Source: Hydrangea macrophylla
Taxonomy: Eukaryota > Streptophyta > Magnoliopsida > Cornales > Hydrangeaceae
Length of the DNA stretch: 64,000 bases
Direction of reading: 5' to 3'
Assembly (NCBI GenBank): GCA_033977485.1
Contig: CM066994.1
Span: 9,860,001-9,924,000 of the forward strand
Part shown: positions 1 to 64,000 of the stretch, piece after piece
Position numbering within the stretch: the stretch's first letter is position 1
How the letters are laid out: every line of letters starts with the position of its first letter
Translations under genes and position numbers: made by a program
The notes under the pieces: generated by a model
Told to the model about the DNA's origin: nothing
What the model saw: only the letters and a program-made list of their open reading frames with translations
Databases searched by the model: none

Positions 1-16
1 CAAAAACACAATCGTC

Positions 17-1514
17 CTAGTAGGACAGTCCAAAATTGGCACCATACTTAGTTAACCAATCCATCCCTAGGATAATGTCGAACTCTGACATTGACAGAAC
101 TACCAAGTCTGCTGGAAGATTCTTATCTCCCAAAATCAATGGACAATCCTTACATACTTTACCCAGCTTAACAGTCACTCCCAAAGGTGACACATCATTA
201 AGAGCTGGCTCAAGTATCTGGGGTTCTAAACCCAACTAGCGTACAATCCTTATAGCAATAAAAGAACGTGCAACTCCAGTATCAAATAAAACTTTAACTG
301 GACTATGAAAGAGAACAAGTGTACCTTCCAAATGCTGCTGTTCATTGGCATTAAAACCTACTTTCCCTAGGATTATAGCATTCATCCTTGTCTGATCTGG
401 GGGTCCTTGTATCCCTTGAATTGGTGCCCCGTAGTATCCTCCCCGTGGTGCACGACAATGCCTGCTCAAATGCCCTGGCTTATTGCAGTTGCGACAGACA
501 ATATCTGGCCTGCGATTAGATCTGTGGGCAGTGCAGTTCCTTGCCATATGTCCTGGCTTTCCACAAACATCCTCTATTATTGTTTAGCGGGGTTGTTAGC
601 AGCGCTTGAGGTTGTGATCCTCGTTGTTGATATGACTGGGATTGAAGATAACTTTGCTGGGGTTTCCTGGCTTCTTCCCAGATTTTCTTGTTGCCTTGAA
701 AATTTCCCTGAGGTCTCCACCCTTGGGTATTCCTCGGTGGCTGTGTCTGGTGTTGGAAGTTCCTTGATGGCTGTGGTCGATTCATTTGTGGTCGTTGTAC
801 TGGATATGCATCCTTCTCTAGGCTTACAGCAAGTCTGATCAGTCCTTCAAAACTCTGGTTCAGGTGACCAATCATCATATGGCGAAGATGGGGATTCAGT
901 CCCTGGTGAAATCTTTTCACCTTCTTCTGTGGTGTATCAATCATATGCTGGGCGAATCGAGACAGTCGCTCAAACTGTGTGGTATATTCTCTTACCGTCC
1001 AATCTCCTTGAACTAAGCTCAGGAAATTCTTCTCTTGTTGATCCTTTTCATCTTCTAAAAAATACTTCTCCAGAAATCTTCTCTTGAATGTCTCCCAAGG
1101 CATTGTTCTCTTAATATTTATCCCAATAGTGGCTCGCTCAGCTTTCCACCAATCTGCGGCGGCGTAGGTGAGCTGGAATGTAGCAAGATGACGCTTCTCT
1201 TGCTCATTGCACTCCAATGCTTCAAAGATCAACTCCATTTTCCTTATCCATTGCTCGGCTCTCCATGGTTCTGTAAATCCATCAAACTTCTCGGGACGTA
1301 ATCCACGAAAATTTTCCAATAACTTGTCTCTTGTTTGCCTTTGCTGGAACGGTGCAACTGGGGGTTGGACCGGTCGTTGATTTGTAGCATTGTTGTAGGT
1401 ATCGCCTACATGCTCCATTCTCTGCATGAATGCTTCAAAAACTCCAGATGGGTCCATTCCTTCCGGAATAGGTGCTCCAATACGCACTTGGTGATTTCTT
1501 AAGGGTCCTACCAT
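17..1514 (-). pseudogene. Gypsy gag-protease, frameshifted and with an in-frame stop
   Basis: The frame opens at an ATG at 1514. Its first 230 or so residues have the usual gypsy capsid pattern (a RPEKFDGF..P..AEQWI segment, then AAADWW). A Q/P-rich linker follows. Two CCHC zinc knuckles come next: the first is damaged and shifted in frame near 550-590 (CGKPGHMARNC in the new frame), the second is intact (CRNCNKPGHLSRHC). The protease active site reads LFDTGVARSFI, where the family usually has DTG followed by A-S/T, so the residue after DTG is altered. A TAG at 236-238 interrupts the protease, after which the same frame resumes and keeps the conserved ILGMDWL. The product would package element RNA and process the polyprotein, but this copy cannot make it. 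Confidence 0.88.
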
Positions 1515-1892
1515 AATGATAACGAGTTTTGCCTATAAGAGACACAACTATTAGCTGAAAGTCTTCTCGCAGAAACGAAAACAAGATAGGGCGAGAAACA
1601 CAAGAATTAACAGTTCTACAAAACAACACATTAAAGCAACCATACGATCAATAACAAAAGTACTGCTCGTATAAATCAAAAGATGTACCGCATAATACAC
1701 ATTAGTCAAACTGTGTACCACGTGGGATAAAGCAAAAACAGTACTAAGGTCAGCTATTACAATACTACTACTACTGCTCATACTATACAAAGCTATGGTC
1801 CAATAGCTATCTCTCAAGCTCCCAAAAATCTGGTGGACAACATGTCCTGCTATAATCTAACAAAAAAACATAAACCCCCTGCAGATCCTGAC
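1515..1892 (-). other. Non-coding spacer between pre-gag frame and gag
   Basis: About 380 bases with no sustained reading frame on the sense strand of the element. It separates the stop of the acidic pre-gag frame from the gag ATG. Nothing else was recognised. Confidence 0.4.
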
Positions 1893-3430
1893 TCAAAGGT
1901 CACCAGCATCTGATCTTTCTGGTGGCGCCTCATCCTCCAAATCGATATCCATCTCCTCAAGTGGATCATCCTGAACTGGTGCGACAAGATCTCCGGCTAC
2001 CACTCCAATATCCCAATCCTCTATCACCTCTGCATCAGCGTCCTCCATCGCGTCTGCTATTGCCTGGTTGGCGACCTCGACTGATACTGCGACAAATCCA
2101 TCAACTATATCAAGAGCTCCTGCTATCGCAGCCTCTCCCATAGAAAAACCTGCTGGCTAGTCTACCATCTCGGCTATCCATCCTACTGCCACATCGGCCA
2201 TGGCTGCCATATGCATAATAGGTCCGGGCGGTATCTGAAGCATAATAGGTGCCTCTGGTACAACGATCTCCTCATCGGCCACGTCCTCAACTACTACGTC
2301 GGGCTCCACCCCTATGTCTGCCTCCATGGCCTTTGGCAGGGGCGGATCCAGGAGTTTAACTTAGGGGGGGCAAAAAATTATACGGGGGTTCGGGGGCAGC
2401 GCCCCTGACTCGAATTTTTTTAGCTTCAAAAGGGATAAATTAAAAATTTAAGGGACAAAAATGAATAAAGTATGGAATAATTAGAGAAAGAAATATTTTA
2501 TAAAGTTGATGGTGCAATTAAGGGAAAAAATTGAATAAAACATGTAATATGTAAGGTAAAAGAATTATTTTTTAAAAGTTGAGGGGGGGTAAAATGAACA
2601 AAATATAAAATATATAAGGTAAAATAATTATTTTGAAAAGTTGGGGGGCAATTAAGAGGCAAAAATGAATAAAGTATGAAATATTTAAGGTAAAATGATT
2701 ATTTTAAAAAGTTGAGGGGGGGGGGGGGGGGGCAATTAAGGGATAAAAATGAATAAAGTATAAAATATATAGGGTAAAAAAATAATTTTAAAAAGTTGAG
2801 GGGGGTCAACTGCCCCCCCTAAAGCCTTCCTACATCCGCCCTTGGTCTTTGGGTCTTGTGCTGGATCCTCTGGCTCAAACTCTGGCTCCTCCGGATCATC
2901 CTCTGGCTCATCATCATCCGCGTCGACCGCATGCTCATCCTCCGATGGGTCCTCGTCGTCTATCGGCTCCTCCTCTCCATCCCCATCAATATCCTCGTAG
3001 GGATGCTCGTCCTCTGGCTCTGGATCCTCCTTATCCTGAATTGGCTCAGGCTCCGAAACTGGTACGTCGGGTACCGGTGATGGTGGGGCTGCCGGTGCTG
3101 GTACAGCTACAGGCTCTGGTGGTACGGCTAAAATGGCTCTCAGCTGAATCTCATCCATCTTTGGCTTACTCTGAACTAACCGTAATATCTCCTGACAAAT
3201 GTCTCTACCAACTCTCGTAGAATGGTAAGCATCCATACGTATCTGTGTCGGGTGAATCCCCCCGGTCACATAAAGCGCCCTCCACATGTCTTCTTCCAAA
3301 TGTCGACTAGCTATCTGGCATACTCACTCACGGTAAAATCCCAGGTCAGTTGGCTCCACGGTATCCCCATGGATCACGTGTCCTCCATAAGCATCGGTAA
3401 CAAACTGATGAAACTTTGGATCCGTGTTAC
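1893..3430 (-). pseudogene. Acidic pre-gag reading frame of the gypsy element, split by a hAT insertion
   Basis: Upstream of gag a second frame can be followed on the minus strand from about 3430 to 1893. It starts with a globular-looking part (KFHQFV.DAYGG, EPTDLGFYRE, EEDMWRALYV, HPTQIRMDAYHS). It becomes extremely Pro/Glu/Asp-rich (many DEEPED-type runs) and ends after an acidic Ala-rich tail. Excising the hAT element at 2337-2844 with one duplicate brings the two halves together. At least two stop codons or frame changes (near 2160 and 3330) show decay. Extra frames before gag are known in some plant gypsy lineages; I do not recognise this protein and assign no function. Confidence 0.55.
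2337..2844. mobile_element. Non-autonomous hAT element
   Basis: Ends are CAGGGGCGGATCCAGG on the left and the complement of CAAGGGCGGATGTAGG on the right. They are flanked by 8-bp duplications GCCTTTGG (2329-2336) and GTCTTTGG (2845-2852), 7 of 8 matching. Eight-base duplications and CAGGG-type ends are hAT features. The interior is AT-rich with G-runs and has no transposase frame. Confidence 0.75.
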
Positions 3431-3559
3431 CCTGCAAACAGACTATCCATCATCAGAAAGACGAACTTATCTTAAACTCATATCTTATCTCAAGGCAATC
3501 TTAACATACTAGGACCAGATGGTGTGGAATGAATAGTGAACAAAAGTATCACAAACCTA

Positions 3560-3573
3560 GGGCTCTGATACCA
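3560..3573 (-). promoter_or_regulatory. Primer-binding site (initiator tRNA-Met type)
   Basis: The minus strand reads TGGTATCAGAGCCC, the usual complement of the plant initiator tRNA-Met 3' end. It lies 7 bases downstream of the LTR terminus, as expected for a minus-strand start site. Confidence 0.85.
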
Positions 3574-4269
3574 AAAATCATGTCACGTCCCGGAACAACA
3601 TAAATAGAGAAAAATAAATTTCCTTTATGGGTCCATAGGGAAATGACTGGTGAATGTCACTAACTTCCACACCACGCAGTTCTAGATAACAGAAAGAACA
3701 ACCCACAGTAATATAAAGGAAATCTATTATATTACCAACATAGAGTTATTACAATAGTACAGCTACAGCGGAAATATATAAGGTTTGAAAGCAATATATG
3801 CCCAAGTACCAAATATAATAAAACAACTAAACAGAAATCAGAAACTAATAACTATCTCTAAATCTTCAGCTGGCATAAACATCAGCATTGTAGTCCTCCC
3901 TGGCATAGCCATCATCAGTGGGGCCACCCTCGGTGTATTCTTCTCCTGGATAGGAACTATCGTTGTAGACTTCGTCACCTGTAAAATAAGGTACATGATA
4001 GTCTGGACGGGGAAAGTCCAGGCAATAAAGGTCGTCATCTTACTGAGAGCTGAGTGAGTATAAACTAACAAGGTACCAGTTATCTGAAGTAAACACAAGC
4101 TTATGAAAACACGAGTTAACATCTTATTATAATAATAATAATAACTTGTTCCTTTATTCAACCTCGTAAACCAACCCTTATCATCTTGTTACTCTAAGAT
4201 CGATATTAATATATTCTGACTGTATGAACAGACTTAATCGTTTAACTCTAGGGATACACCCTTATTCTG

Positions 4270-4590
4270 TACAGCGCTTTTAAGAGCATATAACACAGCT
4301 CACCGCATGTCATGGACTCCACGTCAGTCCGTCCCCAGCTTTTAAGAACAATGTATCCTATTCACCGCATTTCAGGGACACAACGTTTCGAACAAGGCAT
4401 ATCATCTATTGCCACGACTCAGTGTCACCTACCAGACATCCCAGCTCATTGCTTTTAAGAGCATATTACATAACTCACCGCTTTTAAGAGCATATCATAG
4501 ATTATCCAGTTTATCTTAGAACTACTTGGTCCAGCTCACCGCTTTTAAGAGCATATGTACAACTCACCGCTTTTAAGAGCATATCATGAC
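4270..4590 (-). repeat. Degenerate minisatellite inside the gypsy LTR
   Basis: On the plus strand the phrase CTCACCGCTTTTAAGAGCAT recurs about six times in complete or degraded form (starts near 4274, 4337, 4450, 4480, 4539, 4567). Spacing is irregular at about 28-110 bases. Confidence 0.7.
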
Positions 4591-4898
4591 CAAACGTTCG
4601 TCCACGTACCATTCCCAGAACTTACCAAACCTACTTAAGTTACGTTCTAATGTCGCCATATGACAATTCCCAATGTGGCCTGACTACTCTGATTAAAGAA
4701 ACAGATATCGAACTCACACAAGAATAAACATGTTACCCACGTTGTCCTGTTAGCCCATTATTCTTAATCATACTTTATCTTTGTTGTCATATTATCCCTG
4801 ATTGACCCAAAATTGCTTAACGGAAGTCTGAATCAAGAATTGAACAATCGAACCTCTAATATAATAAACAGGCAAAAGAATCTATGTTCTGCCAATAC

Positions 4899-5480
4899 CA
4901 ATCGATTGGGATAAAGGGACCAAGTGAGTTAGAAACTCACCAAGGGTGCGTTTGGCTTGTGTGAGCTTTGAAAACCAAAGTTCTCTTTCTCTCTCTCTTC
5001 TTCTTCTTCTCTCTGCCCAGCTCTCTCTGTCTCTTCTTCTTCTTCTTTCTTTTCTTCTCATTCTCCTTCTTCTTCTTTCTTTCTGCCAAGAGATTGTGTG
5101 TGGGTGTGGATGTAGATATATGGATATATGTGTGTATATATATGATATAGAAACTCTCTCTCTCTTTCAAGAATTGAACAAACAGCCCCAAGTCCATAAA
5201 TGATCTCATATATATAGAGGTGTGCGAGTGCCACACGTTCAAAGCTAAAGAAAAGAAGAAAACTTATCTCAGCTTATGCCAATCGATTGGTATAGATGTC
5301 AATCGATTTGTAACAGATATTTGAAGGCAATCGATTGGAAAGAATAGCAATCGTTCGGTATGTTACCACGTCATTACTTTTAGTCGGTATAATGGCAATC
5401 GATTGGGAACATGTCAATCGATTGGTAACCAAAATGTGTCAATAGATTGGGATGAAAGACAATCTATTGGTAACCAAATC
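4899..5480. repeat. Cluster of CAATCGATTGG palindromes in the gypsy LTR
   Basis: About nine copies or near copies of CAATCGATTGG occur: one at 4899 and the rest at 5279-5480. Core ATCGAT is self-complementary. Most copies lie just upstream (minus sense) of the TATATATA box near 5212. Some copies have lost the CG (ATAGAT, ATCTAT). Confidence 0.8.
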
Positions 5481-5751
5481 TCACCAAAAGAAAAAGAAAG
5501 GTTATACAAGAATAGAAAGAAATACCAGGTCTTATTAATATACCAAAATACAGGGTATTACACATCATCCCATGGATGGCCCAAAGAGGAATAAACATCT
5601 CACTCCACGCCCAGAGGGAATTGAACTCTTCCCTTCCTGTTGTGAATTTTAATAAAAATAGATTAATACAGTCATAAATTTTGTTGGATAATTAATACAA
5701 GTTTATGGGTCCTTAATTAATTATCCTCTTATGACCTTGTCGTTACAAATG

Positions 5752-7712
5752 TGTAACACTTGTACCCGAGAAAACAGGTTGATTACCATTTAAATATGCA
5801 TTAATTAATATAATTAGTGTATAAAAATGGGTTAAGGGGAGGCTTGGACTCACCCGTGGAAGTGTTCAGTAAAAGACACAATTGAAAAAGTCTCTAGTGA
5901 GGTGGGATATGTAATGAGGTGGGACCCAGTGAAGGGCCGAGTAATAAAATTTGTATTTTATATGTTAAATGCATTTATATGATTACATGAATACTTTCTT
6001 AAGATGCTTTCAAATTATACTGTTATATGTTAGCTTCTAGTACCAATTTGGGTACCTATGTAAGGGTATAAATGAAAAATGTTTCATAATTAGTAGGGCG
6101 ATAGCAACTTCACAAAATATTTGGGACCACATGTGGGATCCATACGTGACTTAGACAAACACCCACTTAGATAATTGAGTAGTTAATGGAATGTTTGGGG
6201 GGTTTCATAATAGAACTTAGAAATTTTGGGGAGCTAAAAAGAAAATGAGGCATTTTGTTAAACCAAAAGAAAAGAAAACAGTTGGAGAAGAGAGAGAGAA
6301 GAGGCACCGAGTAAGGGAGAGAGAGAGAAGAGAGCTCCGTTGGCGTTTCCTCGCCGTGCCGTTGCCGTTGTTCATCTAATTCGCGAACCGAACCCATATT
6401 CGGACTCGTGGAGGTGAGACGGTCAATTAAATGTCTTTATTTTCTATTTTAATCGTTGGATTTTGGTACTCCAATCTAATCGGTGACACACGGTTTGCCG
6501 AAAACATGTAGGAGTTACTCTGGAACAGGAATTGAGCTAAGATTTGGTGAAATTCATCTTTTCTAACTTAATTTGGGTAGAATCTATTAAGGTGAGTTTT
6601 TAAACTAAAAATTGATTGAAATTTATGTGTTTAATTCTTCAATGAGGATTAGTGTTGATAATTCATGCTTAGAGATTATGAAAATGCTAAATTGTGAATT
6701 GCATGTCAATTATATGAAAATTGTTGTGCTTATATGTTTATATGCTTATATGATTATGTGGTAATCAATGAACACTGGAGAAATGATTCATTGTTGGGAG
6801 TAGTAAGGGAGGAGAAGAGGAAGAATCTGATAAATACGAAAGTCCAAGGAATAGAAGTGACCAAGGGACCAAGGGAAGGTCTTCGGGTCTGAATGAATCA
6901 TTGAACCAGTGGTTCGGCGAGTACAAATGTGGATTATGTGTTTAATTGTAGCATTGAACATGTTAAACATTCACTCATGTTTAAATTGCTCACTAAGCGT
7001 AATGCTTAAGAAAACCGTTTTCCATTTTCTGTTGTGGTAAATAACAACCACCGCAGGTTCGGACCACTTTTCGGAGAGGAGATGATGGCAGCATGGAAGG
7101 GGGTTGGGCAGTCTCTGGTTTTTAATATTCATAGTTTTGTCAATGTATAACGAATTTGGCAAGTGAACTTGTAGACTTGAACTTTTGTAATATGTATAAC
7201 TTGTGAACTTGTAAATTATGTACATGTACCATGTCTCATGCTGTAGCTATGGGTATGTATAACAAGGCTTGTGACGTTTATAACCGAGGTTCGGAAGTGT
7301 TTTGGTATGGATTGTCTGCCTTAGAATGATGTATAAATGTTTAAATGCAAGTGGTTGCTGCAGAATGCTCTGCTACTGCAAACCAGTCGACTGGGTCGGG
7401 CGTGCAGTCGACTGGATCACTCTTTCTAAAGTTTGAGCCCTCTGTAATTTGCATTTCCAATCGACCGAATCGAAGTTCAGTCGATCAGGCCTCTAAATAC
7501 TCAGTCGACCGGACCAGAGTTGTGCTCTCTGCAATTTGCATTTCCAGTCGACCGGACACCCGACTAGTCGACAGGATTTGCCAGTTTTGAAATATAAATG
7601 TTTTTCTTATGAACCTATTTTAGTGTTTGGTATTTCTTAAAACCACGTTAATAATTGACGTTTAGAGAGGATAATCCTTTGTTACACGGTCCTAATCGAC
7701 GCATGGCAGGAT
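5752..7712 (+). repeat. Solo gypsy LTR nested in the large element's 5' LTR
   Basis: This stretch is absent from the matching place in the 27-kb LTR copy. It begins TGTAACACTTGTACCCG and ends near GACGCATGGCA. It shares landmarks (ACTCGTGGAGGT near 6405, a TCGA palindrome cluster near its end) with the solo LTR at 61647-63916. The right edge and the target duplication are not clear. Confidence 0.6.
7383..7575 (+). repeat. Cluster of CAGTCGACTGG palindromes
   Basis: Seven or so copies of CAGTCGACTGG or variants (CAGTCGACCGG, CAATCGACCG) fall within 190 bases near the 3' end of the solo LTR. The short frame read across it is an artefact of the repeat. Confidence 0.75.
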
Positions 7713-8246
7713 TTTATATAATATTATTGGGCCATTATATTCATAGAGGTTACAATATGGTAGCATAACTCTCATAACGGCTAGCTTGGGACATTATAAA
7801 TATTGTGTTCACACAATGACATCTATGTTGTATGTAGAGAATAATCCAAAAAGAGTTCCATACATTAGTAGTCTCAGTCCCTACGATACTATTATTATAT
7901 TTTATATTTTATGATTTTGGGCAACTCGATAAAAAACTCTGATCCCTCGCCTTCTGAGGACGTGCGTATCAGTTGTGAGGTTTATGTGTTGTATCTTGGA
8001 GTCGTTAGTGACCGACAGTACCCACACGTGGCAGATGAAGCACTAGGGCTTTAGGTCGGTGCCTATGCGTGCCTCTCATCAACTCACAATTACGTTTTCT
8101 TCCTCTACTATATTGGATTTTTTATTAGTTGTTTAGTGCTTTAATATGTACTATATCGCTTCATATTGGAGTATGGTTTATGTGAATTTTATTTTATTTC
8201 ATCAATCAAATGAATTATTTCGTAAAAATCAAAATATTTTTCAACA

Positions 8247-9857
8247 ATCTAAAGACGTATATTTCGTTAGATTCAATTCGAATTATTCATATAGTACTTG
8301 TAGGACTTGTGCTTCTTTGGACATTAGATACATCCTAGTGTATTAGAATAATTCTACACTCTCAAAACTATTTTATATATATATATATATATATTTAAAC
8401 TACTGTTGTTCTTCTGGACTTGCTAGATAGTAGCGTTAGTAAGTATTCTATGTGCTCTGTGAACACTTATGGGATGATGGAAAAGGGTGTCCATTGTCCA
8501 AGCAAAGTTATTAAATAATAGAACTTAAGAAAATATTTCTATTTGACCAATAGGTGGAAACAGTTGTTTTAAAGCTGAAAAAATAGTTTTTGAGAAACTG
8601 AAGAAACGGTTGATATTTCTTACTTATTAAGAACAGTTTTTTAAAAAAAAAAAAAAAAAAACAATTTTGGGGAGGTTTAGGAAAAAAAAATGTGTGTTGA
8701 AAAAAAAGTAGTTAACTTCATTCTTTATGTATTACTTATAGACTATATAAAAACTTTAATTGTTTCAGAAACTGAAATGTGACTTGATAGGCTATAATCA
8801 CATCACTGAGTTTTGACATGTGTCGTTAAGTTCTACATTGGTATACATATTTTTATAAGTACTAGTCGATAATCCGTGCTATGCACGTGATTTAAGCTCT
8901 GTGAACATAATACTAAATAATAGTACAACTCACCAGTTAACAAATAAATTTCATAAATTTAACCATGACTTTTTCCCTCTTAATAAATTGTTCAATGAAA
9001 CCCATAAAACAAATAAAATATGTAGACTATTTGGCAAGAGCACACGGTTTGTGGAAAATATGTATCCAAACTTAAGAATTAGAAATTCAAGTAGTAGTAT
9101 TGGAAGTTGGAACTATTAATTAACAATCTTCTAAGAAGAGATTTAATTATTAATGGGTGCTGTGCTGCGTGTGACAAAGGGATTGCAAAAATCATTGTCA
9201 TTGTGGTTAAATCAACGAAGAAGGTAGAAGTGCAAGCATTTTTCAAAAAACTTTTCTCAAATAGCTTTGAGTTAAACCAAGTATACCTGCAACATGTATG
9301 TAATAGTCTCAAAACCTGTAAAACAACATCCATATCAGAACTTTAGAAAATGGCAAAAGCAATACATCTATCAATGTTCAATAAATTTTGTGTGTGTGTG
9401 TGTGTATATACATATATATATATATATGAGAATGGAAATGGAACCTCTGTGGGGGTGATCAGGGAATTCAGCAGGAAGTGAAACTGCAAAAATCAAAAAG
9501 AGACAAAAAAAACTCAATTCCAAATTTATTTAACACAATGAATAAATACTAAATAGTGGCAAGGTAAGAATATCATCAATTTGTATCAACAAATTCATCC
9601 AACATGAGAAAAGGATTCAATTCCTTCAATTTGAACCTGAGAAGTTAAATCCCCAACATTAATTATGATACACACACCAAAAAAAAAAATCAATCCTAAA
9701 TCATGTGTGCGATATTGTCTGTGTATTTATGTTATAAGGAGAAGGAGAAAGATAAAAGGTTGGAGAATAAAGAGAGTGTATCTGAGAAACTAAAGAGAAG
9801 TGATTAAATGGCTTTGGAAAGTGGGTGTCGTTTGATATTCTCTATAGTCCAAACATG
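8247..9857. other. Internal region of the large element: Helitron end and simple repeats only
   Basis: No coding region was recognised. It contains (TA)n at about 8367-8392, an A-tract at 8642-8660, (GT)n/(TA)n at 9389-9427 and a Helitron-type 3' end at 8862-8890. No TGG-type primer site follows the LTR at 8247. Confidence 0.45.
8862..8890 (-). mobile_element. Helitron-like 3' terminus
   Basis: Minus strand reads hairpin CGTGCATAGCACG, a 9-base spacer, then CTAG followed by T. A GC hairpin shortly before CTRR and insertion before T are Helitron features. The element would extend rightwards; its 5' TC end was not located. Confidence 0.5.
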
Positions 9858-9862
9858 TAAAA

Positions 9863-10099
9863 TGTTAAGTAATTACACAAGTTACCCTGCTGTAGTGTCT
9901 AATACTCTGATGTACAATCATTAGTGCACTTCTATGAAAAGCAATTCTGTTTTGAGATGTTGTAGAGTTTGCTTCTCTGTTTTTTCTGTTGTAACTGTTT
10001 TCTGTCTCTCTCTCCCTATCTCTCTCTATCTGTATAAATCATTCTCTGTATCTTTACTTTCATTTTAATGAGAATTACTAAGCATTCTTAATTTCCACA
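9863..10099 (+). repeat. Copia 5' LTR (237 bp)
   Basis: TGTTAAGTAATTACAC to TTTCCACA. It differs from the 3' LTR by only two substitutions outside the TC microsatellite (A/G near 9929; A/G near 10091). Confidence 0.95.
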
Positions 10100-10112
10100 T
10101 GGTATCAGAGCC
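10100..10112 (+). promoter_or_regulatory. Copia primer-binding site
   Basis: TGGTATCAGAGCC directly abuts the 5' LTR and matches the initiator tRNA-Met complement used by most plant copia elements. Confidence 0.9.
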
Positions 10113-10156
10113 ACAAGATCCTACCTATTGAAATTTTTTTTTCTTCCCTGCCATCA

Positions 10157-11359
10157 ATGGCGATATTACCTGTTCTTAATCTCCCTTCGAGTCTTGTTTT
10201 CTTTGTTTCCAACCTTAATTCTCTAGTTAACATCAAATTAGATCAAGAAAACTATATGGTCTGGAAATTACAGATACGTAATACTTTACGAGCAAATCAA
10301 TTACTTGATTTCGTTGAAGGATTGATTCCAAAACCAGCTGCTCAGATCTCAGACGTCTCAGGTCAGATTTGTTCGAATCCAGCTTTGATTGAGTGGATGA
10401 ATATAGATTCTCAATTGGTTAGTTGCCTCAATGCCACAATATCTCCTTCGATTCTACCTCAGATCATTGGATATGAACATGCATCTGAGATCTGGGTTTA
10501 TCTCAAAAATCGATATGTATCACATTCAAGATCTCATGTTCATGAGATTAAACTAAAGTTGCTGAATGCTTTGAAAGAAGGCTCCATGGACTCATATCTT
10601 GATTTTATCAAGAACTGTGCTGATAAATTGACTGCTGTTGGATCATCTGTAAGTAATGAGGATTTAATTTTGTATACAATCAATGGTCTATCAAATGAGT
10701 ATTCTTCTTTGAAAATCTATCTGAGAACTAATTCCAAATCACTAACTTTGAGTGATTTACATGCTTTATTGAGATCTGAAGAATCTCACATGAATAGAGA
10801 AATGAAAACTCCAAGACAGGTTACCATAGCCTTTTCTGCCATGTCTTTTAACAATAGTTCTAATTCTTTCAAAACATTCAACAATCAGTCTGTCAAACCA
10901 GGGAATCAAAACCCTAATCAATTTTTCCAAAGAGGGGGAAGACACAGGGGAGGTTTTAGAGGTAGGGGTAGACACAATAACTCAGGAAGATTTAATTCTC
11001 ACAAAGTACAGTGTCAAATCTGTGGAAAGAATAATCATACTGCATCTGAGTGTTACCATCGTTTCAATCAATCCTACCAACCCATGAATCCTTCAAATCC
11101 ACCTCAAGCTCACATTGCTTTCCCTAATTGTCAGTTCTCCAGAGATGATGGACAATCTCTTCCATTGCTACCCACTCCTAATTCTTCAAATTTTCATCCA
11201 ATTTTTCCTTCCTACCCTCTACTTCTTTTTCTCCATATGTTCCTTTTCCTTCCAATACTTCTTCAACAGTACCTCTTCAAGAACAGTGGTATATTGATCC
11301 ATCTAACAATCCTAATTCTTGTCCTGATAATTCACTTGTTCAACATCAGGCATTCTTAG
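10157..11359 (+). pseudogene. Copia gag with CCHC zinc knuckle
   Basis: Starts at an ATG 57 bases after the LTR. Residues 25-210 follow the copia capsid pattern (LDQENYMVWKLQIRNTLRANQL near the start, then a LKNRYVSHSRSHVHEIKLKL segment). A Gly/Arg-rich RNA-binding stretch (GGRHRGGFRGRGR) precedes the zinc knuckle CQICGKNNHTASEC at about residues 285-298. The frame changes near 11.22 kb: the last 45 or so residues to the stop at 11359 are out of frame, and the true continuation is in frame 1. The protein would form the virus-like particle, but the gag-pol link is broken here. Confidence 0.9.
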
Positions 11360-12181
11360 CCACTAATTCTACCAAAACTTCTGATTCCACGGAGTGGTTT
11401 TTAGATACTGGTGCTACCAATCATCTAGCCAAGAATCTTAGTTCTCCCAACATTCATCAGTCCTACAGAGGTCCTAATTCAGTCTCAGTAGGTAATGGAC
11501 AATCCATACCTATCCAAAATGCTGGAGATGGTCTTCTACCAACTCCTCAAGGCCCCTTGTCTCTTTCTCAAATATTGCATGTCCCAGACATTAGTCATAA
11601 TCTGCTCTCAGTTTATCAACTTGCCAAAGATAACAACTGTAGAATTATCTTTGATTCTGATGGTTTTGTTGTTCAAGACAAACTTACCAATCAAGTTCTT
11701 ATTCAGGGACCATCCAATCAGGGTCTTTACCCTTTTCCCTCATCTTTCAAATCTACTTCTCTTTCATCCTCCTTAACTGCACTAGTCTCAATACCAACTC
11801 AGCAATGGCATCTGAGGCTTGGTCACCCATCCTCTCAAATTTTGAATTTTATGTCTTCAAAATATGCTCTACCTTGCTCCCAATCTGTCCTTTCTCCTTG
11901 TCACCCATGTCTTAAATCCAAAAGTCACAAGCTTCCCTTCCCTAAATCTAAGTCTACATCTACCTCTCCTCTTCAACTAATCCACACTGATGTCTGGGGT
12001 CCTACTCAAACCACTTCTGTTTCTGGTTTTCGATTCTATTTTATTCTCATTGATGATTTCTCTCGGTTTACCTGGGTTCATCCTCTCCACCAAAAGTCAG
12101 ACGTCTTCAGAGTCTTTGTTCAATTTAAAGCTATGGTTGAGAATCAATTCACTACTACCATCAAGGTTATCAGATCAGAAA
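11222..12181 (+). pseudogene. Copia protease and N-terminal integrase
   Basis: The frame carries the aspartic protease site WFLDTGATNHL (about 11395-11427), then the integrase zinc-binding part (WHLRLGHPS...CHPCLKSK, 11808-11925) and the first catalytic Asp in HTDVWGP (about 11985). Near 12181 a one-base loss in the region that should read S-(D/E)-x-G-G-E-F throws the reading frame, so this piece is out of frame with the rest of integrase. Confidence 0.88.
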
Positions 12182-12954
12182 TGGTGGTGAGTTTGTCAAC
12201 ACTGTTATGACTAATTTTCTTCATACTCATGGCATTATTCATCAAAGGACTTGTCCTCATACCCCGGAACAGAATGGAGTAAGTGAAAGAAAGCACAGGC
12301 ATTTAGTTGAGACTACATTGACCTTATTAACCCACTCTTCAATGCCTTCCAAATATTGGGTTGATGCTCTTCTCACTGCTAGATTTCTAATCAATAGGTT
12401 ACCATCCCTTACTTTGCAATTCAAGTCTCCATATGAACTCTTGTTTCATTTAGCCCCTGATTACACCAATTTCAAAGTCTTTGGGTGCACTTGTTTTCCT
12501 TGGTTGTTACCATACAGACAATCTAAACTTGATTCCAAATCCAAACCCTGTGCATTTTTGGGTTACTCTTCTGATACAAAAGGATATAGGTGCCTAGATA
12601 TCCAGATAGGACATGTGTTTGTCTCAAGACATGTGCATTTTATTGAAACTGAATTTCCTTTCTCTCACCCCTCTTCTTCCTCTCCTTCACCCTCACCTTC
12701 TTCCTCTTCTACATATCAACTACTATCTGAGAATCTTGTGTTAAACAGTATGTCATCCTCTCTTTCTTCTTCTTCTTCTCTTCCATCTACCTCTATCTCT
12801 GAGTCTTCATCTAATACATCCCTGGGTCCTTTCCACAAGTTTTATTTCTCCTTACTCATCAGAAAATACTCATACTGTGGTCACCAGGTCCAAACAAGGC
12901 ATTTCCAAGCCAAGAGTCCCTTTTAGTCCATCTGCTCATGTAGCTACTGAGGAT
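12182..12954 (+). pseudogene. Copia integrase C-terminal part
   Basis: Frame 3 resumes the integrase with PEQNGVSERKHRHLVE (the catalytic Glu region), then KYWVDALLTARFLINRLPS and the FGCTCFP segment of the GKGY-like tail, and a Ser/Pro-rich linker. A further frame change lies near 12.84 kb. The solo LTR insertion at 12960 then separates it from reverse transcriptase. Confidence 0.85.
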
Positions 12955-12959
12955 ATTTC

Positions 12960-14498
12960 TGTTGGGTTTGTGCTCTCAAACCATTACTTTATGTATGAGA
13001 CATTAGCATTATAATATATGGATATCAGCTTTACATTTCATTGTGTATGTTTCTTTCATGAGATGATTGTTTTGTCCTTAAGTATCATAGTAAGCAATTC
13101 GTGTGTGTATGAGATACACACAAGTGAGATACGAATTACTATTCTTTGATACTTAGAATATGTCACAGTGGATGATGAGACTGGATACCTCATCAGGTCT
13201 ACACTGTAGCATAATTAACTACCATTGGATGGAGTGATTAATCTCAATCACTAGAGTGTAGCTCTTAGTTGATATGCTAGTGCTTATAGTGCATTGACGG
13301 ACCTGAGCTTTCCTATTGACGCTTAAGGCTGTCAACAGTCAATAGGAACTCATAACTTGTATAAGGTACGTGTTCTCAATCTTGAGATGATTATGAACAC
13401 GGACTATGGATATGGCTGCTTTGACTTACCAATCAGTGAGGTCTATAAAAGATCAACACCTGGGTATCTTGGGTATGTCATGTCCATAGGGTTGTGAACA
13501 TATATTGTCAAGATAGAATCTACCCTCTGTTTCAGAGTAAGCATTCCCTTGAGAATGTCACCAAGTTGATTACTGAGTACTGCAGTCTTGTTGATAAGAG
13601 TTATCAACATGTTTGGTAATCATGAGTAGTGAATGGGACTCAAGGAATACAAGAAGTAATCATGATTCAGGTTGACAGTAACAGTTATCCGACTACCTGA
13701 ATATGATTACGAATGCTGACGGTAGAGGGACATTAGTACACCATACAAGTCTAGTTATCGCTTCGGATATGTTCTTTTGCGTTGGAGTTCAGTTATCGTT
13801 TTATAGTGGAATAAATGTTAACTGACCAGTTAGTTAGTTTGCTGATCAAAGAGTTTGGTCATGGTAATTAACAAACTGGTCTGAGCCAACAATAAAGAGC
13901 CTAGGAGGTCCCACTCTTAGCTCCGCTAGGATGCTTGGAAAGACACTTGAGGAAGCTGTTAAGACAAGTTCGATCGATTGAAGTATGTTCGATCGATTGA
14001 AGTCAGCAGGTTCGATCGATCGAAGTATGTTCGATCGATTGAAGTCAGCAGGTTCGATCGATCGAGAATGGTTTGATCGATCGAAGGTTCGATCGATCGA
14101 AGTCACTTCGATCGATCGAAGTCTAGGTCGGTTCTGGAAATCTATAAATAGGGCAGCTGCGTTCTGGAAGTAAGTGATCGTCGTTTTTATACGCAGAAGC
14201 TACAGAAACTATCATAGTCTTCCCAAAACCTTCCTATCCTCTCTATTAGGGTTCCCACTAACCCTAGTCTTTCCGGCAGGCATCCGCAGGAGTCATAAGG
14301 GTGAAGATCATCTAGTGGAGGCTGCTGGAAGTTAAAGTTTCAGAATTGGGTTCAAGACACTAAGGTATAATTCTTGCACCCCCTTGTACGCTTCTATGGA
14401 ATTGACGAGTAGTAGATCCTGGAATACCAAAAGTTTTTATAACTTAACCTATTTCCGCTGCGCGTTTAAACTCGAACTTTAAACCACTTTTTCCTTCA
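12960..14498 (+). repeat. Solo copia LTR nested in the copia element (1,539 bp)
   Basis: Begins TGTTGGGTTTGTGC and ends TTTTTCCTTCA, with perfect ATTTC duplications at 12955-12959 and 14499-14503. A TATA box (CTATAAATA, 14142-14150) is 20 bases after a palindrome cluster. It is related along its length to the minus-strand solo LTR at 33849-35363. Confidence 0.92.
13969..14122 (+). repeat. Cluster of TTCGATCGATCGAA palindromes upstream of the LTR TATA box
   Basis: Eight copies of TCGATCGAT-type sequence in 154 bases, several joined by AAGTCAGCAGG or AAGTATG. The frames read across this block (SIDR-type repeats) are not genes. Confidence 0.85.
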
Positions 14499-14503
14499 AT
14501 TTC

Positions 14504-16061
14504 TTCTTCTATAGAACCTACTAATTTTCAAAATGCTTATAAGTCCTCTATCTGGAGACAAGCTATGTCAGAAGAGTTCAATGCTCTCTTGCATCAACAG
14601 ACCTGGACATTGGTTCCCACACCTCTTAATAAGCCTGTGATAGGCTGCAAATGGGTTTTCAAAGTTAAAAAGCATGCAGATGGCACCATAGCAAGATACA
14701 AAGCCAGATTGGTTGCAAAGGGCTTCCACCAAACTGAAGGATTAGACTATTTTGAAACATTTAGTCCAGTTGTTAAGCAACCAACTATCAGAGTTGTATT
14801 ATCTGTTGCTTTACATTTCAATTGGTCTATCAGACAGTTGGATGTGTCTAATGCCTTTCTACATGGAGTTCTTGAAGAAGAAGTCTATATGAGTCAACCA
14901 CAAGGATTTATTGACCCCTCAGTTCCTCATCATGTTTGCAAGTTGAATAAAGCCCTTTATGGCTTAAAACAGGCCCCTAGAGCCTAGTTCTCCACTCTGT
15001 CCAAATTCCTACTTACTCAGAAATTCACCCATAGTCAGGCTGACAACTCTTTATTTGTTCAACATTTTGGATCCCAAATTCTTATTATTTTAGTCTATGT
15101 GGATGACATTCTGATTACTGGAAGCAATCCCACTTCTATTTCAGCCTTTATAAGAACAATGAGCTCAGCTTTCTCTATGAAAGATCTTGGTCTTCTTCAC
15201 TACTTCTTGGGTATTGAGGTTCAGCATTTGGAGGCAGGCTTATTTCTTTCTCAGTCCAAATATGCCAATGATCTGCTTGTTAAAGCTTCCATGACTGACT
15301 GTAAATCTACAGCATCACCTATGCCTACCAAACTACCTGATATGTCTACAGATGCTCCTTTTTCGGATCCTAATCTGTACAGAAGCTTAGTTGGCTCCCT
15401 TCAGTACCTTACTATCACAAGACCAGATCTATCCTTTGCAGTAAACAAACTTTGCCAACATATGCAGAATCCAATGAACTCTGATTTTCAAGCTCTTAAA
15501 AGACTTCTCATATTTGTCAAAGGTTCTTCCAATCATGGTCTACTTATTCAAAATGGTCCTCTACAACTTGCTGCTTATTCTGACTCAGATTGGGCTGGAG
15601 ACTGTACTGATAGAAAGTCTACTACTGGTAATTGTGTATTTCTGGGTCCCAACCTCATTTCTTGGTCAGCAAAAAAGCAACCCACAGTGGCTAAATCCAG
15701 CACTAAAGCTGAGTATAAAGCTTTGTCTCTCACAACAGCTGAACTAGTGTGGATTCAACAAATCTTAGCTGATCTACATATTTCTATTACTCATCCACCT
15801 CTCTTGTGGTGTGATAATATTGGTGCTCTAGCTTTAGCTGCAAATCCAATTTTTCATGCTAGAACAAAACATGTTGAAGTGGATTATCATTTCATTCGTG
15901 AGAAAATTTGCAATAAACAGCCCCAAGTTGCTCATGTGTCTTCTATGGATCATCTAGCAGACCTGTTTACCAAACCTCTCTCAACTGCCAGATTCAAGTA
16001 TTTGAAAGATAGACTAATGCCTTTTCAAGCTGCTGCTCCTTCTCACCTCCCATCAGCTTGA
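14504..16061 (+). pseudogene. Copia reverse transcriptase and RNase H, one stop codon
   Basis: Begins after the solo LTR and contains [28 protein letters not shown] (catalytic Asp), YGLKQAPRA, then TAG at 14985-14987 where the family has Trp. The same frame continues through YVDDILITG (active-site DD, about 15097-15123), the RNase H motif SDSDWAGD, KSSTKAEYKAL, and ends at 16061 just before the polypurine tract. Apart from the stop the domain is close to complete, so a single base change separates it from an open frame. Confidence 0.92.
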
Positions 16062-16068
16062 GGGGGAA
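16060..16068 (+). promoter_or_regulatory. Copia polypurine tract
   Basis: GAGGGGGAA directly before the 3' LTR; it primes plus-strand DNA synthesis in this family and overlaps the pol stop codon. Confidence 0.85.
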
Positions 16069-16203
16069 TGTTAAGTAATTACACAAGTTACCCTGCTGTA
16101 GTGTCTAATACTCTGATGTACAATCATTAGTGCGCTTCTATGAAAAGCAATTCTGTTTTGAGATGTTGTAGAGTTTGCTTCTCTGTTTTTTCTGTTGTAA
16201 CTG

Positions 16204-16253
<50 letters not shown>

Positions 16254-16335
16254 ATCTCTCTCTATCTGTATAAATCATTCTCTGTATCTTTACTTTCATT
16301 TTAATGAGAATTACTAAGCATTCTTAGTTTCCACA
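16069..16335 (+). repeat. Copia 3' LTR (267 bp)
   Basis: Same sequence as the 5' LTR with a (TC)n tract expanded by about 30 bases at 16205-16250. Confidence 0.95.
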
Positions 16336-16368
16336 TAAAACACTACAGAATGTGAAACAGTTTTATTA

Positions 16369-16619
16369 CTCCATCCGTCCTTTTTTTTAGTCATCTATTC
16401 CATTTTGGGATGTCCCAAAATTAGTGTCCACTTTTCTAAATTGGTATACAATTTGTACTTACCTTCCAAAACTACCCTTCCTTGAAATTTACACCAAGAC
16501 AAAACTAAAAAAGTTATTGTAATGATTAGGGAAAATTGTGGAAAGTAGGTGTAGATTCTTTTTGTCCCCTTAATAAGTTGAGTTCCCAAAGGTGGACTCA
16601 AAAAAAGGGACGGAGGGAG
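16369..16619. mobile_element. Stowaway MITE (Tc1/mariner type)
   Basis: Ends CTCCATCCGTCC and GGACGGAGGGAG form the well-known Stowaway terminal repeat. TA duplications lie at 16367-16368 and 16620-16621. No coding content. Confidence 0.92.
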
Positions 16620-16631
16620 TATTACTTAGTT

Positions 16632-16633
<2 letters not shown>

Positions 16634-16685
<52 letters not shown>

Positions 16686-16690
16686 AAGAG
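16634..16690. repeat. (GA)n microsatellite
   Basis: About 50 bases of nearly pure GA directly after the Stowaway element. Confidence 0.9.
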
Positions 16691-16729
16691 TTTGAATTGT
16701 TGTAGCCTGTGGGGTATGTATATATAAAA

Positions 16730-16962
16730 TCTTCTATATCTATATCTATACTAATATAGAAAGAGAAAGGGAGGGGTACCAAAAAGTATTTAACCCACTT
16801 CAATAATTACAATAAAACCTATTAACTTTCTTAATTAAAATACTTTCATAATAGTATTAAAATGTCATTTTAAAAAATTTAAATAAAATAACTTCTCCTA
16901 ACTACCCACCCCACTTTCTTTTTACTAATTACACTCACATAGTAAGTGTGGCACTCCACTAG
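16730..16962 (+). mobile_element. Short Helitron-like element
   Basis: Starts TCTTCTATATCTATAT after A and ends CTCCACTAG before T. A hairpin (ACACT...AGTGT) lies about 14 bases before the end. These are Helitron end features; the match rests on short motifs only. Confidence 0.42.
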
Positions 16963-17937
16963 TACATATATAAAAGGAAAGGTACGGGTTCCACTCTACT
17001 TTTTGCAATTTTCCATATTTAAATAACTACCAATAAACTTTATCCAACTAAAATACTACTTTGAATGTACAAAAGTGTCACTACCAATTTGGCGTTCTTC
17101 ACACTCTCGGTACAATATTATTTCCCTACTTTTTTACTGAAACAAATTTGATGTCAAATTGGTTCTTTTTATTAAAATGTGATGATCCAATGTTATTTCT
17201 TTTGGGATTCTGTATTGGATTCTTTCAATTGGTTGCAATTATTTATATAATCTTCTGAGAAGTATAATATTTCATTCTTTTATGCTATTCCTCGAACAAT
17301 GACAAATTCAGATAGCTAGATTATTTAACCGATAAATTTATGAAACACAATAATACCACTAGTTGCATAATAATACCATGAGTTGCACAAAATAATGCGT
17401 GTGCCTCTGCCGTTAGTCTATCTATAAAGGAAAAAGGAAGAAAAAAAAAAGCTAAAGGTCCACGTGGCTTAGGTATTTGAAGAGTTTTTTTTTTTTTTTA
17501 AAGCTTTGTAGAGTAAACAATGGGAAAAAAAAAAACAAAAAAAAAGGGAAACAAAAAAATTTGAGGAGAGGCCACGTGGTTTCATGAGGGACTTCAAAAG
17601 AGGGTATGAAAACAACTTGATACATCAAACTATGGAGTATTTTTTTTTTAATCTTCATTGGGAATTAACTCATTAAAAATGAGAAAATGAAAAAGTAAAA
17701 GAGGTGAGAATCTGTATCCCCACACTATACCACATGCACTATTAATAGATTGTTTGGGGATATCAAAAGTTGCAAGTTAAAAGTTTTATTAAAGAGTCAT
17801 TTAGTATATAAATCACCCAACAAAGAAAAAAAAAGGGGAAAAAAAAAAGCCAAATAGGAAATTTGGAGAAGGGAAAGTGGTGTCACTTGGCATAGTTTAG
17901 AGAAGAGTTTTGGCTTTGCTTTATATATATATATATA
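16963..17937. other. AT-rich stretch without a recognised gene
   Basis: Contains poly-A and poly-T tracts and two CCACGTGG-type sites (about 17460 and 17570). No convincing reading frame or terminal repeats were found. Confidence 0.35.
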
Positions 17938-17965
17938 CTAGCTTAAAACCCGCGCAATGCGCTGG
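17938..17965 (-). mobile_element. Helitron 3' terminus
   Basis: Minus strand reads GCGCATTGCGC hairpin, GGGTTTTAAG spacer, CTAG then T: the standard plant Helitron 3' end. The body would extend to the right; its 5' end was not located. Confidence 0.65.
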
Positions 17966-19849
17966 ACATTATTGTAATAATGTTTGCTTATTCTACAAAA
18001 TCATAATACTATGAATGAGTTGTGAATTTGAAATTAAAAAATTAATTAGTATTACAGATGATTCTATTAATTTCACCACTATGGAGAAATCCCAGTAGTG
18101 ATAAGTAGTTTCATTTACGCTCTATTAGTAACTCAATGACTTTTCATAAATTCTATCACGAATGGCGTATCTATAGCGCAATATCTAAAAAAAACACACA
18201 TCAAAATAATGATCGATGTGCTCCATTAAGATATGATAAATAATAATCCTTGTGGAGTGAAGCTGCAAAAGTTTACAAAGCAAATAAATTAGAGGTGCAT
18301 TAAAAACTGTGAAATTGAAAATCGACCGGCCAAACCAATCTAATAGTCAGTTTACTAAGAGACACATTACCTAAAAAACAACTTAAATAAAAAATAACTG
18401 GAAAAAATGATAAAACCGAAGACACCAACCTCACCTCACCTCACCTCACCTCACATCATTGGTCGATGTTAAAAATACTCAAAAACTGACCAAACTAACC
18501 CATTTATGCCCTGTAGCGCCCCGATTTTCTAACAACACAAAATCGGAACACTACCTTACAACAATAAAAATAAACTACAGGCTTAAACAATAATAGTCCA
18601 TCTAAAACCAAAATAGACATAACTCCGAAATCAGGATAAATTTAAACCAAAATACAAATGATTCTAACTCTCAAATATCAGTTTCTATAACAATTGGCAC
18701 ATGCGCCAAAAATCCCGAAGGTACAAAACCTCACTAAACTCCAAGTTCTAGAACTCCAAGCTTGCTAATCCCAACATGATCCAAGCCACTACTGGATACA
18801 ATGATCATAACATGAAAACATTCTCCGGCTACGTTCATAAATTGAACGCACCCGAGATGCATGGAGACATCCGGGTCAGTATAAACTGGTATGAGTAAAA
18901 CATGAGACCCGAAATAATCCATGAACAAACAAAAAGAAATCAAAATAATATGTCTTGACAAGACGTGAGTGCCTCCGCTGAAATAGACCAATACCAAGTC
19001 CTTAATTACACTTTTAGTAAAAACTCAAACACGCCAACTACCAGAAATTAAGTTTTACATGTCCATACAACTCTTTATAATTTTCTAAGGTCGTTAACTA
19101 TTTTCAATATGCTCCAAATAAAAGAGGTTCTGAACTTCTACAATAATAACATAATGAGACACAAGACTTTAGTTTCACCCACAAGATCTGAATCAAGGGA
19201 TGACAGTTTAGTTTCTCGTGCTCATACTAAATATCAACTCTACTTACCTTACATAGGGGAGGTCTAACCTGCACAAAAGTGTTAGTGGACCCACCCTCCT
19301 GCAATGAAAGAGATCAACACAAAATAATGATATAAACGCTAAACTTGAATAGACTAAAAGTCCTTCATTATGACCTTATCTCGAACGACCCAAAAACATA
19401 AAATAGCTCTACCACATCATTTACAAACATGTAGAAGACTTAAGAATTTAAGATACTCTTATTCCTAAGACTAAACATACGAAAAGGAAAAACTGCACAT
19501 TTTGTCCACTCGCTCACCTGACTGTAAAGTCCAATTTTGAAACTCTAAACGGCATTTTCAGGAAAAATATAAAACAAGAAAAATGTCCAAATAACTAAAA
19601 ATTTTCTTTAAGATGCCAAATGCCTCGATTATACCAGTTCATTTACTATTTTTAAAGAATATAAAACCCTATTGCCTGTGTGGAATAGATTATTCGTATA
19701 TCTACAAATAAGTATTTAAATGCAATAAATGACCTCAATTATAATAATATCAAATAAAGAAAATGTGCGGATAGTACTTTACAGTAAATCATCATAGTAT
19801 AACATATTCACGCATATCAAACAACAGATTCAACAATACGAAATATTGT

Positions 19850-20045
19850 GATAAGACATAAGTTCCATCATCCCTTCCAACAAGAGACTCTGGCAGTTAG
19901 TTTCTTATTCACGATCAACATATAAGCAACCCATTATCATATCCATGAACAACAAAAATAATGTACAATATCGTGACAAGACAGAAGTTCCGTCATCCCT
20001 TCCTAAAAGAGATTCAGGCAGTTAGTTTCTTATTCACGATTTTCA
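19850..20045. repeat. Direct repeat inside the 4.6-kb LTR
   Basis: A stretch of about 65 bases (AAGTTCCATCATCCCTTCC ... GTTAGTTTCTTATTCACG) occurs at about 19858 and again at about 19984 with a few changes. Confidence 0.7.
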
Positions 20046-20699
20046 AAGCATATAAATATCACTTTGTAGTAGGCTACCCTGCAAAATAGTGTGTGTGGCC
20101 TACCACCCTGTTCCAGGAAAACATGTTAGAACATTACACCGTAAAAGCGCATACAATTTTTAGTTTGTACCAAATCCACACTTACTACCACAATTGCACC
20201 TCACATCGTGCCAAAATCTACATACCCATAGGTCCCTCTCATACTCTAGCCACTTCTCCGGGTTTGACACTTACTCCAATCGGGCGTATCGAGTATCGAG
20301 TGTGCCCCAATCCCGAATACCTACGACGTATGAGAAAATAATAATAAGCCACTATTTGGCTAAAATGCGCATAAGATCCAACGTCACATATTGAGACGGG
20401 ATAAAACACCACTATTCGGTGAACAAAACAAAAAGGGCATCAACCCAAACCCATTCCTCAAGGCATGTACCTCTGATTGGACATGAGTACCACTTGCCGC
20501 AAGACATAAGGGTTAGTTTCTCTGAAAGCAGTGGATTCAAATAAAAACAAAAGGGTTGTGGCGGTGGCTTTGGATTTTTCCTTTAGGTTCATTATCACCT
20601 TAAACAGTATTACAAATATAAATATTTCATATGAAATCATCATAACAAATTCCAAACTCATCTTTGGGTAAATCAAGTATTGCAAATTTCACATATCTT

Positions 20700-21120
20700 A
20701 TATTAAGATATTCACAACTCTCCACCATAAGAGAGTAACACAATATTGTACAAGTATTTTCAATTGCGTATCCATCTCTTTAATTCAACGAAGTAAGTTT
20801 CACTTACAACATCAAATTCACAATTCTCCACCATAGGAGAGTAAGTAATAAATCAATTATAATCATCCCAAATGAATCATATTCCTCAATACGAGAGCAA
20901 TACCACAATTATATCAACAAGGTAAAGCTTCACTCACATTTCCATATAAAATACCAAAGGATTCATAATCCTCAACATATGAGATCAACACCACAATTAA
21001 CATTTGCAAGGGTGAAGCTTTTTCTCACAACAATATAGAATATCAGAAGATTCATCATTCTCAAACTATGAGAGCAACACAACGATTCACATTAATCAAG
21101 GAAAAATCTTTACACACGTG
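20700..21120. repeat. Imperfect tandem repeats in the 4.6-kb LTR
   Basis: Five variants of a unit with CACAATTCTCCACCATAGGA or TCATTCTCAAACTATGAG, followed by AGAGCAACAC and AAGGTGAAGCTT-like sequence, at about 60-110-base spacing. Confidence 0.6.
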
Positions 21121-22717
21121 GCTAGCTTCACAATATGACAGTTTTCTCAAAATATAAGTTATATCACGATCTCTACAATTCATATCATGATAGAATAACA
21201 ATTAAATCTATATTCTAAATGTAGGGACAAAACAATAATTTTTTCTCCTACAATGGCATTTTCATAATTTCAGCAAAAGTATGTCCGAAAATCAATTTGA
21301 TGATCCTCGCATTATTCTAAGTTTAACAACATTGATGAGATTCAATATGGAGACTGTCACTATTTTCTATGTGAAAACAGAGGTTTTCTATAACAACGGG
21401 AGTCTAGAAATAAGATATATTTTAGACGGTGTAGAAATGTCTGCAAACTTAGGAAAACTATTCTAAACATTATTCTAAGACTTTAGGCACTGACGACGTA
21501 TTTTTCAAAAATACCAATAATTAATTACGCATCTTTAAAAATACTATTTTGACAATAGTAGTAATAGAACCGTAATTCCATAACCATGCTCAAATATAAG
21601 AAATCACACATGAAACAATCTTTAAGAGGTACAAATTCCATATGAATAAAGTTGTATTTCACCAAAGGTTTAACAATGTACGTAATCTCTAAAATGATTA
21701 AACATTCCTTTAAGTTCAATCCCAGATAGCAATTAAAATACTAATATAAGGTTTTGTAATTTCATAAATTCTAAAACAGTGTGTCCATACCAGTAATATA
21801 TTTATAGGAATTTTCTAACATTTATAAAATCCTCAAGCATTTAATGCTCATTTCTATAACGAACAAACAAACATTTTAAAGGTGATATAATTAAAATAAA
21901 TAAATACCATCATCATAAAAGTATGACATTTTACAGAATAATATAAAATAATTTATAATGATTAAGCGAAATTTCAGAATGTCCAAAATAGCCTTTTTAA
22001 AAGTTTTGGGGCAACTATGTAATTATACTAGAATAAAGGGATTTTATAAAAAAAATTCAAAAACTGTAAAATAAATATTTCAGACTATAATAAACAGAAT
22101 TACAAGTACCATGCTCAAAATCGTGACCAAATCCGATGTCGGTAGACCTCTATACGTCCGTTTAAAGTTTTAGGGGTGTAAATGAAATTTTCGGAAATAA
22201 AATCTGGGCAGAATGCACTGTTTGGACAGCCTACTATGTCCAACTTCGAAAGGTCATAACTCTCTCATTCCTTAACCTTTTTAAGTGATTCAAGAGCCTA
22301 TCTTGTGTGAAATTTTGCATAGAATCCAAATCAAGAGTCGATTTTACCATATTCAAATCACAGAATGTTAAATGACCAATTTACCCTTTGTGAAAGAAAA
22401 TCAAAAACTGTTTTAAGGGTAGTTGTATGGACATTTTAGGAGTCTACCTTTAAAAATTCAGATCTTAAAAAGGTCGGAGTAAAGAGAAACCTAATTTTTA
22501 CTATTCTAGACCAAACCGGAGCATGATCATGAGTTTTTCTAAACCTAATTCAATTAATCAATTGACAACTTCAAAACTCATAAAAAGAAGTAAAACAATA
22601 TAGAAGATAATGAAATACTATACAAAATAATGGGTATGATTTACTCACCAAAACAAGAGAAAGAAAATAATAGAACTTTTGGAGTTGAAAGTGCTTGAAA
22701 GCCCCAATCTTCATTCT

Positions 22718-22793
22718 CCTTCTTCTTCTCCTTCTCCACCTTCTTCTTCTTCTTGACCTTCTTCTTCTTCTTCTTCTTCTTCTTCTTCTTGGA
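22718..22793. repeat. (CTT)n microsatellite
   Basis: CTT-rich tract near the U3 start of the solo LTR; a comparable tract is in the 3581-5562 LTR. Confidence 0.9.
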
Positions 22794-23418
22794 TGTAGAT
22801 TATGTGTGTGTAATGTGAGTAGGGAGAAAGAGAGGTGGCTAGGGTTAGATTAAGTTTAAGAAACTAAAAATACCAAAATAAATACTAATTCCCGTTTTTT
22901 AGTTTTAGGTCTCATAAAAAGGCTTTATATGAGCCCGAAACACATTCCCAAGTGCTTAAAACACTAGCCCAATGGGTATATATGACCCGGGTACTTAATT
23001 CCCATGTTAATTATATCACTAAATACATATAGAGCCTATAAACACTGCTAAAAAATAAAATGATACCTTATCATATTTTAAAATAGAATATTTTGTATTA
23101 GAAAAATACGGGGTATTACATGCCCCTAAAAGAATCCATTCTGTATATTAATGTTAGATTTCTATGAAATCAAATTGCCCGAGCAAGAGGTTTACATCCA
23201 TAAACATTAGATAAAAGTGACAGTCACAACCATGGAAGACCCAACATACAAATTTGTGGTTAAAATTCTTATATTTTTTTAAAATATCATAAAATTTCAC
23301 TTGACAAAGTATATATATACCCTAGTGACAATTACACATCTTGACCCACAAAGTACCAAAATGAATAGCTATAATGGTTTTAAGTTGTACCTGATTAATT
23401 TATGATACCTACAATTGC

Positions 23419-23449
<31 letters not shown>

Positions 23450-23563
23450 TGCATGTGTTATGCAACCAGCACTTGAATTTGAAAAAAAAAAAACCCAGAT
23501 GAGTTGGTACACGTACCTTTGTCTTCTTTATTATCCAATCCAGAATGTGTTCCCGCTGCCACA

Positions 23564-24082
23564 CATGGCCCGCCCAAAGAGGGGGGGGGGGGGGGGCAAC
23601 CACCCCGGGCCACCAAAGTTCACAAAATTTTGAGGGCCTCCGTGAAATTTTTATAATTATATTTTATCTTGAGATTTTTTAGTATTTTAACATTTAGGCC
23701 TCGACATTTAGGTCTCCCCCAATGCCCAATTTAGTGCCATCAACTACATATGTATTGATATAGATGTATATAAAACACATAAGCAAAGGCTCCTAGAATT
23801 TTGAAAATTACACTTTTAGCACAAGAATTTTTTAAGTTTTAGAAATAGGCCCCTCTAGAATTTTGAAAGACATCATACAATGTTTAAGTTTCACAAATAG
23901 ACTCATCCCAAAAAAATCGTCAATTATGTATACGTAAACCCTAAAAAAATTGCCAATTATGTATAAGTAGATTAAAAAAAAAAAAAAAAAATCGCCTCGG
24001 CGGCGCTGTCCCCGAACCCCCGTATAAGGGCCCCCCTTTAAGTAGTTCGTCCTAGGCCTCCAAATACTCGGGACTGGCCCTG
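23564..24082. mobile_element. Non-autonomous hAT-like element
   Basis: Ends CATGGCCCGCCC and the complement of CAGGGCCAGTCC. Candidate 8-bp duplications CTGCCACA / CTACCATT match at 5 of 8. It shares the module TACGGGGGTTCGGGG with the element at 2337-2844 although the ends differ. G-run near 23581 and A-run near 23972. Confidence 0.5.
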
Positions 24083-24235
24083 CTACCATTTGTATTGAGA
24101 ACCAAATTTGAGATAATTTTTATGAACCATATAGTACCGCTACTCATATTAAATTAATAATAATAAATTGACCTAGTTGTTATTGTTCAATAAGAATAGG
24201 AAAGGAAATGGGGAGAATTCTATGATACAAACTAA

Positions 24236-24430
24236 ATATGAGTATAATGTTTTGACACTTAGGTACAATATTTTGAGACTTAAACAAAATCACTATGGAT
24301 ACAATATTTGGAGACCTGGTATAATTTTTTGCGACCTAAACAAAACGACTCTAGGTATCATATATTTTAAAAGTTGGGTACAATTTTGAGACCAAAATAA
24401 AACAATTTTGGGAACAATGCTTTGAGACTT
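24236..24430 (+). repeat. Degenerate tandem repeat, about 60-bp unit
   Basis: Three to four variants of a unit with GAGACTTAAACAAAATCACT and GGTACAATATTTTG. No coding sense. Confidence 0.5.
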
Positions 24431-24570
24431 GGGTTATCAAACACACCCAAAGCCTTGTTTGGCTACTATCTATTGTCTCAAGAGAGAGAAGGGCTATTAG
24501 ACAAATAAATGATGCCACATGTCAACACCATATTATTCCACTCTCTCACCTTCCACTTTTTAAGTATACT

Positions 24571-24595
24571 AATAGATAGATAGATAGATAGATAA
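24571..24595. repeat. (GATA)n microsatellite
   Basis: Six tandem ATAG units. Confidence 0.9.
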
Positions 24596-25058
24596 TAGAT
24601 GTGTATATACAGCAAGTGATGTTAATTAATTGAAATAGTTTTGAGCTTCTATTTTAAGGCTCTGTTGTGCTATAACGTAGTTAAGACTTCAAGATGTGGA
24701 ATGGAGTTATTTATGGTTTTGTTTGCTGATTCTAAATTACAATAGTGTGTTTACTTCAACCATTGCTAAAGAAATGGGGGATTGGTAGAAATTTTTAATA
24801 AAAATAAAATTACCTGCATTTTAAATATTTTGGCCAAATATTAATGTATTTTAATATGGTCCAATTATTATATACATTATGGGGGTGTAAGTTATAGAAT
24901 TATTTAGTGCCTATTAGTTACTCCATTACTTTTATTGGGCCATAAGTGAGTGTGGAATGGTCATATTCTAAGCCTATAAGTAAAGGCTCCAATTGGGTCT
25001 TAGATATGGAAAAAAAAAAAAAAAGGAAAAGGAAAATTGTTTTGTTTTCAAATATGCT

Positions 25059-25178
25059 ACCGGCACCGAAAATGCCGAAAAATCAAGGCCATGCATTTCA
25101 GTGGACCCCATACACTTTTGTGTGGGGGCCACCGAAATAAATGGCCACGATTTTTTGGTGCACAAATTCTGTGCACAT
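25059..25178. mobile_element. Fold-back MITE-like hairpin
   Basis: Arms of about 58 bases pair imperfectly around a TTTT loop at 25116-25119: GGCCATGCATTTCAGTGGAC pairs with the complement in GGGCCACCGAAATAAATGGC. No target duplication was identified. Confidence 0.45.
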
Positions 25179-27160
25179 TTTCAGTCACCCAAGCATTATT
25201 CTTTTGTTTTAGAAACTGGGAAAAACAGTTGGATAAGGGGAAAAAATTGAAAACTGTTTCAGGAAAATAGTTGGGTTTTGGAAAAAGAAAAACATAGATA
25301 AATTTGTTAGCTTAATTTAATTCATTGACTATGCTTCGTCATTTACCTAAGAGGACATTAATTCTCTTAGTAAGTGAAACCTAATTAAAGGTCTATGCAC
25401 TTATTTCTAAGTTTTAAAATTCACAAGCAGGTTGGTTAATATTTTGATTATAGAAGTAGTATAAAATATGCTTATTTGTAGCTTTAGTCAATTTCTTGTT
25501 TGGTTTTGAGTAACCTAACAGACTTATATATGCTTTAGTCTAGATCAAATCCAAATTTAGATAGCTTTATAAAGAAATATTAGTTGTGTTTTTCTTACCT
25601 TACTTGTTTAAGTTTTATACTATATCGCTCTGATGTTACTTCATGGGTTTTGTTTTCTTTTAATAAATAAGAAAAAGGAAAAAGCAAAAAGCAAAAGAGG
25701 ATATGGTGAATATCTTTAAGTAGTCTGTTTATTAGGCTAATACACTTAATGAGACTTACTGCTAATGAAAATATCAACATTACAATTAGAGTATGCACTG
25801 TAAACTTGATTTGAGAAGATCTTATGTAGACCGTAAATTATTTTCAAGATGTTTCTTGAGGGGCTTTTACTTCTTGGTTATCTTTGTTAATTTTCTGATG
25901 TAAATGTGTAATCCAGCTTTCATATAATATATTGTGATCAGTTTTGACATCATATCACTTATTCATGATTATGCCAATAGTTAAGGAATCTTGGGGCTTT
26001 GTGATTGTGTTGCATATCATTATTTATTTATGAAGCATACGTTTTTCCATCATGTTAAAAGTACAAATCTAAATTACTATGTTGCCTAAGAATCTTGGTG
26101 CTTTGTTACTCACAATTTCCAGAGTTCGAGAATTTATTTGGACTCCCGTTATTTCCAATTGAGTATATTGTTATGAATCGGATTTCTATCTCTCTCTTGG
26201 TTCCGTGGATATGGATATATTATTCAATGGATTTCTAATAAGAAAGCATGAAGCCGGGACTTATTATTGGAGAGCACAAATTGGATCCAATTATATATTT
26301 TTGGTTATCTTGCGATGTTATTCTGGAGTAGTGGAGTTATTTGTATATGTATTTTATTATGCCGAACTTATTTTGGAGTAGCGTCAGGTTCATCTATTTA
26401 TTTTCTAGAGCATCGCATAAATTGTAGGGGTTTATCCACTTAATTTGTAAAATAAAGGTCTACGCTGAGGGGTATGATCATTTGATAAAGAGCTCTTTTT
26501 AGGACTAGCGCTGAGGCTAGATCTCAATATAATGTAAATAATATATACATAAACTAAGGATTAGCGCTGAGCCTAGCTCCATAAATGTCGATGGGGATGC
26601 GCTAAGCCTGATTGGGAACCCCATGAAGGAGGTTCAATGTGGTAAAAATAATTCATACTGCATGACTTGTATTCCAGCACTTTATATGAGGAGATAATGA
26701 TCCAAAATTCTCCTGCTCATCCCTAAGGCAAGTGTTGTGTTTTATAATGATGTTTAGGAAGGGATTACCCTGAATGAGCCCAAGGCAGGAACTCCTGCAG
26801 GTATAGGTCACATATACCTTGGAGGACTCACCTAAGTTGGAACCGTCGTGAGGTCGTGATCGTGGGGATTGGGCTATCCTCTAAAACTCCCATGACAACC
26901 AGGATAGTGCGCATAGCCATAAATAGCACAAACCCGAATCATGAGTCTTACATCGATACTATGTTTGTGACTTGTTGAAGTCTAGCTCAAAAGGTCTAGT
27001 TCAAGGTGTAGTCCACTATGATCCTTTCAGATAGAGAGTTAATATTAAGTGAGGTTCAAGTCCGAAAGACACCTATACCCATTGCATAGTATTATGTTGC
27101 CCTAATTTTCTATATCCATATGTGTGGTTTATGTATTTTTAATTATCATCTATTCTTATT
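25179..27160. other. Internal region of the large LTR element, no gene recognised
   Basis: No frame longer than about 70 codons looks coding. Four copies of GCGCTGAGGCTAG-like sequence occur at 26463-26615. This may be the surviving original 3' internal part of the large element. Confidence 0.4.
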
Positions 27161-27161
27161 A

Positions 27162-27173
27162 AACGTGGGGGAT
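27162..27173 (+). promoter_or_regulatory. Candidate polypurine tract
   Basis: CGTGGGGGATTG-type sequence immediately upstream of the right LTR of the large element, like the tract before copia 3' LTRs. Confidence 0.5.
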
Positions 27174-27824
27174 TGTTGTGAATTTTAATAAAAGTAGATT
27201 AATACAACCATAAATTTTGTTGGATGATTAATACAAGTTTATGGGTCCTTAATTAATTATCCTTTTATGAACTTGTGGTTACAAATGTTTATGCAATATT
27301 ATTGTGTCATTATATTCATATTGGTAGCATAACTCTCATAACGACTAGCTTGGGACATTATAAATATTGTGTGCACACAATGAATTCTATGTTGTATGTA
27401 GAGAATAATCCAAAGAGAGTTCTATACATTAGTAGTCTCAGTCCCTACGATACTATTATCATATTGTCATATTTTACATTTTATGATTTTGGGCAATTCG
27501 ATACAAGACTCTGACTCTCCGCCTTCTGAGGACGTGCCCTACGGATGGCATTAGCTGTGAGCTTTATAGGTTGTATTTTGGAGTCGTCAGTGACCGACAG
27601 TACCCGCACGTGGGGAGGTACTACGGCTTTAGGTCGGCGCCTATGCGTGCGTCTCATCAACTCACAGCTACATTTTCTCCCTCTACTATATTGGATTTTT
27701 TATTAGTTGTTTATTATCTTAATATGTACTATATCGATTCATATTGGAGTATTGTTTATATGAATTTTATTTTATTTCATCAATCAAATGAATTATTTCG
27801 TAAAAATCAAAATATTTTTCAACA
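27174..27824 (+). repeat. 3' LTR of the large element (651 bp)
   Basis: TGTTGTGAATTTTAAT to TTTTTCAACA, followed by CTTCC. It is the uninterrupted counterpart of 5638-8246. Confidence 0.75.
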
Positions 27825-28128
27825 CTTCCTACTCAGGAGAGAAGGATTGACGCCAAAAAGTCTTGGCATCAAAATTTAACTTTGATAAATAAGTTGAAAA
27901 TCACTTGAATGTCGTACCAATAATATTTAATTACGTTTGTCATGTGAAAAACTTCTAATTGTAAGGTTACTAAGGTATATTTTAGGATAGTAATGATTCA
28001 AATCACTTCTATTTTTCACATTATTCCCAAAGCCCAAGAACTCAAATACCGAATCCTCTAGATATGAAAAAGTCTGGTTTCAGTAAAGATGTTTATGTTT
28101 GTGTCACTACACCATATGGCCTCATTAC

Positions 28129-28475
28129 CAACGGATATTTCCGTTGGAAAAAACATTACTAACGGATATATCCGTTAGTATTTTAGCGTTAGTAATATTA
28201 CTAACGGATTTACTAACGGATATATCCGTTAGTAAAATTAATTTTACTAACGGATATATCCGTTAGTAAATCCGTTAGTAAATCAAAAGATTTCTAACGG
28301 ATACATCCGTTAGAAAGCTACTTACTAACGGTTAGTTTTCCAACTATTTTAGAAGATTTATATTGAATTCTAACGCTTTTATCAACTATTACTAACGGAT
28401 ATATCCGTTAGTAATTTTCAAGGAAAAACAAAAAAAATACTAACGGATTTCCTAACGGGTATATCCGTTAGAAAT
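28129..28475. repeat. Left subterminal palindrome array of the CACTA element
   Basis: Perfect copies of CTAACGGATATATCCGTTAG at 28159-28178, 28213-28232, 28247-28266 and near 28393. One-base variants lie near 28302 and 28451, with a paired variant CCAACGG...CCGTTGG at 28129. Half-sites fill the gaps. Confidence 0.92.
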
Positions 28476-29778
28476 ATGTAAAAATTAAAAAATATATATT
28501 GATTTATATGCTTCCCAATTTTTATTTGCACCTAAATAACAAGCATAAATAATCCATACCAAATACAAAAATTACAAGCTCAATCTGCACCTAATACAAC
28601 AAAAATAACTCAGAGAAATCATAAGAAGTCCAGTCATAGATAACCTACAATATCATTGCTATGAATCATAAAAATAAATTATCAATATATGTAATAATAC
28701 AAACATATACTTTACACTAATTCTCTATGAATCCTATAAATAAAACATTAACATATAAATAACAAGTATGTACTTTACACTCCCGCCCTCTGACTACACT
28801 CTATCCCTTTGATATAGCAAATTGAAACCAAGGTTCACATGATTCTGCAATTCCGATCTCTCATATCATATCATATCATATCCTGCATAGATAAGAGTAA
28901 ACACAATCTTTCAATGACAAGAAAGAAGACGAATAACAAGCTGAAAACCACTTATTCAACCCAAGCTTCGAGTAAAATGCAATCTACTCAAAGCTTTTTT
29001 TTACCCGTAGAAGCAACACATATCGCAATTGTAATCCGTATTGTTCCATCCTCAATAAGAAAAAGTTTCATGAGGTGCTTATCATAGGTTGGTGATGGTG
29101 AAAAAAAGGGAGGATCAAGTAGAAGTTCCAATTGACATAGCACACGTGAAGAAGCACAACAATGGTAAACCTATTTGAAAATTCCTATTTTGTGAGTCAC
29201 ATCACTACCTTTTTCCTTGAGTTACGATTTCATTTTAAAATTTTTAATTTAGAGTGTTATTTGATCATAGAAAAAGGGGTACTATTTTAAGGGCTGGTAC
29301 TATTTTAAGGGCTGGTTATTTTCAGATAATGAGTTTGTTGGCTGTTCCTATGCTAATCAATAACAAATGCAGCAAACATGGAAATCATGAATTTACTAGA
29401 GGCAACATCCTAGGTAACCATAGTATGGTGATAACTACAGCTTAAATCCAGGAAAAGCAAAGACGAAATCTTAGACAAGACATCAGTCAGTGTGAGTTAA
29501 ATATACTTCAGGAGGTCCACAAAAAGATAAATATCCCAATTATTTTGCATGCACTTGATGTGTATATATTATTTGTAGAAGAGAATGGGAAGGTAAGATT
29601 CATGTACAACAACTGCCAACCTCATTTAGTGGGGTAGATTTTACATAGTTATAAAGTTCACCAATTCCAATAGCCATGGTAATTACCCAATGAAGCATAT
29701 TCCATTTTCATATAAGCCCATGAATATATCTAGAAATATATATCTATGGCAGTTTTTATACCAGAAAGATGAACTTAC

Positions 29779-29874
29779 CCCACGCTGGATTCAAGGAAGA
29801 GTCTTGCCTATATCGAGATAACCTTCTGAAGTGAATGCAGCATGCCATTTTCGCGCACTCAGAGTTCTTCCAGC
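29779..29874 (-). pseudogene. Captured TBC (RabGAP) exon fragment with a stop codon
   Basis: On the minus strand, between TTATTCAG and GTAAGTTC splice-like borders, 32 codons read AGRTLSARKWHAAFTSEG, then YLDIGKTL, P, stop, IQRG. This strongly resembles the segment just before the TBC domain of plant Ypt/RabGAP proteins (typically AGRTLSARRWHAAF...RIQRGG). TGA replaces the expected Arg codon before IQRG. The exon borders look intact, so the piece was probably taken up as genomic DNA inside the CACTA element. No further TBC exons were found nearby. Confidence 0.62.
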
Positions 29875-32137
29875 CTGAATAAGCATATAAAAAATAAATA
29901 AAATAAACAAAAAAGAATGAAAAAATAAAGTAAGCTCAAGTGAAATCATTAGACAGCATAGTATCTTGGGATATATATAGATCTATACACACACACACAC
30001 ATACACAAGCATAATATTTAGTGGCTAGCTTATTCCGCTGATATATGATGCAGGTTATCAACTTATCATGAGCAATGCAATACTTGGTTCAAAAGTTTTG
30101 TTCACCTTCTTGTATATCGTCTCTGTGTTTCCTTCAAAGAAAGAAAGACGAAGATAGAGTCTAAATTGACCAAGTGAAAGTTGCACCACCTTAGCATACT
30201 CAAGGTAGTTGACTTGACCCAGAATTGCTCTCTGTGGCAACCCTTCCTCATAGGTAAATCTACCATTCAAATTAACTAAGTCAAATGAGTAACTCTAGCT
30301 CTCTGCAGTGTTTGGAGGGTAAACTATAGAAATTTTATTGAGAGGGACTGTAAAGATCCGTTACGTTATCTGCACTTGATGCAATTGACAATCTGCCTGA
30401 ACTCTGCCAAGTCTTCTACTTCAGGCAGACATGAATTATTTGGTCAGTTTCTTTGGATATCACAATCTTTCTATCTAGTTTCACAGAACTGGAGGTGATA
30501 AACATAAAGTAATCTGGGTTGTGCTTTTCTGCCCACCATGTAAAACACCTTCAGTGTGAGGTCGTAAAAATCTCGAAAACAGAACTTTAATTCGAGGAAA
30601 AAGTCTAACCGGGTATTAGAAACACCTTTTAAGGTAATTTCCAGAAAAGTGTATTGCTCAGTGTATCTCATGCTGTAATATTGCAGTGTATCTCCAGTTT
30701 AGGCAGTTGAACTTTTTGTTTTTACAGGTAATTTCCAAGGGTTTCTCGAACAACCATATAAAAGTTTACTAACATTGTACGGCAATCAAAATTTAGGTGA
30801 TATTGCCAGAAAACTCCAGGGTAGTGAGCTATGGTTCAATGCCTACAAACTTAGAGAACGAAAAGGGAAAGGAAAGAAAACTATTTCCCTAAAGTTTTCC
30901 TCTATTAGGATCTAAATTTTTTAAAAATATAATAGGAACTCAAGATAAAAGGAAGTGAAGTGAGTCACAAAAGTCATAAATGTTCACTTATTTTTCGTCT
31001 TATTTTCTTCAGCTTCTAATTTTCATCGACAATTTCCATATTAATTAAACAAAAAAAAAGTGTATTGCTCAGTGTTTCTTTTCCTTCAATCAATTCCGTG
31101 AACCAAACAGGGCCTATAGTCTTTCCCTTACTTATGTTACTTGCAGGGCATTCCGCATTCTTCAGGCTTCTCCATTCCAACGATGGGTAAGAGTTCAAAT
31201 TAGGCATATAACAATAGGCCAAGTCAAATTAGTTAAGAGTCCAAATCATTGGAAATAAGTTGAGTCTTTATGCAACTGAGTCCCATATAAGATAATGTCA
31301 TAATGATGAACAACATGATATCAAGAGTGAGATCCACACTATTTAACAAGTCTAAAACAAGACAATCTAATTCTCATATTGTAGGTTTTGGAAAGCTACA
31401 TGTCAACAATAATAAATAATCTTCAATCACAGATTTTTTTTTTTTTTGGCTACATATCAAAACAAGTGGATAGTGACATATTTGTTCTTATTTAATCCCA
31501 ACCACACATTTCTCTCATCTAAATCTATATTTATATCTGTTAAGAACACAATGGAAGCTTCCCAAGTCAGAAAGTTTTCATTACTTTTCAAACAAATTGA
31601 GATGCCCAAACCTCAAAATAAAGAAAGAGAAGAAAAAACACAAAATAAGAGAGTTAAACACCTAAAATTGTAAAAATTAACCCAACTAGTTTTTTTCACA
31701 ACTGAACTGACCCTTGACACAAAGCAAACCATCAAGCATGAAGTAATTAATGTTTTTCCAACTATTCTAGTTCCAACTGTAAGCTTGTAATAAGTTAAAA
31801 CCCATCAGCTTGATTCAATTAACCAAACTACTCTCATCTTCTAACGTACATGTTTAGATCCAAGGAGGTTTCAGCTTCATTCAAAACAATCTTTCGGCTT
31901 CGTTGATTCCATACTCGAATTAACATTAGAAAAATAATTTATAAAAAAAGGAAGAAAAAAGAAAATCAGAACCTACAAAGTCCATGAATGAACCACTGTT
32001 ACAGTCTTACTAAACAAAAAATTTAATGAAAAGAAAAAATTAAGGCAAAGGGAAGAAGGGGACTAGGGCATGAATCAATCAATCAATCAATGCAATGAAG
32101 ATATTGAGAAGAAAGCAATTAGATTTAGGGCTTTTAC

Positions 32138-32191
32138 CTTTGAGAAGTCTGAGAGACGAGATCGTTGTGTCCATGGTGCTCCGGTTGTCAT
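32138..32191 (-). other. Possible captured first exon
   Basis: Minus strand: an ATG at 32191 opens 18 codons (MTTGAPWTQRSRLSDFSK) ending AAAG before GTAAAAG, a good donor site. The phase fits the RabGAP-like exon at 29779-29874. I do not recognise the peptide; it could be chance. Confidence 0.3.
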
Positions 32192-32279
32192 AAGTGAGGG
32201 GATGTGAAGTGCAACGCAGCAAAGGGAGGTTGTCCGTTGTTGCGAGGGCCTGAGAGTCTCAGAGTGTGAATGTCTGATT

Positions 32280-32520
32280 AGAATTTTTTAGACAGAGAAA
32301 GAATATATATATATGTGTGTGTGTATATATATATATAGAGAGAGAGAAGCTGACTGAGAGAGAGAACACCGAGAAAGAGAGTTCCCGGCGGTGGTAGACG
32401 GCAAAGGCCATGTTTGTGTGTGTATTTGTACGCCCAGATCTAGTGTGTGTGCCCAGATCTGATGTGTGTGTGTACGTGTGTGTGTGTGTGTGAGAGTCAG
32501 AGAGAGAGAGAGAGAAAGAA
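32280..32520. repeat. Microsatellites inside the CACTA element
   Basis: (TA)n/(GT)n/(GA)n at 32310-32350 and (GT)n then (GA)n at 32463-32516. Confidence 0.85.
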
Positions 32521-32758
32521 CCAGTTGAGACAGAGAAGGAGAGGGCGACGGTGGAGTGGCAATGGACCGACGAGGAGCAACGATGAGGGGCGACGGGCCG
32601 GCGGGGGCGACGGACCAGATCTCCTCTCTCTCTCTCTCTTGCCTCTTCTCTCGATCTGTCTTTGTTCTTTTATTTTTCTCTTTTCTTGTTTTTTGTGTAA
32701 GGCATATTAAGATGTCTTTTCTTTTTTATTTATTTACTTTTTATTTTGATAAAAAGAG

Positions 32759-32925
32759 TTCTAACGGATATATCCGTTAGTATTATTTTTCAAACCGTTA
32801 AAAAAATATAAATCTATATGAAGCTTCATTACTAACGGATTTTTCTCTCTTCTAACGGATATATCCGTTAGAAATTAGTAACGGATATATCCGTTAGAAA
32901 GCTTAAAACATGTCCGTTAGAAATT
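32759..32925. repeat. Right subterminal palindrome array of the CACTA element
   Basis: Copies of CTAACGGATATATCCGTTAG near 32761 and 32852, a copy lacking its first base near 32879, and half-sites up to the terminal repeat. Confidence 0.9.
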
Positions 32926-33164
32926 GGTCTATATGGTGTAGTGTGTGCTTCACAGTTTTTAAACTTATTTTTTTATTTTTTTAAATTATTTCTTTTTTAA
33001 ATTGATTTTTAAAATTTGCTCCTTTTCTGTGAAACGCACATGATCAATGGGACATAAAGAAATTTATTGAGTTCTGGCCATATAGAAATATGGGGATTTT
33101 CAAACCTAGAAGCAAAAGAACGTGAAAACGTACTATTGTTGCAATTCATATCTTTTGTCTTGTC

Positions 33165-33328
33165 GAGTAAATTTTTGGGCACAAACAAATTTTATAAATA
33201 CAATTACAAATATTATAATGTGTCTATTTCTCTTTTTATGGGGTCCACTGACACTGTGGGGTTCACAGAGGCGAGAGATACACATTGTGATGTTTGTGAG
33301 AGATTTGTTTGTGCCCCAAGACTTACTC
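33165..33328. mobile_element. Mutator-type MITE, GAGTAA family
   Basis: Ends GAGTAAATTTTTGGGCAC and the complement of GAGTAAGTCTTGGGGCAC. The middle holds GGTCCACTGACACTGTGGGG, related to the MITE at 44741-44925. Target duplication is not clean. Confidence 0.65.
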
Positions 33329-33848
33329 TTGTCATAATACATCTACAATGTCGCTGAAATTTACAGTTTATGGACCAAAACACAAAAAACTTATTAATTT
33401 GAGGGCATTTTACTCTAAAGACTCGTTTGGCAAGCCAGATAAAACTGTCGGATTGGACATGATAAGGTAGAATTGGACTCGATTAGTAATCAAGCAGTTA
33501 TGTTGTCCTGTGTTTGAAATGTGCCGGATAAAACTGTCGGATAAACTATCTTTATCCTAATCCTGTGTTTGGTCGTACAGGGATATACGTTCTGGATAAT
33601 AACTAAATTATTGCTTTATTTAAAAAAAAAGATGTGAAAAAAAAAAGCAACTGGAAAAAAAGAGATCTAAAAGGAAAAAGAAAAAAAAGAAGTCAAATCT
33701 GGGTTAAAAATCTGGGACAAAAAAGGGAAGCAAATCTAGGAAAAAAAGATTTAAAAAAAAAAAAAAGCAAATCTAAAACAAAAATGATAGGCATACACAC
33801 CAAACGACACACTAAACGACCCATCCGCTTCAAATGTATGTACCCTGT

Positions 33849-35363
33849 TGTAGGAAAAACAGGTTTAAAATTAAATCTAAACGCGCAGCGGAAAACAAAG
33901 TTCAAAACTTTTATTGGTAGCCTTGGATCTACTACTTATTAACTCCATAGATGCGCATAACAAGATGGAGAAGATTCTATACCTTAGGTCTTGAACCCAA
34001 TTCTGATTTTTGTCCTTCTCCTTGTGTGTGCAGCAGCAACCTCTAGGAAATCTTCACCCTTATGTCTCCTCGAATGCTCCCAGAGTGGCTAGGGTTGGTG
34101 GGAACCCTAATAGTGAGAATATGGAAGGTTTGGGAACTCTAAACAGGTTCTGCAGCAACTGGTACGTTAAAAACGATGATCTTTTATTTCTGGACGAAGC
34201 TGCCCTATTTATAGATTCCCAGAACCGACCTTACTTTCAATCGATCGAAGTGACTTCGATCGATCGAACTGTCGATCGATCGAACCTCGTTCGATCGATC
34301 GAACCTGTCTAGACTTCAATCGATCGAAACAACTTCGATCGATCGAACCAGTCTTGACAGCATTCTCATTTGCCTTTCCAAGCATTCTGGCGGAGCTAAG
34401 AGTGGGACCTCCTAGGTTCTTAATTACTGGCTCCGATTAATTATTATTCCATCTAGTCAGTACTCTTGACTAAGGAATCAATAATTAATCAATTATCATT
34501 AATGCCACTATAAAATGATAATTGCACTCCAGTGCATAAGAACATAATCACACATACATAAGTGATTACTAGACTTGTATAATATGATACGCATGTCCCT
34601 CTACCAGGCAGTATTCGTATCTATCATTGGGATGTATGTCTTAAGATACTGTCGACCCAATAGATAGTACATCTTATATTCCTCAAGTATCATTCACTAC
34701 TCTTGGATTACTAAACATGTCAACAATAACACTTTGTTGACAAGGCTGGCCAGCTCTCAGTAATCACTCCTAGTGACATTCTCGAGGGAATACTTACTCT
34801 TCGTTTTATTGAAGAGGGTAGAATTCCATCTTGACAATATATGTTCCCAACGTTGCATACTTGATTTACCCAAGATACCCAGGTGTTGATCTTGCAAGAC
34901 CTCACTGATTGGTAAGTCAAAGCAACCAAGCATACAACTTGCGTCCATAACTGTCTCAGGATTAAGGACATGTATCCCTATACAAGTTTTGAGTTCCTAT
35001 TGACGGTGACAGCGTTTAGGTGTCAATAGGTTTAACTCAGGTCCGTCAATGCACCGAGTGCACTAGCATATTAACCAAGAGTCAAAGACTCTTATGAATG
35101 AGATTCATCATTCTACCCCGTAGACGTTAATCATGCTACAGTGTATACCTGATAAGTTATCCAGACTTATCATCCACTGTGACTTATTTGAAATAACAAG
35201 GATTTGTGATTCATATCTCACATGTGTAATCACATACACAAATGAACCACATACAATGTTGTTTAAGGATTCCAGTCTAATATTCATCTCATGAACTAAC
35301 ATGCATAAATACATTATGATTTTCCATTGTCCAACTAACTGGTTTGAGGGCATATTCCCAACA
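33849..35363 (-). repeat. Solo copia LTR, minus orientation (1,515 bp)
   Basis: Minus strand begins TGTTGGGAATATGCCC (35363) and ends TTTTTCCTACA (33849). Perfect CCTGT duplications at 33844-33848 and 35364-35368. Related to the solo LTR at 12960-14498 with the same layout: palindrome cluster then TATA box (CTATAAATA, minus, about 34205-34214). Confidence 0.9.
34237..34350. repeat. Cluster of TCGATCGATCGA palindromes upstream of the LTR TATA box
   Basis: Six copies in 114 bases, several as inverted pairs around GTGACTTCGATCG or CTGTCTAGAC spacers. The cluster ends about 23 bases from the TATA box. Confidence 0.85.
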
Positions 35364-35497
35364 CCTGTGTTGTGTAATTAATACACAGAAAAGTGTGAAA
35401 AATTCAAACAGTACAAGGTAAATGTATTTAAAGCACAGTGTGTCATTTGGTGTGTCATTTTGTGTGTATCCCTATCATTGTTGAATCTAAAAAGAAG

Positions 35498-35535
<38 letters not shown>

Positions 35536-35549
35536 GGGGGGGGGGGGGG
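35498..35549. repeat. A30-G22 homopolymer junction
   Basis: Thirty A followed directly by twenty-two G. Exact lengths may be affected by sequencing. Confidence 0.8.
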
Positions 35550-35569
35550 TGATTTACCAAAAAGGATAT

Positions 35570-37255
35570 CACTACACCATTTATTAAGCTAAAGTACAAA
35601 TTAGAGAGTGACTTAACAAAAATGACAAAAAGTTGACAGCATACGCTCACACGGTATAAGTGTGCGCACCATAAAATCTCCCACAAACAACCCACGCTCA
35701 CTTCAGGGCCTCACACGCTTGGACTGTCCTCAGCCACTCACATCGTGTGAGTGGTTGTGTTATATGAAACCCCATTTTAAAAATGTATTTTAAACTTTAA
35801 ACCTCTATAACTTTTGATCCGTAACTCCGTTTTTCTCAAATTTTATACCGTTGGAATCGTGTTGATGAGAGTTACAAAATTAGTACCATTGTTGATATCT
35901 TTTGAGCAAAAAAAAAGACGACATTTTGCATGCCTTGTTCAGTTGTTCCTGAAAAACTTAATTTTTACTTAATATTTGTTTACACGTTCAGTGACATTTC
36001 ACTTGTTTTTCATGTATACAAGGTGAAATTTCACTAGAAGTAACTGTCTAGAGTTTAAAGTCTAATTTAATTATTAATTTGTTAAAAAAGTCTCTCAAAT
36101 ACCAAGTTAAGTGAAATTTCACTTAATGTTCACGTACGAGTTAAGTGAAATTTCACTAAATATTCATGTATGCATGGTGAAATTTATTATTTTTTTTAAA
36201 CAATGCATATTTTATTAAAATAAGCAAATTTCACAATCAATTATAAAACACAATTTTTCAACCAAAACAAATGCAGGAATTCTTGTTAAAATTCGTCTTT
36301 TTTTAATTTTTTTTTCCTTAAAACATATAAATTTAGCATACATAAATATTAAGTGAAAATTCACTGAACCCGTACATGTCTTCTTCCTGAAAAACTTAAA
36401 GTTAAACTTAACATTCGTGTATTCGTTCAGTAAGAGTTCACTTAGTTTTCTTGTATGCCAAGTGAAACTTCATTAACTATCCTAACAGTAACTAGAAGCA
36501 ACTCTCTAGAGTTTAATGTTCAATTTGATACTTAGTTTGTGAAAAAGTCCCTCAAATGTCGATTTAAGTGAAATTTTACTTAATGTTCATGCACGAGTTT
36601 AGTGATATTTCACTTAATATTCAAGTATGCCAAGTGAAATTTCACTCTCTTTTTTTTCACATTAAAACAATGCATATTTTGTTTTAAAAAAATCAAATTT
36701 TACAAACAATTATAAATCATAGTTTTTCAACCCAAACAAACTGCAAAATTCTTGTGAAATTTCACTAAACCTCTCCTTAAGATACTTTTTTTTCCCTCAC
36801 AACATATCAACTTGGCATACGTGAATGTTAAGTGAAAATTCAATAATCCATACATAAATATTATGTGAAAATTTTATTTGGTTCGTCTGAAACAAGGTAT
36901 GTAAAAATAAGAGTCTTTTCTTTTGCTCAAAAGATATCAACAATAGTACTAGTTTTGTAGCTCTCGTCGACACGATTCCAACTGTATAAAATTTGTAAAA
37001 AAACAGAGTTGTAGATTCAAAGTTATGGAGATTTAAAATTTAAAAAAACATTTTCGAAGTGGATATCATATGGTACAGCCACTCACAAGGTGTGAGTGGC
37101 TGAAGCTAGTTTGCCAGTGAGGGCTTGAAGCCCCACGTGGGATCTTCTATAGTGCTTGCACTTATACCGTGTGAGCACTGATTAGGTTCATTTTGTCCTT
37201 TTTGAAAAATGATCAAACCAATTTGAGTTTTAAACTTTTGAGAGTTACTTATAGG
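35570..37255. mobile_element. Long-inverted-repeat element with internal 14-bp palindromes
   Basis: About 300 bases at each side pair as imperfect inverted repeats: GCTCACACGGTATAAGTG at about 35644 and its complement near 37165, continuing through ACTCACA.C.TGTGAGTGG and GTTGATATCTTTTGAGC on each side. The left edge starts CACTACACCAT, like the CACTA element, but no matching right end was found. The middle (36000-36850) has many AGTGAAATTTCACT palindromes. Exact ends and class are unsure. Confidence 0.6.
36000..36860. repeat. Array of AGTGAAATTTCACT palindromes
   Basis: Complete or near copies at about 36022, 36110, 36145, 36565, 36600, 36635 and 36755, joined by ATGTTCACGTACGAG or ATATTCATGTATGC phrases. 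Confidence 0.75.
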
Positions 37256-37684
37256 AATTTTCCAATAATTTTCTAAAAAAAATGAGGCAGATCTGAAAAA
37301 GAAAATAAATAAATAATTCCCAAGAGTTATCTCAAACTCCATTATCCCACCTAATACCACATCCCCTTGGTATAGATTTATCCCAAACTCCATTGGATAA
37401 AAAGCCTCTCTGGGACTATTTGGCACCCATTTTGGTGCTGCTTCTTTTTTAAAGCACAATTTCATATTAATTCATTTGATAACTAATTTATGAGCAATCA
37501 TATCCTATAGCACTACCAAACGTAAGATTGGATAAAATCTCAAGCTTTTATCCAGCCCTCCAAACATGGCCTAACATTATACATAGGTCTCCAGGCGGGA
37601 TAAGGATGAAATGACTGATATTCCCTAAAAATGGGTCTTGTGCTGCTCACCTGTCAAAATACTGAATTATTCTTTAATATGCAC

Positions 37685-37762
37685 GGAGGTCCTATTCGAG
37701 TTGGCCGGCACCAATTCCCCCACGGGTTTGAATTCCCCTCCCTCTTTGTAGTAAAAAAAAAA
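37685..37762 (+). mobile_element. tRNA-derived SINE, partial
   Basis: A-box-like ATTCGAGTTGGCC and B-box-like GGGTTTGAATTCCCC about 25 bases apart, followed by CTCCCTCTTTGTAGT and an A10 tail at about 37752. No clear target duplication. Confidence 0.5.
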
Positions 37763-38536
37763 GCTGAGACATTAAGTCCAATTCTAAGAATTTTAAGTGC
37801 TCATTTCTGTTTAGTTTCATGCTTATATTTAAACCTCAATCTTGGTTCTGCAGCATAAAATCATACCAAAGCCAGAGCATACCAGAGGGTGGGTTCTTAG
37901 ATCCAGTGTGGCAATTGATATAAAGAATTAATTAAGAAGAAGAAGAAGAAAGAAAAACCACATCAATATCCATGTTCTTGATAGGATAAAGAATTACCAT
38001 CTTCCAAACTTTTGCAAGTAGAAACCCAGGAAACACTTCTGAAAAAGATATCAATGACTGTGAACAGTGAACAATGTCTCAAGTCTCAGCCATTGACTCT
38101 CAAGCTATTTCAGGTGAAAGAATTTCCTTCTCAGTGACATGAAGAAAAAATTGTATGGGTACTGGCATGTGTGACCAAGTAGAGATGTTTATCCTCCAAT
38201 TAATCGCACTGATGGTCCCGGATCATACAATATTTTCTCTTTCAGTGGAACACCCAAACACAAAGCTCAAATAAGAAGAGAATGCATAGAAATGAGCTGC
38301 AAAAGTGAAAGGAACTAAATGCTACCATTTCCACATCCAAGTTCCAACAAAAGGAGGTCACAAAAGAGAGAGAACAAACAAATCCCCAATCTCAAGCATT
38401 CACAAAAACTTGCAGTAATCATATCTAACCCCATGAAAGTTATTCAATTCATACACCCATCTCACCACCATAGCTCATTCAAGAACTCACAATCTACCCC
38501 TCTTTTTCTTATTTGGAAATGTTACTAATGTACTTT

Positions 38537-44731
<6,195 letters not shown>

Positions 44732-44740
44732 TTTAGTAAT

Positions 44741-44925
44741 GAGTAATACTTGGGGCACAACCAAAGCCACAACCTTTTGTCCACAACCTCCATTTTGTGT
44801 CTATCTCTCTCCTAGTGGGCACTGTGGGGTCACTGGCACTGTGGGACCCATCAAGAGAGAGATAGACACAACATGGAGGTTGTGGCCAAAAGGTTGTGGC
44901 TTTGGTTGTGCCCCAAGTATTACTC
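44741..44925. mobile_element. Mutator-type MITE with 9-bp duplication
   Basis: Nearly complete inverted repeat: GAGTAATACTTGGGGCACAA at both ends, arms of about 75 bases. Perfect 9-bp duplications TTTAGTAAT at 44732-44740 and 44926-44934. Nine-base duplications are typical of Mutator-like elements. Confidence 0.93.
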
Positions 44926-45283
44926 TTTAGTAATTCCATTGCACAAACGACAACAATTTTTTCTTTTTTTGGGGGGTGGGGGAAGAAATTGGCCTATCAA
45001 CTTCTCAGATATATAAGTAAATATTTATTTTGCTACTAAATATATGAGTAATTGTTTAAAAATATATGAGAAGGACAAACTTTCAACAGAGACATTAAGG
45101 AAAAGGTGTTTATTACTATATTAATAAAACTTGATGTGCTACCACTATAAATTTTTATAATGAACGGCTATAAACAATTTGCATAAAGACAAATAATTCG
45201 TAAAAAAAATGAATAATATTTTAGCTTTAACCATCATAGGATATTTTTCGTATCCAATATTTATTTGTTGTCTTTTCACTTCT

Positions 45284-45381
45284 TTTTTCTTTTTCTTTTT
45301 TTAATTAGGGGAGGAGGATTCGAAACTGCGCCATACACGTGGGGGAGTTGCTGTAGGCCAACTCAGATAGCAACTCAATCC
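45284..45381 (-). mobile_element. tRNA-derived SINE with 18-bp duplication
   Basis: Minus strand: A box CTATCTGAGTTGGCC, B box GTTTCGAATCC, then a tail of A-runs broken by G. Perfect 18-bp duplications TGTTGTCTTTTCACTTCT flank it (45266-45283, 45382-45399), as made by LINE-driven insertion. It is short, about 98 bp, so likely a 5'-truncated or very small SINE. Confidence 0.82.
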
Positions 45382-46221
45382 TGTTGTCTTTTCACTTCTA
45401 AAGTATATAACATAAGCACCTGATTAAAAATGGCCCACATGCCAACATTTAGGGATTGTTTGAGAATATTCAAAATAGGATCTAATTTAGTCCAAGTTTA
45501 CTTTTTTATCTGGTTTTTGTGAGAACCAAATAGAGGTTGGTTTGACAGAGTACATGTTCTACGAAATTTATTAAACTGAGCAAAGACTCCTATGTTAGAA
45601 AAATATATTCACTAAACTAGATTCTCAAAAGAGCCAGATTAAAATTTATAATTGGACAGAACCAGGTTCTATTCTAGGCTATCCCAAACATGCACTTAAA
45701 TAACGGATTTACAGTTTACTTGCTAATTCCAATTTTCCACATTTCCCTCCTGAATAGTTCATCGTTCAAATTTTTCTTTCTTTTCTTTTTTTTTTGGTGC
45801 TGAACTTAATTTTCTGGATTGAAAATAATTAATTTACCCAACATGTAGTTGGGTATTGCAATGGCTCAACCTTCTCATTAATCTCAGTTCATCGATATTA
45901 CCATAGGCATTTGAGACACAAATTTAGTACACATAAAATTACGAATCATTCTAGTGGTTAAAGAGTACGTGCACAATGGTTTTATATACGACCGTGAAAT
46001 TGGAGATTAGAATGTTACACATAAAATATGCACATATTAAACCACAAAATCAAATCTATACTAAAAAAAAACCTAGCATTTGGTTTTTTTCTAAAACTAA
46101 AATTCGAAATATAAACTGGACGATGAAAATGAAGATAATATTTAATCTGAGGCAAGAAGTTATTTTAAAGAAAGTTTCATTTTTCTTTCTTGGATTATAT
46201 TGAAGTCTTTGTCATGCCTAA

Positions 46222-46494
46222 GGCTCTTTTGGTTCGTATTTTCTTTCTTTGATTTCTACGAAAAACAATGAAAGAAAATAAGAAGACAAAAAATATAGTA
46301 AAAAAATATATATACATAAATCAAAATTTGTAAATCACTTCTCTCCCTTTTCGTTACTCAGACTACAATTATATTTTGCAGTTCTTTTAACTTTTAATAT
46401 TGTTTAATCATGAAGGAAGACACAAAAGAACTAGTTTTTATTCTTGTTTTCCTCCCTCTTTTTCTTTTTAAGAATCCACAAACCAAGCAAAGCC
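46222..46494. mobile_element. Tourist-like MITE downstream of eIF1
   Basis: Ends GGCTCTTTTGGTTCG and complement of GGCTTTGCTTGGTTTG with TAA at 46219-46221 and 46495-46497. Three-base TAA/TTA duplications are PIF/Tourist-like. Confidence 0.7.
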
Positions 46495-46878
46495 TAAAGA
46501 AACCTAAGGTCCACCCCTGATGTTGCTTTACAAGTCATTGGTACTTCCAGCGAATGTCATCACCGATTCACCACCACTATGCTTCAAACAACATTCAGTC
46601 TATTCTCATAAGAAAATCCACAGAGCATTTCAAAAGGCCAGAGCAAGCAAAGTAGAAAATAAGATTTTTCCATACAGTTCCAAAGTTTGGATTATTTTGC
46701 CTCATCACAGAAACTAGCAAGCTTATGACCTTCAACCCACATTAAACTGTAGAAATATAAGACACCACACAAACAACTTAGACTATATCAGACCACCTAG
46801 ACTTATTTGTAACAGCTCTTACAATCCAAGTTCATGTACTTGTGCACTGGACTTTAAAAGTAATTGATTTGCTGCAGC

Positions 46879-47888
46879 TCAAAACCCATGAATTTTGATG
46901 TTGTCCTTCTTCACAATGCCAGCCTGTAATAATCAAAAAACGAAGGAAAAAAGAATAGTAAGGCCCCAGTTGATAAAGCTGAAAATGAGATAATCAATTT
47001 TAGTGCTTAAAATTTTAAGCTACCAAAGTTACAGTACTGAAAATTATGATGCAATCAAAAAATTCAGAAGAATTTTTAAAAAAAAATTTTGAAGTTTCAG
47101 TGGGTTTTCGACTATACTTTTTCTCGTAGTGACTGTTTGGGTTAACTGAAATATTAAGTGATTGTTTATAAAGTGATGAAATATTAAGCTACTTTTTTCA
47201 GCTTAATTTTTCAACTGATTTGTTTAAAGTGCTGAAATTTTATGCTAACCCAAACACTTCCATTTTACAAAACAGTCACTTTTTTTCCTTGAAATCCGCA
47301 ATTCATCATCTAACTTTGTATTTTCAGCTAACCCAACCTTTATACATGATCAAACGAGTAATGCTATGCTTCCCAAATGATGTGGCATGGACCACTGCGG
47401 GGTCACTTCAACATCCTCCAATCAAAATCCAGTGGCCCCACTGCCAAATCATTTGGGATGAAGATTTGGGATGGAAATTTGGGAAGCATGGCATTACTCT
47501 TATCAAACACACTGAAAGATGAGAGCTGAAATGCATTGGATTATCAAACGTGTCCTAAAAAACAGATCAAATAACAATCATCCAAAGTCAAATGATGCGA
47601 TGCGCATACTTTTTACTTCCCCGTTGCATTAGTTCTATTAATACTATTATCCACTACCCTCCATCTCACATTACTTACCTACCCCTATCATTTCACTTAA
47701 AAGCCCATGTGAATGCCATGCTGCCTAATATTGGTTATCATTCTCTAGGTAAAACCAATCCGTTCTCGCGAATACTCAAAAAGAAAGATCATATATGATG
47801 GCTTGAGCACGTAAAGTTTACGCATTGGAAACCCAACCATTACATGTACCTACAATTCTAGTTGTTTCTCCACTACTTAAAATTTAAA

Positions 47889-47957
<69 letters not shown>

Positions 47958-49124
47958 ACACACACACACACACACTCACACAGGGTGGAATCAAAAAGAA
48001 CAGCAAGTTTATGAACCCATATACAAATGCTTCAAAAATTATCACCTGAATAAGAAATGTCGACACATTCTTCCGCTGATCACCTTGAAGCTGAATAACC
48101 TTTATGAAAGCAACAGAAATAAAATATGAGAGATACAATGCGCAAAACACTATTTCAAAATTCACAGCTGATTACCAGTAGGATTAGTACAAACCTGGCC
48201 TAATTCTGGGTCCTGGACAACCGTACCATTGCAGCAAAACTCCTTCTTGAGGTCCTTGAGTATCTTATTGTAGCTGAACTCTTTCTTCAACCCCTGCACT
48301 GTTGTCAGACTTTTCCTACCATTTCTCTGCTGTATACGAATGTGCACATATTCCTTGGTCCCAGCACCCGAATCCTCAGCATTTGCTTCGGCAAATGGAT
48401 CTAAACAAAACAAATGAGAGACAAATAAGACACGGGTTGGAATCACTTTTGAAATTCACGTTTCAGCCCAAGCATGCTTATGGGACCCAAAACGCATATA
48501 TTATCTTTTTGGATAAATGTTAATAAGCACTTTCGGCCCCCAAAAGCACATTAAGGTCAGGAAGCTGATTCAGGTTTCTAATAAATTTCTCTTCAGTTCC
48601 AAGATGCCCTTGTGATTTGGGCTTCTGCTATTGCCTAAAAGAGACGAAAAGTCACAGCTCACAGCCAAACCAAACGGGCTGTATGTCAATCTTGCACATA
48701 AAAAGAATGCAGAACGAGAAGAGTTCTTCCTTATTTGTTTTTGTGCAGCGTCAACTTTTCTGTACTGTTTATTTTTGTTTGATGTATTTCCTTTCTTTTA
48801 TTCTTTTTCCAATTGGGTGAGTGTGTATCAAAACCTAGGAAACAGTACGCACAAACTTCTAAGAAGGAAACATTTCGCGTGACGTTTTGTGTTTCGTGTT
48901 CTCCATGCTTCTTTGTTCCAAACTCTTTATTTCTTATGTTCTCAACGTGAAAAAACAGGAATTCATTCAAGCAGTATAAAATTATTTCCTTATAAAGTAC
49001 TGAATGTAAAGTGAGAAATTATTGGAAGTGAAATACTGAAATTAGACAAATACATGATCGTTGCAAACCGAAGGAGAGCAAACATACCAAAAGTAGTAGG
49101 AACCTGTATGTCTAACTCAGACAT
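46879..49124 (-). CDS. SUI1: Translation initiation factor eIF1 (SUI1), four coding exons
   Basis: eIF1 binds the 40S subunit near the P site and enforces correct start-codon choice. Coding exons (minus): 49124-49088, 48400-48195, 48099-48046, 46923-46879, with GT-AG introns of 687, 95 and 1,122 bp. Total is 113 residues, the usual plant length. Start MSELDIQVPTTF, then DPFAEANAED, the conserved EYVHIRIQQRNGRKSLTTVQ, KEFCCNGTV and GDQRKNVSTFL, ending IKIHGF. No lesion. The ATG at 49124 gives the standard N-terminus. A non-coding leader exon about 3.1 kb upstream is likely. Intron 3 holds a MITE and a long CT/CA repeat. Confidence 0.97.
47356..47499. mobile_element. Mutator-type MITE in eIF1 intron 3
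   Basis: Ends GAGTAATGCTATGCTTCCC and complement of GAGTAATGCCATGCTTCCC. Nine-base duplications TGATCAAAC / TTATCAAAC match at 8 of 9. Confidence 0.88.
47890..47980. repeat. (CT)n-(CA)n microsatellite in eIF1 intron 3
   Basis: About 65 bases of CT followed by about 25 bases of CA. Confidence 0.92.
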
Positions 49125-49717
49125 GAAACTTGGCTGATAAAGCTGAACAGTAGTAACCACCACAAATCCTGCACTAAACTTAAATGCTCAGACCTGGATA
49201 TAAGAAGAAAATCCACTTCAGGATGCAAAATTCACAGAAAAAATAAATTTAATTCAAAATAAAACACTGGAAGAGCCCATATATAATCTTTCAATTTCTT
49301 CCTTAATGGAAGCCTTGAACCCTAATGGTGAGTTTGAAGTAGAGAATAAAAATAAAAGATAGTCAAAAGGAAGAGAGAGCAGAAAAGATTTGATGGGACG
49401 CTTCTTGTATTTTATACAATATTTTATCTCTTCCCTCCAACCAAACAAAGGGAGAAGAAGAGAGAATTAAATAACAAATAATATCACCAAAAAAACTGTT
49501 CGGAGGGAGAACTAAGAAAGAAAGAGAAAAAAAAACCTTCACCTACCTTTCCATTACATCCATTTCAAAGGTGGTGTGACCCTTTTATAACCCACCAGGA
49601 CACCAAACTTTTAATTACAGCCAAACTCTACTACTTCTTAGCTCCGAAAACGTACATTAATCTTGGTGGAAACTGGAACCGTACAGAATTGTCATCCACA
49701 CACGTCTTATAAATGTT

Positions 49718-49872
49718 TGGCCCCCCCTACAGTGTGGTCAGGTGGCAACGGTGCACAAAGGTATTATAGGAGTAGCAACTTAAATCCTTGCAAAAGAGCA
49801 TTAACACTACTCGTACAGATGTTGTATGGCCCCTCTACAGTGGTGTGGTGCACAAAGTTATAGCAACTTAAT
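49718..49872. repeat. Imperfect direct repeat in the eIF1 leader intron
   Basis: GGCCCCCCCTACAGTGTGGT ... GTGCACAAAGG ... AGCAACTTAA at about 49720 recurs at about 49828 in shorter form. Confidence 0.6.
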
Positions 49873-50023
49873 ACAATTTAGCAAAAGTCTGAAAAAGTAG
49901 TTAACTTTCTAGAGTGACTGAGTGAGATTGTTTTCTTGTGTTTAACTAAATTGAAAGCCATATCTTGCAGATGCAGGACTAATGGAAGCTCATCTATAGT
50001 TTGATCCTAGGAAGCACCTGTTG

Positions 50024-50709
50024 TTAAAGGGGCGCCTCCAGGCAGGCTCAGCCTTTGCACCTCGCCTTGCCCTAGCCTAGGCGCGCCTTTCTTGTGCCTT
50101 TTCATAAAAGCCCAAGGCGCAAAGCCTGCGCCTCAATAACTTAATTAGGCATGAAACTATCATACTCAAATGACATTAACTTTAGACCCAACTCATGACC
50201 CACCTCTTATTAGCTTTGGAACCATATTAAGACCCATTAGGTCCTACCAACTTCCAAAACACAAGGGTCACTGTTGGAAATTGAAGAATATTTTTCTTTT
50301 TGACCAACACTAACAATCGTATTGGCTCCCAAATTTAGAGAAGGAAAGAAAAAAAGATAAAGGGAAAAGCCTAGTTGTACAAATAATCTACATAAAAATT
50401 AAATTTAACTTTTTGTTATAGTTTCATACCTGATTAGGTTTTCACTGTGTTATTCTAAGGTTAACTATTTTGTCAAGTATCATGGAGACAACTTACTAGT
50501 TGGCCAATTGAGCTAATAATTCAAAATGCACATTACTTCGTTGTTTTAGCAATTTCTTTGTATATGTTAATTGTTGAGTTCTTATATTTGCTTAAGCATA
50601 TCTAACTTACAAGTTTTCTTGAAGCGCGCCTCACTTCGCTCAGGCTCGCGCTTTTTCCTGCAACTTGCGCCTATGCCCCGTGAAGCATTTGCACCTAAGT
50701 GCGCCTTAA
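50024..50709. mobile_element. Repeat with GGCGC-rich ends in the eIF1 leader intron
   Basis: Left TTAAAGGGGCGCC and right complement of TTAAGGCGCAC, with GC-rich AGGCGC repeats only in the outer 120 bases and AT-rich sequence between. Probably a small DNA transposon; no target duplication was confirmed. Confidence 0.4.
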
Positions 50710-51449
50710 ATAACTATGCATGTACGGTATGTGGGTGGTAGGGATTCTAAAATTTTCTAAATCAAGGATGTGGGTGAGTGGGTGTGGGGTGACCCAAAAA
50801 CATGCATTCCTATATTTCCATAACTATTCAACAAATTTATTGCCTTGATTTTTTAATTTTTTTTTAAAATAACTACAACATGAATAACAAACATAAGAAA
50901 TACTAGCTTTTAACATGTAATCTAACCAAAAACATGCATCCCTATATTTCCATTATCTATTCAACAAATATATTGTCATGATTTTTTTTTTTTATAACTA
51001 AAACATGAATAACAAACATAAAAAAATACTAACTTTTAACATGTAATCTAAATCTTCACAATCTTGAATTGACCCCAAAGTTTCTAAAATAATGTTAGAC
51101 ATCCTTTCTTTTTTGTAAAAAACAAACTAAAACAAGCATCCAAAAAATTCCAAGCCAATTCAGATGCACATCCGGTGCAGATTCTTCCAACCTTTTAGAA
51201 GAATATGTGCTACCTTAGTTTTTATCAAATTGATAATACACAAGATCTCTAAAAATGGTGTCTTTGAATCATGAAAGTGCTTTATAATGTTAATTAGGTA
51301 ACTTGACAAAAAGGGGAGATCACTCAAAAAGTCAAGCTTTGGTAGCTACTGCAAACAGCTGTAATTCAGCCTCACTTTTTTCTTCATGTGATAGGACTTA
51401 GGAGGTTGAACCTGAACCCACCAGCTATGACTTAATTTTTACACTGTTA

Positions 51450-51761
51450 CTCTGGTTGGTTTGCATATTCATTGAAGTAAAAGAAAGGGTAAAGGGGAAC
51501 AAGAAAGAAAACTAATTCACTATGCTTTCATTATACTTTTCTCCATACTTAATAACCTTAAAAGCTATATTTTTCAACAATATAATACTAACGTAAGAAA
51601 TAAGGTAGGTAAATGACTCACAAACATTCAAAAATTTCAATGTATTGCTCACTATATTTCCTTTTCATTCATATTTTTCTTAGTAACCAAACAAGAGAAA
51701 AGATTTTCCTTCATATTTTCCTTTCATTTCCCCCACTGAAATCCATGAACCAAACAGAGCC
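51450..51761. mobile_element. Tourist-like MITE in the eIF1 leader intron
   Basis: CTCTGGTTGGTTTGCATAT at the left and complement of GGCTCTGTTTGGTTCATGG at the right. TTA at 51447-51449 and 51762-51764. Confidence 0.6.
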
Positions 51762-52268
51762 TTAAGATCTTCCTCTTTCAATCACCAATCACGAATTCCC
51801 AATTATAAAAGATCAAAACACCCAGAAAATGAGTAGTAAGGTAAAAAGGAACAACCAATCAATCCGAGTGTACAAGGAACAATGAAAATTTTCTTTGAAA
51901 TCCAGATTTGCAGCAAAAAATTTAGTACTTTCATAGAAAGTATCAATTTTCATATGATTAAAGACATGAAATTCTATAATCTAATACCCAAAATTGTCTG
52001 CTGCAAATCTTCAATAAAAATTTCTACCAAGAAGACGAACAACAAAAATTAGATCTTTACTACACAACACCATCAACACAATAAATAGGTCAGAATATTT
52101 AGCATCGCGAGTGTAATAAAGGTAAAAAATTACGTTAAAATTCATAAACAATAAACACGTGAAACGAATAATCAGATCGTCGAGAATCAAGGAAAAAAAT
52201 TGAAGAACCAGTATATAGACGTATATATAGTTCTAGGTAGATACTGGGAGAGAGAGGGCAAAGGTTAC

Positions 52269-52345
52269 CTGATCCAGAGATTAGGGTTCCGGGAGGAAGA
52301 GGAAACCCTAAGTCGGATAAGGCCGAGCAAATAGCAGTCCGTGAA
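52269..52345 (-). promoter_or_regulatory. Probable non-coding leader exon of eIF1
   Basis: Minus strand sequence with CTTAGGGTTTCC and GGAACCCTAATCTCTG ends CAG before GTAACC (donor at 52268-52267). TTAGGGTTT and AACCCTAA are telo-box-like motifs common in plant translation genes. Splicing to an acceptor near 49133-49145 is inferred. Confidence 0.55.
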
Positions 52346-52354
52346 CGGAGAGAG

Positions 52355-52356
<2 letters not shown>

Positions 52357-52410
<54 letters not shown>

Positions 52411-52412
52411 TA
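52357..52412. repeat. (GT)n-(GA)n microsatellite at the eIF1 promoter
   Basis: About 36 bases of GT then about 20 of GA; on the gene strand this is a CT/CA tract close to the likely start site. Confidence 0.9.
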
Positions 52413-53423
52413 GTGAGATATATGAAAATGTTTAGGGTCTGTTTGGAAAAGTTTCAGCTCAAGTTTTATATTTTCCATGAGGTTCTTATGACAGGGAAAA
52501 AAAAAAAAGGGTTAATTACATTTTACTCCATGTGGTTAGGTCTATTTTCACTTTGACCCTATTTGCATCAAAAGTAGGCACTTGAAATTTTTCTTAGATG
52601 AAAATTCTAAAATTGGCCAAAAAAATATTAACTCTTAACCTATTTTGTGAGGTTAATTTTGAGGGTAACTCCGTATGTGGGGATAATATTGCCATTTACC
52701 CAACCTCTGTGGGACTAATTTTTAAAACTTTACCTCTAATTTTGGGATTAACTGCATATATGAGGTTAATTTTGAAACTTAAACTCTCCTTTAAGGGCTA
52801 AATTAAAACCTTAACTCCCATGTTGAGCCATTTTGGGATAAATCTTTCACTTTAGTCCGAAATCATAACTGGATTAAATGTCTACTTTCGGACCGATGAG
52901 GCTTTAACAATTGCCACCCCTCAACTTTATAAAATTATGCTTTTACCCTATTGTTTGCACCACAAAATAAATTCTATGGTATGGGCCCACAAAGGATATG
53001 GCCACAAGATAAGAACGTGCCATGTGATTATTTTTATAGTTAGCCAGGATGATGGGTTTGAACACAAGTTGAAGATGATGGCGGTTATTCACTAGAATAA
53101 GTAAGAATTATGGTAAATAACCGCCAAGGGACTATGTTTGCCACACGTGCATATAAAATTTACCACATGTGTTCAAATAATTATAAAGAAGTTAAAAAAA
53201 AAAAAAAAAAACTACTATTAGTGGAGAATGACAGTTACAAAGTAGTGGAGAATGGAGGTTACAAGGTAGTGGAATTATATTAACACATGGCTATTATTTA
53301 AATGACTTAGTGGGAAATAACCACCCATAAACTACCACATCATGGAGTAGTTATATAAGAGGTTATTATCTCTAAAGAACCACATCATATTCATCAGTCA
53401 CGTCATTAGCCTGAAGTGGCGTG
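52413..53423. other. Intergenic stretch, no gene recognised
   Basis: Contains an A-run (53194) and a short duplicated phrase AGTGGAGAATG.C.GTTACAA near 53220-53265. No coding frame supported. Confidence 0.4.
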
Positions 53424-53489
53424 ATCAGTCTAAAATGCAGTGGCAGTTATGCAGTAATCAGTCTAAAATACAGTGGCGGTTATGCAGTT
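53424..53489 (+). repeat. Two-unit 33-bp tandem repeat
   Basis: ATCAGTCTAAAATGCAGTGG and the next 13 bases are repeated once with two changes. A TATA-like CTATAAATAC lies 20 bases downstream, so this may be U3 sequence of an unrecognised LTR. Confidence 0.75.
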
Positions 53490-53943
53490 AAATCAATTCA
53501 CCATGTTGCCTATAAATACAAGAGAGAATGAAGAAGAAGTAATCATCAACGATCAAACAAACTATATAGACATCTTTATCTTTTATTTCATTTTTCTATT
53601 TAGGAGTAGATTTTAATGTAGTTCTTCCACATTCGTAAGAGAAGACGCGTTATCTCCTTCTTCTTCGTGCTATATTTGGAGGCGAGTTTTGCCACTCCAA
53701 ACTGTAAGAAGGCGTGTGTAACCGTTTTTGTGCTTAATGAAAAATCTTGTCTTTTGGGAATTTACTTGTTTAATGAGATTTCTGTTACATGTTTAAGCCT
53801 TTGATTCTGTCAAAGTGCTGAGAATCTAATGGAAAGTGTTGTTACTCTACTTTCCAAATCGCCTGATCAATTTATTCATACTTAGAGGACGTTTGCTAGT
53901 AAACAGTACGTTTTCTTGGCACGCTTGCGCATAAGAACATTTT

Positions 53944-54174
53944 CTATCATACACCTATATATTTTATACTTTATTTCATATTTTATTCATTTTTGCCCCC
54001 TTAACTTTTTAAAATAATTATTTTACCATACTTTATTCACTTTTGCCTCTTAAATTTCTAATTTGTCCATTTTAAGCTTAAAAAATGCACTTTGTCCCTT
54101 TTAAACTTAAAAAAAAAATCGGGTATAAGCTTCTGCCCCCCTCCCCGAACAAAATTCCTGCCTCCGCCCCTGAG
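53944..54174. mobile_element. Truncated hAT fragment
   Basis: Right end is the complement of CAGGGGCGGAGGCAGGAAT, matching the 2337-2844 element. Interior phrases (TTTATACTTTATTTCAT, TTTTGCCCCCTTAACTTTT) also match it. The left end is missing. Confidence 0.65.
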
Positions 54175-54499
54175 TAAAATAACATGACATTTTTTAAAGC
54201 GTAAATGAGTAAAGCAAAAATAAGCCTAACCACAAAAAAAAAATAAATAAATAAATAAATGTGATCCAAATTTTTTTTTTGTAAAGAGTTATTAGAGTGG
54301 GCACAGACTCATTCGCCCAAAACAAAAAAGGCTCTAATCATACACATGAATTTGTAGAATCGAGTCAATTGTGAACTTTCAAAATGATTTTCTGCTTTTC
54401 TTAACAACTACTTATATATTTGAGAGCCCTTAGAATAAAAACATGAAATCTCTCTTATCTCATTTGATTGAAACTAAAGTCGCATTGCTTTGACAAGGA

Positions 54500-55066
54500 T
54501 AGGGGTGTGTTTCGGCCGGAACGGATCGGAAACACCCCTTTCGGAAAAAATTTCGAAATTTTCGGAAGTCAAAAATGCATTCTGAATACCGTTCTGAAAT
54601 TTCGAAAATTGCAAAATTATTTCTAATTCCGAAATTTCAGAATTTTCAGAATTTCATCAGATTCGGAATTTTTCGGAATATTTTCGGAATTTTTCGGAAT
54701 ATTCGGAATTCAAGCTTAATGGGATTTCACTTGAGACTTGTAGGCCTTTTATAGAAGCACATCACATCCCATTTTTTGTGTTTCTTTGATGTTGGACACA
54801 ATTTTCGGAATATTTTCGAAAAAGTTTCTGAAAATGCAATTTCGGAATATGTTCGGAAATTTTTCGAAATATTTTCAGAAAAGTTTCGGAAAATACAATT
54901 TCAGAATATTTTCGGAAATTGTTCGGAATTCTAAAAATAATTCCGATTCAGATCCGATTTTTTTCGAAATTTTTGAAATTCGGAATGCATATTTAGTTGC
55001 CAAAATCGGAATTTTTCGGATCGGAATCGATCGGAATCAGAATTTCCGTTCCAAATGACACCCCTA
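54500..55066. mobile_element. Non-autonomous hAT element built of TTCGGAAT-like repeats
   Basis: Ends TAGGGGTGTGTTTCGG and complement of TAGGGGTGTCATTTGG. Perfect 8-bp duplications GACAAGGA at 54492-54499 and 55067-55074. The interior is dominated by TTCGGAATTTTTCGGAAT variants; the frame read across it is an artefact. Confidence 0.9.
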
Positions 55067-55074
55067 GACAAGGA

Positions 55075-56075
55075 TCACCTTTTGGGTAATTTCCTAGACA
55101 GATACTAACACGAAGAGATTGTTTGAAAAAGCGACAAATCAAATTTGTGGTTCACAAGTGAATTAGTTTTATAAATTAATAATGTTCGGTGTATATATTT
55201 TTATACACATTTTTTGACACATTGTTTTAAATGCGTGTACTTTGTGTTGTGTAAGTGGTGCACAGAAAAAGTATAAATAGTGTAAAATTTTCAAACAGCA
55301 TAAGATACACGCATTAAAAGCACAATGTGTCAAAAAGTGTGTACACCTAACATTATTATTTACAAATTTAAATGTTTGATGAATACTAGATTCTTTTACA
55401 AGAGATTGTCTCTCAAAAGTCAAAATTAATTTTTGTCAAATCAATATAACCTTAATTTTTACTAAAATCAGATAAAAGTGAGAATTGAATTGAACTGAAC
55501 TTATACCAATTTTAGACTTTTCAAACAAGCCCAAATAAACAAAAAATACTACAAACAGCAAATTATTTAGAGTTATTTTCTCTGTTTTTTTTTTGGAACA
55601 AATTCTAGTGTTAACCGAAACAAGGTCTTAGGTGTACTATAGGTGTGGCAGGTGCCTATGTGGTTGGTGTTAGGTTGGTTGGTCGGTCACACACGGCATT
55701 ACAAACGACAAACATATAAGTCAACACAAACGACAATAAAGAAAGAGGGTGTTTTTGTGTCTTTTTGTGCTACGTGTTAATTTCATTTGGCGAGTAGACA
55801 TTTCTGTATTCGCACGTGACTGGAAAATTATGCTAGAATGGAAACAGACAATTGGGGTACTGAAAGGACATCGTCTTCTCAGCTTTCTCCATCTGGGCCA
55901 GAGACTCGAGTCAGATTTAGCTAGCTACTTTGAGATTGGTCTTATTAGCCCAGCTTACAAACTTGGGCTAGAGTTACCACTCACAACAAATTGCAAGATC
56001 AAAACATAGAACTGCAATTTATTGAAATGCCAAAGTTATCTTACAAAATTTGAAATTGAGAAACCTCAAATGTGG
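55075..56075. other. Intergenic stretch, nothing recognised
   Basis: No convincing reading frame. A short inverted phrase (GTGTACACCTAACATTATT versus AATGTTCGGTGTATA, 55180-55355) may be a degraded fold-back element. Confidence 0.35.
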
Positions 56076-56083
56076 TTCCCAAC

Positions 56084-56294
56084 TAGAGGTATTTGGTTTT
56101 GGTCGATTTTTTTTTAGTAGTTTTAAAATTGATTTTTCGGTTTTTATAGGTCGGTTTTTGTGATTTTGATCGGTTGTCAGTAGGTTAGACTTTTGTTCTT
56201 AAAAAAAAAAAAAAAAAAAAAAACCGACCAATAGGTGTTTGGTCGGTTTAGTTTCGGTCGATTTTTAGTTTTTGGCTTTTTTTGAACACTCCTA
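56084..56294. mobile_element. Small hAT MITE
   Basis: Starts TAGAGGTATTTGG and ends with the complement of TAGGAGTGTTCAA. Eight-base duplications TTCCCAAC / TTCCTAAC (7 of 8). Interior is rich in TCGGTCGATTTTT and poly-A. Confidence 0.72.
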
Positions 56295-56429
56295 TTCCTA
56301 ACACATGTGGTATTGGATCCACCTTATTTTCATTAAAGGACGTTAAAGGGGGTCCCACTATTATTGAAGATGGTCCATCTACCAAAATGTGTTGTGAACC
56401 ACTCTTAAAATATTAAATTTGAGAAACAT

Positions 56430-56600
56430 AGCATTACTCTTTCCAACAATGTTAGGGGCACAAAATAAGTTTAAAAACACTTACAAACATACTCTATCTC
56501 TCTCATGGGTGACATTGCACAAACACACTCTATCTCTCTCCTGGGTGACACTTTACCAAGAGAAAGATAGAGTGTGTTTTGTACCCACTCTACTCTTTAA
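56430..56600. mobile_element. Fold-back MITE, possible relative of the GAGTAA family
   Basis: GGGGCACAAAATAAG and ACTCTATCTCTCTC on the left pair with AAGATAGAGTGTG and TTTTGTACCCAC on the right. A 30-base phrase (CACTCTATCTCTCTC..GGGTGACA) is duplicated inside. Confidence 0.4.
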
Positions 56601-57499
56601 AAATTGGTATATTATGTCTGAGGTGAATAATCTCAAATCGGTTAAAATAGTATTTATTGTAAAAGACTAATGTTCATAAGTTCATTCAGGACCCAAGTTA
56701 GTGGATTTTTCAAATATATCCTGGTCTTGTTATCACGTTCGATTGAAATTCTTCCAATCATGGTAGAGATATATAGCAAGGAAAATAAATAAAATTGTAA
56801 AAATTAAATATTCTAAATAAAATCTTAAAATCAAAATAAATTATTTTACATTGTCATTTCCAATTCTTTTATTTTGATTTCTACATAAGTTCAAAAAAAC
56901 ATTTTAAATATTATTTCAGCATACAGAAAAAATACAAAATAGTTGTTCCTTCTTTTTACTTTCTCTATCCGCTACCGAATATTAGGCTTGGCAAATGGAA
57001 GGGTTGTGGCAGATTACTTACAAGTTGGGTTGTAAACGGGTTGGGTCTGTGTATAACTCACATGGGTTTGGGCCCAAAATGGGTCGGGTCACACGGGTGG
57101 ACAAATATGCAAATTTCTCTTAATTTTGAATTTATTGACATATGGATACCACTTTAGTGTTTTTTCTAGCACTTTTCGTCATGTTCTAAGATAGTACTAT
57201 TGGTGCACTTGCTGTCCACCCTAAAGTAAATAGAAAAAGTATTCCACGTCTTTTTCAATAGTAGGGATACCTAAAATTAATATATTAAGCATATGTTTGG
57301 GAATACATAAAATGGGATCAATGTCAATCTCACTTATTTTTTAAAATTAGTATCTTATTGGTTTTGAAAGGGAAAAAAAAAAAGAACATATTTTTTTAAA
57401 AGTGATATTACATCGAGCACGTATTCTATACAATTAAAGGATATTAACCAGTTGATTTTTGAAAGACAAATAGTTCTAAAATTTAAGAGATTGTATGTG

Positions 57500-57741
57500 A
57501 GACTCTGTCTCAGTCGATCGGGCTGCGCGCCAGTCGACTGTGTGGATAGGGAATTGCGTCCCACATCGCCTGGGTGTGGTGGTGGTAATGTGCTTATAAG
57601 TGTGAGCCGTACCTTCCATGGCATGACATGTTTTGGGTTGTCAGGCCCAGGAACAAAGCCGTGAGTGGGCTGGGCCGTGTGTGCGAGCCCAGTGCTGCAA
57701 AGCGGACAATATCGTGCTGTGTGTGGGCCGGGCTGTGACAC
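57500..57741 (+). repeat. TRIM- or LTR-like fragment
   Basis: Holds GTCCCACATCGCCTGGGTG, GTGCTTATAAGTGTGAG and AAGCGGACAATATCGTGCT, phrases typical of short plant LTRs, and ends GGGCTGTGACA. Two TCGA palindromes lie at 57513-57541. The left edge is undefined. Confidence 0.35.
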
Positions 57742-57998
57742 TGTAGGAACCTATTGTGTGGTAATTCTAAATAGTTTCGTGTTTGTGTCCTGTTTTTTAG
57801 TTACACTGAAATTTACTTGAGACTTCAAAGTATTTCAAGAACTTTTTCTTTGTCCAACCACGAGAAATAGTGATTTCCATAAATAAATATAGTTGTAAGA
57901 TTTGGTTTGAACCTCATCTTTTCTTCAACATTCTCAAACAGACCCTGAAGCAAGAAAGCGAAACCAATTGTGAAGCCAATGAAGTTACCAAACTTTGT

Positions 57999-58159
57999 AT
58001 CCAAAAAAATGCTTCCTAAACACATGTGGCAGTGGTGGGTCTACCTTCAATAATGATGGTTACACTTCAACATCCTACAATCAAAATCAAGCTGCCCCAC
58101 TACCACACATGTTTTGAAAGCATTTTGCAAAACAAAATTCGGGAAGCAAAGCTTTACTC
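57999..58159. mobile_element. Mutator-type MITE, GAGTAA/GCTTCCC family
   Basis: Right end is the complement of GAGTAAAGCTTTGCTTCCC; left end AAAAAATGCTTCCTAAAC is degraded. Shares ACTTCAACATCCTACAATC with the 47356 copy. Confidence 0.6.
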
Positions 58160-58495
58160 AATTTAGTTCCCAAATAGGTTACTAGTTGTACCACATGCTG
58201 TGACAGTGATCGGTGGCGCCAAAGTCACTGCATAATTGGTGGTGCCACAACCACGTCATAAAGGAACATACGTGGGTAAAGTTCCTTAGACGTGGTTTGT
58301 TAGTTCCCTCTCACAACAGTGAAATCCAGAATTAAAAGAATAATGTTTTAAAATTTCTTTTTCTTAATTAGGGTACTATTATTGTAGGAGGAACCCAAAG
58401 AATCACACCTAAGGAACTTTACCCAAGTGTGTTCCTGTCATAAATTAGTTTCCAACTGCTTTAGTAGTTGTACCACATGTTGTGACAGTGCCACT
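58160..58495. repeat. Direct repeat enclosing an inverted repeat
   Basis: TAGTTGTACCACATGCTGTG occurs at about 58185 and again (TGTTGTG variant) at about 58464. Between them GGGTAAAGTTCCTTAG (58276) pairs with CTAAGGAACTTTACCC (about 58410). Probably a small transposon inside a duplication. Confidence 0.45.
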
Positions 58496-58693
58496 CCATA
58501 TGGTACAACTATAAAAAAGAAAAAAAGACACAAAAAAAAAAAAAAAGCATTTGGTAACCAAGCCGCATAGAATTACATTACTCAAGTCACACCACTATAT
58601 CAGTTCAGTCCACACAGTACCTTTGGACCTTCACTTTCACAGCAAATTCACACAACTTGTAATCAGAAAACAGATCAAAGAAGAACTTGTTTC

Positions 58694-58850
58694 AATGAGG
58701 GATCCCTCACAGTACATTTTGGACTTCTATTATATTCGTCGGATCCAGTTCTCATTAAAAGAATTGAAGTAATTTCACAGACTAAAAATTAGATCCAACG
58801 ACTGATAATAGAAGTCCTCATTTTAACAAAATTGAGGGATCGCTCATAGG
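58694..58850. mobile_element. Fold-back MITE
   Basis: TGAGGGATCCCTCACAG and TGGACTTCTATTAT on the left pair with ATAATAGAAGTCC and TTGAGGGATCGCTCATAGG on the right. No target duplication found. Confidence 0.45.
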
Positions 58851-59116
58851 AAGAAGGGTTCTGTATATATATATATATTTATTTATTTAAATATACACAC
58901 ACGTATATGTATGTATATGTGTATTTTTGTATATGCAGATTGCGAATGTCGGACTAGAATTTTTTGCTAGATTTGGTTTCCATGATTGATGGTTGTATGA
59001 GTATTGTATCTGTTTGATTATGTACAAGTTCCTAATTATCCTACAGGGGATATAATATTGGAATTCGACTTGTTGATAAGTTTCTAGCAAAATCCAATGT
59101 CTCCAGATGTGTTGAT

Positions 59117-59472
59117 TGTTGCGAATATGACCTGCAACACACAATGCAAACACACACAGAAAGCGAGAAACAAACAAACCACGACACAAGATATACCCTG
59201 TGGTTCGGCCAAATTGTCTACGTCCACAGCCTCTCACACCAGCTCACTATACTCAACGAACAGAAAGGATTACAAGTTTTCTCTCTCAAAAAACAGCACT
59301 CAACACACTGCGGCTGCACATAGAAGGGATAATATATCCCACTAGGGTTACACTAAAAATTACTATAATACCCTTGGCCCGAAATAAATTTCGACGCAAT
59401 TCGGGCCGTTAACTCGGGGGGGGGGGGCTGAACCCCCGGTATCAGAGTGGATCAGACTTCATAAACCCAACA
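59117..59472 (-). repeat. Copia 3' LTR (356 bp)
   Basis: Minus strand TGTTGGGTTTATGAAG (59472) to CATATTCGCAACA (59117). Contains a G-run complement at 59417-59427. The partner LTR is outside the window. Confidence 0.8.
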
Positions 59473-59562
59473 ATCTCCCACTTGAAGACTGATCTGAGAG
59501 AGAAAGAAACAGCTGTCACCTCCATAGAAACAAATAGTGCTGGTGTGAAAAATCATTGTCTT

Positions 59563-61312
59563 CTAGTCTTGAAGACAAATAGAAGCTGAACATTTCTTGA
59601 ACTTCTCCACAGTGACCACCTTGGCAAACATATCTGCAGGATTATCGTTTGTATGAACTTTCTCCAAAGTGAACTGTCCATCCTCCAAAAGTGAGCGAAT
59701 GAAATGGTACTTGATGTCGATGTGCTTGGTTCTCGAGTGAAAAACTGAATTCTTTGCAAGATGAATTGCACTTTGACTATCACTGAACAACTGAGAAACC
59801 CCCTCTTGTTCCTTACCAACTTCTTTCATGAAATTCCTCAACCATACCATTTCTTTGCAAGCCTCAGTGGCTGCCACATACTTTGCCTCTATCGTGGAGA
59901 TGGTTACATATTTCTGTAGTCTGAACCCAACTGACTACTGCACTGCCCAAAGTAAACACATACCCTGTAGTGCTCTTCCTGCTGTCAATATCCCCTGCCA
60001 AATCTGAATCCACATAGCCCTGAATACGAATATCTGAATCATCATAACATAATGCCACATCTTTAGTGCCTCTAAGGTACCTCATAATCCACTTAACACC
60101 TTCCCAATGCTCCGTGCCTGGATCTGCCATAAATCTGCTCACTACTCCCACTGCATGAGCAATGTCTGGCCTTGTACAGACTATAGCATACATCAAGCTG
60201 CCTACTGCTGATGCGTAAGGTACTCTAGCCATGTACTTACGGTCTTCATCTGTGACTGCTACTTGATCTTTGGAAAGTCTGAAGTGACTTGCCAAAGGAG
60301 TGCTAATTACTGGTTTAGCATTTTCTATATTAAACTTTTTCAGAACGTTGTCAATATATTCTGCTTGTGATAGTTCCAACTTCTTGTTTACCTTGTCCTT
60401 GCTGATTCTCATCCCAAGAATTTTCTTTGCATTTCCCAAATCCTTCATAGCAAATTCCTTGGACAACTGTGGCTCGAGATTTGAAATCTCTTCCATGCTT
60501 GATCCTGCAACAAGCATATCATCTACATATAAAAGCAATATGAGATACGATGTAGCAAGCTTCTTAAAATAACAGCAATGGTCTGAATGACATCTTATAA
60601 AACCAGCTTTTGCCATAAAAGTGTCAAACTTTCTATACCACTGCCTTGGGGCCTGTTTCAACCCATATAGACTTTTCTTAAGCTTACATACCAGATTCTC
60701 TTTCCCTTTCACTACATAACCTTGTGGTTGATGCATATAAATGTCCTCCTCCAAATCACCATGGAGGAAGGCGGTTTTGACATCCAATTGTTCCAAGTGC
60801 AAGTTCTAAGCTGCTACAATACTTAGCACAGATCTAATAGTAGAAATTTTAACAACAGGAGAAAAAATTTCTGTGTAGTCAATACCTGGTTTTTGCTGAA
60901 ATCCTTTTACTACCAACCTTGCCTTGTACCGATTACTCCCATCAGATTCTTCCTTTATTCTATAAACCCATTTGTTGTGCAAAGCTGACTTCCCCTTTGG
61001 TAACTGGACAAGATCCCACGTCTGGTTTGATGAAAGAGAATACATCTCATCATCCATGGCATGCTCCCACTTCTCCCTGGTCTTAACCTGTAAAACTTCC
61101 TCAAAACATTCTGGTTCACCACAATTAGTTAATAACAAAAATTTCAGTGAAGGTGAATAGCGCATTACAGGCTTACTAACTTTAGTAGACTTCCTCGGAG
61201 GGAGAGTTTGTGGTTCTTCTTGCGGTGTAGGTTGTATGTTCACATCTTGGGTCTTCATAACATTCTTATCTGAAATCTCCTCAAACTCTATAAAATCTGA
61301 ATTTTCAGTATT
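59563..61312 (-). pseudogene. Copia reverse transcriptase and RNase H, decayed
   Basis: Shows W.V..P.GK.ALHNKWVYR, RYKARLVVKGF, a stop (TAG, about 60803-60805) just before [26 protein letters not shown], the active site LLYVDDMLVAG (about 60520-60550), and VGSLMYA. The RNase H part has VDSDLAGD, then shifts frame near 59925; the other frame carries AATEACKEMVWL, SAIHLAKNSVFHSRTKHIDI and ends at 59563. Compared with the copia at 9863-16335 this is a different family. Confidence 0.9.
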
Positions 61313-61641
61313 CTACTTTTGACGACCAAGTCTATCTTTGTACAAAACAGACTCATTGAACACTACATCCATACTCCTCACTGTTTTCTGTTTTTCAAAG
61401 TCCCACAGTCTATACCCATAACTATCAGTACCATAGCCAATGAAGTAACACTTCCTAGACTTAGGATCATGCTTACCCCTGTTCTCAGGTTCAATGTGTA
61501 CATAAGCAGTGCAACCAAAAATGTGAAGATGAGAGAGATTTACCTCTTTTCCAGTCCAAGACTCTTCTAGCAAACCACAAATCAAAGCAACTGAAGGTCC
61601 CCTGTTGATCAAATACACGGCAGTGTTTACTGCATTAGCCC
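61313..61641 (-). pseudogene. Copia integrase C-terminal fragment
   Basis: Continues the integrase after the solo LTR: FWANAV-type start, YLINRGPSV, FGCTAYVHIE, KCYFIGYGTDSYGYRLWD, ending at a TAG at 61313-61315 that cuts the link to reverse transcriptase. Confidence 0.85.
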
Positions 61642-61646
61642 AGAAT

Positions 61647-63916
61647 TGTCACACCCGTTCCAGAAATTTATGATTTTTGAAAATGCATCATTTGAGATTT
61701 TGAAATTATTAATGTTATTAATAATTTGAGTCGGGGTTGACTGTGAGTCAACGGTAAGGTGTCAGTGAGGACACGGGAACATGGCAGTTCACATTGCATG
61801 AGCATGAGTAAATGGCATTTATATGATTTAAATGTTATTTGACTTTATCTGGTATTCATGTGAATAGTAATTATACTTGTGTAGTATAATTCTGGTATTT
61901 GGATACTTAGTATATCATTTTGAGAACTGTGGTGAGAACGTGAGTGATACGTTAATTAAAAAGGTAGGTTGTGTAGAGATTTCACAGAATATAATTTTCG
62001 GACGTTACTTTTGGACCCAAACGAAACCTAGTCGAAAACTTTTGGAATTTATAATTTTCACTCGTAAAGGCATAAAGTGAACGTGTGCAAAGTTTCGAGA
62101 GCTAATTAGAAGTTTTGAGAAACTCGCGGGGAGGTAAACGTAATTCCCAGAAAGTTTGTCTATATATAGAAGTGGATGAGATTCATTCTCATCCAAACTT
62201 CCAAAATATCTAGAGAGAGGAGAGAGTAGGGAGATTGAGCCAACGGGCTTTGCGACGCCGATCGACGACCGTTTGTCCGTCAGATTTTCTCCAGATTTCA
62301 TATTTGAACTCGTGGAGGTAAGATCTACGTTTTGATAGTAATTAGGCCGCGTTTGGCAAATTTTTTCAAAATATCTAATTTCTAGGAATTGGGAAAAATC
62401 AGGTAAAACTTGTAGGAATCGCGTATAATTTGGAATCCGACGAATAATTAGGCCCCTAGACGATCCTTCAAAGTTTAAAGAGATTCGCACGAGGTATGAA
62501 TTCTAGATCTATGAAATATATGGATTTTCATGTTTTAAACATCAACTTTGATATTCTTGGATCCGGGCGAAATTCATGTATTAATTAGGCCCGTTAATTA
62601 TGCACGTGAAATTATATGAAAAGCACGTATAACTGTTTATGTGAGCATGTTATGTGTCTACTTGGGTCAAAGGGGAGTTTGGTGCAAATTCATCCGGGGT
62701 AAGCTCCTCGAACCTTGAGGATTATGATTATGATTGAAATGGAATTGGAATTGGAATTGTGGTTGTGTCTGGATTGGAGGTGGGCCCAACCAGGACACGG
62801 TACCTGGTATGGAGGAAGGCCCAACCAGTGTATGAGATACGTGGGAGAGGTGGGCCTCCTACGGCATCGACCGGATGAATGCGTACCACTCACCCTAGAG
62901 ACTATTTTTCCTATGTGTTTTAGATGCTTAAACCATGGACTGTCATATAAGCATACATTTAGAATTGTGCACTCAGCATATAGCTGAGCAGTGGAGATGT
63001 ACTCCATTGCAGGTAAGAAGAAAGACAAGAAGAAACGTGATGAGTGAGGCCGAGGAACGCCGGGGAACCACATGTTGTATATGTTTTTGTTTTAATCCTA
63101 AAACTTGTGTAAGGATTGGGAAACTGTAAAATGTTGTAATAAAATCATGGATTAGTTTGTAGTACTGTAATCTTGTAATTGAACGTCTGTAGTTATATTT
63201 AATAAGTTGTTATTGGTGTTGGTTGTGATTGTTTGTGGTTATTGAGAAGCCTGGGTTAGTATTTTCAACACAGGACTGCCCAGCAGGGGAACAGTCGACT
63301 GGACCCTGTATCAGTCGACTGGATCCCGTGTGTTTGAGACACTGAAAGTGAATAGTAAGAGGAGCAGTCAACTGGACCCTTTATCAGTCGACTGAACACT
63401 GTTGGTTTTTGGCTACTGCTTCTATTAATGATAAAACTAGTCGACTGGGTCCCCAGATCAGTCGACTGGACCCCCTTTTGAAAATGTTAATTTTTGGTTC
63501 TGCTTAACACAGTCGACTGGGGGAGTGAGCATTCGACTGAACCACTGTAGATTTTAGCTACTGATCCAAATAGTAACTAGTGCAGTCGACTGGGTTCCTT
63601 GATCAGTCGACTAGACCCTTGTTGAGGAATTTTAGATTTTGGTTTCTGCTAGGCACAGTCGACTGGACCCTAGGCACAGTCGACTGAACCTTTGTTTTTA
63701 GAACTGATTCTTTTGAATATGTTTCCACTTGGCCAAAACTTTTTATAACTCTGATTTCAATGGAATTTCAACTCAAAGGGTAATGTTTCCTAAAGCTTTA
63801 AATTACTCAGGGTCGTTTTAAAGTTCTTTCCGCTGCGTATCGTTAGATGATGATTTCATAGCCTTGGTGGCGTGCCACGTGTCCTATTTCCACGCGTAGT
63901 GGGATGGGTCGTGACA
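61647..63916 (+). repeat. Solo gypsy LTR in copia integrase (2,270 bp)
   Basis: TGTCACACCCGTTCC to GGTCGTGACA with perfect AGAAT duplications at 61642-61646 and 63917-63921. TATATATAG at about 62162 and ACTCGTGGAGGTAAG at 62310 suggest promoter and leader. Related to the solo LTR at 5752-7712. Confidence 0.92.
63288..63680 (+). repeat. Cluster of CAGTCGACTGG palindromes in the solo gypsy LTR
   Basis: Twelve copies in about 390 bases, mostly as CAGTCGACTGGACCC pairs 17-30 bases apart. One copy has TCAA instead of TCGA, one starts CATTCGA. Confidence 0.88.
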
Positions 63917-63921
63917 AGAAT

Positions 63922-64000
63922 TGCTTAGGTAGCCCAGCATTTATTCTCATGCTCCTTGCAAGCTCTAGGATCGTCCTATTCATGCGCTCAGCCACTCCAT
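63922..64000 (-). pseudogene. Copia integrase core fragment
   Basis: Minus strand: NGVAERMNR-type catalytic Glu region, then ILELARSM. It joins in sense to 61641 once the solo LTR and one AGAAT copy are ignored. Confidence 0.8.

Follow-up and report, generated by a model that had tools for sequence, protein, structure and literature searches.

Arrays of a TCGA-centred palindrome in Copia and Ty3/Gypsy LTRs of Hydrangea macrophylla as candidate sites for a dimeric factor

Why do long terminal repeats (LTRs) of two retrotransposon superfamilies carry clusters of the same short palindrome? The question is raised by a window of 64,000 nucleotides of Hydrangea macrophylla DNA (contig CM066994.1, positions 9,860,001 to 9,924,000). 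A preliminary description had placed TCGA-centred clusters in five LTRs of this window. All five were found, at 4898-5424, 7383-7575, 13971-14122, 34238-34347 and 63292-63686. The word given for each LTR is also correct: CAATCGATTG in the 3581 LTR, CAGTCGACTG in the 7.4-kb and 63-kb LTRs and TTCGATCGATCGAA in both Copia LTRs. The LTRs and their arrays are the following.

519-1532, minus strand: gag ORF (Pfam PF03732) of gyA, a Ty3/Gypsy element that extends leftward from its LTR.
3581..5562, minus strand: gyA, 5' LTR of this element, with TG...CA ends located.
4898..4909, minus strand: lone CCAATCGATTGG of gyA, directly after a splice-donor-like GGTGAG (4936-4941, minus strand).
5279..5470, minus strand: U3 array of gyA, 4 perfect CAATCGATTG and decayed copies.
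5752..7708, plus strand: gyB, LTR-like insertion, Gypsy by LTR anatomy only.
7383..7575, plus strand: array of gyB, 2 perfect CAGTCGACTG and 3 asymmetric sites (CAATCGACCG and twice CAGTCGACCG).
12960..14498, plus strand: copA, solo Copia LTR, target duplication ATTTC.
13969..14122, plus strand: U3 array of copA, 7 CRRTCGAYYG sites, 4 of them symmetric.
33849..35363, minus strand: copB, solo Copia LTR, target duplication CCTGT, 73% identity to copA.
34236..34350, minus strand: U3 array of copB, 6 CRRTCGAYYG sites, 4 of them symmetric.
61647..63916, plus strand: gyC, solo LTR, target duplication AGAAT, Gypsy by LTR anatomy, with no coding part.
63288..63690, plus strand: array of gyC, 8 perfect CAGTCGACTG and decayed copies.

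Four of the five LTRs look like solo LTRs, and the three target duplications were read directly. gyB is nested within another LTR (5638-5755 and 7713-8246), an empty counterpart of which lies at ~27288; no clear target duplication was seen at this insertion. copA interrupts another Copia element, whose gag/pre-integrase ORFs lie on one side of it and whose RT ORF lies on the other, and gyC adjoins RT ORFs that belong to a Copia element on the minus strand. A relative of gyA, L032, has RVT_1, RNase H, protease and Tf2-1-like SH3 domains. Of the domains that mark a chromovirus (RVT_1, RNase H, integrase and chromodomain), the five ORFs scanned for this gyA/L032 Ty3/Gypsy group contain RVT_1 and RT_RNaseH, together with Tf2-1-like SH3, and gave no chromodomain match.

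Perfect 10-bp TCGA-centred palindromes were counted per LTR region and compared with 200 dinucleotide shuffles. Four clusters lie clearly above every shuffle, with 5 palindromes in the LTR at 3581 (shuffle mean 0.1, maximum 1), 4 in that at 12960 (maximum 2), 4 in that at 33849 (maximum 1) and 8 in that at 61647 (maximum 1). The 7.4-kb cluster passes narrowly: region 5638-8300 has 3 palindromes (mean 0.12, maximum 2), including an unrelated AATTCGAATT at 8275. The entire window holds 30 palindromes of any TCGA type, against a mean of 2.35 and a maximum of 6 in 60 shuffles. We read all site types as one consensus, CRRTCGAYYG. The five LTRs contain 31 such sites, 23 exact palindromes and 8 asymmetric ones (3 of 5 in the 7.4-kb LTR, 3 of 7 and 2 of 6 in the Copia LTRs).

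The whole 2.22-Gb genome confirms that the observation is real and far larger than first noted. CAATCGATTGG occurs 158,849 times, CAGTCGACTGG 120,118 times and CRATCGATYG 453,119 times, compared with 590, 147 and 3,168 copies of the respective reversed-word controls, a ~140- to 820-fold excess. After (AT)n runs, CGATCGATCG and CAATCGATTG are the top 10-bp palindromes in 19 random 10-kb stretches. Among the 16 self-complementary 4-base cores, counted in a set that includes the window, TCGA shows the largest 10-bp palindrome excess (7.1 times the naive value), followed by TATA (4.7) and ATAT (3.8); the other 13 cores do not exceed 2.2.

This comparison bears on the idea of the arrays as CpG islands that are retained to be targets or readers of CG methylation. 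All perfect sites contain a CpG at their centre, the number rising to three in TTCGATCGATCGAA, and Sirevirus repeated motifs are described as making predicted CpG islands (PMC2829016). However, the excess for ACGT, CCGG, GCGC and CGCG cores is only 1.1-2.2 times. CG methylation, one of three readings offered in the preliminary description, fits poorly as a purpose because the CAATCGATTG and CAGTCGACTG types keep their arms with one CpG per 10 bp, and we hold this account to be very improbable. Transitions at a site CpG make up 30 of the 67 one-mismatch neighbours of perfect sites (9/20, 2/10 and 19/37 by the three types; the pure forms bearing on deamination are CGATCGATCG, TGATCGATCA and CAATCGATCA). 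This decay suggests that the sites are methylated, not that methylation is their purpose.

Do the two arms change together? A paired change keeping the palindrome had been proposed. It is borne out genome-wide at the A/G position, while the neighbouring position mixes more freely. Mixed arms occur in 18,662 of 297,629 CARTCGAYTGG sites, 7.8-fold below the expectation for independent arms, and these counts rule out independent change at the A/G position. At the neighbouring position, 28 of 100 CRATCGATYG sites are mixed among the matches listed, where independence would give ~49; independent change is thus partly true there, and CpG decay can explain the mixed forms. Arm combinations were also counted in 960 TCGA sites: CAA/CAA was observed 48 times (5.4 expected), CGA/CGA 42 times (15 expected) and CAG/CAG 15 times (0.8 expected), these being numbers of sites and not of independent arm-change events.

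The sites are also kept better than their spacers. In eight pairs of separate insertions from three families, site identity is 90-97% and spacer identity 68-86%, with an alignment column called a site if any row fits the consensus, a rule that favours sites. Between copA and copB, 58 of 60 site positions are identical, compared with 73% across the LTR (Fisher p = 6e-4). In sites of five families, information peaks in the 10-bp core and falls over about five flanking bases. Some flank bases are also conserved within families. Site identity inside one array is partly the product of tandem duplication.

Such duplication is the basis of a neutral account, in which slippage and unequal exchange amplified a palindrome unit that transposition then spread. 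Arrays do gain and lose units: that of copA has two more than that of copB, and a 20-bp unit present in one of the L032 LTRs is missing from the other. Transposition alone accounts for the copy number. Against neutrality, spacers diverge more than sites both within and between arrays, one consensus is found in Copia and Gypsy, and placement beside the TATA box and after a splice donor is recurrent. We therefore regard neutral turnover as quite unlikely. Array units of a Copia and an Ogre-like LTR are 78% alike over 123 bp, mostly in the sites themselves, which is suggestive of exchange between the two.

Where do the arrays stand relative to the promoter? The short distances from cluster to TATA box claimed for the Copia LTRs are correct, about 20 bp in copA (to CTATAAATA at 14142) and ~22 bp in copB (TATA within 34202-34214, minus strand). 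The array of the 3581-5562 LTR is likewise upstream, as claimed, its closest site lying ~61 bp from TATATATA (within 5201-5217, minus strand). A position far downstream of the TATA box, described for the other Gypsy LTRs, is seen in gyC, at 1.13 kb, and apparently in gyB. The gyC array lies downstream of both TATA (~62160) and AATAAA (63138) and thus in the U5/leader part; neither gyC nor, apparently, gyB has an array at its promoter. Together with the sampled relatives, an array precedes the TATA box in gyA, L021, copA, copB, L011, L015 and L030. L032, L021, L011, L015 and L030 carry a second array, that of L032 being a full array at the place that matches the lone CCAATCGATTGG of gyA. Several sampled families thus have an array on either side of the start site, upstream in U3 ahead of the TATA box and downstream in the intron or 5'UTR. 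gyA and L021 are distantly related (LTR ends 71-72% alike), so their common plan is not independent.

The second array downstream of the start site is a feature that the preliminary description missed. Helical phasing was considered and rejected, as the spacing peaks (16, 19-21, 25 and 42-45 bp) are not multiples of one turn. Array spacings are partly inherited through duplication.

Arrays that are transcribed could act as RNA. Their units would pair in the transcript; the resulting double-stranded RNA would be diced into small RNAs by which the host recognises the element, or the pairing would aid packaging or dimerisation. In each of eight arrays the predicted fold is more stable than those of dinucleotide shuffles (z -3.9 to -9.9), with at least half of the site bases paired with another site. 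This strong folding of entire arrays through pairs between sites means that they may have a role as RNA or through small RNAs. Maize Sirevirus small RNAs are reported to map to palindrome-rich LTR regions (PMC5311732, PMC10760457). However, inter-site pairing is the automatic outcome of repeating a palindrome. The hairpins of single sites that had been proposed are weak: a site has no loop, its hairpin reaches only -0.8 to -2.2 kcal/mol, and no site is self-paired in the array folds. Moreover, any matched arms would suffice for pairing, yet a narrow consensus recurs across Copia and Gypsy. An RNA function is in our opinion unlikely.

Of the three readings first offered, an array for a dimeric protein fits best because of the dyad symmetry, the single consensus in Copia and Gypsy, the placement at promoters and the conservation of sites above spacers. 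From sequence alone, we give roughly even chances that the arrays are multi-copy candidate sites through which a homodimeric factor, probably encoded by the host, controls LTR transcription. The putative factor would recognise a half-site of about C-R-R-T-C and a full site CRRTCGAYYG. The arrays sit beside the core promoter in LTRs of both superfamilies (in U3, about 20-70 bp before TATA), and a further array often follows in the leader or first intron, ~0.4-0.8 kb farther downstream. Many bound dimers may then increase LTR transcription or protect the LTR from silencing. We infer protein binding, the dimeric state, activation and the host origin of the factor from these patterns. A wider version is more doubtful. 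It supposes that many unrelated lineages of LTR retrotransposons throughout the angiosperms share a single transcriptional activator or silencing antagonist, a conserved homodimeric plant factor with half-site CRRTC. On both sides of their start sites, Copia and several Gypsy lineages would have converged on its arrays, or exchanged them, and arms would change in matched pairs tracking versions of the factor.

A host origin of the factor is the most likely, as the families that share the site were found without a common accessory gene. The alternative is an element-encoded DNA-binding protein that reads the arrays to block silencing, like VANC in the VANDAL transposons of Arabidopsis. VANC targets, as described in PMC5735166, have a similar anatomy, with dense arrays of short motifs in upstream regions and introns that evolve by tandem repeat formation. 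They differ in belonging to DNA transposons with a self-encoded binder, and the VANC21 motif is a 9-mer in one orientation, not a palindrome, whereas the present sites are symmetric; it is also rare outside its own family. Plant mobile domain ORFs occur in some array-bearing stretches (L030, L015, L025), and 57% of Ogre elements are reported to have such an extra ORF (PMC6317226). The LTRs of L015 and L030 may belong to Ogre elements, which are also marked by a Tat-type RT; these ORFs lie in the same stretches, with no RT found there for typing. A plant mobile domain protein encoded by all array-bearing elements was rejected, as the ORF is absent from L033. A Copia family in which the gag-pol ORF stops only ~15 bp short of the 3' LTR has the site too, and in the 6 kb of L033, the coding part of this Copia element, no other ORF reaches 110 aa. 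A protein of one lineage would need to serve others. An element-encoded reader therefore seems improbable.

The arrays can be compared with two other palindrome systems. A 2016 Genome Res study, as cited in PMC5311732 and PMC10760457, described clustered LTR palindromes. The maize Sirevirus palindromes resemble ours in clustering in the LTR regulatory region, in high sequence variability and in RNA secondary structure. In contrast to the present site, their motif CACCGGACNNNGTCCGGTG has a spacer loop. In Helitrons, the maize palindrome is reported to outnumber all other motifs of structured regions (PMC10760457), which sets a precedent for transposons of different orders sharing one palindrome. 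The same source lists other repeat arrays in transposon cis-regulatory regions, which we liken to ours by description only.

The closest known system is the palindromic repeated motif (RM) of Sirevirus LTRs, as described by Bousios et al. 2010 (PMC2829016). RM boxes are palindromic, occur in at least 8 copies per element and lie mostly in the upper LTR half, shortly before TATA where it was found; some elements have extra boxes outside the LTR. gyA, copA, copB and L021 share palindromic, multi-copy boxes shortly before TATA, whereas gyC, and apparently gyB, lack that position. Two of the 13 motifs listed there fit CRRTCGAYYG, ACAATCGATTGT of Tnd-1 (tobacco) and CGGTCGACCG (Vitis), the latter being rare (n=2) in our local sequence set. 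The RM core signature is CGG-CCG, except in Tnd-1; the present cores are TCGA with CAA, CGA or CAG arms and lack this signature. Here, second arrays are found in the intron or 5'UTR. The carriers also differ. In that survey, whose set was Ty1/copia, RM boxes were reported as Sirevirus-specific and absent from classic Copia, and Sireviruses were defined by several AGGGGGAG polypurine tracts in a long linker before the 3' LTR (listed as 0.52-3.96 kb). The copA/copB/L011 family has the Sirevirus junction CA-ATTGG-TATCAGAGC (L011: CA-ATTGG-TATCAAAGC, 15 of 16 bases). It has a single tract, AAGTGGGAG, and, with gag-pol running almost to the 3' LTR, no long linker. We read it as a classic, non-Sirevirus Copia family. 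CRRTCGAYYG arrays are thus common to Ty3/Gypsy and one classic Copia family. Should a single factor read these sites, much of the retrotransposon load of this big genome would come under one shared control, which would account for the recurring palindromic LTR boxes of tobacco, grape and Hydrangea macrophylla. The consensus makes such reading directly testable, and a feature described as Sirevirus-specific now extends to classic Copia and Ty3/Gypsy elements.

The clusters of TCGA-centred palindromes noted in the preliminary description were confirmed and extended beyond it. Re-location in the window sequence showed all five cluster positions and their word assignments to be correct. Compared with dinucleotide shuffles, every cluster exceeds chance, the weakest case being the 7.4-kb LTR (5752-7708), with only two perfect palindromes and three asymmetric relatives. 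Over the entire window, 30 perfect 10-bp TCGA palindromes are present, against a shuffle mean of 2.35 and a maximum of 6 (60 shuffles).

Two of the LTRs, at 12960-14498 and 61647-63916, appear to be solo LTRs nested in pol regions of other Copia elements, with 5-bp target duplications. The window also contains coding sequence for Thi4 (thiamine thiazole synthase) at 39483-40253 (minus strand); among the matches listed, the best plant relatives are about 97% identical to it across 73% of the query. A Thi4 protein labelled Citrobacter portucalensis (P0022) matches 73% of the plant query at 95% identity and is probably plant contamination in a bacterial record.

Words of this type were counted in the host genome (2,221,998,752 bases, 19 contigs), in which the window occupies C13:9,860,001-9,924,000, using each word read backwards as background. 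CAATCGATTGG occurs 78,612 + 80,237 times (158,849) against 285 + 305, CAGTCGACTGG 59,419 + 60,699 times (120,118) against 79 + 68, and CARTCGAYTGG 147,337 + 150,292 times (297,629) against 564 + 581. CRATCGATYG, a pattern identical on both strands, gives 453,119 against 3,168. Nineteen 10-kb stretches, picked at random before inspection, provide a sample and no census, since they come from 18 of the 19 contigs and from no further in than the first 60 Mb of each. After (AT)n runs, their top 10-bp palindromes are CGATCGATCG (26 copies) and CAATCGATTG (18). CAGTCGACTG is found four times, all in one stretch, level with other words. CRRTCGAYYG, the consensus for all types, has at least one copy in 9 of the 19 stretches, and its control pattern occurs in two, once each. 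A second palindromic word, TGAGAAATTTCTCA, which lacks CpG, has six copies inside one random stretch.

The two arms of the palindrome change together. Subtracting 158,849 and 120,118 from 297,629 leaves 18,662 mixed-arm forms, CAATCGACTGG or CAGTCGATTGG (6.3%); about 146,000 would be expected if the arms varied independently at unchanged base frequencies. The proposed paired change that keeps the palindrome thus holds at the A/G position genome-wide. In a local set of 960 TCGA sites, from the window and L009-L032 (other stretches of the genome; the window and L032 were included because of the motif), matched arms number 48 for CAA, 42 for CGA and 15 for CAG; CAA-CGA combinations number 15 and the other two pairs one each. 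The looser coupling of CAA and CGA is predicted by loss of the outer CpG, since one transition turns CGATCGATCG into CAATCGATCG or CGATCGATTG. Among the first 100 CRATCGATYG matches listed, a non-random sample from one contig's end, 28 are mixed CAA/CGA-type forms; the base frequencies of these sites predict about 49. Coupling is read at the family level only, and the matched arm changes could have few origins.

Sites are also better conserved than the spacers between them. In eight pairs of separate insertions from three families, aligned over U3 or second arrays, site identity is 0.90-0.97 and spacer identity 0.68-0.86, a column being counted as site once a single row fits the consensus, a definition that favours sites. 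For the two LTRs of the L032 element, which form the ninth pair, the values are 0.95 for sites and 0.96 for spacers, in line with neutral decay since the insertion. Between the two solo Copia LTRs of the window, copA (12960-14498) and copB (33849-35363, minus strand), 58 of 60 site positions are identical in LTRs that are 73% identical (Fisher p 6e-4, sites versus remaining LTR). Set against the bias of the site definition, the sites contain CpGs, and one-mismatch neighbours of perfect sites carry a CpG transition within the site in 30 of 67 cases, so that sites free of constraint would be predicted to decay more quickly than spacers. Within families, certain flanking bases are conserved too.

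Donor, TATA and leader assignments throughout come from consensus words only, not from transcripts.

Features of array-bearing LTRs and their stretches (plant mobile domain ORFs, 155-699 aa, lie in stretches that also carry arrays)
Window 3581-5562, minus strand: 5' LTR of a Gypsy element (gyA), gag at 519-1532
L021, about 5038: GGTGAG
L021:5174-5342: second array
L030:1718-3814, minus strand: plant mobile domain ORF
L030:6436-7698: plant mobile domain ORF
L025:8208-9998: plant mobile domain ORF
L015:6453-6917, minus strand: plant mobile domain ORF
L011:130-446, minus strand: array segment with features common to Copia and Ogre-like LTRs
L030:771-893: array segment with these common features
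L015:5606-5701: array segment with these common features

In gyA, the U3 array stops about 61 bp upstream of TATATATA, and one additional site lies directly downstream of a donor-like GGTGAG. The L032 LTR, about 78-84% identical to that of gyA, has two arrays in each of its two copies, one in U3 and the other downstream of the donor. L021, an LTR from the random sampling, follows the same plan, with some 60 bp between the end of its U3 array and the TATATATA at 4719. Blastn found no match to gyA over the arrays and only a 240-bp match of 71-72% identity at the end of the LTR, which makes L021 a distant relative. The Ogre-like LTRs of L015 and L030, in stretches with plant mobile domain ORFs, have one array upstream of TATATATA and a second about 0.4 kb downstream of it. 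Unlike these LTRs, the 7.4-kb and 63-kb (61647-63916) LTRs have a sole array toward their 3' end, past AATAAA in the 63-kb case. This position places both arrays in U5 and the leader, in agreement with the transcribed location first suggested for them.

In copA and copB, the U3 array stops about 20-22 bp upstream of CTATAAATA, matching the 20-23 bases before the TATA box reported initially. Their relative L011 has a second array in the 5' untranslated region, downstream of the primer site. In this family, only some 15 bp separate the end of the gag-pol ORF from the 3' LTR, and there is one polypurine tract; by the linker criterion of PMC2829016, the family is non-Sirevirus. Its LTR junction matches the Sirevirus junction at 15 of 16 bases. 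The Copia insertion of L011:606-2100 and L033 has LTRs identical across the 904 bp available and is therefore recent. copA and L030 are 78% identical over 123 bp, and array segments may have been exchanged between superfamilies. A 14-bp palindrome, often with an AAGT flank, and spacings of 16, 19 and 42-44 bp are common to the Copia and Ogre-like LTR families.

The arrays could act as RNA or through small RNAs. The RNA folds of eight arrays are far more stable than those of shuffled sequence (z -3.9 to -9.9), always by site-to-site pairing and never inside one site. The RNA hairpins originally proposed are weak as single-site structures (-0.8 to -2.2 kcal/mol), and strong folding belongs to whole arrays. 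Pairing alone, however, would not need the narrow primary sequence CRRTCGAYYG that is kept across Gypsy and Copia, and for this reason we rank DNA binding above an RNA role. A shared homodimeric factor would bind the CRRTCGAYYG arrays, a mechanism to which we give an even chance.

Searches of the open-licence literature by topic and by motif words, including AATCGATT, yielded no account of arrays like these for either Gypsy or classic Copia elements. Palindromic repeated motifs clustered upstream of the TATA box are known from Sirevirus LTRs (Bousios et al. 2010, PMC2829016). CRRTCGAYYG covers two of the 13 motifs listed there, ACAATCGATTGT of Tnd-1 and CGGTCGACCG of Vitis; uniting them with the Hydrangea sites under this consensus is our reading of the sequences. 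That paper describes the motifs as Sirevirus-specific, whereas the present arrays occur in Gypsy elements and in a Copia family that is non-Sirevirus by its linker. Repeat arrays and their sharing across transposon orders both have precedents in the literature. We place the arrays as a variation, itself new, on already-known palindromic LTR motifs.
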